This document shows positions 1-64,000 of a stretch of 64,000 nt of DNA, piece by piece (position 1 is the first letter of the stretch; the number at the start of each line of letters is the position of its first letter). The notes under the pieces were generated by a model. It had not been told where the DNA came from. It saw only the letters and a list, made by a program, of their open reading frames with translations, and did no database searches. The stretch covers positions 6,133,158-6,197,157 of the forward strand of contig NZ_KB913013.1 of the NCBI RefSeq assembly GCF_000383955.1, read 5' to 3'. The translations under genes were made by a program, and so were the position numbers. This DNA comes from Rudanella lutea DSM 19387 (GTDB taxonomy: Bacteria; Bacteroidota; Bacteroidia; Cytophagales; Spirosomataceae).

Positions 1-3000
1 TATTCGGTCACGGTTACGAGTGCCAATGGTTGTACAGCGGTGGATACCCAGGTAATCACCAGCAATACCACACCACCCACGGCTAACATCTCAGCCTCGG
101 CTACCGAGATTAGCTGTACCGTGCCCACGATCACCCTTACTGCCTCAGGCGGAGGCACCTACCGCTGGGACAATAACACCACCAGCGCGACCCGCACCGT
201 CAACGCAGCCAGCACTTATTCGGTCACCGTCACCTCGGCCAACGGCTGTACAGCCGTGGATACCCAGGTGATTACCCAAAACACCACACCGCCCACCGCT
301 AATATCTCAGCGCCCGCGACTGAAATCACCTGCACAGTACCAAGCATCATTTTAACCGTAACCGGTGGAGGCACCTACCGCTGGGACAACAACACGACCA
401 GTGCAACTCGCACCGTCAATATGGCCGGGACGTTCTCGGTGACCGTCACCGGCGCTAACGGCTGCACGGCAACCGCAAACGCCACCATCACCAGTACCAC
501 CGCCACGCTCACCCTTACGAATCCGGTTACGACGACAGCCCTCATCAACGTGCCGTTCAGCCAGAACTTTATCGCGGCAGGCGGACAGGGCGGCTACAGT
601 TTCAGTCTGGCAAGTGGCACCCTGCCCAACGGCCTCGCCCTGACCACTTCGGGAAATTTGACCGGAACACCCACCCAGGCCGGTTCGTTCTCGATTACCG
701 CCCGGGCCCAGGATGCCAACGGCTGTGTCGGCACTGGTCCCGCATACACGTTTCAGGTCAGCACCACGGCAACCGTTACCACGGCGGCTCCGGCAATCAT
801 TACCGGCACGAGCGCATCACTGGGCGGCACCGTTTCTGCCGATGGGGGGGCTACCATCACCGAGTCGGGGGTCGTTTACGTGGTCGGAACCGGCGTACCG
901 ACCACGAGTAACACCAAAGTGATGATGGCGGCCGGGGTGGGCTCTTATGCTCAGCTGGTCACCGGCCTGACACCCGCCACCACCTATTCTGTCCGTGCCT
1001 ATGCCATAAACATTGCCGGCACGAGCTACGGGAATCTCCAAACCTTTACCACCTCGGCCGCCCCACAGGCTCCCGTTGTGCTGACACCCGCCAATGGTAG
1101 CGTAACCAATCAGAACCGGCCCACCTACACCGGTACAGCCTCGCCGGGCGATGTTGTCACTGTCCGGGTGGATGACATTATTATCGGGCAAGCTACCGCC
1201 AATGCAAGCGGCAACTGGTCAATCGCGTCCTCGTCGCCCTTAGCCGATGGACCTCATACCGTCTACGCCAGTGTTTTTCGTGATGGGATCCTGAGTGCCA
1301 ATAGTAACACCAATTCGTTTACCGTCGACACGACCCCGCCCCCGGCACCGGTCGTAACAACACCTGCTAACGGCGCCATCCTGAGCGACACGACACCCAC
1401 CTACACGGGTACGGCCGAAGCCCAGAGCACCGTTACGGTTCGGGTCGATGGTTCACCTATCGGCACCACCACGGCCGATGCCAGCGGTACCTGGACCTTC
1501 ACGCCCACGACCCCGCTCGCACCCGGTTCCCATACCGTAAGGGTCCGTGCGACAGATTTAGCCGGAAACGAAAGCGTAGACAGCAACACGAATACCTTTA
1601 CGGTTGATACGGCTGCACCAACCGTCACTATAACAAGCTCATCGACCAGCCCAACCAATTCGAGCGCCCTCTCTGTGACCTTCACCTTTTCGGAGTCGGT
1701 CAACGGGTTTGACGTGGGGGACGTAACGGTTGGAAACGGGGGGCTGATTGGGTTCAGTGGTTCGGGCAGCCGCTACACGGCCACGCTGGTGCCCGCGTCG
1801 CCCGGCCTCGTATCGGTCAGTGTAGCGGCCAGCGTGGCGCAGGATGCGGCTAATAACGGCAACGTGGCCTCGAACCGGTTTACAATCGACTACTTGCCTC
1901 TGCCAACCATTGTTGGGTTTAGCGCCAGTCCAGCTATAGTTTGTACCAATGCGCTGACTACCTTCACCGCTACCATTGGGAATATAACGGGTAATTACTC
2001 CTACACACTAACCAACGGTAGCAGCACGACTTCGGGTAGCTCATCAAACCTGACGTTTAGCCAATCCTGGCTGACATCGGGCTCCGGTGTGCAAGCCTTT
2101 ACCCTGACGGTTGAGGGCAATGGCAGACACAATGCCACCACATCAGTAACGGTGAATGCGCTGCCGGTTGTGACACTCAGTAGCAGTGGCACGCTTACCT
2201 GCGCCCAAACCTCGGTTGTGCTTACCGCAACGGGGGGAAGCAACTACGCGTTCAGTGGGCAGGGTCTGAACCAGTCTGGTAGCGGGAACATGGCTACCGT
2301 TTCGGCAGCAGGCACCTATTCTGTACTGGTGACCGATGCCAACGGTTGCACAGCTTCGGCCACCACCATCGTTGAGAGCGCCACCAATGCGGTCAATGCC
2401 ACCCTCGTGGCTTCGGGCACCCTCACCTGTAGCAATCCGACTGTCACACTCACGGCAGCACCCGCAGGGGCCAATTACCAATTCAGTGGACCGGGTCTAA
2501 GTCAGACCGGGGCGGTCAATACGGCCACCGTGTCGGCAGCGGGCACCTATTCGGTGGTGATTACTGCGGCAGGTGGTTGCTCGGCACTGGCCACTGTCAC
2601 TGTATCGGGGAACACCACGCCCCCCACGGCTGGCATTAGCCCGAGCACAACAACGCTCACCTGCACCAACCCCACCGCGACACTCACCGCGACCGGTGGA
2701 GGTACCTACCGCTGGGAGGACAATTCCACGAGTGCAACCCGCACGGTCAATGCAGCCGGCACCTACTCCGTGACCGTAACGGGGGCCAACGGCTGTACCG
2801 CCACGACGGGTGTGAACATCACCGGCGACACCACTCCACCCACCGTCTCACTAGCTGCTTCGGGCACGGTGAGCTGCGCCAACCCGACCGTCACCCTGAC
2901 GGCATCACCCGCCGGACAAGGCACTTATCGATTTGGCGGACCCGGCCTCAACCAGACCGGACCCGCCAACACGGCCACCGTTTCGGCCGGGGGACTCTAC

Positions 3001-5247
3001 TCGGTGACCCTCACGAGTGCGAATGGGTGCACAGCTTCAGCCACGACAACCGTCGAGAGTGCCACCAATGCGGTCAATGCCACCCTCGTGGCTTCGAGCA
3101 CCATTACCTGCAACAACCCCACCGTGACCCTCACCGCGTCACCAGCGGGAGCCAGCTACGCCTTCAGCGGACCGGGCCTCAACCAGACCGGGGCGAGTAA
3201 CACCGCCACCGTGTCGGCAGCGGGCACTTATTCGGTGATTGTCACAGCCGCTGGAGGATGTTCGGCATTGGCTACCGTCACTGTCCAGGCGAGTCAGGAA
3301 CTGCCTAACCTGAGCATCACCGCTAACCCCGGCACAGCCGTCGTGCAGGGTCAAGCCGTCACCCTCACCGCCACCGGAGCCACGAGCTTCCGCTGGAGTA
3401 CGGGCGCAACTGGGGCAAGCATCAATCCGCCCACATCAGCCACCGGTTCCACCGTTTATTCGGTTACCGGTACCGCGCCCAACGGCTGTTCGGCCACCGC
3501 CCAAATCACGCTTGTGGTGTCGGCCAGTGTTACACCGCCACCCGCTGGCGTCTGTGGTTCACAACCCGGCACCATCGGCGGACCGCTCACCCTTTTGGAG
3601 CCGATTTACAATTGCGCTACGGGCCAGATTCAGTTCCGCACGAGCGGGGGTAACGGCACACCCATTACCTACGCGGCCATCGGCATCACCGGCCCCACCA
3701 CCTCCTGCTCGGCTATGGTCGATGCCCAGGTGGCCCAGGACATCCGCGATGGCAAACCCAATGTGGAACCCTTCACCTTGCTGGCCACGCAGGGTAACAT
3801 CACGGTGATGTACCGCTGGAATGCGCTGGCTGTTTGTGCCGGCACGCCACCGCCCACCAACACCCCACCATCGGTCGTCAATGCCGTTGGGCCACAATCG
3901 GCCACGGTGGGCGTGGGCTACAGCCTCAACGTGGGCAACGTGTTCACCGATGCGCAAACGCCCGCGGCTCTGACCTTGTCCGCTCCGGGCCTGCCCGCCG
4001 GGCTGGCCCTGAATGGCAGCACGATCACGGGTACGCCATCAACCTCGGGGGTGAGCACGGTGACGCTGACGGCCTCCGATCCCGGTGGTTTGAGCAACAG
4101 CACGAGCTTCCAGCTCACCGTCAGCTCGGCGGGTAGCACCACGGTAGTACCCCCCGTGGGCGGGCCATTGGCCGCGACGGTGGTGAGCTACAACTGCCAA
4201 ACCGGAGCGATTGTCTTCGGGGCAACGGGCGGCAACGGCTCGGCAGTCGAGTATCTGGCTATCGGCATCACCGGCTGGACGACCAACTCCAACCAGATGA
4301 TCGAGGCCGGACTCAGAGCCGACCCCAAACCGGTGACGGTGCAGGTACGGCAAACCGGCGTAGCTGGGCAGTCGTTCGTGTTCGACTTCGGGGCCTTCTG
4401 CGCGGGCAACCCCCAACCGCCCACCAACACGGCCCCTAGCGTCGCTAACGCAGTCGGGCCACAATCGGCCACGGTGGGCGTGGGCTACAGCCTCAACGTG
4501 AGCAGTGTGTTCACCGATGCGCAAACACCCGCGGCCCTGACCTTGTCAGCCTCGGGCCTGCCCGCCGGACTGGCCCTGAACGGCAGCACCCTTTCGGGTA
4601 CGCCATCAACCTCGGGGGTGAGCACGGTGACGCTGACGGCCACCGACCCCGGTGGTTTGAGCAACAGCACGAGCTTTGTGTTGACGGTCAGTCCGGTAGG
4701 TGGCACCCCACCCGTGGGCGGGCCATTGGCGGCCACCGTGGTGAGCTACAACTGCCAGACCGGGGCGATTGTGTTCGGGTCAACGGGCGGCAACGGCTCG
4801 GCGGTGGAGTACTTCGCCATCGGCATCACGGGCTGGACTACCAACGTAAACGCCATGATTGAGGCTGGTCTGCGGGCCGATCCCAAGCCGGTCACCCTCC
4901 GGGTTCGGCAGAATGGGGTAGAGGGCACGCCGTTTGTGTTCGACTTCGGGGCTTTCTGTAGCCGCCCCGCGCGGGTGGCCACGGAGACGGCATCCGAACT
5001 GGAGGTGGTAGTGCTGGGTAACCCCACTCCCGAAAGTTGGGTGGAGGTGCAGGTGGCCAACTCTGCCGGCGAGGCTCTGCAAGTACGGGTGATCTCGGCA
5101 CAAGGCCGGGCGGTGAGTAGTGTGTCGGTGGCTCCAACTTCACAACCCCTGCGGCAGCGGGTTCAGTTGGGCGACAATGCGGGCACGTACCTGTTGCAGG
5201 TAGCAACGCCCACCCGCACCAAAACGGTAAAGGTGGTGCGCCAGTAA
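1..5247 (+). CDS. Giant secreted repeat protein (adhesin-like) with T9SS sorting domain, 5' end missing
   Basis: The reading frame is already open at base 1, so the true start lies upstream; the GTG at 40 is only an internal valine codon. The visible 1748 residues are Thr/Ser/Gly-rich beta-sandwich repeats. PKD/Ig-like units with a YRW-DNNTTSATRTV core occur at 100-480 and 2626-2816. Bacterial Ig-like pairs (PTYTGTA core) lie at 1066-1611, followed by a Big-type domain to about 1890. Putative-Ig (He_PIG-like, LPAGLALNGS) units at about 3853-4134 and 4429-4695 alternate with a 'NCQTGAIVFG' unit seen three times. The last 80 residues (about 5005-5244: NP near the start, G-YLLQV, KVV at the end) fit a type A C-terminal sorting domain of the type IX secretion system. 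I infer an outer-surface or secreted adhesin; the ligand is unknown. It runs convergently with the alginate operon. Confidence 0.85.
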   Translation, partial: YSVTVTSANGCTAVDTQVITSNTTPPTANISASATEISCTVPTITLTASGGGTYRWDNNTTSATRTVNAASTYSVTVTSANGCTAVDTQVITQNTTPPTANISAPATEITCTVPSIILTVTGGGTYRWDNNTTSATRTVNMAGTFSVTVTGANGCTATANATITSTTATLTLTNPVTTTALINVPFSQNFIAAGGQGGYSFSLASGTLPNGLALTTSGNLTGTPTQAGSFSITARAQDANGCVGTGPAYTFQVSTTATVTTAAPAIITGTSASLGGTVSADGGATITESGVVYVVGTGVPTTSNTKVMMAAGVGSYAQLVTGLTPATTYSVRAYAINIAGTSYGNLQTFTTSAAPQAPVVLTPANGSVTNQNRPTYTGTASPGDVVTVRVDDIIIGQATANASGNWSIASSSPLADGPHTVYASVFRDGILSANSNTNSFTVDTTPPPAPVVTTPANGAILSDTTPTYTGTAEAQSTVTVRVDGSPIGTTTADASGTWTFTPTTPLAPGSHTVRVRATDLAGNESVDSNTNTFTVDTAAPTVTITSSSTSPTNSSALSVTFTFSESVNGFDVGDVTVGNGGLIGFSGSGSRYTATLVPASPGLVSVSVAASVAQDAANNGNVASNRFTIDYLPLPTIVGFSASPAIVCTNALTTFTATIGNITGNYSYTLTNGSSTTSGSSSNLTFSQSWLTSGSGVQAFTLTVEGNGRHNATTSVTVNALPVVTLSSSGTLTCAQTSVVLTATGGSNYAFSGQGLNQSGSGNMATVSAAGTYSVLVTDANGCTASATTIVESATNAVNATLVASGTLTCSNPTVTLTAAPAGANYQFSGPGLSQTGAVNTATVSAAGTYSVVITAAGGCSALATVTVSGNTTPPTAGISPSTTTLTCTNPTATLTATGGGTYRWEDNSTSATRTVNAAGTYSVTVTGANGCTATTGVNITGDTTPPTVSLAASGTVSCANPTVTLTASPAGQGTYRFGGPGLNQTGPANTATVSAGGLYSVTLTSANGCTASATTTVESATNAVNATLVASSTITCNNPTVTLTASPAGASYAFSGPGLNQTGASNTATVSAAGTYSVIVTAAGGCSALATVTVQASQELPNLSITANPGTAVVQGQAVTLTATGATSFRWSTGATGASINPPTSATGSTVYSVTGTAPNGCSATAQITLVVSASVTPPPAGVCGSQPGTIGGPLTLLEPIYNCATGQIQFRTSGGNGTPITYAAIGITGPTTSCSAMVDAQVAQDIRDGKPNVEPFTLLATQGNITVMYRWNALAVCAGTPPPTNTPPSVVNAVGPQSATVGVGYSLNVGNVFTDAQTPAALTLSAPGLPAGLALNGSTITGTPSTSGVSTVTLTASDPGGLSNSTSFQLTVSSAGSTTVVPPVGGPLAATVVSYNCQTGAIVFGATGGNGSAVEYLAIGITGWTTNSNQMIEAGLRADPKPVTVQVRQTGVAGQSFVFDFGAFCAGNPQPPTNTAPSVANAVGPQSATVGVGYSLNVSSVFTDAQTPAALTLSASGLPAGLALNGSTLSGTPSTSGVSTVTLTATDPGGLSNSTSFVLTVSPVGGTPPVGGPLAATVVSYNCQTGAIVFGSTGGNGSAVEYFAIGITGWTTNVNAMIEAGLRADPKPVTLRVRQNGVEGTPFVFDFGAFCSRPARVATETASELEVVVLGNPTPESWVEVQVANSAGEALQVRVISAQGRAVSSVSVAPTSQPLRQRVQLGDNAGTYLLQVATPTRTKTVKVVRQ

Positions 5248-5308
5248 TTTAGTGGGGAGTAAACGGCGTTCCAGGGTGCTCCCCGTTTTACAGCGCATTT
5301 GAAAAGAG

Positions 5309-5375
5309 AGAAAGGCTGCATAAAGAGCCAAGTTGTGATTAAAACACTAAACTTGGCTCTTTATGCAGCCTTTCT
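5309..5375. terminator. Bidirectional hairpin terminator, 25-bp perfect stem
   Basis: Arms 5309-5333 and 5351-5375 are perfect reverse complements (25 bp) around a 17-nt loop. The hairpin sits between two convergent genes, the adhesin ending at 5247 and the MFS gene ending at 5450. A T-rich run follows on the minus strand (reading CTCTTTTC), less so on the plus strand. It should end transcripts from both sides. The stem is much longer than a usual intrinsic terminator. Confidence 0.8.
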
Positions 5376-5449
5376 ATTGTAAACTGTTTCCATTTCGAAG
5401 GCTCAAGTCAAAACTGACAAAACCATGTGTTGAAATAGCGGTGTGAAAG

Positions 5450-6763
5450 TCAGGTGTTACTGCCGGGATTGGGGCGGATCAGGACTACAATCGACAGAAA
5501 GCCAAGCGGAACAAGTAGGGCGGCCAGGACGAAAAATGGGGTGTAGCTTGTTTGCGTCAACGTTGGTACGAGCCAGGTGGTCACCAGCACACCCAGCACC
5601 GCACCCGTGCCGCTTATGCCGGCCAGTGTGCCGACTGATTTGCCCGAAAATAAGTCGCCCGGAAGGGTCTGAATATTGCCGATGGCCACCTGAAAACCCA
5701 TCAGAGCTACAAAAATGGTCAGCATAGCACCCTCTGGCGTAGTTGTAAACGCACTGGCAACCAGTCCGGGTAGCATGAGGGCCGCCCCCAAACCGATACA
5801 TATTTTGCGGGCGTTGAGAACATCAACCCCTCGGCGGATCAGATAGCCTGCCAGCCACCCGCCCGTCAGGCTACCGAGAGCGGCACCCACGTAGGGGAAC
5901 CAGGCAAAAGCACCGATCTGCTTAATGTCGAATTTAAACTGATCGTGCAAGTAGATCGGAAGCCAACTCACAAACAACCACCAGATTGGGTCCAGAAATA
6001 GTCGGGCCAGAATGACCCCCCACGCTTGCCGGTAACTCAACAAGTCCTGTACCGATAAGGCTTTCTCGGTGGTTTCAACTACGGCGGTTTGCCCGTCCAG
6101 AATGTGCTGGCGTTCGGCTTCGCTCAACCACGGGTGTTTGTCGGGTGTTGCTTTATTGATAAACCACCATGGAATGACCCACAGCAGCCCCAGCATACAG
6201 ATGAGCAGAAACGTACCCTGCCACCCCAATTGTTCATAGAAATAGGCGATGAGTGGTGCTGAAATGACGGCCCCCAGCGAAGCCCCCGCGTTGAATAACC
6301 CCTGAGCAAAGGCCCGCTCCCGTACGGGAAACCATTCGGCATTTGATTTGACAGCCCCCGGCCAGTTACCGGCCTCGCCCAGTCCCAATAAGGCTCTGAC
6401 CAGCATGAACGACCCCAGCCCCCGCGCTAATGCATGCAGGCCCGCGGCCACTGACCAGAGTGTGATGGACAGGACAAAGCCAAGGCGAGTACCGACCCGG
6501 TCGAACAGGCGCCCCGAAATGGTTTGACTGATACCGTAAGCGACCATAAAAAATGATACTACTAACGCGTAAGCCTCTTTGTCGAGTCCGAGGTCAGACG
6601 AAATGCCGGGCCACATGACTGCCAGCGCGTTTCGGTCGATGTAGTTGATGATGGTGGCGATGGCAATCAAACCAATAATCCACCAGCGTAAACCCGATAC
6701 TGTTCCAGACGGGTGGGCAGATTGCATCGGCAGATCGGGTGGGGTAGAGGGGGCGGTTTTCAT
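5450..6763 (-). CDS. MFS transporter, hexuronate (ExuT/ACS family) type
   Basis: The 437-aa protein has the 12-helix pattern of the major facilitator superfamily. The first helix carries NYIDRNAL and helix 4/5 the motif GEAGNWPGAVKSNAEWFP, both typical of the anion:cation symporter family that includes ExuT hexuronate and DgoT galactonate permeases. It is the last gene of the leftward alginate operon, 10 bp after the KdgF-like cupin. I infer inner-membrane import of unsaturated or linearised uronate (DEH or short oligouronates) made in the periplasm by the PL6 and PL17 lyases. The substrate is inferred from context; glucuronate or galacturonate would fit the family equally well. The bidirectional hairpin at 5309-5375 follows. 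Confidence 0.85.
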   Translation of the reverse strand: MKTAPSTPPDLPMQSAHPSGTVSGLRWWIIGLIAIATIINYIDRNALAVMWPGISSDLGLDKEAYALVVSFFMVAYGISQTISGRLFDRVGTRLGFVLSITLWSVAAGLHALARGLGSFMLVRALLGLGEAGNWPGAVKSNAEWFPVRERAFAQGLFNAGASLGAVISAPLIAYFYEQLGWQGTFLLICMLGLLWVIPWWFINKATPDKHPWLSEAERQHILDGQTAVVETTEKALSVQDLLSYRQAWGVILARLFLDPIWWLFVSWLPIYLHDQFKFDIKQIGAFAWFPYVGAALGSLTGGWLAGYLIRRGVDVLNARKICIGLGAALMLPGLVASAFTTTPEGAMLTIFVALMGFQVAIGNIQTLPGDLFSGKSVGTLAGISGTGAVLGVLVTTWLVPTLTQTSYTPFFVLAALLVPLGFLSIVVLIRPNPGSNT

Positions 6764-6773
6764 GGCGTTGAGT

Positions 6774-7163
6774 TTATTGAGTGGAAGAGTCCGCGTTGGC
6801 AGGTTCGGTGGCCGAGTGTGCAGTTGTCATAAAATCTTCGCGTATCGGGCTGAATACATCCACCAGCACCCCGCCCTCCAACGCCACAGCACCGTGGGGT
6901 ACGTGAGGAGGAATATAAAACGCGTCGCCTGTTGTAAGAATTTTCTTCTCACTGCCAATGGAGACTTCGAAAACCCCGCTCTCGACATAGGTAACCTGAC
7001 TGTGAAAGTGGTCATGAATCGGGCCAACTCCGCCTTGCGCAAACTCAGCTTTTACCAGCATAATCTGGTTATCGTAGGCCATAATTTTTCGACGGACACT
7101 CGAACTAACCTGCTCCCAGGTCAGGTCGGTATCTTTAACAAAAACATCACTATTGTATTGCAT
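6774..7163 (-). CDS. kdgF: KdgF-like cupin, uronate linearisation
   Basis: This 129-aa single-domain cupin has a metal-site pattern of His50, His52 and Gln56 (motif HDHFHSQ) plus His90 (PPHVPHG). That is the arrangement of KdgF, which speeds conversion of 4,5-unsaturated monouronates from alginate or pectin into the linear ketouronate. It lacks a signal peptide, so it should act in the cytoplasm. It lies between susD (44 bp gap) and the MFS gene (10 bp gap) of the alginate operon, which supports the assignment. Small cupins are diverse, so the name rests on motif plus context. Confidence 0.8.
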   Translation of the reverse strand: MQYNSDVFVKDTDLTWEQVSSSVRRKIMAYDNQIMLVKAEFAQGGVGPIHDHFHSQVTYVESGVFEVSIGSEKKILTTGDAFYIPPHVPHGAVALEGGVLVDVFSPIREDFMTTAHSATEPANADSSTQ

Positions 7164-7207
7164 CGGTGAAAATGGTTTGAATCCTGACTAGTTGTTGGCC
7201 CCGGTGA

Positions 7208-8752
7208 TTAGTAGCCGGCATTTTGTGTGATATTGAGCGAAGGGTTGGTGTCAATTTCGCGCTGTGGTATAGGCAGCAATAACTTCTGCTCGGTAACATT
7301 GGCCTGCAGTTCGGGGAGCGTCAGAATCGGTACCGGGTACTGCGCATAGTGTGAGGCATATTCGGCCGCAAAATGATTTCTTAAGACATCAACCGCCTTG
7401 ATGGTTGTGAGCGTTGTGTTGTACCGCATCAGATCAAAGTACCGATGGTTTTCAAAGGCAAGTTCAAGCCGCCGTTCTTCGGCCAACGCCTGCTCGAAGG
7501 TAGCAACAGAGTTGACGGTTGCGGCCAGGGCAGGTAGGCCGGCTCTGGCTCTGACCTGATTGATAAGGCCTATACTTTCGGGTCTGAATCCCTGAGCCTC
7601 GGCCAGCATCAATTGAACATCGGCGAAGCGAATAATGGGCCAGTCGCTTTCGCCGTCGTTCGACAGCACAACGGGACTCAGGTATTTGGGAACGTACAGT
7701 CTGGCTGCTGTACCGGTTCCAAATGTGGCAATGTTGACGGGTCGTCGATTGTCGCGAGTGGTAAAAAGGGTGTTGAGCTCGGTAGTGGGGTAGTTGAGAC
7801 CCTGTCCGGAACCGTTGATGATGGCCGAGCCACTGTTCAGGGCCGCAAAACTATTACCAAAACCTGAGCCAAGCCCCAATCCACCCGCTTTGTAGCGCAC
7901 CGTAAAAAGGATCTCGGCATTCATCTCGTTGGTAACCGAGAATACATTGGCGTAAGCGGGTAGCAACGAGAAACCACTGTTTGTTACTACATCCTGCAAT
8001 AGGATAGCGGCTTCGGCCTTTCGGTTCAGAGTCAGGTACACCTTACCCAGTAGAGCTTTGGCGGCCCACTGATTGGCTCTACCGATACTGGAGCCCGTAA
8101 TCTGCGCGAATTTGGCCGGGTTCAGGTACGTCGTGGCTGTTTTCAGATCGGCTTCGATTAGTTTATATACATCGGCTACACTCGACCGATTAATGGCTCG
8201 CGCTTCCGCAGCCGAAACAGGCGTATGCAACAGAAAGACCCCTCCGTATAGCCGGACCAAATTGAAATAATGGTAGCTTCGGATGAATAGTGCTTCGCCC
8301 GCCAGCTGTTTGCGATCGGTATCCGAAATCTTGATGTCAATATTTTGCAACGAAATTGCCCCTGCTGATGGGTCATAAACCACGCCCAGCCGTTGTAAAA
8401 TGATATTGGCGTTCCGAATGTTGTTGTACGTAGTTAGCCAGTAGCTATAAATGGCGGAGTGGATTGTTGCGGGTAAAAACATATCCAGATCGCTCAGATC
8501 CCGGTTGTTGGAACTGGTACTGGCGGGTACACCCTGTTTTGAATTGTCCGAACGAAGCTCGGTGAGTTGCCACTCCGTCTGGAGGGGGGCCTGCATACCA
8601 TTGTAGCAGCCTGTGAGCCCCACACGTACCTCATCAACGGTTCGGTAATACGTTCCGGTGTTCAGGTTAGATTGTGGGTACAGATCGATTGTTTCCTGGC
8701 AGCTGCACAACACCAGGCAGACAAGCACGACGAAAAACTGTATGTATTTCAT
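7208..8752 (-). CDS. SusD/RagB-family glycan-binding lipoprotein (alginate locus)
   Basis: The 514-aa protein starts with a lipoprotein signal (MKYIQFFVVLVCLVLCSC, lipobox Cys about residue 19). It has the SusD architecture: N-terminal RagB/SusD-like region with FIRSYHYFNLVRLYGG and a C-terminal part with DVQLMLAEAQ, ERRLELAFENHRYFDLMRY and the closing PIPQREIDTNPSLNITQNAGY-type tail. SusD proteins are surface lids on the SusC channel that catch oligosaccharides. It lies 22 bp after the partner susC gene and in an operon with two alginate lyases, so oligoalginate is the inferred ligand. Confidence 0.93.
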   Translation of the reverse strand: MKYIQFFVVLVCLVLCSCQETIDLYPQSNLNTGTYYRTVDEVRVGLTGCYNGMQAPLQTEWQLTELRSDNSKQGVPASTSSNNRDLSDLDMFLPATIHSAIYSYWLTTYNNIRNANIILQRLGVVYDPSAGAISLQNIDIKISDTDRKQLAGEALFIRSYHYFNLVRLYGGVFLLHTPVSAAEARAINRSSVADVYKLIEADLKTATTYLNPAKFAQITGSSIGRANQWAAKALLGKVYLTLNRKAEAAILLQDVVTNSGFSLLPAYANVFSVTNEMNAEILFTVRYKAGGLGLGSGFGNSFAALNSGSAIINGSGQGLNYPTTELNTLFTTRDNRRPVNIATFGTGTAARLYVPKYLSPVVLSNDGESDWPIIRFADVQLMLAEAQGFRPESIGLINQVRARAGLPALAATVNSVATFEQALAEERRLELAFENHRYFDLMRYNTTLTTIKAVDVLRNHFAAEYASHYAQYPVPILTLPELQANVTEQKLLLPIPQREIDTNPSLNITQNAGY

Positions 8753-8774
8753 GGTTATTGGCGGATTTTGGCGG

Positions 8775-11700
8775 TTAGAAACTCACATCAATACCGAAGC
8801 GAAACGACTTATTCATGGGGTAACTTCCGCGCTGATACCCGTCGATAAGGGGCGTGTTGTAAACCCCGGATGTAAACCCAGCTTCCGGATTCAGGCCCCG
8901 GTATCCTTTGGCTGTCAGAAACAGGAGGTTCTGGGCATTGGCGTAGAGACGAACCGAGTTCAGGCGGATTTTCTTCAGAAATGGCTTCGGTAGGGTGTAA
9001 CCCACAATTACTTCCCGCAGGGATTGATACGAGGCATCTTCGACTACGTAATCGGTCAGCATCCAGTTGAAACCAGCTGTGTAATAGGGTGTTTTACCAT
9101 CGCCCGGGTTGAGTGGGCTCAACCACTTACTGGTTGTATTGAAATTGGCGTTGGTTCGTTTGATCTCGTTGTAATTGGGGTCGCCGTTAATCAGCTGACC
9201 GCCCTGCGAGCCCTGCCACACAAAGCTCAGATCAAAGCCCTTCACTTTAAACGAGTTGGTAAGGCCCCAGATGAAATCAGGATAAGGGTCGCCGATTACG
9301 GTTCGGTCGTTGATGTCGAGCTTACCGTCGTTGTTCAGATCAACCAGTTTGAGACCACCCGGCACAAATACGTTTGACAGGGTACTAGTCAGTTTCGACT
9401 CGGCAATCTGGGTTTGTGAAATCCAGACTCCGTCGGTTTTGTACCCCAGAAATTGAATCAAGGGGCCACCGACCCGGTTGAGGTAGAGTTCGGTGCGCTC
9501 TCCCTGATTTAGCAGCTGAGATTCAGAGCCCAGCTCCAGAATTTTGTTTGTATTACGCGAAACGTTGGCCGATGTTTTCCACTCGATTGTTTTGTTACGG
9601 ATGTTGTTGGTCGATACCTCCAACTCAATGCCCCGGTTTCGCAAACTCCCGATGTTATTCCACGTCTGGGGTACGCCGGTAAATGCCATGGCGGCCTGCC
9701 GCAGCAATAGTTGATCGGTTTTTGACTGATAAACATCAACCGATACCGACAGAATATTTCGGAATAGCGCAAGGTCCAGGCCACCGTTGTACTGAAACGT
9801 GCGCTCCCAGGTGATGTTTGGGTTGGAAAGGATGTCGCGGGAAGGCACCTGCCCCGATGTAACGGTACCGGTTCCGGCCCCGAGGGGGTAGTTGGCGTTA
9901 AACAGCAAATCGACGAACGCAAAATCAACAATTCGGTTATTGCCCGTAACCCCGTAACTGCCTCGTAATTTGAGGTTTGTGAGCCAGTCTACGTTTTTCA
10001 GGAAACGTTCCTCTGAGGCTACCCAACCCACCGAGGCCGACGGAAAGTAACCCCATTTGTTGCCCGGCGCGAAGTAAGAGCTACCATCGGCGCGGAAACT
10101 CGCAGCCAGCAAATATTTGCTTTTGTAGCCGTAATTGACCCGGCCCAAATATGACAGCAAGCCAATTTGGTTACGGGTGGTGAAGGTATTTTCCCGGTCA
10201 ATCGACAGGGCCGTGTTGAGCGTTGTGATCTCGTCACTTGGGTAGTCGAGCCCCGTGGTTCGGGCTTGCGAAATCGTGGTCCGTTGAGCCGTGAAGCCCA
10301 GAAGTGCCCCAACTGTGTGATCGCCGATTTGGCGGGTAAAGTTGAGGGTGTTTTCGTTCAGAAGATCAACAAAGAGGTTGTTGTTATACACCCCCCGGTT
10401 TACGTCGCCGGCCCGCGAGGCATTTCGTTTTGTGAAATCAAGTCCATTGGCTACGTTGACATAGGCACTGGCGAGCGATTTGAAATCGAGACCGGGTAAC
10501 AGATTGATTGTCAGATCGCCCGATGTAAGAATCCGGTACTCGTTGGTGCTGAAGTTTCGCGCTTCCAGCGTAGACTTGGGTTGCTGGTTGCTGGTAGCAA
10601 ATGGGTCTACGGCGGTGGTTCCACTCGTCCAGGTGGTCCCGTCGGGCATCAGACCGGAGTACGGTCGGTTCGCAAAATAGCGAGCCTGAGCATAGTCACC
10701 GGCCTGAACATCGGCAAAGAGTGGATTTTGCCGGACAAACTCGGCCGTTTTTTCATTCAAATACACCGGGTGAAAGGTGCGCCAGCGGGCAAAGTCATTG
10801 AATTCGAGGCCGGGCCGCTGTCGTTTAATAAACGATGGGCTGAGGTTCAGATTGAGCTTAATCTTCTTGCTCAGGTTGACATTCAGCTTTGTTTGTAGAT
10901 TCAGTCGCTCATATTCGCTCTGGTACATGATGCCCTGATCGTTCTGGTAGCCACCCGAAACGTAGTAGCGCGTATCTCTGGTACCGCCCGAAACATTAAG
11001 TTGCAGGGTCCGAACATTGGCCGTTCGGAGAGCCTGACTTTGCCAGTCGGTTACTTCACCAATAATTTCGTTTTCGAGGATATAGGCGGCTCGGTCGGCG
11101 GCAATAATGGTATTGTTGGCCGGCGAAATGGCAGGGTCGGTGGCCCGGATAGCCGCTTCGTCAAACAATCGTTTCACAAAATCAGTGGTACTCAGGATAT
11201 CGTATCGGCTGTAGGCCGATTTTACCCCCTGCATATATTTGAGATTGTACTTTGTTTTTTCGGGTTTGCCAGCCTTTGTGGTAATGAGAATAACCCCACT
11301 GGCTCCGCGCGAACCGTAGATAGCCGCCGATGCAGCATCCTTCAACACATCAATTGACTCCACATCGGCCGGATTGACAAACGATAGGCCATCGGCTACA
11401 GGGTGGCCATCGACCACCACGAGGGGATTGGCTCCGGCATTGACAGAGCTGATACCCCGGATTCTGATCTTGGGGTCAGCGCCCGCATCTGACGAGGTGT
11501 TTTGGATTTGCACCCCGGCTATTTTGCCCTGGAGAGCCTGATCGACTCGGGCCACGGGGGCCTCATCCAGATTCTCGTTTTTATAGGTAACCACCGCCCC
11601 TGTGATGTCGCTTTTCTTTTGGGTACCGTACCCCACCACGACCACTTCATCGAGCGATTTATTGTCTTGCCGAAACGTCAGGTTATAGCTACTGCGGTTG

Positions 11701-11969
11701 CCGACCACAATTTCCTGCGTTTCGTAACCAATGTAACTGAATACAACCGTCGATTTAGGGCTCAGGCCGCTCAGGTTGTACGTCCCGTTGGCATCGGTTG
11801 TGGTACCTCGTGTGCTGCCTTTCACGGCTACACTTACACCGGGCAGTGCTACTCCCTTTTCGTCGGTGATCTGCCCTGATAAGGTTTGCCCTGTTTGCGC
11901 CAGGCTACTGAGGGCCATCAGCCAGACCAACAGGCCCGGCAACAGGTATTTGGGTAGAAAACGTTTCAT
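8775..11969 (-). CDS. SusC/RagA-family TonB-dependent transporter (alginate locus)
   Basis: The 1064-aa protein has a Sec signal peptide (ending ALSSLAQ), a carboxypeptidase-regulatory-like domain at about residues 28-105 (TLSGQITDEKGVALPGVSV), the SusC signature DEVVVVGYG with the plug domain at about 110-240, and a long beta-barrel ending in an aromatic residue (FGIDVSF). It imports oligosaccharides through the outer membrane with energy from TonB. It lies 36 bp downstream of the PL17 gene and 22 bp upstream of susD. Here the lyase genes precede the susCD pair in the operon, whereas in many loci susCD come first. No N-terminal STN (anti-sigma interaction) domain is visible, which fits control by a LacI regulator rather than a sigma/anti-sigma pair. 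Confidence 0.95.
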   Translation of the reverse strand: MKRFLPKYLLPGLLVWLMALSSLAQTGQTLSGQITDEKGVALPGVSVAVKGSTRGTTTDANGTYNLSGLSPKSTVVFSYIGYETQEIVVGNRSSYNLTFRQDNKSLDEVVVVGYGTQKKSDITGAVVTYKNENLDEAPVARVDQALQGKIAGVQIQNTSSDAGADPKIRIRGISSVNAGANPLVVVDGHPVADGLSFVNPADVESIDVLKDAASAAIYGSRGASGVILITTKAGKPEKTKYNLKYMQGVKSAYSRYDILSTTDFVKRLFDEAAIRATDPAISPANNTIIAADRAAYILENEIIGEVTDWQSQALRTANVRTLQLNVSGGTRDTRYYVSGGYQNDQGIMYQSEYERLNLQTKLNVNLSKKIKLNLNLSPSFIKRQRPGLEFNDFARWRTFHPVYLNEKTAEFVRQNPLFADVQAGDYAQARYFANRPYSGLMPDGTTWTSGTTAVDPFATSNQQPKSTLEARNFSTNEYRILTSGDLTINLLPGLDFKSLASAYVNVANGLDFTKRNASRAGDVNRGVYNNNLFVDLLNENTLNFTRQIGDHTVGALLGFTAQRTTISQARTTGLDYPSDEITTLNTALSIDRENTFTTRNQIGLLSYLGRVNYGYKSKYLLAASFRADGSSYFAPGNKWGYFPSASVGWVASEERFLKNVDWLTNLKLRGSYGVTGNNRIVDFAFVDLLFNANYPLGAGTGTVTSGQVPSRDILSNPNITWERTFQYNGGLDLALFRNILSVSVDVYQSKTDQLLLRQAAMAFTGVPQTWNNIGSLRNRGIELEVSTNNIRNKTIEWKTSANVSRNTNKILELGSESQLLNQGERTELYLNRVGGPLIQFLGYKTDGVWISQTQIAESKLTSTLSNVFVPGGLKLVDLNNDGKLDINDRTVIGDPYPDFIWGLTNSFKVKGFDLSFVWQGSQGGQLINGDPNYNEIKRTNANFNTTSKWLSPLNPGDGKTPYYTAGFNWMLTDYVVEDASYQSLREVIVGYTLPKPFLKKIRLNSVRLYANAQNLLFLTAKGYRGLNPEAGFTSGVYNTPLIDGYQRGSYPMNKSFRFGIDVSF

Positions 11970-12005
11970 AGAATTGGTGAATCAAGTAGATGTTTGTGAA
12001 CACGT

Positions 12006-14216
12006 TTACTGGCTTACAAGCTGGTAGTAGCCCTGCCATTGAATCAATTGGCCGTTTACGGTCAGTTGATGCGGCTGGTTGGGTTGGCTGTCGGCGTTGG
12101 CAATAGCCAGCCGGTAGCGGGTTTTGTTTCGAAGTTCGATGGAGACCACGGTGGCTTCTGGGGTATTTGCCAATACTGTGATCTGTTTCACCTGTGATTC
12201 TGCGCCCGAAGTGGTTTCGGCGCGGGCATCGTATTGGCCGTGGGTCTCGATTACCGATGCAAATACACCCGTTCGCCAGTTCTGACGGAGTATCATGGCC
12301 GTTTCGGGGCGTAAATTGAAGTTGGGGTCGTTGGCGCCAACACGGGTAAGCAGAATGGTCGTATTCGCATCGGTTGCGGTTGAGACAGAATAGAACCGGT
12401 TGGTATTGAGCCAGGTAAAGGTAGCCGTACCGGCTGCCGGACTGGCTCTGGCTTCGGTCCAGATATGCTGGTAGCCATGCTGACGACCAAGCGGGACACG
12501 GCTGGTCAAAGCGGGTTCGTATTTGAAGCTGGTCGACATGAGCTGACCCGCGTAATAAAACGGCAAATCAACCTGATGTAAGCTATCTGATACAACCCGA
12601 AATACATCGAAAACCAGCGGATTGGCCCGGTTGCCATCGGGGATCATAGCCAGGGTCCGATGTAGGGTAACGCCCGGGTAGGCCGTTTTGGATTTGGCGC
12701 TCACAATCTGAATGGCCGGGTTGGTCAGATCAGAAAAGTATGCTTCACCTGGGTTTTGTTCGGCTACCTTTTCACTTCCGCCAAAGTGCGATTGTTGGTC
12801 AATCACCACCGTGTTGTGCGCAATGGTCTGTATGCCGAAGCTATCGTTTTCGGGCAGATAGCGGCCCCCATCTTTTGGAGGAACATTAAGAAAACGCACG
12901 GCCCCGTAATCGGTCAGAATTTCGCGTTCTGCTGTATAGAGCATCAGATTCAGCTTGTCGAAATGCCCGTGCGACATACCGTGCGACGTGTATTTAAACA
13001 CGACACTGGTTTGTTCCTTTTCGGGCCCACCGCGCAGCAGCGTCAGGCCGCCTGATTTACCTTCGGGCCCATCAGTTAGCACGAGGCTCTTGCGTTCAAA
13101 CGGGGGCTCTTTACCGGCATACATGGCCGCCAACTGAGCTACCTGAACCCCGCCCCGATTGAGCAGCACCCGGCCTTGCTCTTTTGCCACCGAAACCAGT
13201 GAAGGGTCGGGGCCGTATTGCCCAAAAGTGAATGACAGAGCCGTAACCAGTTCAGAGGAGGTCCAGTCTTTCTCTTTCAGGGCATCATTGAATGGGTAAA
13301 AACGACCACTGGCATCGGTTTGCTGAAGGGTTGTGTACAAAACCTTCTTCAAAAGTTGGCTACCGTATTGGTATATACGTTGTTCGGGTTGGTTGTTTTC
13401 GATAGCCTGTGCAAACAGAAACAACGGTAATGTGGCATACCGAGCATAGTAGGGGCCTTCTACGTAGTAGCCATCGGGTGAGAATAAGGCTTTGAGCTGC
13501 GCCAGATAGCCGCCGTTACCGTCTTTTTCGGTACCCAATAAAGCCTGTTGCACCAATTCGCGGTCGTTTAGCACATACCCACACAAGCCAACAGCCGTAA
13601 CCGCCCAAAGCCCATGATTATGCCGGAGATTAAACCAGGGTTTCAGGTCCACGGTCAGGAATTGGCAGAGCGGTCGGAAAACGCCCGTCTCAATAGTAGC
13701 TCGTTCCGTGGGGGTGAGTGTTTCGTACACGGCGTCGTAGGCCTGCGTAGTGTACACGAGCCAGTTACAGTCGTTCAGCGCCTGATGGAACAGTCGGCCG
13801 GGCGATGCACCCCGTGATTTGGGGTGGTTTTTCAACGTCGGGATCAAGGTGCTGTACTGCAAAAGCATATCTCGCACAAACCGGGCGTACTTTAGGTCCT
13901 GACTGATAGTGAAACACTGTCCGGCCGCCTGCATGGCCGTGTAGTTTTGCTTGTGCTGTTCGTGACTGTAGCCCCCGGCAAGGTCTTTCGGAATAGGCAC
14001 CTCAATAGGGCGAGCCATGGCGTCGTCGGCAGTTTTTTGCACAGCCTTGTACGAGCGGTCGAGTAGGGGGTATTTGCCCATTGCTTCCTTAACCACCTGA
14101 ATATCCGCGGGTTTTAGCAATAGGGTAGGATGTTTAGGTCTGGCGAAGGCCGTGCCAGCAAACAACAGCAGTAAAGCAATCCGATTAGCCATAGAAGTAG
14201 CCAGTAAAACGCGCAT
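12006..14216 (-). CDS. PL17 oligoalginate lyase (alginate_lyase + heparinase II/III-like)
   Basis: The 736-aa protein has a Sec signal (LLLLFAGTAFA). The alternative Met9 start would give the tidier signal peptide, and neither start has a clear ribosome site. The N-terminal alpha/alpha toroid carries Asn200-His201 (LRHNHG) and Tyr257 (EGPYYARY); the beta-sheet part carries His418, Asp436 and His467. From memory, these match the Alg17c catalytic residues N201, H202 and Y258 with a shift of -1, and its zinc ligands H415, D433 and H464 with a shift of +3. PL17 enzymes are mostly exolytic and release unsaturated monouronate from short oligoalginate. The gene lies 17 bp after the SDR and 36 bp before susC. 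Confidence in the family is high; exact M/G preference is unknown. Confidence 0.93.
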   Translation of the reverse strand: MRVLLATSMANRIALLLLFAGTAFARPKHPTLLLKPADIQVVKEAMGKYPLLDRSYKAVQKTADDAMARPIEVPIPKDLAGGYSHEQHKQNYTAMQAAGQCFTISQDLKYARFVRDMLLQYSTLIPTLKNHPKSRGASPGRLFHQALNDCNWLVYTTQAYDAVYETLTPTERATIETGVFRPLCQFLTVDLKPWFNLRHNHGLWAVTAVGLCGYVLNDRELVQQALLGTEKDGNGGYLAQLKALFSPDGYYVEGPYYARYATLPLFLFAQAIENNQPEQRIYQYGSQLLKKVLYTTLQQTDASGRFYPFNDALKEKDWTSSELVTALSFTFGQYGPDPSLVSVAKEQGRVLLNRGGVQVAQLAAMYAGKEPPFERKSLVLTDGPEGKSGGLTLLRGGPEKEQTSVVFKYTSHGMSHGHFDKLNLMLYTAEREILTDYGAVRFLNVPPKDGGRYLPENDSFGIQTIAHNTVVIDQQSHFGGSEKVAEQNPGEAYFSDLTNPAIQIVSAKSKTAYPGVTLHRTLAMIPDGNRANPLVFDVFRVVSDSLHQVDLPFYYAGQLMSTSFKYEPALTSRVPLGRQHGYQHIWTEARASPAAGTATFTWLNTNRFYSVSTATDANTTILLTRVGANDPNFNLRPETAMILRQNWRTGVFASVIETHGQYDARAETTSGAESQVKQITVLANTPEATVVSIELRNKTRYRLAIANADSQPNQPHQLTVNGQLIQWQGYYQLVSQ

Positions 14217-14233
14217 AACCCGTTGAACTTGCG

Positions 14234-14989
14234 TTAGATGAAATACGTGCCGCCGTTGATTTCCACCGATGCGCCAGTGATAAACGAGGCTGAATCGGAG
14301 GCTAAATATTGCACGAGGGCTGCCACTTCGGCGGCCTGTCCCTCCCGGCGTAGGGGTGTCATACCAGCCACCCGCTCGCGGACTTCCGGTTTGGTGAAGG
14401 TGTCATGAAATGTTGTCGCAATCATACCCGGCGACACCGCGTTGACCCGAATACCTCTTGGACCGAGTTCTTTGGCAAGGCCCCGCGTCATGGTCAAAAT
14501 GGCTCCTTTGGCGGTAGCATAGGCAATGGCGCCCGGTCCGCCCCCATCGCGCCCGGCCTGCGACGCGAAGTTGACAATTGCCCCGCCCGATGGCATGTGC
14601 GGAAGCACGTGTTTGGTGACCAGGAAAGTCGACTTAAGGTTTACATTGATGACGAAATCCCAAAACGCTTCGTCCATTTCGTCCATTGTTTTGCGGCCCA
14701 CCAGTCCACCAACTACGTTGACCAAAATGTCAATTTGACCGCCGTAGGTATCCACGCAGGTTTGTACCACGCGCTGAACGTCGGCGGCTTTGGTCATATC
14801 GCCCTGAACACCGATAGCCTGACCACCCGCTTCCCGAATAAGGCGCTCGGTAGCTTCGCTCTCAGTTTCGGCGTTGAAATAGTTGAAACAGACGTTCGCG
14901 CCAGCAGCAGCTAATGCCATTGAAACTTGTTGGCCAATGTCGCGGCCACCACCGGTTACTAATGCTACTTTGTTGGAGAGGTTGTGCAT
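14234..14989 (-). CDS. SDR oxidoreductase, probable DEH reductase
   Basis: This 251-aa classical short-chain dehydrogenase has a TGGGRDIG cofactor loop (residues 12-19), an NVVG in place of the usual NNAG (91-94), and the catalytic set Ser143, Tyr157, Lys161 (YATAK). In alginate loci such an enzyme reduces 4-deoxy-L-erythro-5-hexoseulose uronate (DEH) to 2-keto-3-deoxy-gluconate with NAD(P)H in the cytoplasm. The gene sits between the PL6 (45 bp gap) and PL17 (17 bp gap) genes, which makes that role the best inference. Sequence alone would also permit another sugar-acid dehydrogenase. KDG kinase and KDPG aldolase, needed next, are not in the window. Confidence 0.8.
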   Translation of the reverse strand: MHNLSNKVALVTGGGRDIGQQVSMALAAAGANVCFNYFNAETESEATERLIREAGGQAIGVQGDMTKAADVQRVVQTCVDTYGGQIDILVNVVGGLVGRKTMDEMDEAFWDFVINVNLKSTFLVTKHVLPHMPSGGAIVNFASQAGRDGGGPGAIAYATAKGAILTMTRGLAKELGPRGIRVNAVSPGMIATTFHDTFTKPEVRERVAGMTPLRREGQAAEVAALVQYLASDSASFITGASVEINGGTYFI

Positions 14990-15034
14990 GATTGCTGAAA
15001 AATTAACAAGTGTCTAAAAGTTGAGAACGGCGGG

Positions 15035-17464
15035 TTAGGGGGTTGCCGAAAATCCCAGGAACCGCCCTTTGGTTGCCTGCCTTGCTAAAGGGGTAGCAGG
15101 CTTGAGTCGGTAGTCGAAGGCTGCCGGATTGATAAACTCGGTGGGTAGTTTAGTGATGCCGGTTTGCCGAACCGGGTAAAAGGATTCGATACGCCCAGCC
15201 TGATAGAAATTACAATTTGTGAGTCGGTTGGTAGTCCAGCCGTAGTCTTCGTACAAAAGGCTGCGGCCCGCCCGCCCGCTGTTGTGAAACAGACAGTTTC
15301 GGATGTCGGTCCACTGCGCCCCTTTCATGCTCAACACATGGCCAAGCTCTACATTACCCACGTTGTCGAATGTACAGCGGTCAACGGTCAGAAACGGTCC
15401 CAGCGTACTTTCGTCATTCCCCCCGCGGTAGAGGTCGAGGGCGCCTGTTAGAATGTTCCGAAAAAGACAGTTTTGCAAAATGACGTACTCGGCGTTGTAA
15501 ATGCCCTTGTCTTCTTTTTCGGCGGCCAGGCTCAGCACATCGCCTGTAATATTGCTGAACACACAATTGCTGAACAGCACCGTGTCGGCATAGGTACTTT
15601 TGGTGGCCCGAAAAGCGGATCTTCGGCCCTCAGTCAAGTCGGTGAAAAGGCAATTATTGACAATCAGTTTGTAATGCTCAATCATGGGGTTTGCGCTAGT
15701 CCGAATGATACAGTCGGCTACGTTTGATGCCGACGTACCCACGAAGGCCAGGCCATCGAGCCGCAGGGCTCCACCGTTTTCGATGGTGAAAAACGCAAAG
15801 TTGCCATCCTCACCCGCAAACGCCACAGTTGGGCGCGTGGGTAGCCCTGCTTTGGCCCGAAACGTGAGGGGCATGTTTATGGGTATGGCTTTCGAGACTG
15901 GGTAAGTACCAGTATCCACCAGCTCGACCACATCGTGCGGCTTCAGTTGTTTACAAATTCTGGAGAGAGCATCCGGTTCATTGGACCGTACCGGCCAGAT
16001 GTTACCCGTTTTGGGGTTGTCAGTGGGCATCGGACGGAACCAGCCCGGTCCTGCCTCGGCTTCAACCACCGGCCGTTTAAACTGACGTACTGCCGCCGAT
16101 AGCACCGCCCCGGCCAGATTACCATTTTTACGCGGGCTGCCGGTGATATCCATAGAGCCGGGTACAGTCGGAAAATCGGGCGGTAGGGTAGCCTTTGGGA
16201 GTGGTACGAGGAGCCCGTCGGACGTTTTCATGAGGCTCATGGTGGCGGCTGTCAGGCCCGGTAGGTAGGGCTTCGTGCCCAGTTGAACCACGTTGTCGCG
16301 AAATGAAATGCCGCTGATATCGTCGTAGACGTGAAAGAGCGAATCCGTTTTTGGGCTGTAAAATACATTACCGATCACCTGTACATTTTCAGGGCGGGCG
16401 GTACGTTCAAGGTCTTTACCGGCGGCCAGTTCAATGCTTTTGCAGTTGACAAACGTATTGTGTGCGATCAGCACGTCGCGAACCTGATGATACCGGTTAA
16501 TGGGCGAATTGGGCACGGCGTTCATGATCGTGAGTGCCGACCGGAAGTCTTCGCCATTGAGATCAGCAAAGTAGTTGTTCCAGATTTTGTGGCCCGCATT
16601 AATAACCCGCACCCCGCCGGTATGTGGCTTTCCGTTTCCCAGAAATACATTGCCTTCGATAAGGTTGCGGTTACCGTGACGTAGCACCAGCCCTCCTTCG
16701 CATTCGACAAAAAGATTGCGCCGGATGTGGTTGTCGCACGACTTAATCGAAATAATCTCGACTTCGCCGTTGCAGTGGTAAAAGTAATTTTCCTCGATCA
16801 GCGTCCGTGAAGAGGTCAGCGAAAAGGTCGACACACCCACCCGGATGGTTTCGCCCCCGTTGGACCCCAGTCGGGGGCGAGGGCCAAAGTAGTTGTGGTC
16901 GATTCGATGTTCGTTATTCTGGTTTTGGGCATCGTTGAGGTTTACAGCCAGGGTTACACCCCCGTTTTTCTTACCTGCTACGTAGTTATGATCAAACCGG
17001 TTATGTTGTCCATACAGCTGAACCCAGATGTCTTCTTTCATGCGGTCTGGATTGTTAAATCCGTCGATGACGCACTCAGTTACCCGGCAGTTGAAAGCGA
17101 GGTGTTTGCTATCTTCCCGAAACTCAATAACTCCACTGCCTGGGGTGTATCCGTTGCGGAAATACAACCCTGTCACAAGGAGGTATTGACCGGCCAAGCG
17201 TAGCCGTGATTTCCCTTCGAGCGTGACACCGCCCGCCTTTTCGGCCCGCAGCACAATGGGTCGGCTCGCCGTGCCGGTTCCTTTAAACACCAGCAAGGCA
17301 TCAGCCCATACGCCATTGCGCATAATCAGTGTATCGCCAGGTTGCAGTTTTTCTACGGCTTCGCCAAATTCGGTAGGGGTGCGAACGGGTAACTCACGAC
17401 TGTATCCATCCGTTAGCAGGAGCGAAGCAACGAGTAAAAGTACGTAGTTTAGGAACTGGCGCAT
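15035..17464 (-). CDS. PL6 alginate lyase (chondroitinase B-type beta-helix, two-domain)
   Basis: The 809-aa protein has a signal peptide and two right-handed beta-helix domains (about 25-440 and 470-800). The N-terminal domain carries the PL6 active site: Asn202 (SNGGETIRVG), Glu234 and Glu236 (NGEVEIIS) as calcium ligands, Lys241 (IKSCDN) as base and Arg262 (LRHGN) as acid. From memory these equal AlyGC N181, E213, E215, K220 and R241 with one constant shift of +21, a strong match to the two-domain exolytic subfamily. It degrades alginate in the periplasm or at the cell surface. It is the first gene of the seven-gene leftward operon; the divergent LacI gene and operator array lie upstream. 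Confidence 0.94.
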   Translation of the reverse strand: MRQFLNYVLLLVASLLLTDGYSRELPVRTPTEFGEAVEKLQPGDTLIMRNGVWADALLVFKGTGTASRPIVLRAEKAGGVTLEGKSRLRLAGQYLLVTGLYFRNGYTPGSGVIEFREDSKHLAFNCRVTECVIDGFNNPDRMKEDIWVQLYGQHNRFDHNYVAGKKNGGVTLAVNLNDAQNQNNEHRIDHNYFGPRPRLGSNGGETIRVGVSTFSLTSSRTLIEENYFYHCNGEVEIISIKSCDNHIRRNLFVECEGGLVLRHGNRNLIEGNVFLGNGKPHTGGVRVINAGHKIWNNYFADLNGEDFRSALTIMNAVPNSPINRYHQVRDVLIAHNTFVNCKSIELAAGKDLERTARPENVQVIGNVFYSPKTDSLFHVYDDISGISFRDNVVQLGTKPYLPGLTAATMSLMKTSDGLLVPLPKATLPPDFPTVPGSMDITGSPRKNGNLAGAVLSAAVRQFKRPVVEAEAGPGWFRPMPTDNPKTGNIWPVRSNEPDALSRICKQLKPHDVVELVDTGTYPVSKAIPINMPLTFRAKAGLPTRPTVAFAGEDGNFAFFTIENGGALRLDGLAFVGTSASNVADCIIRTSANPMIEHYKLIVNNCLFTDLTEGRRSAFRATKSTYADTVLFSNCVFSNITGDVLSLAAEKEDKGIYNAEYVILQNCLFRNILTGALDLYRGGNDESTLGPFLTVDRCTFDNVGNVELGHVLSMKGAQWTDIRNCLFHNSGRAGRSLLYEDYGWTTNRLTNCNFYQAGRIESFYPVRQTGITKLPTEFINPAAFDYRLKPATPLARQATKGRFLGFSATP

Positions 17465-17541
17465 AACTAGAATAAGTGCAAATTTTTAGTATTCTTTTCC
17501 AGACGATTCGTCGGTAAGATTAGCTTAAGTTAGAAATGAAA

Positions 17542-17555
17542 TGCTATTAATAGCA
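17542..17555. promoter_or_regulatory. 14-bp perfect palindrome upstream of the PL6 gene
   Basis: TGCTATTAATAGCA is a perfect palindrome about 80 bp before the PL6 start. A half-copy, TGCTATT, recurs at about 17681 nearer the lacI-type gene. It sits in an AT-rich stretch unlike the coding DNA around it. It may be a second regulator site, different in sequence from the LacI-type array. No function is proven. Confidence 0.4.
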
Positions 17556-17605
17556 CAATAAAATTTTGCTTTTTTACCAAAAAAATAGGCCTTGTCTGCT
17601 GAAAT

Positions 17606-17645
17606 AACGTTACCGGCAACGTTACCGGTAGCGTTGCCGGTAATA
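17606..17645. promoter_or_regulatory. Tiled LacI-family operator array between PL6 operon and lacI-type gene
   Basis: Three 14-bp sites of consensus CGTTRCCGGYARCG follow each other every 12 bp (starting at 17608, 17620 and 17632; the last is imperfect at its end). Each has the central CpG dyad usual for LacI-family operators, and the middle one resembles the GntR/IdnR-type GTTACCGGTAAC. Arms 17610-17621 and 17632-17643 are also perfect 12-bp inverted repeats. The array lies between divergent promoters, so the LacI protein encoded at 17807 is expected to bind here and control both itself and the alginate operon. The 342-bp gap 17465-17806 holds no gene. Confidence 0.75.
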
Positions 17646-17806
17646 CCTTTTCTTTATCAAAAAATTTATATTTAACCTTGTGCTATTGTTTATCAGGTGC
17701 CAATATCGGAGTTCAGACGAGGGCGCCCAGTTTTTCGGGCCCGGGATGAATTCTCTGCCTCAACGTGAAATTGTACTATTTGCAGGCATAATTAAATTCA
17801 TTGATT

Positions 17807-18841
17807 ATGGAGCATTCAAAAAATGAACTGGGTAAGCCCGCAACGATAAAGGACATAGCCCGGGCGTTGAATATTTCAATTACAACGGTATCGCGGGTGC
17901 TGCGCGACAAGCCTGATGTCAATCCAGAAACACGAAAAGCGGTGCTTGAATTGGCGAAGAAACTGGAGTATCACCCAAATCAGGTAGCGCTCAGTTTAGT
18001 TACCCGGCAAACCCACAGCATAGGCGTCATTGTACCGAATCTGGATTACTTTTTTGCTACCGCCATTCGCGGTATCGATGAGATGGCACTGGAGGCTGGA
18101 TATACCGTTATGACCTCGCAGTCGAACGAGTCATACGGTCGTGAAATCATCAATACGCAGCGGTTAATGAACGGTCGCGTTGATGGGTTGATCGTCTCCT
18201 TATCGAGCGATACCCTCAACGTCGATCATTTTCGTCGGCTTATTCAGCGAAACGTTCCGGTCGTTTTCTTTGATCGGGTAGGGGGAGACCTCCATGCGAA
18301 CAAAGTCGTATTGGATAATCAGGCCGGGGCGGTTCAGGCAGTTACGCATTTGATCGAACAGGGTTGCCGACGCATTGCGTATCTGGCCGGACCAGCCAAT
18401 TTGTCCATCGGACAGCAACGTCGAGATGGCTACGTTACTACACTACAACGATATAATCTGCCCGTCGACGAAAACCTCATCGTGTACAGTGAATTTGACC
18501 GAGAGTTTGCTTACCGAGCTACGCTGCAACTCCTCGACGATTATCGCCCGGATGCCATTTTCGCCGTAAGCGACCGGTTGGTGGTAGGTGCATTACTGGC
18601 TTTGCGCACCCGCGGAGTACGGGTGCCCGAGGAGGTGGCATTGGTTGGGTTTAACGATGAGCCGGTGGTTAGCCTACTGACACCGTCAGTATCCAGTGTT
18701 GCCCAACCTGCCTATGAGATGGGTCGAATGGCTACTAAGTTGCTGATTCAGCAAATAAACAGTGACACTTCGTTACCCCCGCAGACGATTGTTGTTAAGC
18801 CAGAGTTGGTTATTCGGGAGTCTTCCGTTCGCAAAGGGTAA
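17807..18841 (+). CDS. LacI-family transcriptional regulator of the alginate locus
   Basis: The 344-aa protein starts at the ATG at 17807; a TTG two codons earlier is less likely. It has a LacI helix-turn-helix at residues 13-32 (TIKDIARALNISITTVSRVL), a hinge helix with PNQVALSL, and a periplasmic-binding-protein-like effector domain from about residue 70 to the end (SIGVIVPN; VALVGFNDEPVV). It is divergent from the seven-gene alginate operon, and an array of LacI-type operators lies between. The effector is probably an alginate breakdown product (DEH, KDG or an oligomer); this is inference. Other alginate loci of Bacteroidota can use GntR regulators, so a LacI here is a variant wiring. Confidence 0.9.
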   Translation: MEHSKNELGKPATIKDIARALNISITTVSRVLRDKPDVNPETRKAVLELAKKLEYHPNQVALSLVTRQTHSIGVIVPNLDYFFATAIRGIDEMALEAGYTVMTSQSNESYGREIINTQRLMNGRVDGLIVSLSSDTLNVDHFRRLIQRNVPVVFFDRVGGDLHANKVVLDNQAGAVQAVTHLIEQGCRRIAYLAGPANLSIGQQRRDGYVTTLQRYNLPVDENLIVYSEFDREFAYRATLQLLDDYRPDAIFAVSDRLVVGALLALRTRGVRVPEEVALVGFNDEPVVSLLTPSVSSVAQPAYEMGRMATKLLIQQINSDTSLPPQTIVVKPELVIRESSVRKG

Positions 18842-18988
18842 GTCAGACAGGAAAAATGATTTTAAGGAGGGGAGCATGCTTAGGCACCTTAATATTTCTA
18901 CGAACAATCAAGGCTAGTGGCCAATGTGATGAAGATATAGAGCAAACATGTGCCACTCAATAGTATTGATCAGTATACATCTTTTTAT

Positions 18989-19038
18989 GATAATGAGAAT
19001 GGTTCAGTAGTCGTTTAGTACCAAACCATTCTCATTAC
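18989..19038. promoter_or_regulatory. 14-bp inverted repeat, Fur-box-like, before TonB receptor gene
   Basis: Arms 18991-19004 and 19024-19037 are perfect reverse complements with a 19-nt loop, ending only 6 bp before the GTG start. The left side reads GATAATGAGAAT, two tandem near-copies of the GATAAT hexamer of Fur boxes, and the right side mirrors it. It could be a Fur-type operator pair or an mRNA hairpin that covers the ribosome-binding region. There is no T-run, so a terminator is less likely. Confidence 0.5.
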
Positions 19039-19043
19039 TCGAT

Positions 19044-21404
19044 GTGTATTTTTTATTGAAGACGTATCGTATTTGGGTTATCTTGTTGCCGTTACTAGCG
19101 CATGTATCTCTGGCGCAGCGAGTAACCATAAGGGGTTACGTAACCGATCGAACATCCGGCGAAGCGCTCATGAGCGCAACCGTGTTCGACACCCAGAAAC
19201 AGACAGGAGTTACGACCAACCCGTACGGGTATTTCTCCCTGCCGCTCTCCCAACCAACTCGTCTTCGATTCTCTTATGTGGGATACGAGCCGCTCGAGGT
19301 TGATGTTTCAGCAACTTCAGACACCATAATGCAGATTCGATTATGGCCTGCTACCCACGAAATAGCGCCCGTCTCCGTGTCCGCAACGGGGGCAAACACG
19401 GCAAACGACCACCCCATTGGCCTGGTTGCAATACCTATTAGCCAGTTGAAAGCAGTGCCAGCCTTGCTGGGTGAAACCGACCTGATAAAGGCGTTGGCAT
19501 TGACACCGGGTGTGACGGTGGGTAGCGAAGGCACCACGGGGTTGCAGGTCAGGGGAGGTAGCCCGGATCAGAATTTAATAATCCTCGACGATGCCACGGT
19601 CTATAATGTGTCCCATCTGTTTGGCTTTGTTTCCACCTTTAATCCCGACGCTATTCGTAAAGTCGATTTGTACAAGGCGGGTTTTCCGGCTCACTTCGGT
19701 GGACGTTTGTCGTCAATCATTGACCTGAGTATGAAGGAGGGGAATAATCAACGACACCGGGGGGATGCGAGTATTGGGTTGGTCAGCTCCCGTCTGTTGT
19801 TGGAGGGACCGCTATCCAACGCGTTGAAGGGCCGTTCTTCTTACTTTGTGTCGGCCCGTAGTTCATATTTCACCCTCTTCCTGCTCCCGACCCTGCTTGC
19901 TGCTCGAAGCTCGCCGAACGGTCAGTACGTAAACTACTGGCTTTATGATGTGAACGCCAAAGCCAATCACCAATTTCGGGACGGCAGTCGACTTTTCGTT
20001 AGCCTTTATAACGGCCATGATGCGTGGGTTGCCCAGGAAGGGTCAAAAACAAACCGATCAGCTTTTAACCTGAACTGGGGTAACACGACCACCTCCATTC
20101 GCTACACCCGCTCTCTGTTAAAACGTCTTTTTCTACGATCAACGCTTACCTTTTCCCGGTACCAGTATACCCTAAGTACCCGGGACCGTAGCAAACCGGG
20201 TAAGGATTGGATCACCACCCAGCAGATAGCGGTTACTTCATCCATTCGGGATGTAACGGCAAAAACGGTTCTGGAGTGGAACCCATTACCTGGCCACAAC
20301 GTGCAGGCTGGCGTTGAAGCGATCCGCCACCGCTTTCAGCCGACCCGGTTAGTGACGACCTATGAAATCAATCCTGATACGTTGAACCGAATTAACCAGG
20401 CCGTAGCTGCTTCGGAGGTAGCCGGTTTCCTCGAAGATGATGTATCGTTGACCCGCTGGCTCCGGGCGAACGTGGGTGTCCGGGCCGTGAGCTACCGGGT
20501 TGATCGTCAAACGTACTCGTATATGGAACCACGTCTGACGTTAAATGTGGCTGCGGGTGAGCGGTTATCGGTTAAGTTTGCTTACTCCAAAATGCACCAA
20601 TTTGTGCATTTGCTTTCGAGCAACAGTATTGGACTGCCCAATGACGTATGGGTGCCTGCTACGGGTGAAACTCCACCACAGGCCTCTGACCAGATGGCTG
20701 TTGGCTTGACGTACTTACCCGCCAACCGTTCCCTTAGCGTCACCCTGGAGGCCTATCACAAACGCTCAACCGGCCTGATTGACTATCAAACGGGATCTAA
20801 TTTTTTAAGCAACTTCAATCGCCGGTGGGAAAATACGGTTGAGCGCAATGGAGAGGGAGATAGCCGTGGTATTGAAGTGATGGTTCTAAAAACGCAGGGG
20901 CGACTGACGGGATGGACGGGCTACACGCTGGCCCACCACCGGCGTCGTTTTGCAACCATTGATCAAAACCGCTGGTACGATGCTACGTATGACCGGCGGC
21001 ACGTTTTTTCGGCAACGGGCCAATACCAGTTCAATGACCGTATTCGGGCTTCGGCAACCTGGGTTTATCAATCGGGGCAGCCCACCACAGTGCCCATTGC
21101 GATGCAGGAAAACCTGGGTCAGGAGGCAACGGCGTATCCGTTGTTTGTCTACGGAGATCGCAACAACTTTCGCATGCCCGCGTACCATCGTCTGGATGTA
21201 GGGGTAACGATTGGGCATAAAACGCGTCGACGAATGCGCAACGCTCACTGGTCCTTTGGCTTATACAATGCGTACAACCGATCCAACCCGTTTTATCTCG
21301 ATTTTAGTAGAAAACTCGTTTGGGGTGCTGATGGGAAAGCTACGGGTTTTGATTATAAAGTGGTCCGGAAAGCGGTTTTCCCGGTTCTTCCCTATGCAAG
21401 TTAA
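19044..21404 (+). CDS. TonB-dependent outer-membrane receptor with N-terminal CarboxypepD_reg-like domain
   Basis: The 786-aa frame begins with GTG at 19044; the ATG two bases earlier is out of frame, and no in-frame ATG gives a signal peptide. A signal (VILLPLLAHVSLAQ) is followed by a carboxypeptidase-regulatory-like domain (TIRGYVTDRTSGEALMSATV, about 25-105), a plug domain (about 120-230, with LQVRGGSPDQNLIILDD) and a 22-strand-type barrel. It lacks the SusC motif and has no SusD partner. Instead a DUF4249 lipoprotein gene follows 17 bp later, a pairing common in Bacteroidota. The substrate is unknown; the Fur-like repeat upstream hints at iron, heme or a metal chelate. Confidence 0.88.
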   Translation: MYFLLKTYRIWVILLPLLAHVSLAQRVTIRGYVTDRTSGEALMSATVFDTQKQTGVTTNPYGYFSLPLSQPTRLRFSYVGYEPLEVDVSATSDTIMQIRLWPATHEIAPVSVSATGANTANDHPIGLVAIPISQLKAVPALLGETDLIKALALTPGVTVGSEGTTGLQVRGGSPDQNLIILDDATVYNVSHLFGFVSTFNPDAIRKVDLYKAGFPAHFGGRLSSIIDLSMKEGNNQRHRGDASIGLVSSRLLLEGPLSNALKGRSSYFVSARSSYFTLFLLPTLLAARSSPNGQYVNYWLYDVNAKANHQFRDGSRLFVSLYNGHDAWVAQEGSKTNRSAFNLNWGNTTTSIRYTRSLLKRLFLRSTLTFSRYQYTLSTRDRSKPGKDWITTQQIAVTSSIRDVTAKTVLEWNPLPGHNVQAGVEAIRHRFQPTRLVTTYEINPDTLNRINQAVAASEVAGFLEDDVSLTRWLRANVGVRAVSYRVDRQTYSYMEPRLTLNVAAGERLSVKFAYSKMHQFVHLLSSNSIGLPNDVWVPATGETPPQASDQMAVGLTYLPANRSLSVTLEAYHKRSTGLIDYQTGSNFLSNFNRRWENTVERNGEGDSRGIEVMVLKTQGRLTGWTGYTLAHHRRRFATIDQNRWYDATYDRRHVFSATGQYQFNDRIRASATWVYQSGQPTTVPIAMQENLGQEATAYPLFVYGDRNNFRMPAYHRLDVGVTIGHKTRRRMRNAHWSFGLYNAYNRSNPFYLDFSRKLVWGADGKATGFDYKVVRKAVFPVLPYAS

Positions 21405-21421
21405 TCCCTCGAATTGAACTG

Positions 21422-22336
21422 ATGAAGTCGCTGATCCTTGTACTAAGCGCGCTGGCTCCGATTGTATTCGGCATCCTTTCCGGGTGTACGAAGGAGTTAG
21501 GGTTCGATCTGCCCTATGATGGGGATAAACTGGTTCTGTATGGGGTGTTGTCGCCAGATAGCGTAGTGTCGCTACGGGTGAGCCGAACCTACCCCCCGAC
21601 GGGTCGTTACAACTACGGACGGTGGGTCACCAACGCCAGGGTGCAGTTATACGAGGACAGTTTACTCGTTGAAGAACTGTCCCACCTGGCCAATGGCCGA
21701 TACGTGTCGCCTTCCAACTTTACCCCCCAACCTGGCCGCTCGTATTATTTCACGGTATCCAGTAGCGGTATGCCTGATAGTTACAGTCTTCCCGAGCAGG
21801 TGCCCGAGCGAATTAAGATTGGGCAGTATGCGTTTGCCGAACCCATAGAGGCTCAAGTAAACGCGGGAGTGACTGCCCGCAAACTGGATTGTCGATTTAC
21901 CGATAGCCCAGCCACGACGGACTACTATGCCGTTAGGTTGTCTGGTTACAGTAGGGGCTTTTTTGTGGCGATCAATTCGTTTGGTCTTGATCGGCCGGAT
22001 GAATATGGGGATGGCTGCGGGTTCCGCAGCGCAGGTCAATTAAATGAATATAATCTATCGGACGTCTGCTTTAGCGGCCAGCCAACAACCGTCCGGGTAG
22101 GGGTAGAATTAGAAGGTCCCGTGCAACCGGGGGGATTGAGAGGCAAATTGGATCAGTTACGCGTAAGCTTAATCCGCGCGAATCGGGGGTACTTTGAGTA
22201 TAACCGTACATTCAATGCAAATGAAGGGTTTCTTCAGGCTTTTCAGCCGCCCCAGGTACGCTACTCCAATGTGAAAGGTGGATACGGCATCATTTTGTCT
22301 TACAGTAGCGATACCGTCACGATTCGAATAGAGTAG
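21422..22336 (+). CDS. DUF4249-type lipoprotein, partner of TonB receptor
   Basis: The 304-aa protein has a lipoprotein signal with lipobox LSGC (Cys about 22). The body has the DUF4249 layout: a start like ELGFDLPYDGDKLVLYGVLSPD, a beta-rich first half with ARVQLYEDSLLVEEL, and a C-terminal region with ANEGFLQAF and YGIILSYSSDTVTI. Such lipoproteins are encoded beside TonB receptors and may be surface or periplasmic subunits for the same ligand; the biochemical role is not known. It lies 17 bp downstream of the receptor gene and is surely cotranscribed. An imperfect hairpin at 22608-22651 lies downstream. Confidence 0.75.
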   Translation: MKSLILVLSALAPIVFGILSGCTKELGFDLPYDGDKLVLYGVLSPDSVVSLRVSRTYPPTGRYNYGRWVTNARVQLYEDSLLVEELSHLANGRYVSPSNFTPQPGRSYYFTVSSSGMPDSYSLPEQVPERIKIGQYAFAEPIEAQVNAGVTARKLDCRFTDSPATTDYYAVRLSGYSRGFFVAINSFGLDRPDEYGDGCGFRSAGQLNEYNLSDVCFSGQPTTVRVGVELEGPVQPGGLRGKLDQLRVSLIRANRGYFEYNRTFNANEGFLQAFQPPQVRYSNVKGGYGIILSYSSDTVTIRIE

Positions 22337-22788
22337 CGTACGAAAGAGACGTAATGCTTTTTGGTATAAAAGCGAAAGCCGCAGCTAGTCGAGTAATTAA
22401 TTCTAAAGAGCAAAATATAAAAAGGAACTAAAAGTAACTAGCAGAAAAACCCATGTATAAAACTCTACTTATGGGGAATAATGAACACAGCGTTGAACTT
22501 TTGGATGAATATAGCATGATAAAAAGAGTTAGCCGATTAGGCTCAAGCCAGACCGGATTCAAACGAAACATTTATGATGCCGGTAATTTGACAGGGAGCA
22601 TTAGGCCGTAAAGTGTGTCAAGTTAGCAAAGTGTAACCTGACACACTTTACGAATAAAGTCCCTCTACACATAGAAACACTCCGACTTCAAGCAACTCCG
22701 CTTTTAAGCGTCTCTATAACGACTCGACAAAACGTTGTCGCAAGGATTGCCGGCTCATAGCAAACGGCCAGGAATGGTATTTATCACA
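22337..22788. other. 452-bp gene-free convergent gap with hairpin at 22608-22651
   Basis: No convincing reading frame is present. The notable structure is an inverted repeat of 17 bp arms (22608-22624 and 22635-22651) with one A-C mismatch and a 10-nt loop, core AAAGTGTGTCA. It lies between the ends of two convergent genes, so a bidirectional terminator is the simplest reading, though no strong T-run follows. The first 250 bases are AT-rich and show nothing else I can name. Confidence 0.5.
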
Positions 22789-24411
22789 TTAACGAAGTGC
22801 GCTGAACTTTCGAATCTCGGTGTTTAGCTCTTTGAGACCCAGCTGGAGACCTCGTTTGGCGCCTTCCTCAAACTGGGCCAAAATCTCTTTGGCTTCAATC
22901 CGGTTCGGATCGCCCAGATTGTCGTTTACAAATTTGTCTCGAAGGCTCACTAACCCACCGCCCATGGCCATGGCCAGTAACGGGTTGACGTCGAAAAACG
23001 GAATGGGGGGATTGGCTTCCTGCTTGCGTGTGTTCTGCCACGGGTCAATATGCGGAATGAGGTCGGGCAAAATGGGCTGAATAATATCAATCAAGAGTTG
23101 CAACCGGCGGCACTGACTCGCTTTATTCCCCAGTACATCGGTTGCGTGTGTACCAATGCTGTACAGCAGCGACGGGCTGATTCGCTCGAACCGCAGAGCG
23201 GGGTTGTCCATGGTTGCTTCCATCACCCGGTGCTCAAACAACAATTGCCAGATCAGCCGCGACCGAAAGCAGCTGTGATTGCCGGGGCGTGAAAGCCAAA
23301 CGGCTGTGTTGATGTAGTAGTGCTTGATTTGCGCTAAATGTTGCTGCCCGGTGGCCGAAGCCAGAAAGCCGCGCCCTTTGACGTTGGTGTCCGGTTCGGA
23401 GGCTTCACCAATGAGGTTCACGTTTACATAATGGTGCCAGGTTGAGTCGGTTACCACCCGGCCGATGTTAGCCCGGTGGCCATCGTAAGCACATATAGCT
23501 CCGAACGTTTGGGCTTGGGTAGCCTGCTTGGTGCTGGCCGTACTACCGGCAAGGACGGTAGAGTAGGCGATGATTTCGGGCCCTATGCCCATCGGAAACT
23601 CTGGAGTGCCGTCTTTCTCGTAATTGCCGCTCAGGTCAGTTGGCTCAACGCATTGGCCTTCGTGCGGGTGGTCGGGCAGTACCCGGATGCGCCCCAGCGG
23701 ACTGCACAGGATAGGGTGGGGGTAAGTTTCACGCAGAAAACCACCCAATGCGCTGGAGTACAACCGGGGCTGAATTTCCTGCGGAATATCGTCCGACTGA
23801 TCGTCGAACTGTGACCCCGCATCGTGGCCAATGCGGTTGGTATCGTTTCGGTTGGGGTCCTGCATACCCACGTTGCCGGCTGCGTTGGTCCAAAGCCGCA
23901 TTTTTCGGACCCGGGGTACCGACCCGCATAAGGCCCGGCCCAGCTCACCGTGGTCGCCGGTGGCAAACACCCCTCCGCCTTTGTTCATAAACGCGCTCAG
24001 GATGACCAATTCAGCGTCGGAAAGCCCCTGTACCGAGGAATCAATGCCGAATAGCCAGACCTGATCGTACATCGTGTCGGTAAAATGGTTTCCGTCGGTG
24101 AAGCGGAAGTTAGGAATGCTCCGGTGAACGGTTACGTTGGGGTTGCCCACATTGCTTCCCCGGTGGGCAATCGTAATCTGAAAATCGACGTACGCACGGC
24201 CGTCATTGGCCAGAATGGAAACAAACGTGGAGAGACCAAAGTCGCCCAACCCGAAGTCGAGGGTGCCGTCGGTGAGCAACAGAAGCTTTACCCGACACGG
24301 TCGGCGCCACCAGGGATACAGTTTTTCGGGCGAAACTTTGAGCAGGTCGGCCCGCAGGTTGATGGCTTCGACCAGATGGGCATTTTCGGTAAAAAAGGCT
24401 TGTGTCGACAT
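22789..24411 (-). CDS. Protein of unknown function with possible class I amidotransferase-like fold
   Basis: I do not recognise this 540-aa protein. The frame is open further upstream (to 24540), but the added 43 residues look non-coding and would run into a terminator hairpin, so I chose the ATG at 24411 (MSTQAFFTENAHLVEAIN). There is no signal peptide or membrane segment. Residues about 35-150 look Rossmann-like: KLLLLTDG, YDQVWLFGID, then LSDAELVILSAFMNKGGGVFATGDHGELG, reminiscent of ThuA or glutamine-amidotransferase-like folds with an acidic/His turn where a nucleophile elbow could be. A middle region is rich in D, N and H (DPNRNDTNRIGHD). The C-terminal third is helical. It stands alone between two convergent or terminated units. 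Confidence 0.7.
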   Translation of the reverse strand: MSTQAFFTENAHLVEAINLRADLLKVSPEKLYPWWRRPCRVKLLLLTDGTLDFGLGDFGLSTFVSILANDGRAYVDFQITIAHRGSNVGNPNVTVHRSIPNFRFTDGNHFTDTMYDQVWLFGIDSSVQGLSDAELVILSAFMNKGGGVFATGDHGELGRALCGSVPRVRKMRLWTNAAGNVGMQDPNRNDTNRIGHDAGSQFDDQSDDIPQEIQPRLYSSALGGFLRETYPHPILCSPLGRIRVLPDHPHEGQCVEPTDLSGNYEKDGTPEFPMGIGPEIIAYSTVLAGSTASTKQATQAQTFGAICAYDGHRANIGRVVTDSTWHHYVNVNLIGEASEPDTNVKGRGFLASATGQQHLAQIKHYYINTAVWLSRPGNHSCFRSRLIWQLLFEHRVMEATMDNPALRFERISPSLLYSIGTHATDVLGNKASQCRRLQLLIDIIQPILPDLIPHIDPWQNTRKQEANPPIPFFDVNPLLAMAMGGGLVSLRDKFVNDNLGDPNRIEAKEILAQFEEGAKRGLQLGLKELNTEIRKFSALR

Positions 24412-24549
24412 GGACGTAGGGTGGTTTAAAGGTGATTTGCCGGTTAGTCGCAAAGCCGGACAAATGCGCAAACAACCCAGGTCGAGTTGAGACCAAATAA
24501 TCCTGATAGTTGCTTTTTCAGGATTGCTTTTGTGGGGCAATCAAACAAA

Positions 24550-24579
24550 AAAGGGCTCCACCAAATGGCAAAGCCCTTT
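24550..24579 (-). terminator. Rho-independent terminator of the epimerase transcript
   Basis: On the minus strand AAAGGGCT and AGCCCTTT (24572-24579 and 24550-24557 on the plus axis) form an 8-bp stem with a 14-nt loop, followed by a run reading CCCTTTTTTG. It lies 45 bp after the stop of the epimerase gene and ends the GntR-sialidase-epimerase transcript. Confidence 0.8.
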
Positions 24580-24624
24580 CCCTCATAATCTATTTGCCTA
24601 CTTTAACATGAGTTACTCTCCCCC

Positions 24625-25821
24625 TTACTTTTCCTCCAGCAGCTGCCAGCACTGGAATAGCGCGCGGGGAATGTGGTAGCATCCTTTCCATTTGCCGCCT
24701 TTGAGGGGCAGTAACACCTCGCCCCGCCGGTTCAGGTAACCAAACCATTCGCCGTGCTCCGGGTCGGGGAAGTGGGCCCAGGTGTAATCGTGTACCCGCT
24801 CAAACCACGTCAGACAGTCGGTATTGCCCGTTAGCCGATAGCCTTTGAGGAGGCTGATAAGTGTTTCGACGTGCACCCACCAGAGTTTCTGATCCCATTC
24901 GAGCTGCTGGGGAGGGTAGCCCTTCGCGTCCATGAAATACAGAATCCCACCGAATTCGGTATCCCAGGCGTATTGGAGGGTGTCGAGGGTGATTTTGACG
25001 GCCCGCTCCATCAGGCCCCGGTCGTTGCGCCGATGGGCCAGGTCCATGATAAACCACATGGCCTCAATGGCGTGGCCGGGGTTGAGCAACCGCCCCTCAA
25101 ACGAGTCGGACACCTGCCCGTCGGGCGAAACGTTTTCACGAATCAGGCCCAGCGTTGGGTCGTAGAAGACGTCCATCACCTCGTGGATGCACTCGTCAAT
25201 GGTTTGCTCCACCAGCGATTGGTCGAGCAGGTGCTCAATTTCGAGGGCCAGATTGCACAGAATCATGGGCAGGGCAAAGTTCTTCAGCGGGCGCGTGCCA
25301 TCGACGGCCTTGCTCCATTGGCCTTTGGGGTTGTCGCGCCGGGCCAGAATCTGCCGGAAGGTGCGCTCGGCGAGCTGGGCCTGTTGGTCGTTGCCGGTAG
25401 CAAGCGAAAGTTGACCGAACGCCATAGTGGCGAAGCAATCTGAGAAAATATTGTACGGTTGCACGAGCGGGCGGCCATCCTGCGTCAGTGAAAAGTACCA
25501 GGGAGCCTCCATGGGCCCGTTGCTTTTCGCCTGGCCAAATCGCTGGAGAAAATCGGCTCCGTGCTGTGCGGTGGCCAGCCAGCTTTCGCGTTGGTCGGCC
25601 GGGAAGTGGGGGAGCCGGTTGTACAACATGGCAAAGGTCCAGACCTGCCGGGCTTGTAACCAGATAAACTTGTCGGTGTCGAACACGCTGCCATCCCGGT
25701 TGAGGCAGGTAAAAAATCCGCCATGCGCCCGGTCGATGGAGTGGGTTTGCCAGAACGGTAGCACATCGTTCAGCAGCACATCGCGGTAGAGTGGGGCGTA
25801 CGAAGAAAGATCGGTTGTCAT
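24625..25821 (-). CDS. N-acylglucosamine 2-epimerase (AGE family)
   Basis: The start is the ATG at 25821 (MTTDLSSYAPLY), 4 bp after the sialidase stop; the longer frame overlaps that gene and is unlikely. The 398-aa alpha/alpha-barrel protein carries Arg58 (ARQVW), His250 (NPGHAIE), Glu319 (WWVHVET) and His383 (CYHIPR). From memory these correspond to R57, H239, E308 and H372 of the cyanobacterial enzyme, the last three with one shift of +11. It interconverts ManNAc and GlcNAc in the cytoplasm, the step after NanA. This is the Bacteroides-type route, which then uses a hexokinase (RokA-like, not in this window) rather than NanK/NanE. It is the last gene of the leftward GntR-sialidase-epimerase unit. 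Confidence 0.92.
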   Translation of the reverse strand: MTTDLSSYAPLYRDVLLNDVLPFWQTHSIDRAHGGFFTCLNRDGSVFDTDKFIWLQARQVWTFAMLYNRLPHFPADQRESWLATAQHGADFLQRFGQAKSNGPMEAPWYFSLTQDGRPLVQPYNIFSDCFATMAFGQLSLATGNDQQAQLAERTFRQILARRDNPKGQWSKAVDGTRPLKNFALPMILCNLALEIEHLLDQSLVEQTIDECIHEVMDVFYDPTLGLIRENVSPDGQVSDSFEGRLLNPGHAIEAMWFIMDLAHRRNDRGLMERAVKITLDTLQYAWDTEFGGILYFMDAKGYPPQQLEWDQKLWWVHVETLISLLKGYRLTGNTDCLTWFERVHDYTWAHFPDPEHGEWFGYLNRRGEVLLPLKGGKWKGCYHIPRALFQCWQLLEEK

Positions 25822-25825
25822 GGAA

Positions 25826-27031
25826 TTACTGCGACAGCCAGTTATAGGGAAAATGGGCGTAGGTGATGAGGGTGTAGTTATCGCGTTCGTATAAAACCCC
25901 AATCTGCCCGTCGGCCTGTACGACTAAATCCGAGTAAGCCGCCGAGCCACTGTACACCTCCCGGCCCCGCGACCAGCTTTTGCCGTCGTCGGTGCTGTAG
26001 CGCACGGTTAGTTTCTCGCGCTTGGTTTGGCTGTTGGCATTGCTAAAGAGCAGTACCGAACGGCCCTCGGCGGTTTGGTAATTAACCATCGAACCCTGAC
26101 AAACGGGGTCGGGCAGGTCATTCGAAACCACCACCGGGTTCCAGGCCGCGCCCGCCGTGGGCGACCAGGCCATGAGCCGACTCTTCACATCGCCCGATTG
26201 GTTCCGAATATTCATCAGCACGCCACCGTCCGATATTTCAGCGGCCGTACTCTCGTTGCCACCCGCGTAGTCGACATCGGGCGAGAGTTTCCAGGTTTGG
26301 CCGTGGTCGTCGGAGTAAAACGCATGAGCCCGGTAATCTCGGAAGGCGCTTTGTGGTGCCCCGGCCGAGTGGTTGGCGGCCACAAACAGGCGGCCCCGAT
26401 AGCGACCTTTGGCCAGTTGCAGCGCATGGCCGGGCGTGTTGGCATATGAACGCCAGTCTTCGGCAAACGCATAAGCCGGGTTTACGGCCGGTTTGTTCGG
26501 GCGGTTTACCTGTGTGGTGATGTTTACCGGCTCCGACCAGGTTTTACCACCGTCGGTGCTCGTTTTGTACCAGACCTCCCGAATCGCTTTCCCATTCCGC
26601 ACGTCCGACTCCGACGCCACGCCCGTGTTGTACACCAGAAACAGCCGACCGGCCGGGTAGCGCGGGTCGGTTAGGTCGAACACGGGGGCGGGGTTGCCGG
26701 CCTGTGCGGTGCCAAAGTCGGCCACGAGGGATTGCGGACCCCAGGTTTTGCCGTTGTCTCGGCTGATGCGCAAGACAATGTCCACATCGCCAAAGTCGCC
26801 ACAATCGTTGCGACGGCCTTCGGCAAAGGCCAGCAGAGCGCCATCGGGGGCTTTCACAACGGCCGGAATCCGGTAACAACCGTAGCCTTCGTCGCCATTG
26901 CGAAAAACAGCCACTTCGTCGGGAAGGGCCGAAACCGTTGAAACCGGGAGGATTGTTTGACCCACCGCAGCCGGTTGCGGAGGGCGGCAGTTAATTAGTA
27001 GGAGTGAGGAGAACAGCAGGGGACGCAGCAT
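25826..27031 (-). CDS. GH33 sialidase, lipoprotein
   Basis: The 401-aa protein starts with a lipoprotein-type signal (LLLINC, Cys15), so it is likely anchored on the cell surface or facing the periplasm. It has the YRIP motif (53-56, Arg54), an Asp in GRRNDCGD (71-79), Glu260 (GGNESTAAE) and Tyr366 (SAAYSDL), the catalytic pattern of exo-sialidases. Four Asp-boxes (S-x-D-x-G-x-T/S-W) lie at about 90-97, 158-165, 240-247 and 346-353. It removes terminal sialic acid from glycoconjugates. It follows the gntR-type gene by 8 bp and precedes the epimerase by 4 bp, so all three share one transcript. The linkage preference cannot be read from sequence. Confidence 0.94.
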   Translation of the reverse strand: MLRPLLFSSLLLINCRPPQPAAVGQTILPVSTVSALPDEVAVFRNGDEGYGCYRIPAVVKAPDGALLAFAEGRRNDCGDFGDVDIVLRISRDNGKTWGPQSLVADFGTAQAGNPAPVFDLTDPRYPAGRLFLVYNTGVASESDVRNGKAIREVWYKTSTDGGKTWSEPVNITTQVNRPNKPAVNPAYAFAEDWRSYANTPGHALQLAKGRYRGRLFVAANHSAGAPQSAFRDYRAHAFYSDDHGQTWKLSPDVDYAGGNESTAAEISDGGVLMNIRNQSGDVKSRLMAWSPTAGAAWNPVVVSNDLPDPVCQGSMVNYQTAEGRSVLLFSNANSQTKREKLTVRYSTDDGKSWSRGREVYSGSAAYSDLVVQADGQIGVLYERDNYTLITYAHFPYNWLSQ

Positions 27032-27039
27032 AGCAAAGA

Positions 27040-27744
27040 TCAGAACAGGCGTTGGAAATGATTTTCGAAGTGATTGCGCATGGCGTTGCGGAAGGTTTCG
27101 GCCGTGCCGTGTTGCAGCACATCCACGAGCCCCCGGTGCGAAACAAACTTTTTGTGCTGCACCTGTTTTTTAAGGAGCCCGCTCTTTTGCACGTACTCGA
27201 AGGCGGGTAGGAGCATCTGCTGAAACCGCTTGAGGGTTCGGTTACCCGTAATCTCGTACAGCTTGCCGTGGAACAGAATCTCCTGCTCGGCGTTGAACAG
27301 GGTTTCTTCGGTATTGGTGGGCTCGTTGGCCACAATGGCATACAGCTCGTCGATGTCGCGCTGGGTGATGCGCTCAAACAGCAGGTCGCCCATGCCGATT
27401 TCGAGTACCATGCGTAGCTCGAAAATATCGCGCAGGGTTTCGTCGTCCAGAATACCGGGGTACATCGTTTTTTCGAGTAACGACAGCAGGTCGGGGTTGG
27501 TAATTACGGTACCCCGCTTCTTTTTGGTATCGACCATGCCCCGCATCCGCAGCCGTTGCAGGGCCTCCCGCACGACCGTCCGGCTCACGCCCAGCTGGGT
27601 GGCTAACTCAACCTCTTTCGGAATCACATCGCCGGTTTTGTACTGCTTATCCTGAAAAAAGTCGAGCAGGTCGGTCTCTGCTTTATCCACCAGCGAGGTC
27701 TGTTCGCCCAGCCGCAGGTCGTCATTCATTGTTGCGTAATCCAT
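27040..27744 (-). CDS. GntR/FadR-family regulator of the sialic-acid locus
   Basis: The 234-aa protein has an N-terminal winged helix at about residues 35-82 (VIPKEVELATQLGVSRTVVREALQRLR, with RGTVI in the wing) and a C-terminal FCD domain with the His-rich metal/effector pattern (FHGKLYEITGNRTL, FVSHRGLVDVL, RNHFENHF). This is the NanR/FadR subfamily. It is the first gene of the leftward unit and is divergent from the susC-led operon. A repeated 12-bp sequence, GTAATACATAAT, lies next to its own start and next to the susC promoter. I infer that it represses both units until a sialic-acid metabolite binds. Confidence 0.9.
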   Translation of the reverse strand: MDYATMNDDLRLGEQTSLVDKAETDLLDFFQDKQYKTGDVIPKEVELATQLGVSRTVVREALQRLRMRGMVDTKKKRGTVITNPDLLSLLEKTMYPGILDDETLRDIFELRMVLEIGMGDLLFERITQRDIDELYAIVANEPTNTEETLFNAEQEILFHGKLYEITGNRTLKRFQQMLLPAFEYVQKSGLLKKQVQHKKFVSHRGLVDVLQHGTAETFRNAMRNHFENHFQRLF

Positions 27745-27756
27745 ATTATGTATTAC
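27745..27756. promoter_or_regulatory. GntR-type operator copy at the regulator's own start
   Basis: ATTATGTATTAC is the exact reverse complement of the copy at 27867-27878 (GTAATACATAAT). It abuts the start codon of the gntR-type gene at 27744. A repressor bound here would block its own transcript, which implies autoregulation. Confidence 0.65.
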
Positions 27757-27767
27757 TTGATTCGTGG

Positions 27768-27796
27768 CAAAAGTAGGTTGAATGCGTAAAATTCAA
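27768..27796 (-). promoter_or_regulatory. Predicted Bacteroidota promoter for the gntR-type unit
   Basis: On the minus strand TACTTTTG (27768-27775) is a perfect TAnnTTTG -7 element, with TTG (27794-27796) 18 bp upstream as the -33 element. The start codon lies 23 bp beyond the -7 box, with the operator copy in between. Confidence 0.6.
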
Positions 27797-27830
27797 AAAC
27801 AACATCCAAAAATAAAATTTTTAGAACTAC

Positions 27831-27862
27831 TTGGAAGTATTAAATCATACATAATACCTTTG
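27831..27862 (+). promoter_or_regulatory. Predicted Bacteroidota promoter for the sialic-acid susC operon
   Basis: TTG at 27831-27833 and a perfect TAnnTTTG element, TACCTTTG at 27855-27862, are separated by 21 bp, as in Bacteroidota housekeeping-sigma promoters. The start of susC at 27891 follows 28 bp after the -7 box. A related repeat, ATACATAATAC (27847-27857), overlaps the -7 box. Confidence 0.7.
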
Positions 27863-27878
27863 TCAGGTAATACATAAT
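27846..27878. promoter_or_regulatory. GntR-type operator pair over and after the susC -7 box
   Basis: ATACATAATAC at 27847-27857 touches the -7 element, and GTAATACATAAT at 27867-27878 lies just past the expected transcription start. The second is an exact inverted copy of the site at 27745-27756. The position fits repression by blocking RNA polymerase. Confidence 0.65.
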
Positions 27879-27890
27879 CAATTGGCACGA

Positions 27891-30800
27891 ATGTTTATGG
27901 ACACAATCTTTACCAGACGAGCGCACTTGGGGCGTTATGTCATACTTATTATAGCCTTGTTGGGAAGTTTCCTGGCAGGGGCTCAGGTTCGGCAAGTGGA
28001 GGGGCTCGTGAAAGATGCCCGCCTGTCGGAGCCGCTGCCGGGTGTCAACGTGACGGTAAAAGGCACCGCGCGGGGTACCGTAACTGGTGCCGAAGGCCGC
28101 TTTACCATCAGTGCCGGTCCAACCGACGTGCTGGTGTTTTCGATGATCGGCATGACCACGCAGGAGGTGGCCGTGGGCAATCAAACCACGCTCACTGTTC
28201 TGATGGCCGAAAGCAGCAAGAGCCTCGACGAAGTGGTAGTAGTCGGGTACGGGCAGCAAAGCCGCCGGACACTCACGGGCTCGGTTGCTACCGTCGACCC
28301 GGCCGTGTTTAAGTCTGTACCCCGTACCAACGTGGCTACGGCGTTGCAGGGTGCGGTTCCGGGCTTGCGGGTTCAGCAAACGACTGGGCAACCCGGCTCA
28401 ACGCCCGCTATCTCGTTTCGGGGGGGCACCGACTTCAACGGGGCGGGTTCGCCCTTGTTTGTGGTCGATGGGGTGATTGTCCCGTCGTTGTTTGGTATCA
28501 ACATGGAAGACGTGGAGTCGATGGATTTGCTCAAAGATGCTGCCTCAACGGCCATCTATGGGGCGCGGGCTTCCAACGGCGTGGTGCTGGTTTCGACCCG
28601 CAAAGGCAAGAAAGGCCGCACGCAGGTAACGTATAGCTACAAACGTGCCACGAACTACATCCGGCGCAACCCGCTCGAATACATGAGCGCGGAGGATTAC
28701 ATCCGCTGGAACCGGCGCGGTTTGGGGGCTCGCTTCGAAGCCGCTCGTGCCGACAACAACACGGCCGAGATGAACAACGCCCGCAACCAATTGGCCGGGG
28801 CCTGGGGCTGGGGTACCAACTCGGGCTGGACGGCCCCCGACGGGCGCTACTCGACCCAACAGGTGACCAACGCCAACCGGGGTCTGCTGAGCAATCCGCT
28901 CTACAAGCTGCTGGTGGACAAAAACCCGTTCAACCCGGCGCAGATGGATAGTCTGATTTACCGCTCGGTGAGTCAGCGGGAGCTGGAAGACATGATTTTG
29001 CAGCAAAGCAACCTGAACGAACACTACCTGAACGTTTCGGGCGGTAACGACATGGGCAATTTTGCCCTGGGTGTCGGGAGCCTGTCGGACGTGGGGATGC
29101 TCATCGGGTCGGGTTTCAAACGCCTGAATATGAACTTCAACGGGGGGCTCAACGTCGGTAAAAACCTGACGGTATCGCTCAACCTGGCGGGTTACAGCAC
29201 CCAATCGACGCCCTCGTATCTGACGGCCGATGCGGGCGGTGGTCTGGCTGGCGGAGTAGTGCAACGCTTTACGGGCATTGCCCCAACGGCCCGCTTCACC
29301 CACGACCTCACGGGCGCGATTCTGCCCGGCGTGGACGGTAGCACCTTGGGCAACCCGCTTTACCTGCGCGACAAATTCATCAACAACACCGCCGAGCAAC
29401 GCTACAGCGGGGGCCTTAATCTGGAATACCGGATTTTGCCGGGCCTGAAACTGCTTGGGTCGGCGTCGGGCTTTTATCGCTACACCGGCAACGACAGCTT
29501 CACGAAAGCCTACATTTCCGGTACGGGCGGGGCACTCATCAACAGCCGCAATGCGTCGTTCAGCAATGTGCGCACGAGTCAGTACCAGTACAACGGGTTT
29601 TTGCAGTATGATAAAACACTGGATAAACACACTGTGTCGGTGCTGGGCGGGGCTGAATTCTACGAATTCCGGCAGTACGAATATGGCGCATCGGCGAGCT
29701 TAGCCGCTACCGATTTTATTCCCTGGCTGTCGGCTTCAACCAATGCCGTCGGGATTCCGTTTTCAGCCTTCTCGGGCTGGCAACGGCTGGCGTCGGGCAT
29801 CGGTCGGGTCAATTACAACTACGACAACCGCTACCTGCTGACCCTCAACGCCCGCTACGACGGTACTTCCAAACTGACCAACAACCGGTACGGTTTCTTC
29901 CCCGGTCTGTCGCTCGGCTGGAACCTGCACTTCGAAGATTTCTTCGCCAAGTCGGGCCTGAACCGGTACGTATCGACTGTGAAACCCCGCATCAGCTGGG
30001 GCGAAAACGGCAGCATCACCCCCCTGGGCGATTATGCCACCATTCCGCAGTACGGCAGCGTGGGTATTTATAACGGGCAGCCGGGCTTTGCCGCGGGCAG
30101 CATCGCCAACACCAACCTGCGCTGGGAGCGGGCCAACACGCTCAACTTTGGTCTGGACCTTGGCTTGTTGAACAACCGGGTGACCATCCTGACCGACTAT
30201 TTTATCCGAAATGTGTACGACAAGCTGAGCACCCTGCCCATTCCGTCGTGGACGGGCTACAGTGCCTACCTGACCAACAACGGGCAGTTGCAGAACCGGG
30301 GTATCGAGCTGGAAGTACGGGCGAATATCCTGAAGCCCGAACAGGCCGGTGGCTTGTCGTGGACGGTAGGGGCCAACCTCTTCCATGTGAAAAACTACGC
30401 CGTAAAACTCCCGAACAACGGGCTGGAACGGAACCGCCAAAGTGCTATTCAGGCGTTCGATCCCGCAACGGGCAAGCTGGCCTGGGTCGCTGGTTTGCAG
30501 GAGGGCAAGCGCATCGGACTCGACGAGGTGTGGGCACCGGCTTACGACGGTATCTATACCACGCAGGCTGAAATTGACGCCCGCGCTAACTTGGTGAACA
30601 CGTATCTGCCCTACACCAACAAACGGATTAAGTTGCTGGGCGATGCCCGCTGGCGCGACATTGACCGCAACGATACCCTCGACTACCGCGACTTTGTGTT
30701 TGTGGGCCGCACCACACCGACCATTCAGGGCGGGTTCTCGTCAACGGTGCAGTGGAAAGGGTTCACCCTGTTCGGGCAGTTCGATTACTCGCTCGGTTTT

Positions 30801-31226
30801 GTCATTGTCAATCAGATGTATCTGCGCGGTATGTCGCAGGTGCAGGGCTCGCAAAACGGTCCGGTGGATGTTACCCAAACCTGGTCGCCCGATACGCCAA
30901 ACGGTACCTTGCCCCGCTACTACTGGGCCAACTACGGCCGTAACTACTTCCTCGACGCCGGGGGCGGCACGACGGCACCGGCCAACTTCTGGCAGAAAGG
31001 CAACTACCTGGCTATGCGCGAGCTGACTCTCAGCTACGATATGGCACCTGCCCTGATGACCCGGCTCACCCGTGATCGAGTGAAGAGCTTGCGTGTGTTC
31101 CTGACCGGCTCGAATCTGGCGTATTTCACCCGCTACAACGGAACATTCCCCGAAACGGGCGGCAACGATGTCGGCCGGTTCCCGCTGCCGCGCGTCGTGA
31201 CCATGGGTGCTACGTTGTCTCTTTAA
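27891..31226 (+). CDS. SusC/RagA-family TonB-dependent transporter (sialic-acid locus)
   Basis: I use the ATG at 27891 (MFMDTIFTRRAHLG); a TTG at 27882 is possible but sits closer to the operator. The protein of 1111 aa has a signal peptide (ALLGSFLAGAQ), a carboxypeptidase-regulatory-like domain (QVEGLVKDARLSEPLPGVNV), the SusC box DEVVVVGYG, a plug and a large barrel. It should move sialic acid or sialylated oligosaccharides across the outer membrane. It is first in the rightward operon and is followed by susD after a 166-bp spacer that holds a large palindromic element, an unusually long and structured gap for a susC-susD pair. Confidence 0.94.
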   Translation: MFMDTIFTRRAHLGRYVILIIALLGSFLAGAQVRQVEGLVKDARLSEPLPGVNVTVKGTARGTVTGAEGRFTISAGPTDVLVFSMIGMTTQEVAVGNQTTLTVLMAESSKSLDEVVVVGYGQQSRRTLTGSVATVDPAVFKSVPRTNVATALQGAVPGLRVQQTTGQPGSTPAISFRGGTDFNGAGSPLFVVDGVIVPSLFGINMEDVESMDLLKDAASTAIYGARASNGVVLVSTRKGKKGRTQVTYSYKRATNYIRRNPLEYMSAEDYIRWNRRGLGARFEAARADNNTAEMNNARNQLAGAWGWGTNSGWTAPDGRYSTQQVTNANRGLLSNPLYKLLVDKNPFNPAQMDSLIYRSVSQRELEDMILQQSNLNEHYLNVSGGNDMGNFALGVGSLSDVGMLIGSGFKRLNMNFNGGLNVGKNLTVSLNLAGYSTQSTPSYLTADAGGGLAGGVVQRFTGIAPTARFTHDLTGAILPGVDGSTLGNPLYLRDKFINNTAEQRYSGGLNLEYRILPGLKLLGSASGFYRYTGNDSFTKAYISGTGGALINSRNASFSNVRTSQYQYNGFLQYDKTLDKHTVSVLGGAEFYEFRQYEYGASASLAATDFIPWLSASTNAVGIPFSAFSGWQRLASGIGRVNYNYDNRYLLTLNARYDGTSKLTNNRYGFFPGLSLGWNLHFEDFFAKSGLNRYVSTVKPRISWGENGSITPLGDYATIPQYGSVGIYNGQPGFAAGSIANTNLRWERANTLNFGLDLGLLNNRVTILTDYFIRNVYDKLSTLPIPSWTGYSAYLTNNGQLQNRGIELEVRANILKPEQAGGLSWTVGANLFHVKNYAVKLPNNGLERNRQSAIQAFDPATGKLAWVAGLQEGKRIGLDEVWAPAYDGIYTTQAEIDARANLVNTYLPYTNKRIKLLGDARWRDIDRNDTLDYRDFVFVGRTTPTIQGGFSSTVQWKGFTLFGQFDYSLGFVIVNQMYLRGMSQVQGSQNGPVDVTQTWSPDTPNGTLPRYYWANYGRNYFLDAGGGTTAPANFWQKGNYLAMRELTLSYDMAPALMTRLTRDRVKSLRVFLTGSNLAYFTRYNGTFPETGGNDVGRFPLPRVVTMGATLSL

Positions 31227-31234
31227 CTACTAAT

Positions 31235-31377
31235 CTACCTCACCCCTGCCCCTCTCCTTCGCAAGGAGAGGGGTAACTTACCAGCCCTTCCCTGACCAAT
31301 TAGGGTGTACCTATAATACCGGATGGTCGTTGACTCCACCCCTCTCCTTGTGAAGGAGAGGGGCAGGGGTGAGGTAG
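31235..31377. repeat. 143-bp nested palindromic element between susC and susD
   Basis: Outer arms 31235-31260 and 31352-31377 are perfect 26-bp reverse complements. Inside lie two smaller hairpins with 11-bp perfect stems of the sequence CCCCTCTCCTT: 31249-31273 (loop CGC) and 31339-31363 (loop GTG). RNA from it could fold as one long hairpin or as two short ones. It looks like a REP/MITE-type interspersed repeat that has landed inside an operon. It carries no gene. Confidence 0.85.
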
Positions 31378-31392
31378 CTAAACCAAGACATT

Positions 31393-32913
31393 ATGAAACT
31401 TCGTAATCTATTTATAATTACCGGGTTATGTTTTTCTTCGAGCTTGTTCTCCTGCCAAAATCAGCTGGAAGAAGTGGTGCCGCAAACGTCGCTGAACCAG
31501 CAATTGGCCCTGTCGGACCCCAACGCAGCCACGACCCTTTACACGGGCGTGTATGCTTCGCTCCGAAACTACCACGGCACGCTCGTCAACCTCGGCGAGA
31601 TGCGCTCAGACCTGTGGGCCGACGGCCTCTTTACCGAATCGGAAGACACGGGCCTGAAGCAGTACTGGTCGCATAACATCAGCGCGACCAACGTACCGGC
31701 GGCCAACTGGGGCGGGTTTTACAACCTCATCGACCGGATCAACACGGTCATCAAACTGTTTCCGCAGGCCCCACTGACCGAGGCTCAGCGCAAGTCGGCC
31801 CTGGCCGAAATGCACGGGCTCCGGGCGTTCGTGTACTTCACGCTGCTCCGCACCTGGGGTGGGGTGCCCATCACAACCGAACCGGTTTCATCAGTCGATA
31901 ACCTCACCGACCTGTATCGGGAGCGGGCCAAAGCCGAAGACGTGATGAAGCTCATCAAGAGCGACCTCGAACAATCGCTGACCCTGTTTGGTGGCAGCAA
32001 CACCTTTACCACCAAGCGGGTGTACTGGAACCGGGCCGCTACGCTGACGCTCAAAGGCGACGTTTTTCTGTGGTCGGGGACGCTCATGGGCGGGGGCTCG
32101 GCCGATTTTGCTGTGGCCAAAGCGGCTTTAGAAGAGGTAAAAGCCATCCCGGCGCTGGGGTTACAGGCCACCTATGCCGACATTTTCGACGCGACCAAAG
32201 AGGTGAACAACCGCGAAATCATTTTCGCCCTGAGCTTCGAGAAGAACGAGGCTACCCAGTCGGCCTACGGCAGTTTTCTGGTGAATACCACCCAGGCGGG
32301 TACGCTCGTGTTTGATCCGCAACCGGGCCCGGCCGTACCGGTGAGTACGGCGTTTCCGCTCGTGGCCGGGGCCAGTCGGGTGGGTTTGTCGCAAGCCATG
32401 ATTACCCGGCTCACGGCCAATACCGCCGACCGTCGGCCGCGGGCTACGTTCCGCACCATGCACCGGACCACTGCCGGAAACCCGGTGGCCGGAGTGATGC
32501 TGACCAAGTTTATTGGTCGGGTAGATGCCGGTGTGCAATTGTACGATAACGATTTCCCCATTTACCGCTACGCCGACGTGCTGCTGATGCTGGCTGAAGC
32601 CAATACCAAGCTGGGCAACGACCCCTCGGCCGACATTATGGCCGTTCGGACGCGGGCGTACGGTGCTGCGGCCCCGGCCTTTACCAACGGAAGTCAGCAA
32701 GCAAACATGGAGGCTATTTTGGACGAAAACCTGCGTGAATTTATTGGTGAAGGTAAGCGGTGGTTTGCTCTCCGTCGGGCGGGCGACGCCTACGTGTTCC
32801 GGGCCGTCAATCCGCAGTATCTGCCGCAGAATCAGGCCCATAAACTGGTGTTGCCCATCTCGGTCGGTATGCTCAACGCCGACCCCAAGCTGACCCAAAC
32901 ACCGGGGTATTAA
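31393..32913 (+). CDS. SusD/RagB-family glycan-binding lipoprotein (sialic-acid locus)
   Basis: The 506-aa protein has a lipoprotein signal (SSSLFSC, Cys about 21), the SusD N-terminal region (LRAFVYFTLLRTWGGVPI), and the C-terminal RagB part (YRYADVLLMLAEANTKLG, FIGEGKRWFALRRAGD, closing ADPKLTQTPGY). It is the surface lid partner of the preceding susC product, presumably binding sialic acid or sialoglycan. A 257-bp gap with further palindromes separates it from nanA. Confidence 0.93.
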   Translation: MKLRNLFIITGLCFSSSLFSCQNQLEEVVPQTSLNQQLALSDPNAATTLYTGVYASLRNYHGTLVNLGEMRSDLWADGLFTESEDTGLKQYWSHNISATNVPAANWGGFYNLIDRINTVIKLFPQAPLTEAQRKSALAEMHGLRAFVYFTLLRTWGGVPITTEPVSSVDNLTDLYRERAKAEDVMKLIKSDLEQSLTLFGGSNTFTTKRVYWNRAATLTLKGDVFLWSGTLMGGGSADFAVAKAALEEVKAIPALGLQATYADIFDATKEVNNREIIFALSFEKNEATQSAYGSFLVNTTQAGTLVFDPQPGPAVPVSTAFPLVAGASRVGLSQAMITRLTANTADRRPRATFRTMHRTTAGNPVAGVMLTKFIGRVDAGVQLYDNDFPIYRYADVLLMLAEANTKLGNDPSADIMAVRTRAYGAAAPAFTNGSQQANMEAILDENLREFIGEGKRWFALRRAGDAYVFRAVNPQYLPQNQAHKLVLPISVGMLNADPKLTQTPGY

Positions 32914-32920
32914 GCAACCC

Positions 32921-33067
32921 GGACCCTGTCAGTGGTCGTAGACCCTGACAGTGGTCCATCGTGCTGGTGTTGCTAACCAAATCGCAGGCACCTTAGACCC
33001 TGACAGTGGGAGGGTAATCTAAACCCCTGTCAGGGTCTACGACCACTGACAGGGGTTTAGATTACCC
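32921..33067. repeat. Cluster of palindromic repeats between susD and nanA
   Basis: The motif ACCCTGACAGTGG occurs at 32942-32954 and 32997-33009, with a near-copy at 32923-32935. Then arms 33012-33033 and 33046-33067 form a perfect 22-bp inverted repeat. Four more pairs inside it (33034-33037 with 33041-33044, beside a bulged A) extend the hairpin. The arms contain the same CTGACAG core, so all copies belong to one repeat family. No gene fits in this gap, and the element lies within the operon. Confidence 0.8.
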
Positions 33068-33170
33068 GGACCTTTTCACCAAACCATTCACCATTTCCCT
33101 AAAAAAATCATAGGTTGGGATTAGAAGTGTCCCCGGCAGTTGAACGGGGGCACCCTTTACCACATTCGAT

Positions 33171-34118
33171 ATGTCACAAATCCATAAAATTGAAGGGCTC
33201 GTCGCGGCTCCGTTTACCCCCATGCACCCCGACGGGTCACTTAATCTGAACCTGATTCCGGCTTATGCCCAATTTCTGGTGCAGAACGGGGTGAAAGGAG
33301 CCTTTATCGGCGGGTCGACAGGGGAGGGGGTTTCGCTCTCCTTTGCCGAAAAAACGGAGCTTCTGCGGGCCTGGGGGCAGGTCGACGCCCCGGCGCTGCA
33401 AAAAATCATGCTCGTGGGCGGCACCTCGCTGGCCGAAAGCTGCGAGCTCGCCAAACTGGCCGCCGAGTACCAATACGACGCTGTGGCCGTGTTGGCTCCG
33501 TTTTATTTCAAACCCACAAGCGCGGCCGTGCTGGCCGATTTCTGCGTCGCCGTGGGCGAGGCAGCACCTGAGGTTGGCGTGTATTTTTACCATATTCCGG
33601 CGCTCACGGGCGTTTCGGTGTCGATGCTGGCGTTTCTGGAAGCCATCGACGGGCGACTGCCCAATTTCCGGGGCATCAAATACACCCACAACGACCTGAT
33701 GGAGTACCGGCAGTGTCTGCTGTTTGCCGACCGGAAGTACGATCTGCTGTGGGGTTGGGACGAAATTTTTCTGGCCGCTATGGCCATGGGCGCCCGTGGG
33801 GCTGTGGGTAGCACGTTCAACTACGCTGCCCCGGTTTACCACGAGCTGATCCGGGCGTTCGACGCGGGCGATCTGGACCGGGCGCGGGCCATGCAGGATC
33901 AGTCCATTGCGATTGTCCGGCTGCTGGGCAAATACGGCGGCATTGCCACTGGCAAAGCGTACATGCGGGCCGTGGGTCTGGACTGCGGGGCGTTTCGGCA
34001 ACCGGTGCAGAACATGTCGGCCGAGCGCTACACCGAGTTTTTAGAGGATCTCGAACGTATTCAATTCAACCGCTATGCTTCGCGTTCGGCTCTTATGGAG
34101 GGCGCGGTTAGCCGGTAA
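33171..34118 (+). CDS. nanA: N-acetylneuraminate lyase
   Basis: This 315-aa protein of the DHDPS/NAL family has the substrate-carboxylate loop GGSTGEG (47-53), the catalytic tyrosine Tyr140 in YFYHIP, and the Schiff-base lysine Lys170 in FRGIKYTHND. The GIKYT context is that of sialic-acid lyases rather than dihydrodipicolinate synthase. It cleaves Neu5Ac to ManNAc and pyruvate in the cytoplasm. Its 3' end overlaps the start of the nanM-type gene by 44 bp. The operon context (sialidase, epimerase, esterase) strongly supports the name. Confidence 0.93.
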   Translation: MSQIHKIEGLVAAPFTPMHPDGSLNLNLIPAYAQFLVQNGVKGAFIGGSTGEGVSLSFAEKTELLRAWGQVDAPALQKIMLVGGTSLAESCELAKLAAEYQYDAVAVLAPFYFKPTSAAVLADFCVAVGEAAPEVGVYFYHIPALTGVSVSMLAFLEAIDGRLPNFRGIKYTHNDLMEYRQCLLFADRKYDLLWGWDEIFLAAMAMGARGAVGSTFNYAAPVYHELIRAFDAGDLDRARAMQDQSIAIVRLLGKYGGIATGKAYMRAVGLDCGAFRQPVQNMSAERYTEFLEDLERIQFNRYASRSALMEGAVSR

Positions 34119-35232
34119 GGCGGGCCTTTTGGCCCTGCTGCTACCTGCTTTGGCGCTGTCGCAACCCCGCCTGAATTTGACCACCCTGCCCGATCTTCCT
34201 CCCGTTTCGGGTAAACCCAATCCGGGGGTGGCGGGTGGGTTTGCGGGCCTGAGTGGTGGCATGTTGCTGCTGGGGGGCGGGGCCAATTTCCCGGATGGTT
34301 ACCCCTGGGAAGGCGGGCAAAAGGTTTGGCACCGAACCATTTACGCTTTGCCGTTGAACGCCAATTCTGGACAATGGCAGGTCGTGGGCGAACTGGGCCA
34401 CGCGCTCGGCTACGGAGCCTCGGTAACCTGGCGCGACCGGTTCATCACGCTCGGAGGCAACGATGCCGAACGGCGCTATGCCGAGGTAGTAGCCTACCGC
34501 TGGGACGCCCAGAACCGCAAACTACTGGTCGACACCCTGCCCGCGTTGCCCCGGCCATTGGCTAATGAATCGGCTGCTTGTCTGGGCAATCAGTTGTACG
34601 TGTTTGGCGGGGAGTCGGAGCGTGGGGCCGAACGGGCTTTGTATGTCCTGAATCTGCTGCGGCCCGAAACCGGCTGGAAACCCCTGGCCGATTTGCCCGG
34701 TCCGGCACGGGCCTACACCGTTCTGGTGGCGGCCAAAGGTCGACTGTTCGTGGCCGGAGGTCGCTATACCGTTAACGGCCAAACGCAGGTTTTGGCCGAT
34801 GCCTACGCCTACGCACCGGGCCTAAACCGTTGGGAGCGACTGCCCGACCTGCCAACACCCCTGTCGGCCCATTCGGCCGTTGCTGGTTCCGATGGGTTGG
34901 TGCTGGTGATCGGGGGCGATACGGGCGAGCGGCTGAGCCAAATCGAACGGGTGAACAATCAGATAGCCCAATCGGCACCTGGCCTTGTCCGCGATAGTTT
35001 GACCCTCCGCCGAAACGTCCTGCAACGCGACCATCCCGGTTTTTCGAAAACGATTTGGGCATATGGCCCAAAAACCCGACGGTGGACACGTTGGCAAGAC
35101 CTGCCGTTTGCGGTGCCTGTTACCACTACGCCCGTCGCAGTTTCGGGCGGTTTTGTGTTGCCAAGTGGCGAAGTATCGCCGGGTGTTCGAACGCCGACGT
35201 CTCGGTTTATTTCCTTCCGAAAAGAGGGCTGA
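34075..35232 (+). CDS. nanM: N-acetylneuraminate epimerase/mutarotase (kelch propeller)
   Basis: The 385-aa protein begins inside nanA (44 bp overlap). No later Met would leave a signal peptide, so this start is kept. After the signal (GLLALLLPALALSQ) come kelch-type repeats of a beta-propeller: LLLGGGANFPDG, FITLGGNDAE, LYVFGGESE, LFVAGGRYT, VLVIGGDTGE. NanM speeds conversion of alpha-Neu5Ac, released by sialidase, to the beta anomer in the periplasm. Overlap with nanA suggests translational coupling. The GANFPDG motif is typical of cyclically permuted mutarotase proteins in sialic-acid loci of Bacteroidota. Confidence 0.9.
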   Translation: MLRVRLLWRARLAGKAGLLALLLPALALSQPRLNLTTLPDLPPVSGKPNPGVAGGFAGLSGGMLLLGGGANFPDGYPWEGGQKVWHRTIYALPLNANSGQWQVVGELGHALGYGASVTWRDRFITLGGNDAERRYAEVVAYRWDAQNRKLLVDTLPALPRPLANESAACLGNQLYVFGGESERGAERALYVLNLLRPETGWKPLADLPGPARAYTVLVAAKGRLFVAGGRYTVNGQTQVLADAYAYAPGLNRWERLPDLPTPLSAHSAVAGSDGLVLVIGGDTGERLSQIERVNNQIAQSAPGLVRDSLTLRRNVLQRDHPGFSKTIWAYGPKTRRWTRWQDLPFAVPVTTTPVAVSGGFVLPSGEVSPGVRTPTSRFISFRKEG

Positions 35233-35240
35233 TAGATGGC

Positions 35241-36773
35241 ATGAAGAAACTGTTTTCGCTCATTTTGCTCGTTTGCGGGCTCATGCCTGCCACGCACGCT
35301 CAGATTCGGTTGGCCGAGTTCTGGCAATCGGGCATGGTGATTCAGCGCGATCAGCCCGTACACGTCTGGGGGAGTGGGACACCCGCTCAAAGGGTGCGGG
35401 TCCGGTTGGCCGATAACGAAGTGCAGACTACCGTTTTGCCCGATTCGACCTGGTCGGTGACGTTACCTGCCCGCCGGGCTTCTGCGGCTCCCCTCAAACT
35501 GCTGGTACAAACCGATTCGGCCCGGCTCGAACTGGATGATCTGCTGGTGGGCGATGTGTGGGTCTGCGCGGGTCAGTCGAATATGGCGTTTCCGGTTTTG
35601 GCTGAGCGGCATGCAGCCCAAACGTTACGCGAGGCTCCCAATCCCCTGTTGCGGCTTTATGACCGCATACCCGGTGCGTTTCGGTACAATGAACCGTTCA
35701 AAGCGCACGAAGCCCCGTATCTCGAACCGGCCCGGTATTTCAGGCCGGGACAATGGCAGGTGGCCGATTCGGCTTCGGTTCGGCGGTTTTCGGCCGTGTG
35801 TTACTACGCGGGTCGGGCCGTTCAGGAGTCGGTGGGCGTTCCGGTCGGGCTGATTCACATGGCCGTCGGAGGGTCGCCCGCAGAAGCCTGGATGCGGGCC
35901 GAAGGGGCCGTGGCAGACGCCCTGTTGCAGAGCCTGTTTACGGGTGACTGGTTCGCAAACAAAACCCTTGAACCCTGGTGCATTCAACGGGGCCACGAAA
36001 ATCTGGACTCCCTGCTCCGGGCGGGGTATCCGTTGCCGCGCGGGCCGTACGGTATCCATCACCCCTATGAGCCGGGGTTACTGTACGAGGCTGGGGTGCT
36101 GCCGCTGAGTCGGTTGCCGGTCAAAGGGATTATGTGGTATCAGGGCGAAAGCAATGCCTTGAGTGAGCAACGGGCACAGCAGCACGAAGCCCTTTTTCCG
36201 GCGCTGATTAACCAGTGGCGACGCGCGTGGAACCGGCCCGAACTCCCGTTTTACTTTTGTCAGCTTTCGTCAATCAGTACCGAGAAAGGGTACAAGTCAG
36301 ACTATTGGCCCCTGTTTCGGGATGGGCAACGACGGCTTGCCGGAACCATGCCTAACGTGGGTATGGCCGTTACGAGCGATGTGGGCCACCCGACGGATGT
36401 TCACCCGACCGATAAAAAATCGGTGGGCGACCGATTGGCCCGCGCCATGTTGATTCAGACGTACAAAAAGCCGTTGCTGGCCGCGCCGGTGCCCGTTCGG
36501 GTTCGTCGGCGGGCGGGTGGCTGGGAGCTTCATCTTGCCAATGCGGGGGAGGGGCTCCAAACCGCTGACGGTCAGGAGGTGCGCGGGTTTGCCCTCGGCG
36601 ATGCCACCGGCCCCCATACCGAGCTGTCCGCCCAACTTCGGGGAAAAACCGTGCATCTGACCGGCCGGGGCAACGGGCAATTTCTGTACTACGGATGGCA
36701 GCCCTACACCACGGCCAACATAGTGAATAGCGAGCGGCTCCCACTTTCCACCTTCAAACTTCCGCTACCTTGA
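35241..36773 (+). CDS. Sialate O-acetylesterase (SASA/SGNH family)
   Basis: The chosen start at 35241 gives a clean signal peptide (MKKLFSLILLVCGLMPATHAQ); the longer upstream frame lies inside nanM and is rejected. The 510-aa protein has the SGNH nucleophile motif CAGQSNM (Ser113), block WYQGESN (299-305), and the catalytic Asp/His motif HPTDVHP (His388). It removes O-acetyl groups from sialic acids so that the sialidase, lyase and transporter can use them. It begins 8 bp after nanM, and its stop overlaps the next start (TTGA). Confidence 0.92.
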   Translation: MKKLFSLILLVCGLMPATHAQIRLAEFWQSGMVIQRDQPVHVWGSGTPAQRVRVRLADNEVQTTVLPDSTWSVTLPARRASAAPLKLLVQTDSARLELDDLLVGDVWVCAGQSNMAFPVLAERHAAQTLREAPNPLLRLYDRIPGAFRYNEPFKAHEAPYLEPARYFRPGQWQVADSASVRRFSAVCYYAGRAVQESVGVPVGLIHMAVGGSPAEAWMRAEGAVADALLQSLFTGDWFANKTLEPWCIQRGHENLDSLLRAGYPLPRGPYGIHHPYEPGLLYEAGVLPLSRLPVKGIMWYQGESNALSEQRAQQHEALFPALINQWRRAWNRPELPFYFCQLSSISTEKGYKSDYWPLFRDGQRRLAGTMPNVGMAVTSDVGHPTDVHPTDKKSVGDRLARAMLIQTYKKPLLAAPVPVRVRRRAGGWELHLANAGEGLQTADGQEVRGFALGDATGPHTELSAQLRGKTVHLTGRGNGQFLYYGWQPYTTANIVNSERLPLSTFKLPLP

Positions 36774-38761
36774 ACATAAAATTAATCCCGGTACTCTGGC
36801 TGTTGGTTGGGGTAGCCGCCTGGGCCAAACCACCGGCTCTCATTCCGGCCCCGCGTCAGGTTATCTGGACAAACGAAACCTTCCGGTTGCAACGCCTAAT
36901 CCGCGTGCAAGCCCCCGACGCTCAGGCGCGTGTTGTGGCCGATTCGGTGGTTGCGTTTCTGCGGCAGCACGGCGCAACGTCTACGTTTACTCGTTCAGAA
37001 GGCGGTGCTCAGGTCGTTTTTAAACTGGAGCCATCGGGTGCCTTTCGGGATAAACCGGAGGGCTATTCGATTACCGTTTCGGCAAAAGGCGCGCAGCTCA
37101 CGGCTGCCACCGAGCGGGGCCTGTTTTGGGCCTACCGAACCCTGCAACAGTTGGTGCAGCCCGGCCCGAACCCCTCGCTCGCGGGTTGTCAGATTATCGA
37201 CTACCCGGCGTTTCCGGTGCGAGGGCTCATGCACGATACCGGCCGGAGTTTTATCACGCTCGATACGCTACGGGCGCATCTTCAGCAAATGTCGCGCTAC
37301 AAGCTGAACACTTTCCACTGGCACCTGACCGAGGATATTGCCTGGCGATTGGCAAGCGACAGTTTACCCGCCCTCACCGAGGCCGTCAATATGCAACGCG
37401 ACCCCGGCGGTTTTTACACCAAAGCCGAGGTGCGCGAACTGTTGCGGTTTGCCCGCGACCGGCACATTCAGATTATTCCCGAACTCGACATGCCCGGACA
37501 TAGCGCGGCTTTTCGGCGGGCAACGGGCGTCGATATGCAGTCGGAGCCGGGTAAAAAGTGGGCGAAAAGCCTTATCCGGGAGGTGTGCGCTTTGTTTGAC
37601 TCGCCCTATCTGCATATCGGTACCGACGAGGTGGCCTTTCGCGATTCGATGTTTGTGCCGACCATGATGGCCGTGGTGCGCGAATGCGGCAAAGCGGTGA
37701 TTGGCTGGTATCCGGGTGGCACGATGGACAGCACGGCTATTCGTCAACTCTGGATGAGCGCCCGAAAACCGTTGCCGGGCATGCGCGTCATCGACTCCCG
37801 CGATCTGTACTTGAATCATTACGCCACTCAGGCCGACCTGATTAGCCTGTTTCAACGCGACTTCTGCGATGTGCCCGAGGCTACTCCCCGCCATTTGGGG
37901 GCTATTGCTTGTATCTGGAACGACCGCCGACCGGCCTCTACGGCCCAACTCGAACGGTTGAACGGGCTTTACCCGATCCTGCTCACCTTCGCCGAGCGAA
38001 TCTGGCGCGGGGGCGGTAGGCCCGAAACCGAAACGGGCGTGGTGCTTACCGACCCGGTCGCTTTTGCCGAATTTGAAGACCGGCTATTGACCCACAAACG
38101 GTTGCATTTTGGCCAAAAGGTGTTTCCGTATGTTCGGCAGAGTGGGCTTCATTGGCGGATTCTGGGGCCTTTCCCAAACGGCGGCAACCTCAATGCGTCG
38201 TTTCCGCCAGAAGAAGGTAACCTTCATTTTCCGGGCGTGTTGGCAACCGGGGCCACGGTCTATCTGCGGCACACCTGGGGGCAGCCGGTGGTGCGGTCTT
38301 ACCTGCCCGACCCCAAACCGAACCACACGGCCTATGCCTTTACCGAGGTGTATTCGCCCAAAGCGCAGACCGTTGGGCTGTGGGTCGATTTCCATAATTA
38401 TGGCCGCTCGGAGAAAGACGCGGCCCCACCCGCCGGAGCCTGGGATCACAAGGGTAGTGCTATTTGGCTCAACGGCGAACGAGTACCTCCGCCCATCTGG
38501 CAGCAGGCGGGTTTGCGGCCCGGCAGTCTGGAACAGCCCTACCAAAATGAGCCTTACGAAGCCCGCGAGCCAATTACCGTTTCGCTCAAACCCGGCTGGA
38601 ACCGGGTGCTTCTGAAACTACCCGTCGGGTCGTTTAGTACGCCCGAATACCGGTTGGTGAAGTGGCTGTTTACGGCCGTGTTTGTGCGTCGGGAGGGAGC
38701 GCACTGGGAAACTGCCGACGACCTGATTTTCTCCCCTGATCGATCGCTAAAAACGCCTTAA
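36770..38761 (+). CDS. GH20 beta-N-acetylhexosaminidase
   Basis: Translation is likely coupled to the esterase: a TTG start overlaps the upstream TGA in TTGA. No ATG is near, and the TTG gives a good signal peptide (LIPVLWLLVGVAAWA). The 663-aa protein has a GH20b N-terminal domain, then the catalytic barrel with RGLMHDTGRSF, FHWHLTED, PELDMPGHS and the acid pair Asp286-Glu287 in HIGTDEVAF. A C-terminal beta-sandwich of about 200 residues is extra. It removes terminal GlcNAc or GalNAc exposed once sialic acid and galactose are gone. Substrate-assisted catalysis is the family mechanism. Confidence 0.92.
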   Translation: MNIKLIPVLWLLVGVAAWAKPPALIPAPRQVIWTNETFRLQRLIRVQAPDAQARVVADSVVAFLRQHGATSTFTRSEGGAQVVFKLEPSGAFRDKPEGYSITVSAKGAQLTAATERGLFWAYRTLQQLVQPGPNPSLAGCQIIDYPAFPVRGLMHDTGRSFITLDTLRAHLQQMSRYKLNTFHWHLTEDIAWRLASDSLPALTEAVNMQRDPGGFYTKAEVRELLRFARDRHIQIIPELDMPGHSAAFRRATGVDMQSEPGKKWAKSLIREVCALFDSPYLHIGTDEVAFRDSMFVPTMMAVVRECGKAVIGWYPGGTMDSTAIRQLWMSARKPLPGMRVIDSRDLYLNHYATQADLISLFQRDFCDVPEATPRHLGAIACIWNDRRPASTAQLERLNGLYPILLTFAERIWRGGGRPETETGVVLTDPVAFAEFEDRLLTHKRLHFGQKVFPYVRQSGLHWRILGPFPNGGNLNASFPPEEGNLHFPGVLATGATVYLRHTWGQPVVRSYLPDPKPNHTAYAFTEVYSPKAQTVGLWVDFHNYGRSEKDAAPPAGAWDHKGSAIWLNGERVPPPIWQQAGLRPGSLEQPYQNEPYEAREPITVSLKPGWNRVLLKLPVGSFSTPEYRLVKWLFTAVFVRREGAHWETADDLIFSPDRSLKTP

Positions 38762-38771
38762 CCGCCTATTT

Positions 38772-40067
38772 ATGAAGTCACTTGATACGCCCGAAACCGC
38801 TACTCAGCCCAAAGCCGGTTATTACCCCTGGGTTGTGGTGGGGTTGCTCTGGGTGGTGGCCCTGCTCAACTATTTGGACCGGCAGATGCTGGCCACCATG
38901 CGCCCGGCGATGTTGCGGGATATTGCTGAGCTGGAATCGGCCACCAACTTTGGCCGGCTGATGGCGATATTTCTCTGGATTTACGGCCTGATGAGCCCGG
39001 TAGCGGGGCTGGTTGCCGACCGACTGAGCCGGAAGTGGCTCATTGTGGGTAGTTTGGCGGTTTGGTCGGGTGTGACTTTGCTCATGGGTAATGCTACTAC
39101 GTTCGGGCAGTTGTATGTGCTACGGGCGGTGATGGGCGTGAGCGAAGCCCTGTACATCCCAGCCGGCCTTTCGCTCATTGCTGACTTTCATACGTCGCGC
39201 ACCCGATCGCTGGCGGTGGGCATCCACATGACCGGCCTCTACATGGGGCAGGCCCTTGGTGGGTTTGGGGCTACGCTCGCAAGTTCGTACTCGTGGCCAA
39301 CTACGTTTGCGGCTTTCGGGGGCGTGGGTATCGTGTATGCTGGGGTATTGGCTTTTTTTCTGAAAGAAGCCCGTCAACCGGCCGAACCTCAACAAGTACT
39401 TGCCCCAAAAAAACCGCAGACGGTTGGGGAGAGTCTGAGGCTACTCTTCACGAACCGGGCTTTCTGGGTGCTGTTGCTCGTGTACGCTATTCCGAGTCTG
39501 CCGGGGTGGGCTACCAAAAACTGGCTCCCGACCCTGCTGGCTACCAATCTGAACATCGACATGGCACAGGCTGGGCCACTGGCTACCATTACCATTGCGG
39601 CTTCGTCGCTGGTGGGGGTTCTGCTCGGCGGCACCCTCTCCGACCGGCTGGTGCAATCTCACGTGCGGGGCCGTATCTGGGTCAGCGCCACGGGCTTGTC
39701 GCTCACCATTCCGGCCTTGCTGTTGCTGGGCTTTGGTAGCTCGCTCGTGCATATGCTGGCCGCAGCAGTTTGTTTCGGCATCGGTTTCGGCCTGTTCGAC
39801 GCGAACAATATGCCCATTCTGTGCCAGTTTGTACCGGTTCAGCGCCGGGCCACTGCCTACGGCATCATGAACATGACGGGGGTGTTTGCCGGTGCCGCCG
39901 TAACCAACTGGCTTGGTAGTGCCACCGACGGGGGCCACCTCGGCCGCGACTTTGCGGCCCTCTCGGCGGTGGTTCTGGTGGCCATGCTGGCCCAGATCAC
40001 CCTTTTAAGGCCAGCGCAAGCCGAATTGGTGGAGGGGACGGTTTCAGATGCTGCACCGGTGGAGTAG
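38772..40067 (+). CDS. MFS transporter, probable sialic-acid importer
   Basis: The 431-aa protein shows 12 hydrophobic segments and MFS motifs: NYLDRQMLATMRP in helix 1, GLVADRLSRKWL after helix 2, and AGLSLIADFH after helix 4. It is the last gene of the rightward sialic-acid operon (10 bp after GH20). By place it is the inner-membrane importer of Neu5Ac, as NanT is in Bacteroides; sequence alone shows only an ACS-like organic-acid symporter. A composite palindrome follows at 40100-40279. Confidence 0.83.
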   Translation: MKSLDTPETATQPKAGYYPWVVVGLLWVVALLNYLDRQMLATMRPAMLRDIAELESATNFGRLMAIFLWIYGLMSPVAGLVADRLSRKWLIVGSLAVWSGVTLLMGNATTFGQLYVLRAVMGVSEALYIPAGLSLIADFHTSRTRSLAVGIHMTGLYMGQALGGFGATLASSYSWPTTFAAFGGVGIVYAGVLAFFLKEARQPAEPQQVLAPKKPQTVGESLRLLFTNRAFWVLLLVYAIPSLPGWATKNWLPTLLATNLNIDMAQAGPLATITIAASSLVGVLLGGTLSDRLVQSHVRGRIWVSATGLSLTIPALLLLGFGSSLVHMLAAAVCFGIGFGLFDANNMPILCQFVPVQRRATAYGIMNMTGVFAGAAVTNWLGSATDGGHLGRDFAALSAVVLVAMLAQITLLRPAQAELVEGTVSDAAPVE

Positions 40068-40099
40068 GAGGGAGGTGGATCCGGGAGGTTTCTTGTGAA

Positions 40100-40279
40100 T
40101 TAACGTGAGTTATTGATAATGGCTGACGCAAAGGCCTTAGACAGGCTCAGCCGGACGCGGCCCGGGCTGACCTCAAATTTGTGAGTTGCCCGTCAGCCTG
40201 AGCCTGTCGAAGGTCTTTGCGTCATCAACTAATTTTAAATCAAGAAGTTACAACCTGCGTTATCCATAATTCACGTTAA
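40100..40279. repeat. Composite double palindrome between convergent operons
   Basis: Outer arms 40100-40118 and 40261-40279 match in 17 of 19 bases (core TTAACGTGA). Inner arms 40124-40157 and 40191-40224 form an imperfect 34-bp inverted repeat holding GACAGGCTCAG on one side and CTGAGCCTGTCGAAGG on the other, a sequence type seen in interspersed palindromic repeats of many bacteria. It lies between the ends of the sialic-acid operon and of the third locus, and can end transcripts from both sides. The 279-bp gap 40068-40346 holds no gene. Confidence 0.75.
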
Positions 40280-40346
40280 ATTAGAAGTCAAAGTTCTAAT
40301 TCACACGTATGATTCGCAGAGGGGGAGGTATTCACCCCCTCCATCC

Positions 40347-42953
40347 TCACAGTCCCACCTCCAGCCAGCGCAGCTCCAGGCGCTTCCAGATGTTAATGCC
40401 GCCTGCTGTCTCCCGGTACACCAGATACAGATCGTGTGGCCCCGACATCGGTGTCAGCTCCGTGCTGATCTGTTGATTGTTGCCCGGCACCACCGCCAGC
40501 TGCCCCAGCAAGGGACCATCGGGCCGGTCGGCACGGACTTCGAGGGTCCCCGTGAGCCCCGGTGAACTCAGGCCCGCCTTGAGCGACTTGAGCCCCGTCA
40601 GGTCGATCTTGTCGAACGCGATCCACGACCCCTTCTCGTTGTAATTCATCGACGAGGGGGCTCCGTTGCCATTGCGTCGGGCTACCCGGTCGAGCCGCTG
40701 GGCATCGGCCGCGTTGAAACGGGTTGGGTAGAGCCGCAGCAGATCCTGCCCGGTCAGGCCACCCCGGTCCACATATCGGGCCAGCACCACGTAGTTACCG
40801 CCGGGCTGCGTCAGGCTCACGCGCCCTTTGGCCGGTAAATTGGGGCTGGGCTCGTTCAAGGATAGAATGTAGCGAACCATCTCGGCGGCATCCTCGCCCA
40901 GCAACTGAGGGTGCGCCGACATCATGTGGTCTTTAGTCCAGACACCCCCTCCCCCTTGTATGATCTTGTTTGAAAGCGACGCTACCAGCTTCGTGTCGGT
41001 CGGGTTGGCTTCGTAGCGCCGGGCAATCGCCTGCCAGCTGGGGCCCACCGACTGTTGATTGAGCGCGTGACAGGACCGGCAATCGCTCTGCTCGATCAGG
41101 GTTTTGCCTTTGGGGGTGCGTTGGCCGGTAGCCATCAGTCCGGCCACATCTTCGCCTTCAGGCAGGTGGTAGAGCGCCACCGTTGCCCGTTTGGGGTCGG
41201 TGGGTCGGTCTTCCCGGTCTACAATATTCACAGCGTAGTCGACCTGAGAGTTCGGGGCAAAAAATGAGCGGTTGCCTTTCCACTGCACCTGCACAACGGG
41301 CGGTTCGTTGCCTACCCGCACGGGCAGTTGGGCCTCAGCCTGTAAGCCCTGCCGGTCGGTGACACGCACCCGGCAGAGGTAGGTGCCTGGTTTAGTGAAT
41401 GTAAACGCCGGGTTGGGCTGGCGGCTCTGCACGGTTTTACCTCCGAAGAACCATTCGTAGCGAAGGGAGTCGCCGGAATCGTGATCGAAGGATTCGCGGG
41501 CCGAGAACTGGACACGCAGGGGGGCAGCGCCTACGGTTTTGTCGGCCCCAATGCGAGCAATGGGCGTGCGATTCCCCTCATTGAACTCGATGCGTACCAG
41601 AGCCGCGTCGGTATTTTTAGCCCGCCAGTAGCTGCCGTATTCAAGCACGTAAAGCTCACCAGTTGGGCTAAAAGCCATGTCGACCGGGTGGTTGAAGGGC
41701 ATCTGAGGCAAAAAACGCTCGATACGGTTCAGGTCGCCGTTGGGGTGGAGGGCAGCCGTAAAAATCCAGCCGCGCATCCAGTCGTAGAAAAACAGTTTAC
41801 CGTCGAAGTAAGCCGGAAACCGCCGGGCTGAGGCCGGATAGTCCTGTGCATGGAAAACAGGGCCGGCCATGGCGTTGCGCCCACCCGTGCCCAAGGCCGG
41901 AAATTCGGCCGACTCGGCATACGGGTACCAGATAAAGGCCGATTGGGCGGGGGGCAGCTCGGTGAGGCCGGTGTTGTTACGGGAACGGTTTACGGGCCGG
42001 GCCGGGTCGAAGGGGGCACCCGCTTGTTTGGTCTCAAAGTTGTACTCGTGATAAGGCTTGTTGTTGCCTACAAACAGGGGCCAGCCGAAGTTGCCGGGCT
42101 TCCGGGCCTGGTTGATCTCATCGTGACCCCGTGGGCCGCGCCGGAGGCTGTCGTTACCCGCGTCGGGGCCTACTTCGCCCCAGTACAGGAAACCCGTGTG
42201 GGCATCCACCGAGATGCGGAAGGGGTTACGGCAGCCCATGACGTAGATTTCGGGGCGGGTCTGTGGGGTGCCCGGCGCAAACAGGTTGCCGGTCGGAATG
42301 GTGTACGAACCATCGGGCTGAGGTCGGATGCGGAGAATCTTGCCGCGAAGGTCGTTGGTATTGCCCGACGATTTGAGGGCGTCGAAGCGCAGCCGACCGG
42401 GCCGGTCGTCGAAGGGTCCAAACCCGTCGGACTCAAACGGGTTGGTATTGTCGCCGGTGGAAAGAAAAAGATTGCCGTCTCTATCGAACGCGAGCGAGCC
42501 GGCCGAGTGACTCACGCCCTCGTGCAGCAGGGGCACGCGAAGCATCTCAATGCGGTTGGCGAGGCCGGTGGGGGTCAGCTCGAAGCGGGCGAGTACGTTG
42601 GCGTATTCACCGTTGCGGGGCGTGGGGTCACCGTAGTACAGGTAAAGCCATCGATTGGTGGCAAAGCCGGGGTCGAGGGCGAGCCCGAGCAGGCCATCCT
42701 CTCCGGTAGCCCGAACGGCCAGTTTGGCAATCTGTTTTTTCTGGCCGGTGCGGGGGTCCAATTGGTTGAGGGTGCCAATTCGTTCGATGTAGTACAGGAT
42801 GCCCTGGTTGTCGATGGCGAGTTCCATGGGCTCGTTGAGGTCGTTGTCGAGAACGACCTTGGTAAAGCGGGAATCGTCGGGTCGGGGCGTATCTACGGGC
42901 AGGGTAAAAGCCTGCGCGGCAAACAAACTCAAGAGCAGGAAAAACGTTCTCAT
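40347..42953 (-). CDS. Sugar dehydrogenase-like propeller + PKD + cytochrome c + C-terminal sugar-binding domain
   Basis: The 868-aa secreted protein (signal LSLFAAQAFT) is a four-part fusion. Residues about 28-455 form a six-bladed propeller of the glucose/sorbosone dehydrogenase family (GEDGLLGLALDP, CRNPFRISVD, NFGWPLFVGNN). About 462-548 is a PKD domain. A class I cytochrome c domain has heme motif CRSCH (625-629) and a likely Met677/678 ligand. The last about 140 residues resemble a CBM6-like sugar-binding module. I infer oxidation of a sugar, perhaps with PQQ, and electron transfer to the heme. It is last in the third polysaccharide operon and overlaps the esterase stop (ATGA). Confidence 0.85.
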   Translation of the reverse strand: MRTFFLLLSLFAAQAFTLPVDTPRPDDSRFTKVVLDNDLNEPMELAIDNQGILYYIERIGTLNQLDPRTGQKKQIAKLAVRATGEDGLLGLALDPGFATNRWLYLYYGDPTPRNGEYANVLARFELTPTGLANRIEMLRVPLLHEGVSHSAGSLAFDRDGNLFLSTGDNTNPFESDGFGPFDDRPGRLRFDALKSSGNTNDLRGKILRIRPQPDGSYTIPTGNLFAPGTPQTRPEIYVMGCRNPFRISVDAHTGFLYWGEVGPDAGNDSLRRGPRGHDEINQARKPGNFGWPLFVGNNKPYHEYNFETKQAGAPFDPARPVNRSRNNTGLTELPPAQSAFIWYPYAESAEFPALGTGGRNAMAGPVFHAQDYPASARRFPAYFDGKLFFYDWMRGWIFTAALHPNGDLNRIERFLPQMPFNHPVDMAFSPTGELYVLEYGSYWRAKNTDAALVRIEFNEGNRTPIARIGADKTVGAAPLRVQFSARESFDHDSGDSLRYEWFFGGKTVQSRQPNPAFTFTKPGTYLCRVRVTDRQGLQAEAQLPVRVGNEPPVVQVQWKGNRSFFAPNSQVDYAVNIVDREDRPTDPKRATVALYHLPEGEDVAGLMATGQRTPKGKTLIEQSDCRSCHALNQQSVGPSWQAIARRYEANPTDTKLVASLSNKIIQGGGGVWTKDHMMSAHPQLLGEDAAEMVRYILSLNEPSPNLPAKGRVSLTQPGGNYVVLARYVDRGGLTGQDLLRLYPTRFNAADAQRLDRVARRNGNGAPSSMNYNEKGSWIAFDKIDLTGLKSLKAGLSSPGLTGTLEVRADRPDGPLLGQLAVVPGNNQQISTELTPMSGPHDLYLVYRETAGGINIWKRLELRWLEVGL

Positions 42954-44182
42954 TGTTGAACCAGTATACCCCCTAAATAAAACGCGTGGGGCTCATATAC
43001 TTTCGGGTTGCTCATTGTTTGGTTTCTTTTTTTCAGGATGGCCACTTTATCCAGCCGAGCCGGTGACAGACGAATCTCGACCTGATGCAGGCCCGGTTTC
43101 AATCCTGAAATGAGGCTGTAAAACATCCGGTAATAGGTGCAATAGGCATCGAACCGATCCAGATACCGGGGCGGATCATTATCAATTTTTACCATGATTT
43201 GCCCAGCGCCCGGCCCCACCACATCCACAATGCCGAAGCTCGTGCCGCTCGCCTGAAACCGAATGGATGCGGCCGTATCGGTCGTGGCATACACCCGGGG
43301 CAGAAACTGCGCGTACGCCTTGCCCGTCGTTACCGAGTCCACGGCCTGCCAGTTCCCTTTTCGGTCCACGGCATCGGCCAGTATAAGTGTAGCCTTCTCC
43401 AGATTGTCAGCCACGAGCGGTTTGGGTAGCCGCCGACGGCCCGGTTTACCCACCGAAGCCAGACTGAGCAGGTGTTTCTGGACTGTCTCGGCATAAACCC
43501 GCTGCCCGGTTTCGTTCAGCGGATGCACGCCATCTTCCGAAAAAACGGGTTTGTCGGGGTAGTCTTTCGGCTTGCCCTGCATAATCATCTGGCCGTTGAG
43601 CACATGCCGCACGACAGGCAGGCACATGGCTACCGAAGGCAGGTTGTAATAGTCGGCAACGGCTTCCATAGCCGAGGCCGATACCGGAAACTGCCCCCGT
43701 CCGTAGTGGTCCAGCTGTGGTTTGGAGAACGTGTACACAAAACATATGTCGGTTTCGGGATTCGCCCTCCGAATCTGCCGGACAATGCCTTCCATGGATG
43801 CTTTTACGGTCGTCGATGGTCGGCCCTGATCGTTCACCGCAAACTCCACAAACACCAAATCGGGCTTGTACGCCAGCACATGCGACCCCACTCGGTAGGC
43901 TCCAAAATCGGAGCCGGTACCACCAATGGCTGCCATAATTGGCTCGAAACGGGCCGTTGGGTACTGCTGCCCCAGCCACCGAAACGTTTGGTCGCGCCAG
44001 CCGCCATCGGCGCGGGTGATGCTACCGCCGAGATACGCCACCCGAACTGGTTGACCGCTCTGGATTTTGGCGAAAAAGTAGGGTAGGCCCCCCCGATAAT
44101 TGGCCTCGGTGGCCGAACGAACACTATCCTGAGCCGTGGCCGGAATGGAGAATAGGAGGAAAAGAAAAGCGAGTCGGAGCAT
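42950..44182 (-). CDS. SGNH/GDSL-type esterase, secreted
   Basis: The 410-aa protein has a signal peptide (LFLLFSIPATAQ). Its nucleophile block is GGSIT (Ser54), followed by a Gly-rich block (IGGTGSDFG), EFAVND (Asn117) and SEDGVHP (Asp217, His220), the order of an SGNH hydrolase. About 170 C-terminal residues form an extra beta-rich domain. It probably removes acetyl or similar ester groups from the glycan used by this locus. Its stop overlaps the next start by 4 bp (ATGA), and it begins 11 bp after the 602-aa protein gene. Confidence 0.85.
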   Translation of the reverse strand: MLRLAFLFLLFSIPATAQDSVRSATEANYRGGLPYFFAKIQSGQPVRVAYLGGSITRADGGWRDQTFRWLGQQYPTARFEPIMAAIGGTGSDFGAYRVGSHVLAYKPDLVFVEFAVNDQGRPSTTVKASMEGIVRQIRRANPETDICFVYTFSKPQLDHYGRGQFPVSASAMEAVADYYNLPSVAMCLPVVRHVLNGQMIMQGKPKDYPDKPVFSEDGVHPLNETGQRVYAETVQKHLLSLASVGKPGRRRLPKPLVADNLEKATLILADAVDRKGNWQAVDSVTTGKAYAQFLPRVYATTDTAASIRFQASGTSFGIVDVVGPGAGQIMVKIDNDPPRYLDRFDAYCTYYRMFYSLISGLKPGLHQVEIRLSPARLDKVAILKKRNQTMSNPKVYEPHAFYLGGILVQQ

Positions 44183-44193
44183 AAAAGGGTGTA

Positions 44194-46002
44194 TTAATAC
44201 CAGCCTACGTGCTTGGGCTGGGGTAGTATTTGTTTGGGAACGGAAAGGCTCATGCCCTGCCAGCTGGCTTTCAAAACGGCTGCATCAGGCTGAATTTGCG
44301 GTTGCATGGCTTTGTGGTCGGGCGTGGGTGTCCCGACGGAAAGGGTCAGTCCCCAAATGGCTTTTTGCAGATTATTCAGGTCGAAACGGGTCGCTGGGCC
44401 GCTGTAGATAACGTAATCGAGCCAGGCGGTGGTACCGTTACCGCCTTTTTCCCAACGGCCCGGTCGCGTATCCAGAGTAGCCTCAAACAGATTCAGATTT
44501 AGCGGTAACCCTTCAAGCGTCAATCGAATGGGTTGGTTTGGGCCATTGGGTAGACGCAGCGAGTCGGGTAATTGAACATTACCCAGTTCGAACCGTAACC
44601 GCAGATCGCGGGCTTCAAAGGTGCCGTCTTTCAATAAATCGATATGAATGTGTTTGTCGCCGGCTCCTTTGCTCAGGTTGATGGCGGCCAGCACCTTGTC
44701 GTCGCGCTGTTCACTGTAAAAACTGGCCGAGCTGAAATCATACTCGTCGTGCAGAAACCGCAGTTGCAGATACCGGGGCTTGTCGGGCGTTCCCCAATAG
44801 GCCAACAGCGGCCGACGCTGATTCCACATCGACGAGCGGTTGCTTGTGGATAGGGCAAACCGGTCGGTGAGGTAACTCGTTCCCACAATCGGGGGCGCGT
44901 CGGGCTCAAACACGTCGCGTTCGGTGCGCGGGTAGGTGGGTTTGGTGAAATACGCGAGCAGATGAGGGGGGAGCCGATGCCGCAACCGGCCGTAATTGCC
45001 CCAATCGAGGGCTTTGGGGTTTTCAGTAAACAGTTTGCCCTCCGAAGCCTCGTGCAACAGATTATAAAAACCCGGCAATACCAGCGACCGGTACGCCCGG
45101 CTGTGTGGCCCGCTCCATTGGCCCGATGGGGCATGGTAATGGCGGGCAAGCATCGACCAGGCCAGCGTGTACAGTGAGTCGATCCGTTGGCGGGCGCCCG
45201 GCTCTACAATGTGCAGTTGCATCCGGTTCAGGTCTTCGAGGGCCGTAATCGTATAGGTGGGGCTGTTGTATTCCGTGAAGCCCCCTTTTTGCAGGGTGTA
45301 TTGGTACAGGGTTTCGATCTTATCGCGCCCGTAGGTTTGCAGCGTAGGCAGGTCGAACAGGTGCCCAACCAGGTAGGTCACGTAGCTCCCCATCACGGCA
45401 ATGTTGGTGTAATGCGGCCCCATGTTCCGTTTCTGAATGGCTCCGGCCGCCAGCACCAGCGACCGGCGCACGGCCTGTTGCAGGGCAGGGGGGAGGGCTG
45501 GGCCGTGGCTCATCCAGACGTCGAGCAGGGTCACGGCATTGAAATCGGCCATGTTAAAATCCGGGGGCGATTTCTTGGTTTGCAAAGGCTCTTCGAGATA
45601 ATACCCCCAGATGCCCCGCGTCGGTGAGCCGGTCAGGGTATCCTGCAAGCCCACGCATTGGGCAATGATACCGTGCGCCCGGTCGCGAAATTGGGCGTCG
45701 CCTGTGTTGAGCAGGGCCAGCGCATACACCATCGACCCCCGAATCTCGTGCAGCGTGCCGGAGGTCGCGTCGCGGTGGTACTGGTAGCCGTCCACGGTTG
45801 TCGAAAGCATCCGGGCCTTGTCGTCGTATCGTTTATGAATCCCGTCGAGCAGTTTGAGCAGAGTTTGCTGTTGGGGCGCACTCAGCCGGATCGGGTTCAG
45901 CTGAATGGCGTGGGTGGATTGCGCTGATACCTCTGTGCAGATACAGGAGAGTAAGAAAAGGTGTAGTAGACCGGATATAGCCCGATTGAAAAAGAGTTTC
46001 AT
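44194..46002 (-). CDS. Unassigned secreted protein, candidate polysaccharide lyase
   Basis: I cannot place this 602-aa protein in a named family. It has a signal (LFLLSCICTEVSAQ). The N-terminal about 330 residues look like an alpha/alpha toroid and the rest like a beta-sandwich, the build of several lyase families (PL8, PL17, PL21 and others). Conserved-looking polar clusters are KRNMGPHYTN (Asn193, His197, Asn200), GFTEYNSPTY (Glu244, Tyr245, Asn246, Tyr250) and WSGPHSRAY (His300, Arg302, Tyr304), a His/Asn/Tyr/Arg set such as lyases use. Its operon has a GH105, an enzyme that acts on lyase products, and no other lyase candidate. A hydrolase or a binding protein is also possible. Confidence 0.6.
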   Translation of the reverse strand: MKLFFNRAISGLLHLFLLSCICTEVSAQSTHAIQLNPIRLSAPQQQTLLKLLDGIHKRYDDKARMLSTTVDGYQYHRDATSGTLHEIRGSMVYALALLNTGDAQFRDRAHGIIAQCVGLQDTLTGSPTRGIWGYYLEEPLQTKKSPPDFNMADFNAVTLLDVWMSHGPALPPALQQAVRRSLVLAAGAIQKRNMGPHYTNIAVMGSYVTYLVGHLFDLPTLQTYGRDKIETLYQYTLQKGGFTEYNSPTYTITALEDLNRMQLHIVEPGARQRIDSLYTLAWSMLARHYHAPSGQWSGPHSRAYRSLVLPGFYNLLHEASEGKLFTENPKALDWGNYGRLRHRLPPHLLAYFTKPTYPRTERDVFEPDAPPIVGTSYLTDRFALSTSNRSSMWNQRRPLLAYWGTPDKPRYLQLRFLHDEYDFSSASFYSEQRDDKVLAAINLSKGAGDKHIHIDLLKDGTFEARDLRLRFELGNVQLPDSLRLPNGPNQPIRLTLEGLPLNLNLFEATLDTRPGRWEKGGNGTTAWLDYVIYSGPATRFDLNNLQKAIWGLTLSVGTPTPDHKAMQPQIQPDAAVLKASWQGMSLSVPKQILPQPKHVGWY

Positions 46003-46087
46003 GCGTTTATTGCAATTCGGCTGCCTGGTTGGATAAGTGATTCGTTGCGGCTGTTTACCTAATACACAGTACTGAAGCAGCTGTTTT

Positions 46088-47398
46088 TTATTTCGTGATC
46101 GAAGTCATTTTAACAGCAACCGGTTGCGAAAGCTGTTGAATAAATTGACGCAGGTAGTCGCGAAAGTAGGCCGGGTCGCGGAAACCGGGATCCGACAATT
46201 CCCAGCCGCCCAGGGCGTAGTAGGTGAGGGGCTTTCCGGTCTGCCCGTTCATTTTGGCGTAGTAACTCAGGGCAACGGGGCCTTTGGTTGGGGCCTCGCC
46301 CACACCGTCAAACAGGGCCTCAGGAACCACAATCGCCAGCCCGAGCCAGTATTCGCGGTTGTACGATTGTTTGTCGTGCGTGAACAGGGCCACCCAACCG
46401 TCGGCTTTGAGTACCTCAACGGGCTTCTGAGTCGCCACGCGGGGTAGCCCAATCAGTAGGGTTTCGTCGCCTTGCAGGTTATGTAGCTGTACCGTGTTTT
46501 GGTAGGCGTACATACCCGGCCAGATAGTCGGTTGCTCCACCAGCCGGTAGTCGCGGTCGGGGCGGGGTTTACAGTGGCGATGGTCGAGTTCAAGCGCGGC
46601 CCTGACTGGTCCCGACGCCAGCACCCGAAGCCGACTGCTTTCAACGGTATGCACCGAATCGGTGGCCATTACGCCCATGCGGTACAGCCCGTTGCCAATC
46701 TGCAAACCTACGCCCCCAAGGCCAAGCGAAAGCCCTTCGGCGTTGCCAACCGGCAGTACATCGCGGCCCCAATCGCGCAGCACGTGGTAATTGTCGATTA
46801 CGGCGCCGGTGGGGGTCAGCCCTACGCTATCGGGCGATAGGGCCGGGGTTCGTTTGCCAAACAAATCTTTGGCGTTGCGCCCATCGAAATAGTGCCGGAA
46901 CCCCACCTTATCGTTTTCCCAGGTCGGACCATCGGTTTGGTACGGTTGGTAGCCCTGCCGAATGGGCAATTCATGGGCATAAAAGGTATCTTCGGTCAAC
47001 GGTCGCACAGGGGTGTAGGCACTGCTACGCTTGCCAAACCGCACCCGTACCCTGTTCGGATAAACAGGTAACGTATCAACGGTATGTACCACCAGCGAAC
47101 GGCTTGCTTTGGCCGGTACGTCCATCACCCAGAACAGTTCATCCCATTGGCCGTCGGCATCGGTATCCTCCAACTGAGCTGGCATTGTCTTCCCGGCTTC
47201 GTCAATCAGCACCGGATACAGCCGGACGTTTGGACTCATTCCAAGTGCCTTGCGACCCACCCGCACCGGTTTCTGGGTCAACGCTACCCCCGACGCGTTG
47301 CTGACATGAAGCGTACCGAGTTTTTTGCCCGGCGGAGTTGGTTCAGAAACCACCCCGCCGGTGAGAAGCAGAGCGAAAAGTAGGAGAGAAAGATACAT
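46088..47398 (-). CDS. DUF4861-family secreted protein
   Basis: The 436-aa protein has a signal peptide and matches the DUF4861 pattern as I know it: LYPVLIDEAGKTMPAQLEDTDADGQWDEL-type start (about 60-90), GPTWENDKVGFRHYFDGRNAKDLFGK (about 155-180) and DNYHVLRDWGRDVLPVG. The fold appears to be a large beta-sandwich. Such genes are often found in loci with GH88/GH105 enzymes, so it may act on an unsaturated-uronate or rhamnose-containing glycan, but no activity is established that I know. It lies 38 bp after the DUF5017 gene and 85 bp before the 602-aa gene. Confidence 0.75.
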   Translation of the reverse strand: MYLSLLLFALLLTGGVVSEPTPPGKKLGTLHVSNASGVALTQKPVRVGRKALGMSPNVRLYPVLIDEAGKTMPAQLEDTDADGQWDELFWVMDVPAKASRSLVVHTVDTLPVYPNRVRVRFGKRSSAYTPVRPLTEDTFYAHELPIRQGYQPYQTDGPTWENDKVGFRHYFDGRNAKDLFGKRTPALSPDSVGLTPTGAVIDNYHVLRDWGRDVLPVGNAEGLSLGLGGVGLQIGNGLYRMGVMATDSVHTVESSRLRVLASGPVRAALELDHRHCKPRPDRDYRLVEQPTIWPGMYAYQNTVQLHNLQGDETLLIGLPRVATQKPVEVLKADGWVALFTHDKQSYNREYWLGLAIVVPEALFDGVGEAPTKGPVALSYYAKMNGQTGKPLTYYALGGWELSDPGFRDPAYFRDYLRQFIQQLSQPVAVKMTSITK

Positions 47399-47436
47399 GC
47401 GTGTAATGGGATGTTGCCGCTCCGGCGGACCGGTCT

Positions 47437-48405
47437 CTACGGGGTAATCGTCAGTTGCAATTGGCGTACTACCTCTTTGGCGGTTTCAACGTCGCGGTTC
47501 ATACCGATGAACGTAACCGTGTAGGTGCCCGGCCGGGTGAAGGTGTACAGGTAAGCAGGCGGCATGTTGGCCCCCGTGTTTTTCACCGTCAGGCCCACGT
47601 CGGGGCGCACCGTTTTCAGATTCACCGCCGACGTGATGAGCCAGTCGTCGTTATCCTCAACGCCGGTAGCGGTGCCGGGGTCGAGCGAGATGGGATAAGC
47701 CGTCCGGATCAGGATGCCGCTGGTATTCGACAGGCTGTTGGCTGCCGAGATGCCGGCCGTTCCGACGTTCCAGGCCACGGCGTTGTTTTTCTGGCTCACC
47801 TGCACCCAACCTGTGTTGGCAAAGGTGTTGAAGAGGTTCGTGACCGTGCCATCGGGTAGCCGGTTAATCAGCACCGCGTTCTGAATTTGCCACCGACGCT
47901 GAGCCGCTGCGGCATTCCGTTTGCCAATAAACCGGAAGGCAATGTTCACCTTTTCGGCCGTGGCAAAGTCGTTCAGATTCAACGAGTCGGAGGTGGTAAA
48001 GGTGGTGGCCAGCGTGGTGGGCCAGCGGGTGTTGCGGCTCGTGATGTCGGTCCAGCGGGCGGCCGTTACACTTGCGGCATCATACCCAGCCAGATTAGTC
48101 GAAACGAGCAACCGCAGCGAATCCTGACCGGGCAACACGCCCTGCTGCATGGAGCTTTGAAACACAAGCCGGTTTTCGCCTGTGCCGCTCGTACGGGTGC
48201 GCTGTTCGTACCGACGGCCAATTTCGCCGGAAAAGAAAACGACCTGATCGATGTTGCCACCCGTAAAGCTAAACCGGACGGGCTCGCCCACGCGGAACGT
48301 TGTTTTTTCGGTCGAGACGGAGAAGGCATCCGGAGCCTCAACCTGTACGAGTTGGCAACTGGCCATCAGGGCCACGAAGCCTATTGAATATCGAATTGCT
48401 TTCAT
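47437..48405 (-). CDS. DUF5017-type surface glycan-binding lipoprotein (SusE/F position)
   Basis: The 322-aa protein has a lipoprotein signal (GFVALMASCQ, Cys17). Its N-terminal Ig-like domain carries FSVSTEKTTFRVGEPVRFSF and VFFSGEIGRRYEQRTR, the DUF5017 pattern; the rest is a beta-sandwich ending in a PKD-like strand set (PGTYTVTFIG). Its place right after susD is where SusE/SusF-type surface binding proteins occur. It should hold the polysaccharide on the cell surface. A 145-bp gap with a 17-bp inverted repeat separates it from susD. Confidence 0.75.
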   Translation of the reverse strand: MKAIRYSIGFVALMASCQLVQVEAPDAFSVSTEKTTFRVGEPVRFSFTGGNIDQVVFFSGEIGRRYEQRTRTSGTGENRLVFQSSMQQGVLPGQDSLRLLVSTNLAGYDAASVTAARWTDITSRNTRWPTTLATTFTTSDSLNLNDFATAEKVNIAFRFIGKRNAAAAQRRWQIQNAVLINRLPDGTVTNLFNTFANTGWVQVSQKNNAVAWNVGTAGISAANSLSNTSGILIRTAYPISLDPGTATGVEDNDDWLITSAVNLKTVRPDVGLTVKNTGANMPPAYLYTFTRPGTYTVTFIGMNRDVETAKEVVRQLQLTITP

Positions 48406-48430
48406 GATGGATGTTTAGTTTTTGGTTTTT

Positions 48431-48540
48431 GGTTTATCGTTTTTGGTGTTTCCCAGTTCGGTTTAGAGGACATAAACTTTCTGTTCCATGAAAGGCTATG
48501 TTCTGCACTCGCCTGAACCAAAAACCAAAAACGATAAACC
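48431..48540. repeat. 17-bp perfect inverted repeat in the susD-DUF5017 gap
   Basis: Arms 48431-48447 (GGTTTATCGTTTTTGGT) and 48524-48540 are perfect reverse complements, 76 nt apart, and the flanks add more TTTTGG/CCAAAA pairing. In the transcript this is a long-loop hairpin just after the susD stop. It may slow decay or partly terminate, lowering DUF5017 and downstream expression relative to susCD. Confidence 0.6.
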
Positions 48541-48550
48541 AGAAACCCCT

Positions 48551-50419
48551 TTACCAGCCGGGGTTTTGTGTAATGGCCGGGGCCCGGTCGATTTCGGTGG
48601 CCGGAATCGGCAGCAGGGCGTGGCGTGGGAAATTCTGCACCAGGTTGTTGGCGGCTACCGTAGCGGCCGTCTGGAGCGTTGAGGGTGCGTTGGCGGCTAC
48701 GTCGGCCTGAATCCGTTGCATGGCCTGTTGCAACATGCCCCAGCGCAGGAGGTCGGCCCGGCGGACACCCTCAAAACACAACTCCCGCGACCGCTCGTCC
48801 ATGATGTCCTGCACTGAAAACGTGGCCACATCGACCGTGGGAGACGGGGTACGCGGGTTTTGTCCGAAAGCCCGCCGACGCACCTGATTGTAGTACTCCA
48901 CGGCTTGTGCACTTGGTGATCCATTAATGCGCAAATCGGCTTCAGCGGCCATCAGGAGTACGTCGGCGTAGCGGATGATTGGGAAGTTGCACGAGGTGTT
49001 GTTCTGTAAGCGGACCTGCGGCACGTTTAACTCGTATTCCCGACGCCATTTGCCCACGGGCCGGTCGTACGCGGTAGGGTAGGCACTGCCAGCAGCCGTT
49101 ACGTTGACAGCCGTAACCCGGCCACCCTCTACTACGGCCGTAGCGGCTGCACCCGTCCCGGCCGTGGCCGAAAAACTCACCGTGGGGGCCGATGTATAGC
49201 CCTGCCCCGGATTTTCGACCACGATGGAGCTGATGGCCCCCGTGGGCGAGGTGAGCGCCAGCGCGGTAGCGCCGGTGCCACCCCCGCCCGTCAGGTTCAC
49301 CCGCAGAATATCGAACCGGTTGGTGGTGTTGTCGCGGTAAATAAACGGGGCAATGGCCCAGTCGCGCCGTTGGTCGCCGGGGGCGAAGAGCCGGAACAGG
49401 CGGTTGTGCGCCCGGTACGTACCCGACGAAAAGCCCACGGGCGCGTTGGCGCTGGCGTTGGGGCTGGTTACGCCCATGAGCGCACCCAGCTGCTGCGTCA
49501 CGGGGAAGCCCGTAGCGGCAAAGGCCCCCGTCTGGTTCGATTTCGACAGAAAAGCCGCGTCCCAGATTCCCTCTGTTATGTTGGGGTCGTTAGCGTTGTT
49601 CTGCATGTTGTTGATAAACAGCCGGGCATAAGCCGGGGTGTTGGGGGCCTGCGGCAGCGGTGTTGCGTTGAGGCTGTGCGCGTTGCTGGCAATCAGTTTC
49701 TGCGCCCACTCCAGAGCCAGGCGGTACTTGGCCCCATCGTTGACGGGGTTGCCCGCCATGCTCATGCATACCCGCACCAGCATGGCCTGCACCGCCGACC
49801 GGGTCACGATGGTAGGCGTGCCGGTCTGCTGAATGGTCTGCACCAGTGGCTCGGCCTTCGTCATCTCGTCGATGATAAACTGATACACGTCTTTAGCCGG
49901 GGTTCGGGGCAGGTTGAAATTGGTGCCCATGTCCGTGGTCAGCTGGGTTTTCAGCGGCACATCGCCGAAGTGAGTCACCAGCAGGTAGTAGTAAAACGCC
50001 CGCAGAAACATAGCCTGCCCCTTGATGTTGTTCCGGGCCGTTTCGTCCATTTTTGGAATATCCACCACGTCGAGCAGTACGCTGGCCCGTTCGGCCCCGA
50101 TGTACAGGTTACGCCAGAAATTGGCAATGTTGGCCTCGTTGCTGCCAATGTTGTACAGCTCGGTCAGGATGGTGCCGTTGGTGACCCCGTTCCGAAAACT
50201 CTCGTCGGCTCCGGCCACCAGATACCCCCAAAGGCCCTGCCCATAAAGCTGATCCTGCGAAAGCACGTTGTACACGCCCGCCAGTTGCCCCGAAAGCTGG
50301 GCTTCGGAGGTAAAGGTGGTGGGCCGAAAGAAGATGGGTTCCAGACTGACGTCTTCCTGACACGAGGTGGTCAGCGCCAGCACCGAACCTAACAAAAGGG
50401 TGATGTATGATTTTTTCAT
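48551..50419 (-). CDS. SusD/RagB-family lipoprotein with an inserted beta-repeat module
   Basis: The 622-aa protein has a lipoprotein signal (ALTTSC, Cys20), SusD motifs (AMFLRAFYYYLLVTHFGDVPL; IRYADVLLMAAEADLRING; DERSRELCFEGVRRADLLRW) and the usual SusD end (APAITQNPGW). It is about 100 residues longer than its counterparts here because of an insertion at about residues 376-449, Gly/Ala/Thr-rich with NPGQGYTSAPTVSFSA and GGRVTAVNVTAAGSAY. Such units occur as tandem repeats in surface fibres and are unexpected inside a SusD fold. It lies 21 bp after the susC stop. Confidence 0.92.
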   Translation of the reverse strand: MKKSYITLLLGSVLALTTSCQEDVSLEPIFFRPTTFTSEAQLSGQLAGVYNVLSQDQLYGQGLWGYLVAGADESFRNGVTNGTILTELYNIGSNEANIANFWRNLYIGAERASVLLDVVDIPKMDETARNNIKGQAMFLRAFYYYLLVTHFGDVPLKTQLTTDMGTNFNLPRTPAKDVYQFIIDEMTKAEPLVQTIQQTGTPTIVTRSAVQAMLVRVCMSMAGNPVNDGAKYRLALEWAQKLIASNAHSLNATPLPQAPNTPAYARLFINNMQNNANDPNITEGIWDAAFLSKSNQTGAFAATGFPVTQQLGALMGVTSPNASANAPVGFSSGTYRAHNRLFRLFAPGDQRRDWAIAPFIYRDNTTNRFDILRVNLTGGGGTGATALALTSPTGAISSIVVENPGQGYTSAPTVSFSATAGTGAAATAVVEGGRVTAVNVTAAGSAYPTAYDRPVGKWRREYELNVPQVRLQNNTSCNFPIIRYADVLLMAAEADLRINGSPSAQAVEYYNQVRRRAFGQNPRTPSPTVDVATFSVQDIMDERSRELCFEGVRRADLLRWGMLQQAMQRIQADVAANAPSTLQTAATVAANNLVQNFPRHALLPIPATEIDRAPAITQNPGW

Positions 50420-50440
50420 GGAATTGCGCTGAATGGACGG

Positions 50441-53400
50441 TTAGAACGTGACGGTAGCACCGGCTGTGATTGTGATGGCGCGGGGGTAGGGCGTGAAATC
50501 GTAGCCACCCGCCAGCACCGAATAGCCTGAGCTGGGTTGAATAAACGTGTAGCCCGTGCCGGTTGCCGTAGCGTTGACACCCGTACCCCCAATCGGGCTG
50601 TTGGCCGGGTTCGGTGAACGGTACGTCGATACTTCGGGGTCAATGCCCGAGTAGCGGGTAAACGTGAACAGGTTCTGCGCCGACCCAAACACCCGGATGC
50701 TGTTGGCGCTGATTTTTTTGGCCCAAACAGCGGGCAGGCCGTAGCTCAGCTGCACGGTTTTAATACGCAAAAACGATGCGTCTTCGATCACCCGCGATGA
50801 AGGCCGGGGGTTGGGCGATCCGGCGTCGCCCTTGAGGTTGTAGCGCGCCCGTGGAATATCGTTCGTTGGGTTCGAGGGGGTCCAGCGGTCGGCGTAGGTG
50901 GCAAACTGATTACCGTTGAGGAAATACCCGCCCGTCGATTCAAACGCGATTCGGTTGGCATTGAGCACCTTGTTGCCGTAGCTCCACTGGGTAAATACGC
51001 TCAGGGTGAGCCCTTTGTAGGTAAAGTTGTTCGACAAACCACCGGTGTGGATGGGTAGCGGAGTGCCGAGGGTAGTCTGATCGTTGGCATCCACTACGCC
51101 ATCGCCGTTGATGTCTACGTACTTTGGGTCGCCGGGCTGCACGTTGGCCGAGTAGGTGGGTACGCCGTTGCGCAACACGTAAGCCCCGTTGGCCAGCCGG
51201 TCGAAATCGTCAAACTGATACACCCCGCCCCACTTGTAGCCGTAGAACTGCGAAATGGGGGCTCCGGCGCGGGCTATCCATGCCGACGCGCCACCGGGCA
51301 ACCCCCAGGCCGTGAGTCGGGCGTCGAGGCCGTCGTAAAAGTTCAGGATCTTGCTCCGGTTGAAGCTGATGTTGAAATTGCTCGTCCAGCTAAAGTTTTT
51401 GCGCTGCACGTTGGTGGTTTGCAACGTAAACTCGAAGCCCGAGTTGCGGAGGTTCCCCGTGTTCTGAAACTGTGAGTTCGTTCCATTGCTGTAACCTGCC
51501 AGAAACGGAAGTGGTACACCCAGCAAAAAGTTGCGGGTCCGGCGGTTGTAGTAGTCGGCTTCAAGTTCGATGCGGTTGTTCAGGAACGACAGGTTCAAAC
51601 CGAGGTCAAACTCATTGGTGGTTTCCCAGGTCAGGTTGTCGTTGCCGTAGAAAAAGGGCACTACGCCAAGGCTGTAATTATTGTTAAACGGGTAGCCGTG
51701 GCCCGTGTTCAGGGCTCCGTACTGCGAGAGGTAACTAAAATCGCCCACTTTGTTGTTGCCCACAGCCCCGTAGCTGAGCCGCAACTTGCCGTCGCTCAGA
51801 ATATAGCTGAATTTCTTCATGAAGGGTTCTGCCCCAAACCGCCACGCAAACGCCCCCGACGGGAAATAGCCCCACTGCTTACCGGGCGTGAACTTCGACG
51901 ACCCATCCGACCGGGCCGAGAACGTAAACAGGTAGCGGTCGCGGAAGGTGTAGTTGGCGCGAGCCAGAAACGAGAACATCTGCCAGTGCGAGCCCGACGT
52001 AGCCGGTCCTGTAGCCGTACCCGTGTTGAGGCTGATAATGCCGAGGTACTCGGTGGCGGGCGGGATGTTGATGACCCGGAACCCGTGCGAGGCCGTGCGG
52101 GCGTACTGGTACGTGAACCCCACGAGGGCGTCGAGGCTGTGGTCTTTGCCGAACCGGTTTCGGTAGCTCAGGATGTTCTCGTTGAGCCAGTTGCCGTTGA
52201 TCACGTTGGTGTACCCGCCGTTGATGCCGTTGGGATTGGCAATGGCCCCGGCCGCATTGCGGAATAGGTTACCCTGAATGGTTTGTGAGTTGTAAAACGT
52301 CTCCTGCCGCAGGGTGGTGGTGTTCAGGCCGCCCGAAATACGCAGTTTGAAATGATCCAGAAACGAGTACTCCAGATACGCGTTGATGGTAGCCGTGTTG
52401 TTAATGTTTTTCCGGTACTCGTTTTGTGCCTGTACCAACGGGTTAATCAGGTTGTCGCCGAGCGAGGCCGTGCTGTTGCCGCTCGAAAAGTCCTGAAAGG
52501 CGATGCTGTCGATCAGAGCCGCAGCCAGGTCCTGATTGCCCAGCCCCGATACCGGGCGGTACTGCCACATGCCCTGCACCACCCCGCCCCCGTTGGCCCC
52601 TGAGGGTACCGTGCCGTAGGTTGAGGTGTTGGCGTAACTACCCGCGAGCCCGACTTTCAGGCGGCTCCGGATGTGCTGATCGAGGCTGAAACGGCCGTCG
52701 TACCGGCGTAGACCCGTGTTGATCACAATCCCTTTCTGGTCGAAAAGCGAACCCGACACGGCAAACCGGGTGTCGGCGTTGCCCCCGCTGATGTTGAGCG
52801 AGTGGGTCATCTGCGACCCCTGCCGCAGCACCTGATCCTGCCAGTCGGTGCCGGCCACATTGCGGTACGATTCGAGGGTGTTGTTGGGGTCGTTTTGGCC
52901 GAGGTAAATGGCCCGGAACCGGTTGAAGGGCGCGGCCGGGGTGCTCGTGATGCTGTCGAGTTCGAGCTGTAGCCGTACAAACTCGTACGGGCTCATCATT
53001 TTAACCCGGCGCACGTCGCGCTGAACCCCGCCCGACACGTTGTAGGTAACCCGCACCGGGCCGGGTTTGCCCCGCTTCGTGGTGATCAGAATAACGCCGT
53101 TTGCCCCGCGGGCACCGTAAATGGCAATAGACGACGCATCTTTCAGCACTTCGAGCGATTCAATGTCGTTGGGATTGATGGCGTTGATGTCCATGTTCTC
53201 GATCGGAAACCCGTCGATCACAAACAGGGGCGACGAGTCCTGACTGACCGAGCTGCCCCGCACCACAATGTTGGCGGCCGAGCCGGGCTGACCGTCGCCG
53301 GAAGTAACCACGACCCCGGCAATGCGACCCGCCAGTGCCTGATCGTACGAGGGAACCGAAGCCCGTTGCATCTCTTCCACGTTGGCCTTGCCCACAGAGC

Positions 53401-53839
53401 CAGTCACGTCTTTTTTCCGCACTTCGCCGTACCCCACCACGACCACCTCTTCCAGGCTGTTGTTGTCTTCGGCAAGGGTAACGGTCAGTTTTTTCTGGTT
53501 GCCCACGGTCACGGCCTTTTTCAGAAATCCAATCGAGCTGAACAGGAAGATGCTGCGCTCAGAGGGCACCTGGATCGAAAACCGGCCGTCGGCATCGGTG
53601 GTGGTGCCGGTGTTGGTGCCCTGCACCAGAATGTTCACGCCCGGCAGGGTACCCCCTTTGGCGTCGGCTACCGTGCCGGTTACGGTAATCCGGGTTTGTT
53701 GGGCCGTGGCAAATGGCAAGGTCAGCAGGGTCAGTAGCAGAGCCATCAGTACCGATCGGCCCGGCAGCAATGGGTGCGGGCCTGTGCGTTGAGCGGCCCG
53801 GCCAGTAGTTCGGGGGCGTAAAGTTGGTGTCATAAACAT
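50441..53839 (-). CDS. SusC/RagA-family TonB-dependent transporter (third polysaccharide locus)
   Basis: The longer frame starts inside the GH105 gene, so I use the ATG at 53839 (MFMTPTLRPRTTGR; Met at 53833 is equally possible), 19 bp after the GH105 stop. The protein of 1132 aa has an Arg-rich leader and signal (LMALLLTLLTLPFATAQ), a carboxypeptidase-regulatory-like domain (VTGTVADAKGGTLPGVNI), the SusC box EEVVVVGYG, a plug (about 130-260) and the barrel. It imports oligosaccharides from an unknown uronate-containing glycan. Position 2 in the operon, between GH105 and susD. Confidence 0.94.
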   Translation of the reverse strand: MFMTPTLRPRTTGRAAQRTGPHPLLPGRSVLMALLLTLLTLPFATAQQTRITVTGTVADAKGGTLPGVNILVQGTNTGTTTDADGRFSIQVPSERSIFLFSSIGFLKKAVTVGNQKKLTVTLAEDNNSLEEVVVVGYGEVRKKDVTGSVGKANVEEMQRASVPSYDQALAGRIAGVVVTSGDGQPGSAANIVVRGSSVSQDSSPLFVIDGFPIENMDINAINPNDIESLEVLKDASSIAIYGARGANGVILITTKRGKPGPVRVTYNVSGGVQRDVRRVKMMSPYEFVRLQLELDSITSTPAAPFNRFRAIYLGQNDPNNTLESYRNVAGTDWQDQVLRQGSQMTHSLNISGGNADTRFAVSGSLFDQKGIVINTGLRRYDGRFSLDQHIRSRLKVGLAGSYANTSTYGTVPSGANGGGVVQGMWQYRPVSGLGNQDLAAALIDSIAFQDFSSGNSTASLGDNLINPLVQAQNEYRKNINNTATINAYLEYSFLDHFKLRISGGLNTTTLRQETFYNSQTIQGNLFRNAAGAIANPNGINGGYTNVINGNWLNENILSYRNRFGKDHSLDALVGFTYQYARTASHGFRVINIPPATEYLGIISLNTGTATGPATSGSHWQMFSFLARANYTFRDRYLFTFSARSDGSSKFTPGKQWGYFPSGAFAWRFGAEPFMKKFSYILSDGKLRLSYGAVGNNKVGDFSYLSQYGALNTGHGYPFNNNYSLGVVPFFYGNDNLTWETTNEFDLGLNLSFLNNRIELEADYYNRRTRNFLLGVPLPFLAGYSNGTNSQFQNTGNLRNSGFEFTLQTTNVQRKNFSWTSNFNISFNRSKILNFYDGLDARLTAWGLPGGASAWIARAGAPISQFYGYKWGGVYQFDDFDRLANGAYVLRNGVPTYSANVQPGDPKYVDINGDGVVDANDQTTLGTPLPIHTGGLSNNFTYKGLTLSVFTQWSYGNKVLNANRIAFESTGGYFLNGNQFATYADRWTPSNPTNDIPRARYNLKGDAGSPNPRPSSRVIEDASFLRIKTVQLSYGLPAVWAKKISANSIRVFGSAQNLFTFTRYSGIDPEVSTYRSPNPANSPIGGTGVNATATGTGYTFIQPSSGYSVLAGGYDFTPYPRAITITAGATVTF

Positions 53840-53858
53840 ACGAGTGAAGCGGGTTGAA

Positions 53859-55703
53859 TCAGCGGCCCGATTGGGTCGGGGGTTGGTTATTGAGCATTTT
53901 TTCGATTTCGATACCGGCAAACAACACCGCAAACAGGCCGTGGGTGTCGTTGTCGTAGAAGGGGCGCGTGAGGTAGTAGTTCACATCTTCGGAGCACATG
54001 GTACCCATACAGATGTTGTGCACCGTGCCGTCGGGGTCGATCTGGGTTTTGAGGGCATCCCAGGCGTTCATGACCGCCGGTTTAAATCGTTTGGCGTCGA
54101 GCCAGCCGTGCTGAATCCCGCGTGCCATGCCCATCGCGAAAATGGCCGTTCCAGACACCTCCCTGGGTGAGTCGGGCCGGTCGAGCACGTTGAGCCAGAA
54201 TCCGCTCTTGTCCTGCAGGCGAGCCAGCGATTCCATGTGTTTGCGGAAATGATTCAGTATGGGTTTGTACCGGGGGTGGTCGGCGGGGAGGTTCATGAGT
54301 ACCTCACTCATGGCCCACACGGCCCAGCCGTTGGCCCGCGACCAGTGCGGGAGTTTGGCCGGACGGTTTGAGTAGCGGGCGTGCATGTAGAGGTTGGCGT
54401 CGGCGTCCCACACCTGTTCGTTGAAGCCCATCACCTGACTCGCGGCATCGTCCAGAAAGGCTTTTTTCTGCGCCGGGTCGGTCACGTAGCGTGAGGCCTG
54501 CACCAGAAACGGGATGCCCATAAACATATCGTCGACCCAGGTGGTGTATTTCTCCGGTGTAGTGCGGGTGTAAATGCCCGAGCCCGGCAACCGAAGCTGT
54601 TCGTTCTGAGCGTAGTGGAGCATTTTGTCGATAAACTGTACGTACTCCGAGCGTCGGGCAAAAGTTGGTTGTTGCCGTAGCCGGTACACAAACGGGATAG
54701 AGGGCGCGAGCGTGAAATCGAGCAGGGGCGTGTTTACCAGATGGTAGTTGGCCGAAGTTACGGCGTTGAGAGCGCCTACCTGATGACTCACAAACGGGAT
54801 ACTTTCGAGCTGGAAATCGCAAAACCGGCTGGCGTATTCGTCGTATTGTTTCTGGCCCGATAGTTCGGCTAAGTGCTGCATGGCCCAGGCAACACCCCCG
54901 TTATGGTAGTTCCAGTGGTAGTTGGTGCCCCATTCCTTCGAGTCGATCAGGTCGCCCAACACATCAACTTTCGGAATAGTCCAGGTTACGGGGCTGTCGA
55001 GACCAACATACATTCGCCCAAACCGAATCTCTTTTTCGGGCCCGTACGCCGTGCGCAGGCCCGTGCGGGCGTTGGCCGTGGTCGGGTTGGCAAACGGCCC
55101 CATGATAAGCCAATTGGTCATTTTGGCCACACGGGGGTCTACGTCGGGCACGTTGGCCAGCCCAATGGCCGGGTAGGTTATTTTCTGGGCCAGAATCGCC
55201 CCTTTCTGGCTCGGCGGTTGCAGGTACACCCGCCATTCGTTGCCGCGCGTTTCCGATTTAATGAGCAGTTGGTTGGCGCCTTCTTTCAGCGTCAGCTGCA
55301 ACTGATTGGGGAGTTCAATGCTCCGCTCTTCGTGCTCCAGTTTGATGCTGTGGTCGCCTTCTTTTTCGTAAACTACCTGACCGTTGAGCCAGATCTTGCA
55401 GCCATCGTTATGCTCTACCTGCATGGTCAGGGTCTGAGCCTGAGGGCTGGTGAGGTGGGTGTAGGCGTAGGCAACGGCGGGTTTACCGAGAGTCAGGCTA
55501 CGCCCGAAGTCGACTACGTGCAGGCCGTTGAAAGTCTGACCCACGGGCCGGGGCACCAGCTGATACCGGAAGGGGGTGTCGCGGATGAGTTTGTCGCCGA
55601 TGCGCTTCACCACCGCCAGCGGGGTTTCGGTCGCGCCCGGCTGAGCCGCTACGTGGCCGCCCCAGCCGAGCAGGGCAACGAGAAACAAAGAAATCGTTTT
55701 CAT
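53859..55703 (-). CDS. GH105 unsaturated uronyl hydrolase with N-terminal beta-domain
   Basis: The start at 55703 gives a signal peptide (MKTISLFLVALLGWGGHVAAQ); the longer frame is upstream non-coding DNA. In the 614-aa protein residues about 22-240 form beta-rich domain(s) (KIWLNGQVVY, NQLLIKSETRGNEW), and about 255-605 the alpha/alpha barrel of GH105 (YteR/RhiN family). The catalytic Asp lies in TWVDDMFM (Asp391/392), with HWSRANGWAVWA at about 453-464. These enzymes hydrate and release 4,5-unsaturated uronic acid from ends made by lyases. It is the first gene of the eight-gene leftward operon, divergent from the HTCS regulator. The N-terminal domain is unusual, since GH105 proteins are often about 380 aa. 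Confidence 0.9.
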   Translation of the reverse strand: MKTISLFLVALLGWGGHVAAQPGATETPLAVVKRIGDKLIRDTPFRYQLVPRPVGQTFNGLHVVDFGRSLTLGKPAVAYAYTHLTSPQAQTLTMQVEHNDGCKIWLNGQVVYEKEGDHSIKLEHEERSIELPNQLQLTLKEGANQLLIKSETRGNEWRVYLQPPSQKGAILAQKITYPAIGLANVPDVDPRVAKMTNWLIMGPFANPTTANARTGLRTAYGPEKEIRFGRMYVGLDSPVTWTIPKVDVLGDLIDSKEWGTNYHWNYHNGGVAWAMQHLAELSGQKQYDEYASRFCDFQLESIPFVSHQVGALNAVTSANYHLVNTPLLDFTLAPSIPFVYRLRQQPTFARRSEYVQFIDKMLHYAQNEQLRLPGSGIYTRTTPEKYTTWVDDMFMGIPFLVQASRYVTDPAQKKAFLDDAASQVMGFNEQVWDADANLYMHARYSNRPAKLPHWSRANGWAVWAMSEVLMNLPADHPRYKPILNHFRKHMESLARLQDKSGFWLNVLDRPDSPREVSGTAIFAMGMARGIQHGWLDAKRFKPAVMNAWDALKTQIDPDGTVHNICMGTMCSEDVNYYLTRPFYDNDTHGLFAVLFAGIEIEKMLNNQPPTQSGR

Positions 55704-55725
55704 GCGTATGATCTGGAAAGTCGAG

Positions 55726-55744
55726 CCTGTCTGGGGCAGACAGG
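55726..55744. promoter_or_regulatory. Small hairpin in the GH105 leader
   Basis: CCTGTCTG and CAGACAGG form a perfect 8-bp stem with a 3-nt loop, 22 bp before the GH105 start. It may affect ribosome access or mRNA stability. No clear -7 box was found for this operon. Confidence 0.4.
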
Positions 55745-55845
55745 AGGAGAAACAGCCTAAAACAATGGGGTATGGGTGAAATAGAACCTTGGCGGTATTA
55801 TTTTGCACAAAGTTTATTTCTGGCGGCTCGCGGGGCTTGTCTGAA

Positions 55846-55874
55846 TGTTGCAAATGCTGTTTCGAGTGTTGCAA
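55846..55874. promoter_or_regulatory. 21-bp-spaced direct repeat TGTTGCAA, candidate HTCS site
   Basis: TGTTGCAA occurs at 55846-55853 and again at 55867-55874, a start-to-start distance of 21 bp, two turns of the helix. AraC-type DNA-binding domains, such as that at the end of the HTCS regulator, bind direct repeats on one face. The site lies in the 258-bp gap between the divergent HTCS gene and the GH105-led operon. Confidence 0.5.
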
Positions 55875-55961
55875 TGTTTGAGAAATCGGAAAAGCCCCTG
55901 TCAAATTGAACGACAAACGGGGGTTACAATGCAGACAAGACCGTGACTGTCTCCTATTTCC

Positions 55962-58900
55962 ATGATGGACTTCTATCCCAACCGAACTATACCTTGCTTA
56001 TCGTTTCTGGCCCGATGGGCTTGCCTCCTCGCCGGTCTTGTGGGCGCATATCTGTCCCATGCCGGGCCAGTCCTGCAAACCGAAAACCGGCCGGTCATTA
56101 TCTCCGACTTGTTATTTGAGCATTTCCGTAGCCGACAGGGTCTGCCCGACGACCGCATCCGGGCGTTCCATCAGGATCGGCAGGGTTACCTCTGGGTGGG
56201 TACAATGAACGGGCTCGCCCGATACGATGGGTACTCATTTCGGAAATTCTACCGGCAGCCGGGACCGAACGGGCTGGTGGGTAACTGGATCAATGCCATC
56301 TGCGAAGACAGCAGCGGGAATCTGTGGTTTGGCACCAAAGAAGGACTGAGTTTTTTCGACCGGCAACGCGAGCAGTTTACCAGCTTCCGGCAGCAGCCCG
56401 GCAAGGCAAATTCATTGGTCAACAACCTGATTACCTCGCTTTGTTTTGATCGGCAGGGGGTGTTGTGGATTGGCACAGCGGGTGGGTTGTGCGCCTACGA
56501 CCCGGCCCGGCAGACGTTTCGGCAGTACCGGCAATACCCGCTCAACGAGTACATCGCCCGAATTATCCGCTCCGATGGCCCCTACCTCTGGGTGGCGACC
56601 AATGCCGGGCCGGTGCGGTTCGATGTGCGGACGCAGACCGGGCAGCACTTTCCGGTCGAAGCCCGACCCGGTCCCTACGGGGAGCGGTTCTGGTCGGTGA
56701 TTGAACTGAACCGCCAACTGTACTTAGGCACGGGAGCTGAGGGTTTGCTCCGGCTCCGGTTCGATGCCAAACAGAACCGCTACGTGGGCTTTGAATCGGT
56801 GAACCGGTTTGCAGGCAGCACGGCCTCCCTCGACCGCACCGAGATTTACGATATTTGCCCGACGCCCGCGGGGGGCGTGTGGCTGGGTACCAACCGGGGC
56901 GTGGCCTATATTGACCGGCTGGGGCACCCCGACGCCCGTTTGCAACTGGTACAACACAACCCCGTGGTGGAGCAAAGCCTCAGCCACGACCGGGTATACC
57001 GGCTTCTGCTCGACCGAACGCAGGTGCTTTGGTGCGGCACCGAGATGGGGCTGAACAAGCTCGATCTGGGTCAGATGCCTTTTCGGTATTTCACCTTTGC
57101 CAATCAACAGTCTAAAGATCAGATCCGTAGTATCACCGCCGACCGCCGGGGCACCATCTGGCTCGGCACGAGTAAATCGGGCCTGTATGCTTACCAACCC
57201 GCCGACCGCTCGTCGGCGTATTATCGGCTGGGTACCGATGCCGGTTTTCAGAATTACCACCGCTCGGTGGCCATCGACAGCGCGCAACGCCTGTACGTGG
57301 GCACGCTCAATGGGGTGTTTCGGCTCGATGCCGCGCGACCTTCGGCCGTGATCGACGTGCTGCCCGGCACTACCGTGTTTGCCATGCTGACCGATTCGCG
57401 CGGGCGGGTCTGGATTGGCACCCGGCAGGGTCTGCTCCGCATCGGGCCCGATGGTAGCCGTACCAACGTGCCCATCCGAGCGGCCAATGCCGAACTGGTG
57501 CGGGCTATTTTTGAAGATCACCGGGGCGGTATCTGGATCGGTTTTGAAAACGCGGGCCTGTTTTATCTGGATCCCAATACGGGGCAGGTTACCCACCTGT
57601 CGGCAACGTCGGCGGGGCAGGGGTTGCTGGGCTCCACGGTCTACGCCATTGTCGAACAACCCAAAGGCACGATTTGGGTCGGTACCGAGTCGGGGCTGAA
57701 CAAACTGACGCTTGGGCCAGCGCACCGAAATAGGGGAACCTCTACGCCGGGGCCGATAATGGTGGCGCAGTACACCGAAAAAGACGGCCTGCCCGATCCC
57801 TCAGTCAACGGTATTTTACCCGATCGGCAGGGGCATTTGTGGATGAGCACACTCAAAGGACTGGTGCGTTTCGAACCGGCCAATGCGTCGGTGCGGGTGT
57901 ACCTGCCCACCCTTATTTTCAGCCATAACTGCCACTACCGCTTTCCCGACGGGCGGTTGGTGTTTGGCACTGCCGATGGGTTTGTGCTGTTCGACCCCGC
58001 CCGGATTCCGACCGACGATTCGCCCCCACGCGTGGTGATCGACAACCTCAAACTGTTTAACCGCGAAGTGAGCATCGGGCAAACGCTCAACGACGATGTT
58101 CTGCTGCCCCGTACCCTTTCTGACTTGCCAACCCTCCAACTGAATTACCGCAACAATGTGTTTACGGTGGGTTTTACGGCGCTTCATTTTGTGAACCCCG
58201 CCCGGAATCGCTACGGCTATCGGCTTGTAGGCTTCGACCGAAACTGGACGCTCACCGATGCGGGCAACCGGTCGGCTACCTACACCAACCTCGACCCCGG
58301 TACGTACCGGTTTGAGGTTCGGGCGGCCAACAATGTGGGGCATTGGGTGAGCGCACCCACCGTGCTGACGGTTGAGATGTTGCCGCCCCCCTGGAAAACC
58401 TGGTGGGCCTACACGTTGTATGTCCTGTTGCTGGCGGGGGCGCTGTACGCGGTTGGGCGGTATCTGCTGCTGGTGGCCCGTCAGCGGCAACAGTTGCTGT
58501 TTGAGCAGCGCGAGAAAGAGCAGATGCAGAAGCTCAACGGACTCAAGCTGGAGTTTTTTACCGACATCTCGCACGAATTCAGAACCCCCCTCACGCTCAT
58601 TACCAGCCCCGTTGAAGATTTACTGACTAACCCGAATCTCGACCGGAAAACCCGCGCGACCGTGCAGCTGATTCAGCGCAACTGCCAGAAACTGCTCCAT
58701 CTGCTCGACGAACTGATGACGTTTCAGAAACTCGAACAGGGTAAACTCAAGCTTAAACCGGAGGAGCTGGATCTAGTGGCTTTCGCCCGCGAAGTATTCG
58801 ACAGTTTCGAACCACTGACGGTAAAAAATGGCCTTGATTACCGATTTACGGCCTCAACGCCTTCCCTGCGGTTTACGGGCGATCCCGATAAGCTCGAAAA

Positions 58901-60086
58901 AATTCTAAACAACCTCCTGAACAACGCCATCAAGTTTACGCCATCGGGCGGGTACGTGCAGTTGAAGCTGACGGTTAATCCCGGCCTGCAGCAGGTGGTG
59001 ATCGAGGTGGAGGACTCGGGCAAGGGCATCACGCCCGATGAGCGGCAGCACCTGTTTGAGCGATTTTTTCAGTCCGAAACCAACAAGTATGGTGTTGGCG
59101 TAGGGCTTTCGCTCACCAAAAGTCTGGTAGAACTGCATGGAGGTCAGATCGGGGTAGAGAGTGAGCCCGGTCGGCGGACCTGTTTTACAATCACCTTGCC
59201 CGCGCCACTTGCCCCGCTTACAACCGCGGCTCCGCCGGTAGTGCGGGAGGTTGCGCCTGAGCCGCTTACCCCGGCTTTACCCACCCGCCCGGTTTTGCCG
59301 CTGCGCGACGACCGGCCGGTGTTGCTCATTGCCGACGACCATGATGATATCCTTGACTATCTCGAAGGGCTTTTTGCCCATAGTTACCGAATTGTCAGGG
59401 CTGCCAACGGGGTTGAGGCTCTGCGGGCGATTGGGAAGGGAGAACCTGATCTGATTATCAGTGACGTAATGATGCCCGAAATGGACGGGATCACCCTTTG
59501 CCGCACGCTCAAAACTGACCTGAACACCTGCCATATTCCGCTTATTTTGCTGACGGCTCGCTCGGCCATTGCGCATCAGATCGAGGGCATCGGTACCGGG
59601 GCCGACGACTACGTACCCAAGCCGTTTCATCCCGAACTGCTGCGGGTGCGGGTGCAGAGTTTGCTGGAGTCGCGGCAACGGCTGTTCGAAAAGTTTCGGG
59701 CGGGTGGGGCTGTTCTCCCTAAAGACATCGCCCGGAACCCGCTCGATGAGGCTTTCCTGCAAAAGGTGATGGACATTGTGACGGCCAACCTGAGCAACGA
59801 CGAGTTTAGCGTGGAGCAACTCGGCGAAGGGGTAAACATGAGCCGGAGCAACCTATTTCGAAAACTGAAAGCCCTCACTGATCAAACCCCGGTCGAATTT
59901 ATTTACTACCTCCGGCTCAAGCACGCGGAGCAGCTCCTGCTCGAACGTCGGCTGAATATTTCCCAGATAGCCTTTGAAGTTGGCTTCAAAAGTGCGTCGG
60001 CCTTCAGCAAGGCGTTTCGTAACCAGTTTGGCAAAGCTCCCAGCGAATATCTGAGCGATAAACTTGCCGGGCAGCTGTCACCCTAA
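55962..60086 (+). CDS. Hybrid two-component system (HTCS) regulator
   Basis: The 1374-aa protein joins sensor and regulator in one chain. After the signal come two-component propeller repeats (about 50-720; recurring GxxWxGT-xGL motifs such as GYLWVGTMNGLARYDG) and a Y_Y_Y domain (about 730-805), the periplasmic sensor. A membrane segment (about 813-835) leads to HisKA with His871 (DISHEFRTPLT), an HATPase (NNAIKFTPSGG; GVGVGLSLTKSLVELHGG), a receiver with Asp1168 (SDVMMPEMDG) and an AraC-type helix-turn-helix (about 1270-1370, ISQIAFEVGFKSASAFSKAFRNQFG). It senses an oligosaccharide and activates the divergent GH105-led operon. MMD allows a start at 55962 or 55965. Confidence 0.95.
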   Translation: MMDFYPNRTIPCLSFLARWACLLAGLVGAYLSHAGPVLQTENRPVIISDLLFEHFRSRQGLPDDRIRAFHQDRQGYLWVGTMNGLARYDGYSFRKFYRQPGPNGLVGNWINAICEDSSGNLWFGTKEGLSFFDRQREQFTSFRQQPGKANSLVNNLITSLCFDRQGVLWIGTAGGLCAYDPARQTFRQYRQYPLNEYIARIIRSDGPYLWVATNAGPVRFDVRTQTGQHFPVEARPGPYGERFWSVIELNRQLYLGTGAEGLLRLRFDAKQNRYVGFESVNRFAGSTASLDRTEIYDICPTPAGGVWLGTNRGVAYIDRLGHPDARLQLVQHNPVVEQSLSHDRVYRLLLDRTQVLWCGTEMGLNKLDLGQMPFRYFTFANQQSKDQIRSITADRRGTIWLGTSKSGLYAYQPADRSSAYYRLGTDAGFQNYHRSVAIDSAQRLYVGTLNGVFRLDAARPSAVIDVLPGTTVFAMLTDSRGRVWIGTRQGLLRIGPDGSRTNVPIRAANAELVRAIFEDHRGGIWIGFENAGLFYLDPNTGQVTHLSATSAGQGLLGSTVYAIVEQPKGTIWVGTESGLNKLTLGPAHRNRGTSTPGPIMVAQYTEKDGLPDPSVNGILPDRQGHLWMSTLKGLVRFEPANASVRVYLPTLIFSHNCHYRFPDGRLVFGTADGFVLFDPARIPTDDSPPRVVIDNLKLFNREVSIGQTLNDDVLLPRTLSDLPTLQLNYRNNVFTVGFTALHFVNPARNRYGYRLVGFDRNWTLTDAGNRSATYTNLDPGTYRFEVRAANNVGHWVSAPTVLTVEMLPPPWKTWWAYTLYVLLLAGALYAVGRYLLLVARQRQQLLFEQREKEQMQKLNGLKLEFFTDISHEFRTPLTLITSPVEDLLTNPNLDRKTRATVQLIQRNCQKLLHLLDELMTFQKLEQGKLKLKPEELDLVAFAREVFDSFEPLTVKNGLDYRFTASTPSLRFTGDPDKLEKILNNLLNNAIKFTPSGGYVQLKLTVNPGLQQVVIEVEDSGKGITPDERQHLFERFFQSETNKYGVGVGLSLTKSLVELHGGQIGVESEPGRRTCFTITLPAPLAPLTTAAPPVVREVAPEPLTPALPTRPVLPLRDDRPVLLIADDHDDILDYLEGLFAHSYRIVRAANGVEALRAIGKGEPDLIISDVMMPEMDGITLCRTLKTDLNTCHIPLILLTARSAIAHQIEGIGTGADDYVPKPFHPELLRVRVQSLLESRQRLFEKFRAGGAVLPKDIARNPLDEAFLQKVMDIVTANLSNDEFSVEQLGEGVNMSRSNLFRKLKALTDQTPVEFIYYLRLKHAEQLLLERRLNISQIAFEVGFKSASAFSKAFRNQFGKAPSEYLSDKLAGQLSP

Positions 60087-60126
60087 CCCTGCCTAAACGA
60101 GGTGACGGCTTCGGGCAAAGGCCGGC

Positions 60127-60495
60127 TTATTCCTCGCGCTGACTATACACCGATTTCCGGTAGGCGATACCCCAACTGGCCAGTTCCAGAATAAGCGGGG
60201 CCAGCGTTTTGCCGTGCTCGGTGATGCTGTATTCCACCGTGATGGGCTTGGTGTTCATTACCGTTCGGCTGACTAACTGATTCATTTCCAAGTCCTGGAG
60301 CTCTTTTGAGAGCATTTTGGTGCCGATCCCCCGAACCTCCCGGAGCAAATCCATAAAACCGAGCTTGTTGCCCTCAATGAGCGTACCCAAGATCTGAAAT
60401 TTCCATTTGCCCGACAGTACGCTCATCGCATCGCCAATGGCCTGCATCCGAACCTGACATACGGGCGTGTCGTTTACCTGTGCCTTCTTTTTCAT
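60127..60495 (-). CDS. HxlR-family winged-helix regulator
   Basis: The longer frame has a poor 29-residue leader, so I take the ATG at 60495 (MKKKAQVND). The 122-aa protein is a typical HxlR-type winged helix: CQVRMQAIGDAMSVLSGKWKFQIL, then FMDLLREVRGIGTKMLSKELQDLE and ITVEYSITEHGKTLAPLI. Cys13 is the only cysteine, placed where YodB/HypR-like relatives carry a redox-sensing Cys. It is divergent from the DsbA-family gene, and a 22-bp palindrome lies between. I infer that it represses both genes and responds to thiol or electrophile stress. Confidence 0.88.
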   Translation of the reverse strand: MKKKAQVNDTPVCQVRMQAIGDAMSVLSGKWKFQILGTLIEGNKLGFMDLLREVRGIGTKMLSKELQDLEMNQLVSRTVMNTKPITVEYSITEHGKTLAPLILELASWGIAYRKSVYSQREE

Positions 60496-60541
60496 AGTCT
60501 GTTGTTGGTTAATCAGTTGATTATCTGATAAATGGGTAAAT

Positions 60542-60563
60542 GTAGTTTCTTCGAGGAAACTAC
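60542..60563. promoter_or_regulatory. 22-bp palindrome, candidate HxlR operator
   Basis: GTAGTTTC (60542-60549) and GAAACTAC (60556-60563) flank TTCGAG and form a near-perfect palindrome. It sits 47 bp before the HxlR start and 96 bp before the DsbA-like start. A minus-strand TACATTTA (60537-60544), close to TAnnTTTG, overlaps its edge, so binding would block the HxlR promoter. Confidence 0.6.
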
Positions 60564-60606
60564 TTTCTAAAAGGAAACGCATAGCAAATGTACAGCATTA
60601 GCTCGG

Positions 60607-60614
60607 TAGTTTTG
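60607..60614 (+). promoter_or_regulatory. TAnnTTTG -7 element for the DsbA-like gene
   Basis: TAGTTTTG fits the Bacteroidota -7 consensus exactly, 45 bp before the start codon. I did not find a clear -33 TTG at the right distance. Confidence 0.45.
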
Positions 60615-60658
60615 TTCTGTCATTCACCCGCCAAACGGCACTGGATCGGCAACCGACC

Positions 60659-61642
60659 ATGATTTACAAATTTGTATTAACCATCCTGACCATGCTTGGC
60701 AGCGTAGGCTGCGGAGCTCAGACAACGAGAAAAATGGAAGAACTTAAAAATCCACTCTTGTGCGACCCGGCCGAGGGCATCTGCGCCATCCCAGATAGCA
60801 CCACCGGCACCACCGTTTCGGTACAAACCGCCGATAAACCCATAAAGGTACTTTACTTCACCGACCCCATCTGCTCATCGTGCTGGGGCATTGAACCACA
60901 ACTGCGAAAGTTGAAACTCGAATACGGCAACAGTGTCGAAATCGAATACCGGATGGGCGGCTTACTGCCCGACTGGAGCTACAATAGCGGGGGTATCAGC
61001 AAGCCCTCCGACGTGGCCCATCACTGGGATGAAGTGAGCGTGCACTACGATATGCCTATTGATGGTGATGTTTGGCTTGAAGACCCGCTCGCGTCATCGT
61101 ATCCGCCTTCCATTGCGTTCAAAGCGGCTCAGATGCAGGACAAAGCAAAGGCGGTGCTGTTTTTGCGCGAGCTTCGGGAACTGGTTTTCCTGAAGAAAAA
61201 GAACATCGCAAAATGGGAAAACATGGCTCTTGCCGCCCGCAAGGTGGGGTTGAATGTTGATCAGCTTAAAGCCGATGTCGATGGTAAGGCCAAAACTGCC
61301 TTCGAAGACGACCTGAAACTGGCCAGGTCGATGGGGGTTCGGGGCTTCCCGACGCTGTTTTTTGCCAATAACCAGGGCAATGGCGAGGTGGTATATGGAA
61401 CCAAACCTTACTCGTTTTATGAGGTGGCCGTGTTGAAACTGCACGGAAACGCCACCAAAAAGGAATACGGTAAAGACCCGCAATCGCTCTTTTCGGTTTA
61501 TCGTTCACTGACGGCCAAAGAGTACGGCGAACTATCGGGTACACCGAGAGCTACAGCCGAAGCACAACTGGACGAACTGACCGCGCAGGGGTATCTGGAA
61601 AAACTGACCACCAAAAACGGCTCGATCTGGACCAAAAAGTAA
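60659..61642 (+). CDS. DsbA-family thiol oxidoreductase-like protein (FrnE/YjbH-like)
   Basis: The 327-aa protein has a thioredoxin fold with an inserted helical domain. The redox motif is CSSC (Cys72, Cys75, in FTDPICSSCWG) and the cis-proline is Pro231 (GVRGFPTLFF). The N-terminus carries a possible lipobox (SVGCG, Cys18), but a later start at Met26 (MEELKNPLLCDPAEGIC) would give the cytoplasmic form common in this family, so location is open. An extra Cys pair (Cys35, Cys42) lies before the domain. The C-terminal about 50 residues (SLTAKEYGELSGTPRATAEAQLDELTAQGYL) look like a winged-helix tail. It is divergent from an HxlR regulator, which fits a stress role. Confidence 0.82.
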   Translation: MIYKFVLTILTMLGSVGCGAQTTRKMEELKNPLLCDPAEGICAIPDSTTGTTVSVQTADKPIKVLYFTDPICSSCWGIEPQLRKLKLEYGNSVEIEYRMGGLLPDWSYNSGGISKPSDVAHHWDEVSVHYDMPIDGDVWLEDPLASSYPPSIAFKAAQMQDKAKAVLFLRELRELVFLKKKNIAKWENMALAARKVGLNVDQLKADVDGKAKTAFEDDLKLARSMGVRGFPTLFFANNQGNGEVVYGTKPYSFYEVAVLKLHGNATKKEYGKDPQSLFSVYRSLTAKEYGELSGTPRATAEAQLDELTAQGYLEKLTTKNGSIWTKK

Positions 61643-61717
61643 GCCGACCTATCATGACCGATGCTTTGGTAAAGGTTCAGTTGTTCGTGTACGGGTTGAA
61701 GGTGTGTTGTATCCGGG

Positions 61718-61767
61718 CCGGAAGGCTCAGCGGATGTAATTTAGTCCGTTGAGCCTTCCGGTTTTTT
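61718..61767 (+). terminator. Strong rho-independent terminator
   Basis: Arms 61718-61734 and 61745-61761 form a 17-bp stem with one G-T wobble (core GGAAGGCTCA) and a 10-nt loop, followed by TTTTTT at 61762-61767. It ends the DsbA-like transcript and shields the TetR unit. Confidence 0.92.
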
Positions 61768-61810
61768 ATGGATTGATAAACCGGGCAACTCAGATGCAGA
61801 TAACTTTTCT

Positions 61811-61841
61811 CTTAAATTTTGAACAATGTTCAAAATTTAAG
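61811..61841. promoter_or_regulatory. 31-bp perfect operator palindrome of the TetR unit
   Basis: Arms 61811-61824 and 61828-61841 are perfect 14-bp reverse complements around AAT. The core TGAACAATGTTCA (61820-61832) recurs exactly at 62496-62508. The palindrome overlaps the -33 region of the predicted tetR-type promoter, so it should give autorepression. Confidence 0.8.
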
Positions 61842-61843
61842 TT

Positions 61844-61851
61844 TAGCTTTG
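61844..61851 (+). promoter_or_regulatory. Promoter -7 box of the TetR gene
   Basis: TAGCTTTG matches TAnnTTTG exactly. A TTTG at 61818-61821, inside the operator, lies 22 bp upstream as the -33 element. The start codon follows 17 bp after the -7 box. Confidence 0.65.
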
Positions 61852-61868
61852 CAACGTAATGATAGAAC

Positions 61869-62477
61869 ATGGGAGTCGCCGAACGCAAAGCAAAAGAAAA
61901 GGAAGAATTACGCAACCACATTTTGGCTGCAGCCATGCGGCTGTTTGCCGAAAAAGGAGTGGATAACGTAACCATCCGTAACATTGCCGACGCGGCCGAG
62001 TACAGTGTAGGGACAGTCTATGTCTATTTCAAAGACAAGAGTGCAATTCTGCATGCCCTACATACGCAGGGGTTCTCGGACCTACGAAGCCGGTTTCAGA
62101 TTCTGACGTATGTGGCGGATCCGATGGAGCGGCTGAAGGCCTCCGGGCATGTGTATGTGCAGTTTGCTGTCGAGAATCCCCATATGTACCAGCTTATGTT
62201 TAGCGTTGCCGACCCCATCGATCACGTCGAGTGTGCTCCTGATGGCAAATGGCATGAAGGGCAGAGCACGTTCAATTTTTTGCGGAACATGGTTCAGGCA
62301 TGCGTGGATGCCGGGCATTTCGGCGGACATCAACCCGTCGCGCTGGCGTATTTGATCTGGGGTGCAGTGCATGGTATTTGCTCACTGTCCATCATGAAGC
62401 GGGCGTCGGTCACCGAATTAAGCAACCCCGTTGGCGAAGGATTGGCCGAATTCTTACGGCTACTGGACAAGCTCTAA
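61869..62477 (+). CDS. TetR/AcrR-family regulator
   Basis: The 202-aa protein has an N-terminal TetR helix-turn-helix (about 15-62: ILAAAMRLFAEKGVDNVTIRNIADAAEYSVGTVYVYFKDKSAIL) and a helical effector domain with ENPHMYQLMFSVADP and LIWGAVHGICSLSIMKR, the pattern of the WHG-type C-terminal domain. Operators with the same core lie before this gene and before the SDR gene 94 bp downstream, so it should control both. The inducer is unknown; a lipid-like or aromatic compound fits the family. Confidence 0.9.
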   Translation: MGVAERKAKEKEELRNHILAAAMRLFAEKGVDNVTIRNIADAAEYSVGTVYVYFKDKSAILHALHTQGFSDLRSRFQILTYVADPMERLKASGHVYVQFAVENPHMYQLMFSVADPIDHVECAPDGKWHEGQSTFNFLRNMVQACVDAGHFGGHQPVALAYLIWGAVHGICSLSIMKRASVTELSNPVGEGLAEFLRLLDKL

Positions 62478-62495
62478 ATTTTTTGCCCAATTAAT

Positions 62496-62508
62496 GAACA
62501 ATGTTCAA
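62496..62508. promoter_or_regulatory. Second TetR operator, before the SDR gene
   Basis: TGAACAATGTTCA repeats exactly the core of the operator at 61820-61832, here with weaker flanks (ATTAA... ...AATTTAAAT). A near -7 box, TAATCTTG, lies at 62538-62545, about 30 bp downstream. The SDR gene starts at 62572. Confidence 0.7.
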
Positions 62509-62571
62509 ATTTAAATCGCAGTTCAAATAGTAGTCTGTAATCTTGTCATATTCCTGAAATAAACCGTAGAA

Positions 62572-63399
62572 ATGACACTATCAGAAAACGAAAAAAAGCG
62601 TCTGCGAAACCGGTACGGTTCGTGGGCAGTGGTAACCGGAGCCTCGTCGGGTATCGGTCGGGAGCTGGCCAAACAGCTGGCGAGTGCGGGTTTTGGGCTG
62701 GTGCTGGTGGCCCGGCGCGAAGCAGTGCTGGCTGAGGTTGCCAGCGAACTGCAGCAAACCTATCAAACCGAGGTTCGGCTTGTGCTGGCCGATCTGGCCG
62801 GGCCGGCTGGTGTAGCCGCGCTCGTCAAAGCCACGGAGTCGCTCGGAGTGGGGCTGCTGGTGGCGTCAGCGGGCTTCGGTACGTCGGGGCAACTGGTCGA
62901 CGCCGACCTGGAGGACGAAGTTGACATGTTGCGCGTGAATTGCGAAGCCTTGTTGCGGTTGACCCATGAGTTTGGGCGTCGGTTTGCCGGACAGGGTAGG
63001 GGTGGGCTCATTCTGTTATCATCCATGGTGGCTTTTCAGGGGGTACCCTTTGCGGCTCATTATGCGGCTACCAAAGCGTATGTGCAAACCCTGGCGGAAG
63101 GGCTCAGCCGCGAACTGAAACCGGCCGGGGTCGATGTGTTGGCCGCAGCGCCGGGCCCGGTTCGGAGTGGGTTTGGGAGCCGTGCCAATATGCGGATGGA
63201 CATGGCTCTGGAGCCCGAACAGGTGGGCGTACCAATTCTGAAGGCCCTGGGTCGGCAGACGACGGTGTTGCCGGGGTGGCTGACCAAATTGCTGGTGTAC
63301 AGTCTGCAGTTGGTGCCGCGTTCGATCAAAGTGCGCATCATGGAGCAGGTTATGGGAGGCATGACCCAACATCAACGCGTTGCAACGGTCGGGCTATGA
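62572..63399 (+). CDS. SDR-family oxidoreductase (DltE/YqjQ-like)
   Basis: The 275-aa classical short-chain dehydrogenase has TGASSGIG (22-29), ASAGFG (98-103), Ser150/151, and the catalytic Tyr164-x3-Lys168 (YAATK). The C-terminal tail holds a hydrophobic stretch (LTKLLVYSLQLVPRSIKVRIMEQVMGGM) as in membrane-linked relatives that act on lipids or aldehydes. No substrate can be named. Its TGA overlaps the next gene's start (ATGA), so the two are coupled, and the TetR operator at 62496 should control them. Confidence 0.87.
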   Translation: MTLSENEKKRLRNRYGSWAVVTGASSGIGRELAKQLASAGFGLVLVARREAVLAEVASELQQTYQTEVRLVLADLAGPAGVAALVKATESLGVGLLVASAGFGTSGQLVDADLEDEVDMLRVNCEALLRLTHEFGRRFAGQGRGGLILLSSMVAFQGVPFAAHYAATKAYVQTLAEGLSRELKPAGVDVLAAAPGPVRSGFGSRANMRMDMALEPEQVGVPILKALGRQTTVLPGWLTKLLVYSLQLVPRSIKVRIMEQVMGGMTQHQRVATVGL

Positions 63400-64000
63400 G
63401 GTATTTTCTGGAAACATTGCGGGTTCGTAATGAGCTTCTTTGGGGGTTTGGGTGGTTGTGCCTCGCCGGGGCTGTCGTTTGCTTAGTGCTGACGGCCTTC
63501 AGCCGAACGGAAGTATACGGGGCAAACGTCTGGTACAAACCGGTTAAGTTTTACCTGTCGGTGGCCATCTTTTCCTGGACGGTGGGTTGGTATAGCGCAT
63601 ACCTGCCGCAGACGCATTCGCTCACCTGGTTTTCGTGGAGCGTAACCGTTTTGTTAAGTCTGGAACTGGTGTACATCACCGTGCAGGCGAGTCGGGGGCA
63701 GGCCTCGCATTTTAATACGTCAACCCCGTTTTACGCCTACATGTGGGTCGGAATGGCCCTTGCGGCCATTGGGGTCTCAATCTGGACAGCGTATCTGACG
63801 ACGCGCTTCTTTGGCGAAGGACTTACGCCCTTGTCACCGGGTTATTTGTGGGCCATCCGGTTTGGGCTGGTGTGGTTTGTACTGTTTTCGTTGCAGGGTT
63901 TGATGATGGGTAGTCGCATGGCCCATTCGGTGGGCGGGGCCGATGGCGGGGCGGGCCTTCCGGTGCTAAACTGGAGCCGAAATCATGGCGATTTGCGGAT
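63396..64000 (+). CDS. Multi-pass membrane protein, 3' end missing
   Basis: An open frame begins at ATG 63396, overlapping the SDR stop by 4 bp, and runs without a stop to the window edge (201 complete codons). The start reads MRYFLETLRVRNELLWGFGW. At least five hydrophobic segments are visible (about residues 18-34, 53-67, 77-94, 115-135, 157-175), with KPVKFYLSVAIFSW after the first and VGGADGGAGLPVLNWSRNHGDLR at the cut end, which looks like a conserved motif. I know similar uncharacterised membrane proteins in Bacteroidota but no function. The overlap suggests a partner role with the SDR under TetR control. Confidence 0.8.
   Translation, partial: MRYFLETLRVRNELLWGFGWLCLAGAVVCLVLTAFSRTEVYGANVWYKPVKFYLSVAIFSWTVGWYSAYLPQTHSLTWFSWSVTVLLSLELVYITVQASRGQASHFNTSTPFYAYMWVGMALAAIGVSIWTAYLTTRFFGEGLTPLSPGYLWAIRFGLVWFVLFSLQGLMMGSRMAHSVGGADGGAGLPVLNWSRNHGDLR

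Follow-up and report, generated by a model that had tools for sequence, protein, structure and literature searches.

X602, a 602-aa protein encoded in a PUL of Rudanella lutea DSM 19387, is probably a β-eliminating enzyme that acts on uronic-acid glycans and supplies unsaturated uronate for the GH105 enzyme of the same operon. This assignment is based on a confidently modelled architecture of the helical-toroid plus β-sheet polysaccharide-lyase type, on a set of invariant polar residues and on the recurrent association with GH105 in other genomes. Measured against the total probability, a sugar as leaving group (lyase) comes close to an even chance and water (dehydratase) is the lesser possibility; we slightly prefer the lyase.

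The locus and its lyase content

The locus is the third PUL in the 64-kb window (the whole stretch of DNA analysed). Its SusCD pair (SusC recognised by homology alone), its regulator and its carbohydrate enzymes lie together in an operon. The genes named in an earlier note on this DNA are all present and their Pfam domains agree (Table 1). SusC was identified because it precedes SusD and resembles SusC-like ORFs of relatives, with the Pfam scan covering the other seven proteins. That the operon contains no recognised lyase, as the note stated, is true of these seven proteins (all except SusC). The window also comprises a preceding alginate-type PUL (about 5450-17464, with chondroitinase-B-type and Hepar_II_III/alginate-lyase-type proteins) and a second, sialic-acid-type PUL (about 22789-40067; BNR, NANM, SASA, GH20).

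Table 1 Features of the locus and proposed functional codons of X602
Feature	Position	Strand	Basis
Glucose/sorbosone dehydrogenase-PKD-cytochrome c-CBM6 protein	40347..42953	-	Pfam GSDH 3.8e-35, PKD, CBM_6, Cytochrom_C
SGNH/GDSL esterase, signal-type N-terminus	42950..44182	-	Pfam Lipase_GDSL_2 4.3e-15
X602, 602 aa, predicted uronate β-eliminase (toroid + β-sheet)	44194..46002	-	AF2 model, Foldseek
His451 codon, β-sheet domain, putative second catalytic residue	44650..44652	-	invariant 67/67
Arg302 codon (R-x-Y304), proposed carboxylate/Tyr contact	45097..45099	-	invariant 67/67
Tyr250 codon in FTEYNSPTY, proposed catalytic acid/base	45253..45255	-	invariant 67/67
Asn200 codon, proposed carboxylate neutraliser	45403..45405	-	invariant 67/67
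DUF4861 protein	46088..47398	-	Pfam 6.1e-83
DUF5017 protein, presumed surface glycan-binding lipoprotein	47437..48405	-	Pfam 1.7e-42; lipobox Cys17
SusD-like glycan-binding protein	48551..50419	-	Pfam SusD_RagB 6e-35
SusC-like TonB-dependent transporter	50441..53839	-	listed ORF to 53932; start near 53839 likely
GH105 unsaturated uronyl hydrolase	53859..55703	-	Pfam Glyco_hydro_88 6.2e-63; listed ORF to 55916
Divergent region separating the operon from the HTCS gene, presumed promoter region	55704..55961	.	gene layout
HTCS regulator	55962..60086	+	Pfam Reg_prop, Y_Y_Y, HisKA, HATPase_c, Response_reg, HTH_18 (AraC)

X602 has a hydrophobic, signal-type N-terminus with a possible lipobox at Cys20. 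In 4 of the 78 loci with a recovered X602 ORF (80 loci fetched), among them the orthologous locus L031, an SGNH homologue is found no more than five genes away from X602.

The GH105 gene likely starts with the ATG at 55703, which gives a protein of 614 aa as read from the sequence. Among PDB chains (phmmer), this enzyme is closest to 3k11 (2.7e-49), which is BT4174 of an RG-I PUL, and to YteR (1nc5, 1.2e-26), a resemblance to RG-I systems with GH105 (YteR and relatives). However, the host genome has no RGI_lyase match and the scanned operon proteins include no rhamnosidase. The Pfam family Glyco_hydro_88 pools GH105 and GH88; several PDB relatives of the operon enzyme are named GH105. Its VDDMFMG motif aligns with the LDGLYMG stretch of YteR, the site of the catalytic Asp, and Asp143 is reported to be important for YteR-type GH105 (PMC4528949).

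The whole-genome search covered four families. Hepar_II_III gave three matches, one of them inside the window, Glyco_hydro_88 gave nine (six above 200 bits), DUF2264/GH154 gave two and RGI_lyase none. With these four families searched, the relevant lyase may lie elsewhere in the genome.

Sequence family, predicted fold and conserved residues of X602

X602 matched no family in Pfam (best E-value 0.052, below the cut-off) or NCBIfam, and the searches against PDB chains, with the sequence and with two profiles, gave best E-values of 0.24 and 0.86 and no hit, respectively, the chains being unrelated. X602 may nevertheless belong to an existing CAZy family. Among the accessible texts on new PL families, PL37, PL43-46, GH154/dehydratases and GH105 loci, which allow comparison by description and no sequence-based lookup, none was recognisable as the X602 family. 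The family comprises at least 207 confirmed loci from several phyla. Phages gave no match and plasmids a single one, in Streptomyces (E 4e-47; 30% over 75% of the query).

The AF2 model of X602 (pLDDT 92.4, pTM 0.89) predicts helices at residues 42-319 and strands at residues 359-589, corresponding to an N-terminal (α/α) toroid and a C-terminal antiparallel β-sheet domain. Foldseek against the PDB (E up to 0.001) returned 26 matches, namely 19 polysaccharide lyases, one epimerase, four GH146-type proteins and two unrelated entries. The ten matches with E < 1e-5 are all PL15, PL12, PL35, PL21 and PL8-type lyases plus dermatan sulfate epimerase; the query-normalised TM-scores of the ten best are low (0.29-0.43). 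The toroid plus β-sheet lyases (PL8, PL12, PL15, PL17, PL21, PL33, PL35 and PL39) share this modelled two-domain architecture, but by sequence X602 matches no PL family with entries in the PDB or Pfam. The PL27 and PL42 rhamnose-glucuronate lyases would likewise leave unsaturated GlcA for GH105, but X602 matched none of the PDB chains by sequence, among which PL27 is presumably represented.

Asn200, Tyr250, Arg302, Tyr304 and His451 are invariant in all 67 X602 sequences, and no Lys occurs in the invariant or nearly invariant columns. Distant relatives of 515 aa have an Asn aligned at the position of His451. The toroid lyases carry a carboxylate-neutralising Asn (or His) and a catalytic Tyr in the toroid and a catalytic His in the β-sheet domain, for which X602 has invariant candidates with a similar Asn-Tyr spacing (50, versus 54 in PL12, 57 in PL17, 53 in PL33, 54 in PL35, 53 in PL39 and 52 in GH154). 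This spacing is larger in PL8 (59) and PL23 (63), whereas the Tyr-His spacing is larger in X602 (201) than in PL12, PL17, PL33, PL35 and PL39 (130-166).

Profile-profile comparison of X602 with Hepar_II_III proteins gave a probability of 79.3, which is no more than suggestive since the control pair of Hepar_II_III and GH105 profiles reached 63.8. In this alignment, Tyr250 falls on the SP-x-Y motif and the Asn of the Hepar_II_III proteins on Tyr198, two residues off Asn200. The β-sheet domain has no similarity to the Hepar_II_III profile (probability 0.2), and the role of His451 is therefore a putative one. Against GH105 profiles, the probability was 0.3 without the fusion protein of locus L047 and 0.7 with the cleaned set; against 16 DUF2264 loci (DUF2264/GH154, hhalign) it was 5.1. 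The Hepar_II_III and DUF2264 sets consisted of the longest ORF per locus, with one wrong ORF (L182) removed.

GH105 and DUF4861 in the neighbourhoods

Neighbourhoods were counted in the best 80 of the 207 loci, 58 from Bacteroidota/Bacillota and 22 from other phyla. At a threshold of 200 bits, GH105 lies near X602 in 27 of the 58 Bacteroidota/Bacillota loci, where chance would give about 2 (516 GH88 matches, about 298 Mb), and in 19 of those 27 it is adjacent or fused to X602. In the available DNA of the other 31 loci no strong GH105 was seen. The threshold left out four loci with matches of 46-80 bits (L032, L048, L049 and L054), the addition of which raises the count to 31/58; as one weak match of this kind proved to be DUF2264 and three others true GH88 in Pfam, the cut is conservative. 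None of the 22 loci from other phyla has GH105 near X602, so members there presumably have another partner or role.

In a metagenome-assembled genome (MAG; L047), X602 and GH105 form a single chain, with the GH88 domain at residues 622-929. A hydrophobic N-terminus is present in 33/37 X602 proteins of the Bacteroidota group, 10 of the 37 having a lipobox by a simple rule, and in none of the 21 from Bacillota. Of the 12 strong GH105 ORFs from Bacillota, 10 lack one as well. Because X602 and most GH105 partners in Bacillota have no signal peptide and the two are fused in the MAG, we think that X602 acts on chain ends or oligosaccharides. X602 also occurs beside GH105 in Paenibacillus sugar operons. 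Elsewhere, X602 is surrounded by a very wide variety of genes, including those of diverse exo-hydrolases. The naming of a substrate was dropped, as these neighbours point to no single one; of the targets considered in the earlier note, neither a rhamnogalacturonan, an arabinogalactan nor an algal glycan is singled out.

The DUF4861 protein matches NF058564 far below the family cut-off. GH88-DUF4861 single chains occur in two relatives, and among 14 DUF4861 regions GH88 was confirmed in six. A Hepar_II_III or DUF2264/GH154 protein accompanies DUF4861 in 6/14 regions as well, for which reason DUF4861 looks like a companion of unsaturated-uronide enzymes. It neighbours GH154 in G002 and in the host genome, as it does X602 here: a second DUF4861 gene of the host is located beside DUF2264/GH154 and GH88. 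This DUF2264/GH154 protein matches PDB entries 8oi4, 9o4u and 9nwf, the latter two being named glucuronate dehydratases. The DUF4861 model, built from two sequences (pLDDT 33.7), was not used for fold reading. The DUF4861 pattern had no match in viral contigs, and DUF4861, alone or with a lyase, was not found in a full-text search of the accessible literature.

Proposed role of X602 and competing readings

We infer the following route. An acylated uronate glycan, or an oligosaccharide, would be bound and taken up by SusCD and the DUF5017 protein and deacylated by the SGNH enzyme before X602 forms a 4,5-unsaturated uronic acid at the non-reducing end. Within X602, Asn200, aided by Arg302, would neutralise the C6 carboxylate, while Tyr250 and His451 (or Tyr304) would abstract the proton at C5 and donate one to O4, upon which the C4 substituent leaves. 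The GH105 of the same operon would hydrolyse this product and release the unsaturated end; DUF4861 may help in an unspecified step and the HTCS may sense a product.

The earlier note held that the substrate of GH105 is made by lyases only. This does not hold, as BcGDH (GH154) feeds GH88 and P29_PDnc feeds GH105 with unsaturated uronate by water removal (PMC12269599, PMC8511951), a mechanism that the note left out of account. X602 could be a uronate dehydratase that primes a terminal GlcA without substituent for GH105 by eliminating water (O4), the pair being a two-step uronidase, which we regard as possible but on balance doubtful. The GH154/DUF2264 enzymes (BcGDH, BT_3677) have an Asn-Tyr-Arg-Tyr set with a spacing similar to that in X602, compared from sequence positions: 52, 56 and 4 for N177/Y229/R285/Y289 of BcGDH (PMC12269599) versus 50, 52 and 2 for N200/Y250/R302/Y304 of X602. 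Their partner enzymes are alike (GH88/105), and the second DUF4861 locus of the host looks as if GH154 had replaced X602. Signal-less Bacillota members, the single-chain fusion and the variety of exo-hydrolases near X602 also suit a dehydratase acting on ends. On the other hand, X602 has no DUF2264/GH154 similarity detectable with hhalign or Pfam, and the BcGDH chains in the PDB (about 400 aa) lack the extra β-sheet domain that bears the invariant His451. The ulvan-oligosaccharide dehydratase P29_PDnc, relatives of which its authors found via PL37, resembles X602 in size and build (about 600 aa, modelled toroid plus β-sandwich; PMC6168547, under the name Cdf79930) and feeds GH105 as proposed for X602. 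However, its activity is lost upon changes at Asp248, Lys303 and Arg230 (PMC8511951) and, compared by description, X602 lacks an invariant Lys of this kind.

A classical endo-acting polysaccharide lyase, serving as the keystone depolymerase of the PUL, would agree with the signal-type N-termini and lipoboxes of the Bacteroidota group, with the modelled two-domain architecture and with the fact that none of the other operon proteins covered by the scan of seven is a recognised depolymerase. We consider it improbable: X602 immediately precedes a PL12-type heparinase (PF16889) in locus L039 and is fused to an exo-hydrolase in L047, and the absence of signal peptides in Bacillota suits a family that processes oligosaccharides better than one of secreted depolymerases. 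We give about as little credit to an X602 that makes no unsaturated uronate but resembles a C5-epimerase, is a hydrolase or has a toroid fold with no catalytic function. Dermatan sulfate epimerase 1 does rank fifth in the Foldseek matches and has the same fold and Tyr as the lyases (PMC11848413), and the four GH146-type matches are arabinofuranosidases, but the GH105 neighbourhood and fusion, given that known GH105 substrates are unsaturated uronides, and the fully conserved polar set argue against this reading. It seems very unlikely that the unsaturated uronate comes from DUF4861 rather than X602, or that DUF4861 acts as the depolymerase; the two GH88-DUF4861 chains and the GH88-containing regions would favour it, whereas the Hepar_II_III or DUF2264/GH154 proteins in such regions suit a companion role.

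We retain the uronate eliminase as the preferred reading. The option raised in the earlier note, a lyase whose family is new or little known, is partly supported by the lyase-type predicted fold, the invariant Asn, Tyr and His, the GH105 neighbourhood and the fusion, but a dehydratase is also compatible with these data. More tentatively, X602 might found a further family of carbohydrate dehydratases or exo-uronate lyases, without sequence relationship to GH154, and constitute with GH105 a portable two-step uronidase, in which one enzyme would create and the other remove the unsaturated terminal uronate. Such a pair would work in the cytoplasm of Bacillota, be exported by Bacteroidota and in one case form a single polypeptide, with DUF4861 as a common accessory, also to GH154-GH88 and heparinase-GH88 versions.

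With this analysis, a widespread family without sequence match in Pfam, NCBIfam or the PDB gains a confidently predicted fold, a set of invariant polar residues and a partner that recurs across loci, and DUF4861 is tied to unsaturated-uronide metabolism. If X602 is indeed a uronate eliminase, it would fill the missing step ahead of GH105. Assignment of its activity would annotate the PULs and Paenibacillus sugar operons with X602 beside GH105 and would reveal whether a lyase or a dehydratase logic operates at such loci.

Layout of the third PUL and distribution of X602

The gene layout and Pfam matches of the third PUL in the window agree with the description in the earlier note. GH105, SusC (named by homology only), SusD, DUF5017, DUF4861, the 602-aa protein X602, an SGNH esterase and a glucose/sorbosone dehydrogenase-PKD-cytochrome c-CBM6 protein follow each other tightly packed on the minus strand, with the HTCS gene divergent from the operon. 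Two other PULs, of alginate and sialic-acid type, are located upstream in the window. Much of the locus has a near relative in Rudanella paleaurantiibacter, with an X602 that is 90% identical in the alignment of 67 X602 relatives. Proteins combining dehydrogenase-like and cytochrome c parts, of differing type, occur near X602 in two genomes (Table), possibly contributing an electron-transfer step.

X602 has no match in Pfam, NCBIfam or PDB sequences, either as single sequence or as profile. Within its taxonomic family, 23 of 150 genomes match: seven, R. lutea included, with full-length relatives (37-100% identity), the remaining ones only with relatives in open frames of mostly 510-580 aa, of which ~160-210 residues match at 25-30%. 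R. lutea carries one full-length and one short relative. In a genome collection, the search pattern was matched by 259 stretches, 207 of which encode an X602 relative. The best 80 of these 207 loci were fetched, a choice biased to closer members; by record titles they belong to Bacteroidota, Bacillota (mostly Paenibacillaceae and Clostridia), Verrucomicrobiota (including Opitutae), Planctomycetota, Chloroflexi, Acidobacteria and Poribacteria. Distant kin of X602 make up another unnamed family of ~515 aa (loci L008-L030), which keeps N200, Y250, R302 and Y304 in X602 numbering and has Asn in place of H451; two members scanned (L022, L028) gave no significant Pfam match.

Coordinates of X602, its neighbours and related features
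Feature	Location	Source
X602	44194-46002 (-)	window
GSDH-type protein with cytochrome c, near X602	40347-42953	window
583-aa protein without Pfam match, edge of sialic-acid-type PUL	22789-24540	window
DUF7133-cytochrome c, near X602	L037:11922-14510	Rhabdobacter roseus
PL12-type heparinase (Hepar_II_III_N + C) immediately downstream of X602	L039:11916-13949	Telluribacter humicola
Two X602 paralogues flanking GH28	L041:6314-11707	
Two X602 paralogues	L043	
X602-GH105 single chain	L047:2778-5579	Tannerellaceae MAG
GH88-DUF4861 single chain	L180:7861-9876	
GH88-DUF4861 single chain	L181:7891-9861	
Second PUL with GH154 (L168)	G000:C1:1480000-1499500	R. lutea
Other DUF2264 gene, ~2 kb from Hepar_II_III gene	C1:1958263	R. 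lutea
Hepar_II_III gene	C1:1955720	R. lutea
~515-aa family member (L027)	C1:1517297-1517773 and flanks	R. lutea

Association with GH105 and DUF4861

Among the best 80 of 207 loci, GH105 (200-bit cut on the GH105 profile) is present in 15 of 37 loci of the Bacteroidota group, which includes one MAG labelled Phycisphaerae, in 12 of 21 Bacillota loci and in none of the 22 others, two of which had their X602 ORF missed by the ORF picker; as many loci are cut by contig ends, these counts are lower bounds. GH105 is the same-strand neighbour of X602, or fused to it, in 19 of the 58 Bacteroidota-group and Bacillota loci. The background amounts to 516 GH88 matches in 48 of the 49 genomes from which these loci come (~298 Mb); at that density, 58 loci, each 22 kb at most, would contain ~2 GH88 by chance. 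The fused chain counts 934 aa with Glyco_hydro_88 at 622-929 (Pfam), and its GH105 part has no separate signal-like stretch, evidence against chance read-through. In L061, L062, L064 and L081, a long GH105 (ORFs of 596-634 aa, like that of the window) immediately precedes X602 and a 1176-1228-aa protein follows it; the one from L062, the only one of the four scanned, has no Pfam match.

By a simple hydropathy rule (not SignalP), the N-terminus of X602 is hydrophobic in 33 of 37 Bacteroidota-group members (the start being truncated or misplaced in three of the other four) versus 0 of 21 from Bacillota. Strong Bacillota GH105 ORFs clearly lack such an N-terminus in ten of 12 cases, with one truncated and one of uncertain start. 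As the N-termini of X602 and GH105 agree, both enzymes appear to be located in the same compartment. Of 92 Bacillota neighbours scanned, solute-binding proteins (14) and ABC permeases (12) belong to the most frequent kinds. Judged from sequence, the Bacillota pair should act on imported oligosaccharides, and this counts against X602 being solely a secreted, endo-acting depolymerase.

DUF4861 is carried by 14 of 59 relatives' genomes searched. Six of the 14 regions fetched have a confirmed GH88 (L168; L169, assigned by coordinates common to the Rudanella genome; L171, L173, L180 and L181, by Pfam), and six have Hepar_II_III or DUF2264 (L168, L169, L170, L171, L180 and, by local profile only, L181). 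Because these genes recur nearby, DUF4861 seems to accompany unsaturated-uronide enzymes generally. GH88 and DUF4861 are fused in two genomes of the same family; Hepar_II_III-like genes share both loci.

Predicted fold and conserved residues

In the AlphaFold2 model of X602, built from the 67 sequences (mean pLDDT 92.4, pTM 0.89), residues 42-319 form a helical toroid and residues 359-589 a beta-sheet domain. Foldseek against the PDB (E up to 0.001) returned 26 matches: 19 polysaccharide lyases, one dermatan sulfate epimerase, four GH146-type arabinofuranosidase chains and two unrelated entries. Ten of them have E below 1e-5, namely three chains of exo-alginate lyase Atu3025, heparinase III BT4657, GAGases VII and II, dermatan sulfate epimerase, two heparinase II entries and chondroitinase AC, with query-normalised TM-scores of just 0.29-0.43. 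Domain movement, described from simulation as large for PL33 (PMC11848413), may account for these low global scores.

Catalysis in the toroid-lyase clan relies on Asn and Tyr together with a His from the beta-sheet domain, as described for PL33 (N238/Y291/H444; PMC11848413) and, all four in PMC12088678, for PL35 (N192/Y246/H401), PL12 (N240/Y294/H424), PL17 (N201/Y258/H413) and PL39 (N186/Y239/H405). X602 has N200, Y250 and H451, invariant in 67/67 sequences, as are Y75, H76, N150, R192, Y198, E244, N246, R302, Y304, W393 and Q395. In profile comparison with 28 Hepar_II_III loci, the toroids align (probability 79.3) with Tyr250 on the SPxY motif and the Hepar_II_III Asn on Tyr198, two residues off Asn200; the beta domains do not (0.2). 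Controls of X602 against GH105, DUF2264 and SusD gave 0.7, 5.1 and 0.2; since Hepar_II_III against GH105 reached 63.8, the test is suggestive only.

Lyase or dehydratase

The earlier note's premise that the GH105 substrate arises from lyases alone does not hold, as two dehydratases are described to do so at saturated ends: P29_PDnc, paired with GH105 in ulvan use (PMC8511951), and BcGDH (GH154, corresponding to DUF2264), paired with GH88 in chondroitin use (PMC12269599). The spacings of N177/Y229/R285/Y289 in BcGDH (52, 56, 4; PMC12269599) resemble those of N200/Y250/R302/Y304 in X602 (50, 52, 2). A layout resembling that of the third PUL is seen in another R. lutea PUL (L168), where GH154 stands in the place of X602, beside GH88, DUF4861 and SusCD-like genes; this DUF2264 protein matches PDB 8oi4, 9o4u and 9nwf, the latter two named glucuronate dehydratases. 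However, the beta-sheet domain of X602 bears the invariant His451 and X602 has no sequence similarity to GH154, and we regard a dehydratase as somewhat less likely than a lyase. A lyase, mostly end-acting, has slightly less than an even chance. Taken together, X602 is probably a beta-eliminase feeding GH105. The proposal of a new lyase is partly supported: X602 makes a good candidate for supplying the missing step, with both lyase and dehydratase retained.

With the caution that it is set apart by Pfam, NCBIfam and PDB rather than CAZy profiles, X602 would represent a new family of a known enzyme kind. RGI_lyase has no match anywhere in the R. lutea genome. Elsewhere, X602 neighbours GH106, GH95, alpha-L-fucosidase, GH43, GH3, GH2, GH92, GH27-like, GH28 and GH30 proteins and sulfatases, a variety more in keeping with a pair that strips the terminal uronates of many glycans than with one confined to a single polymer.
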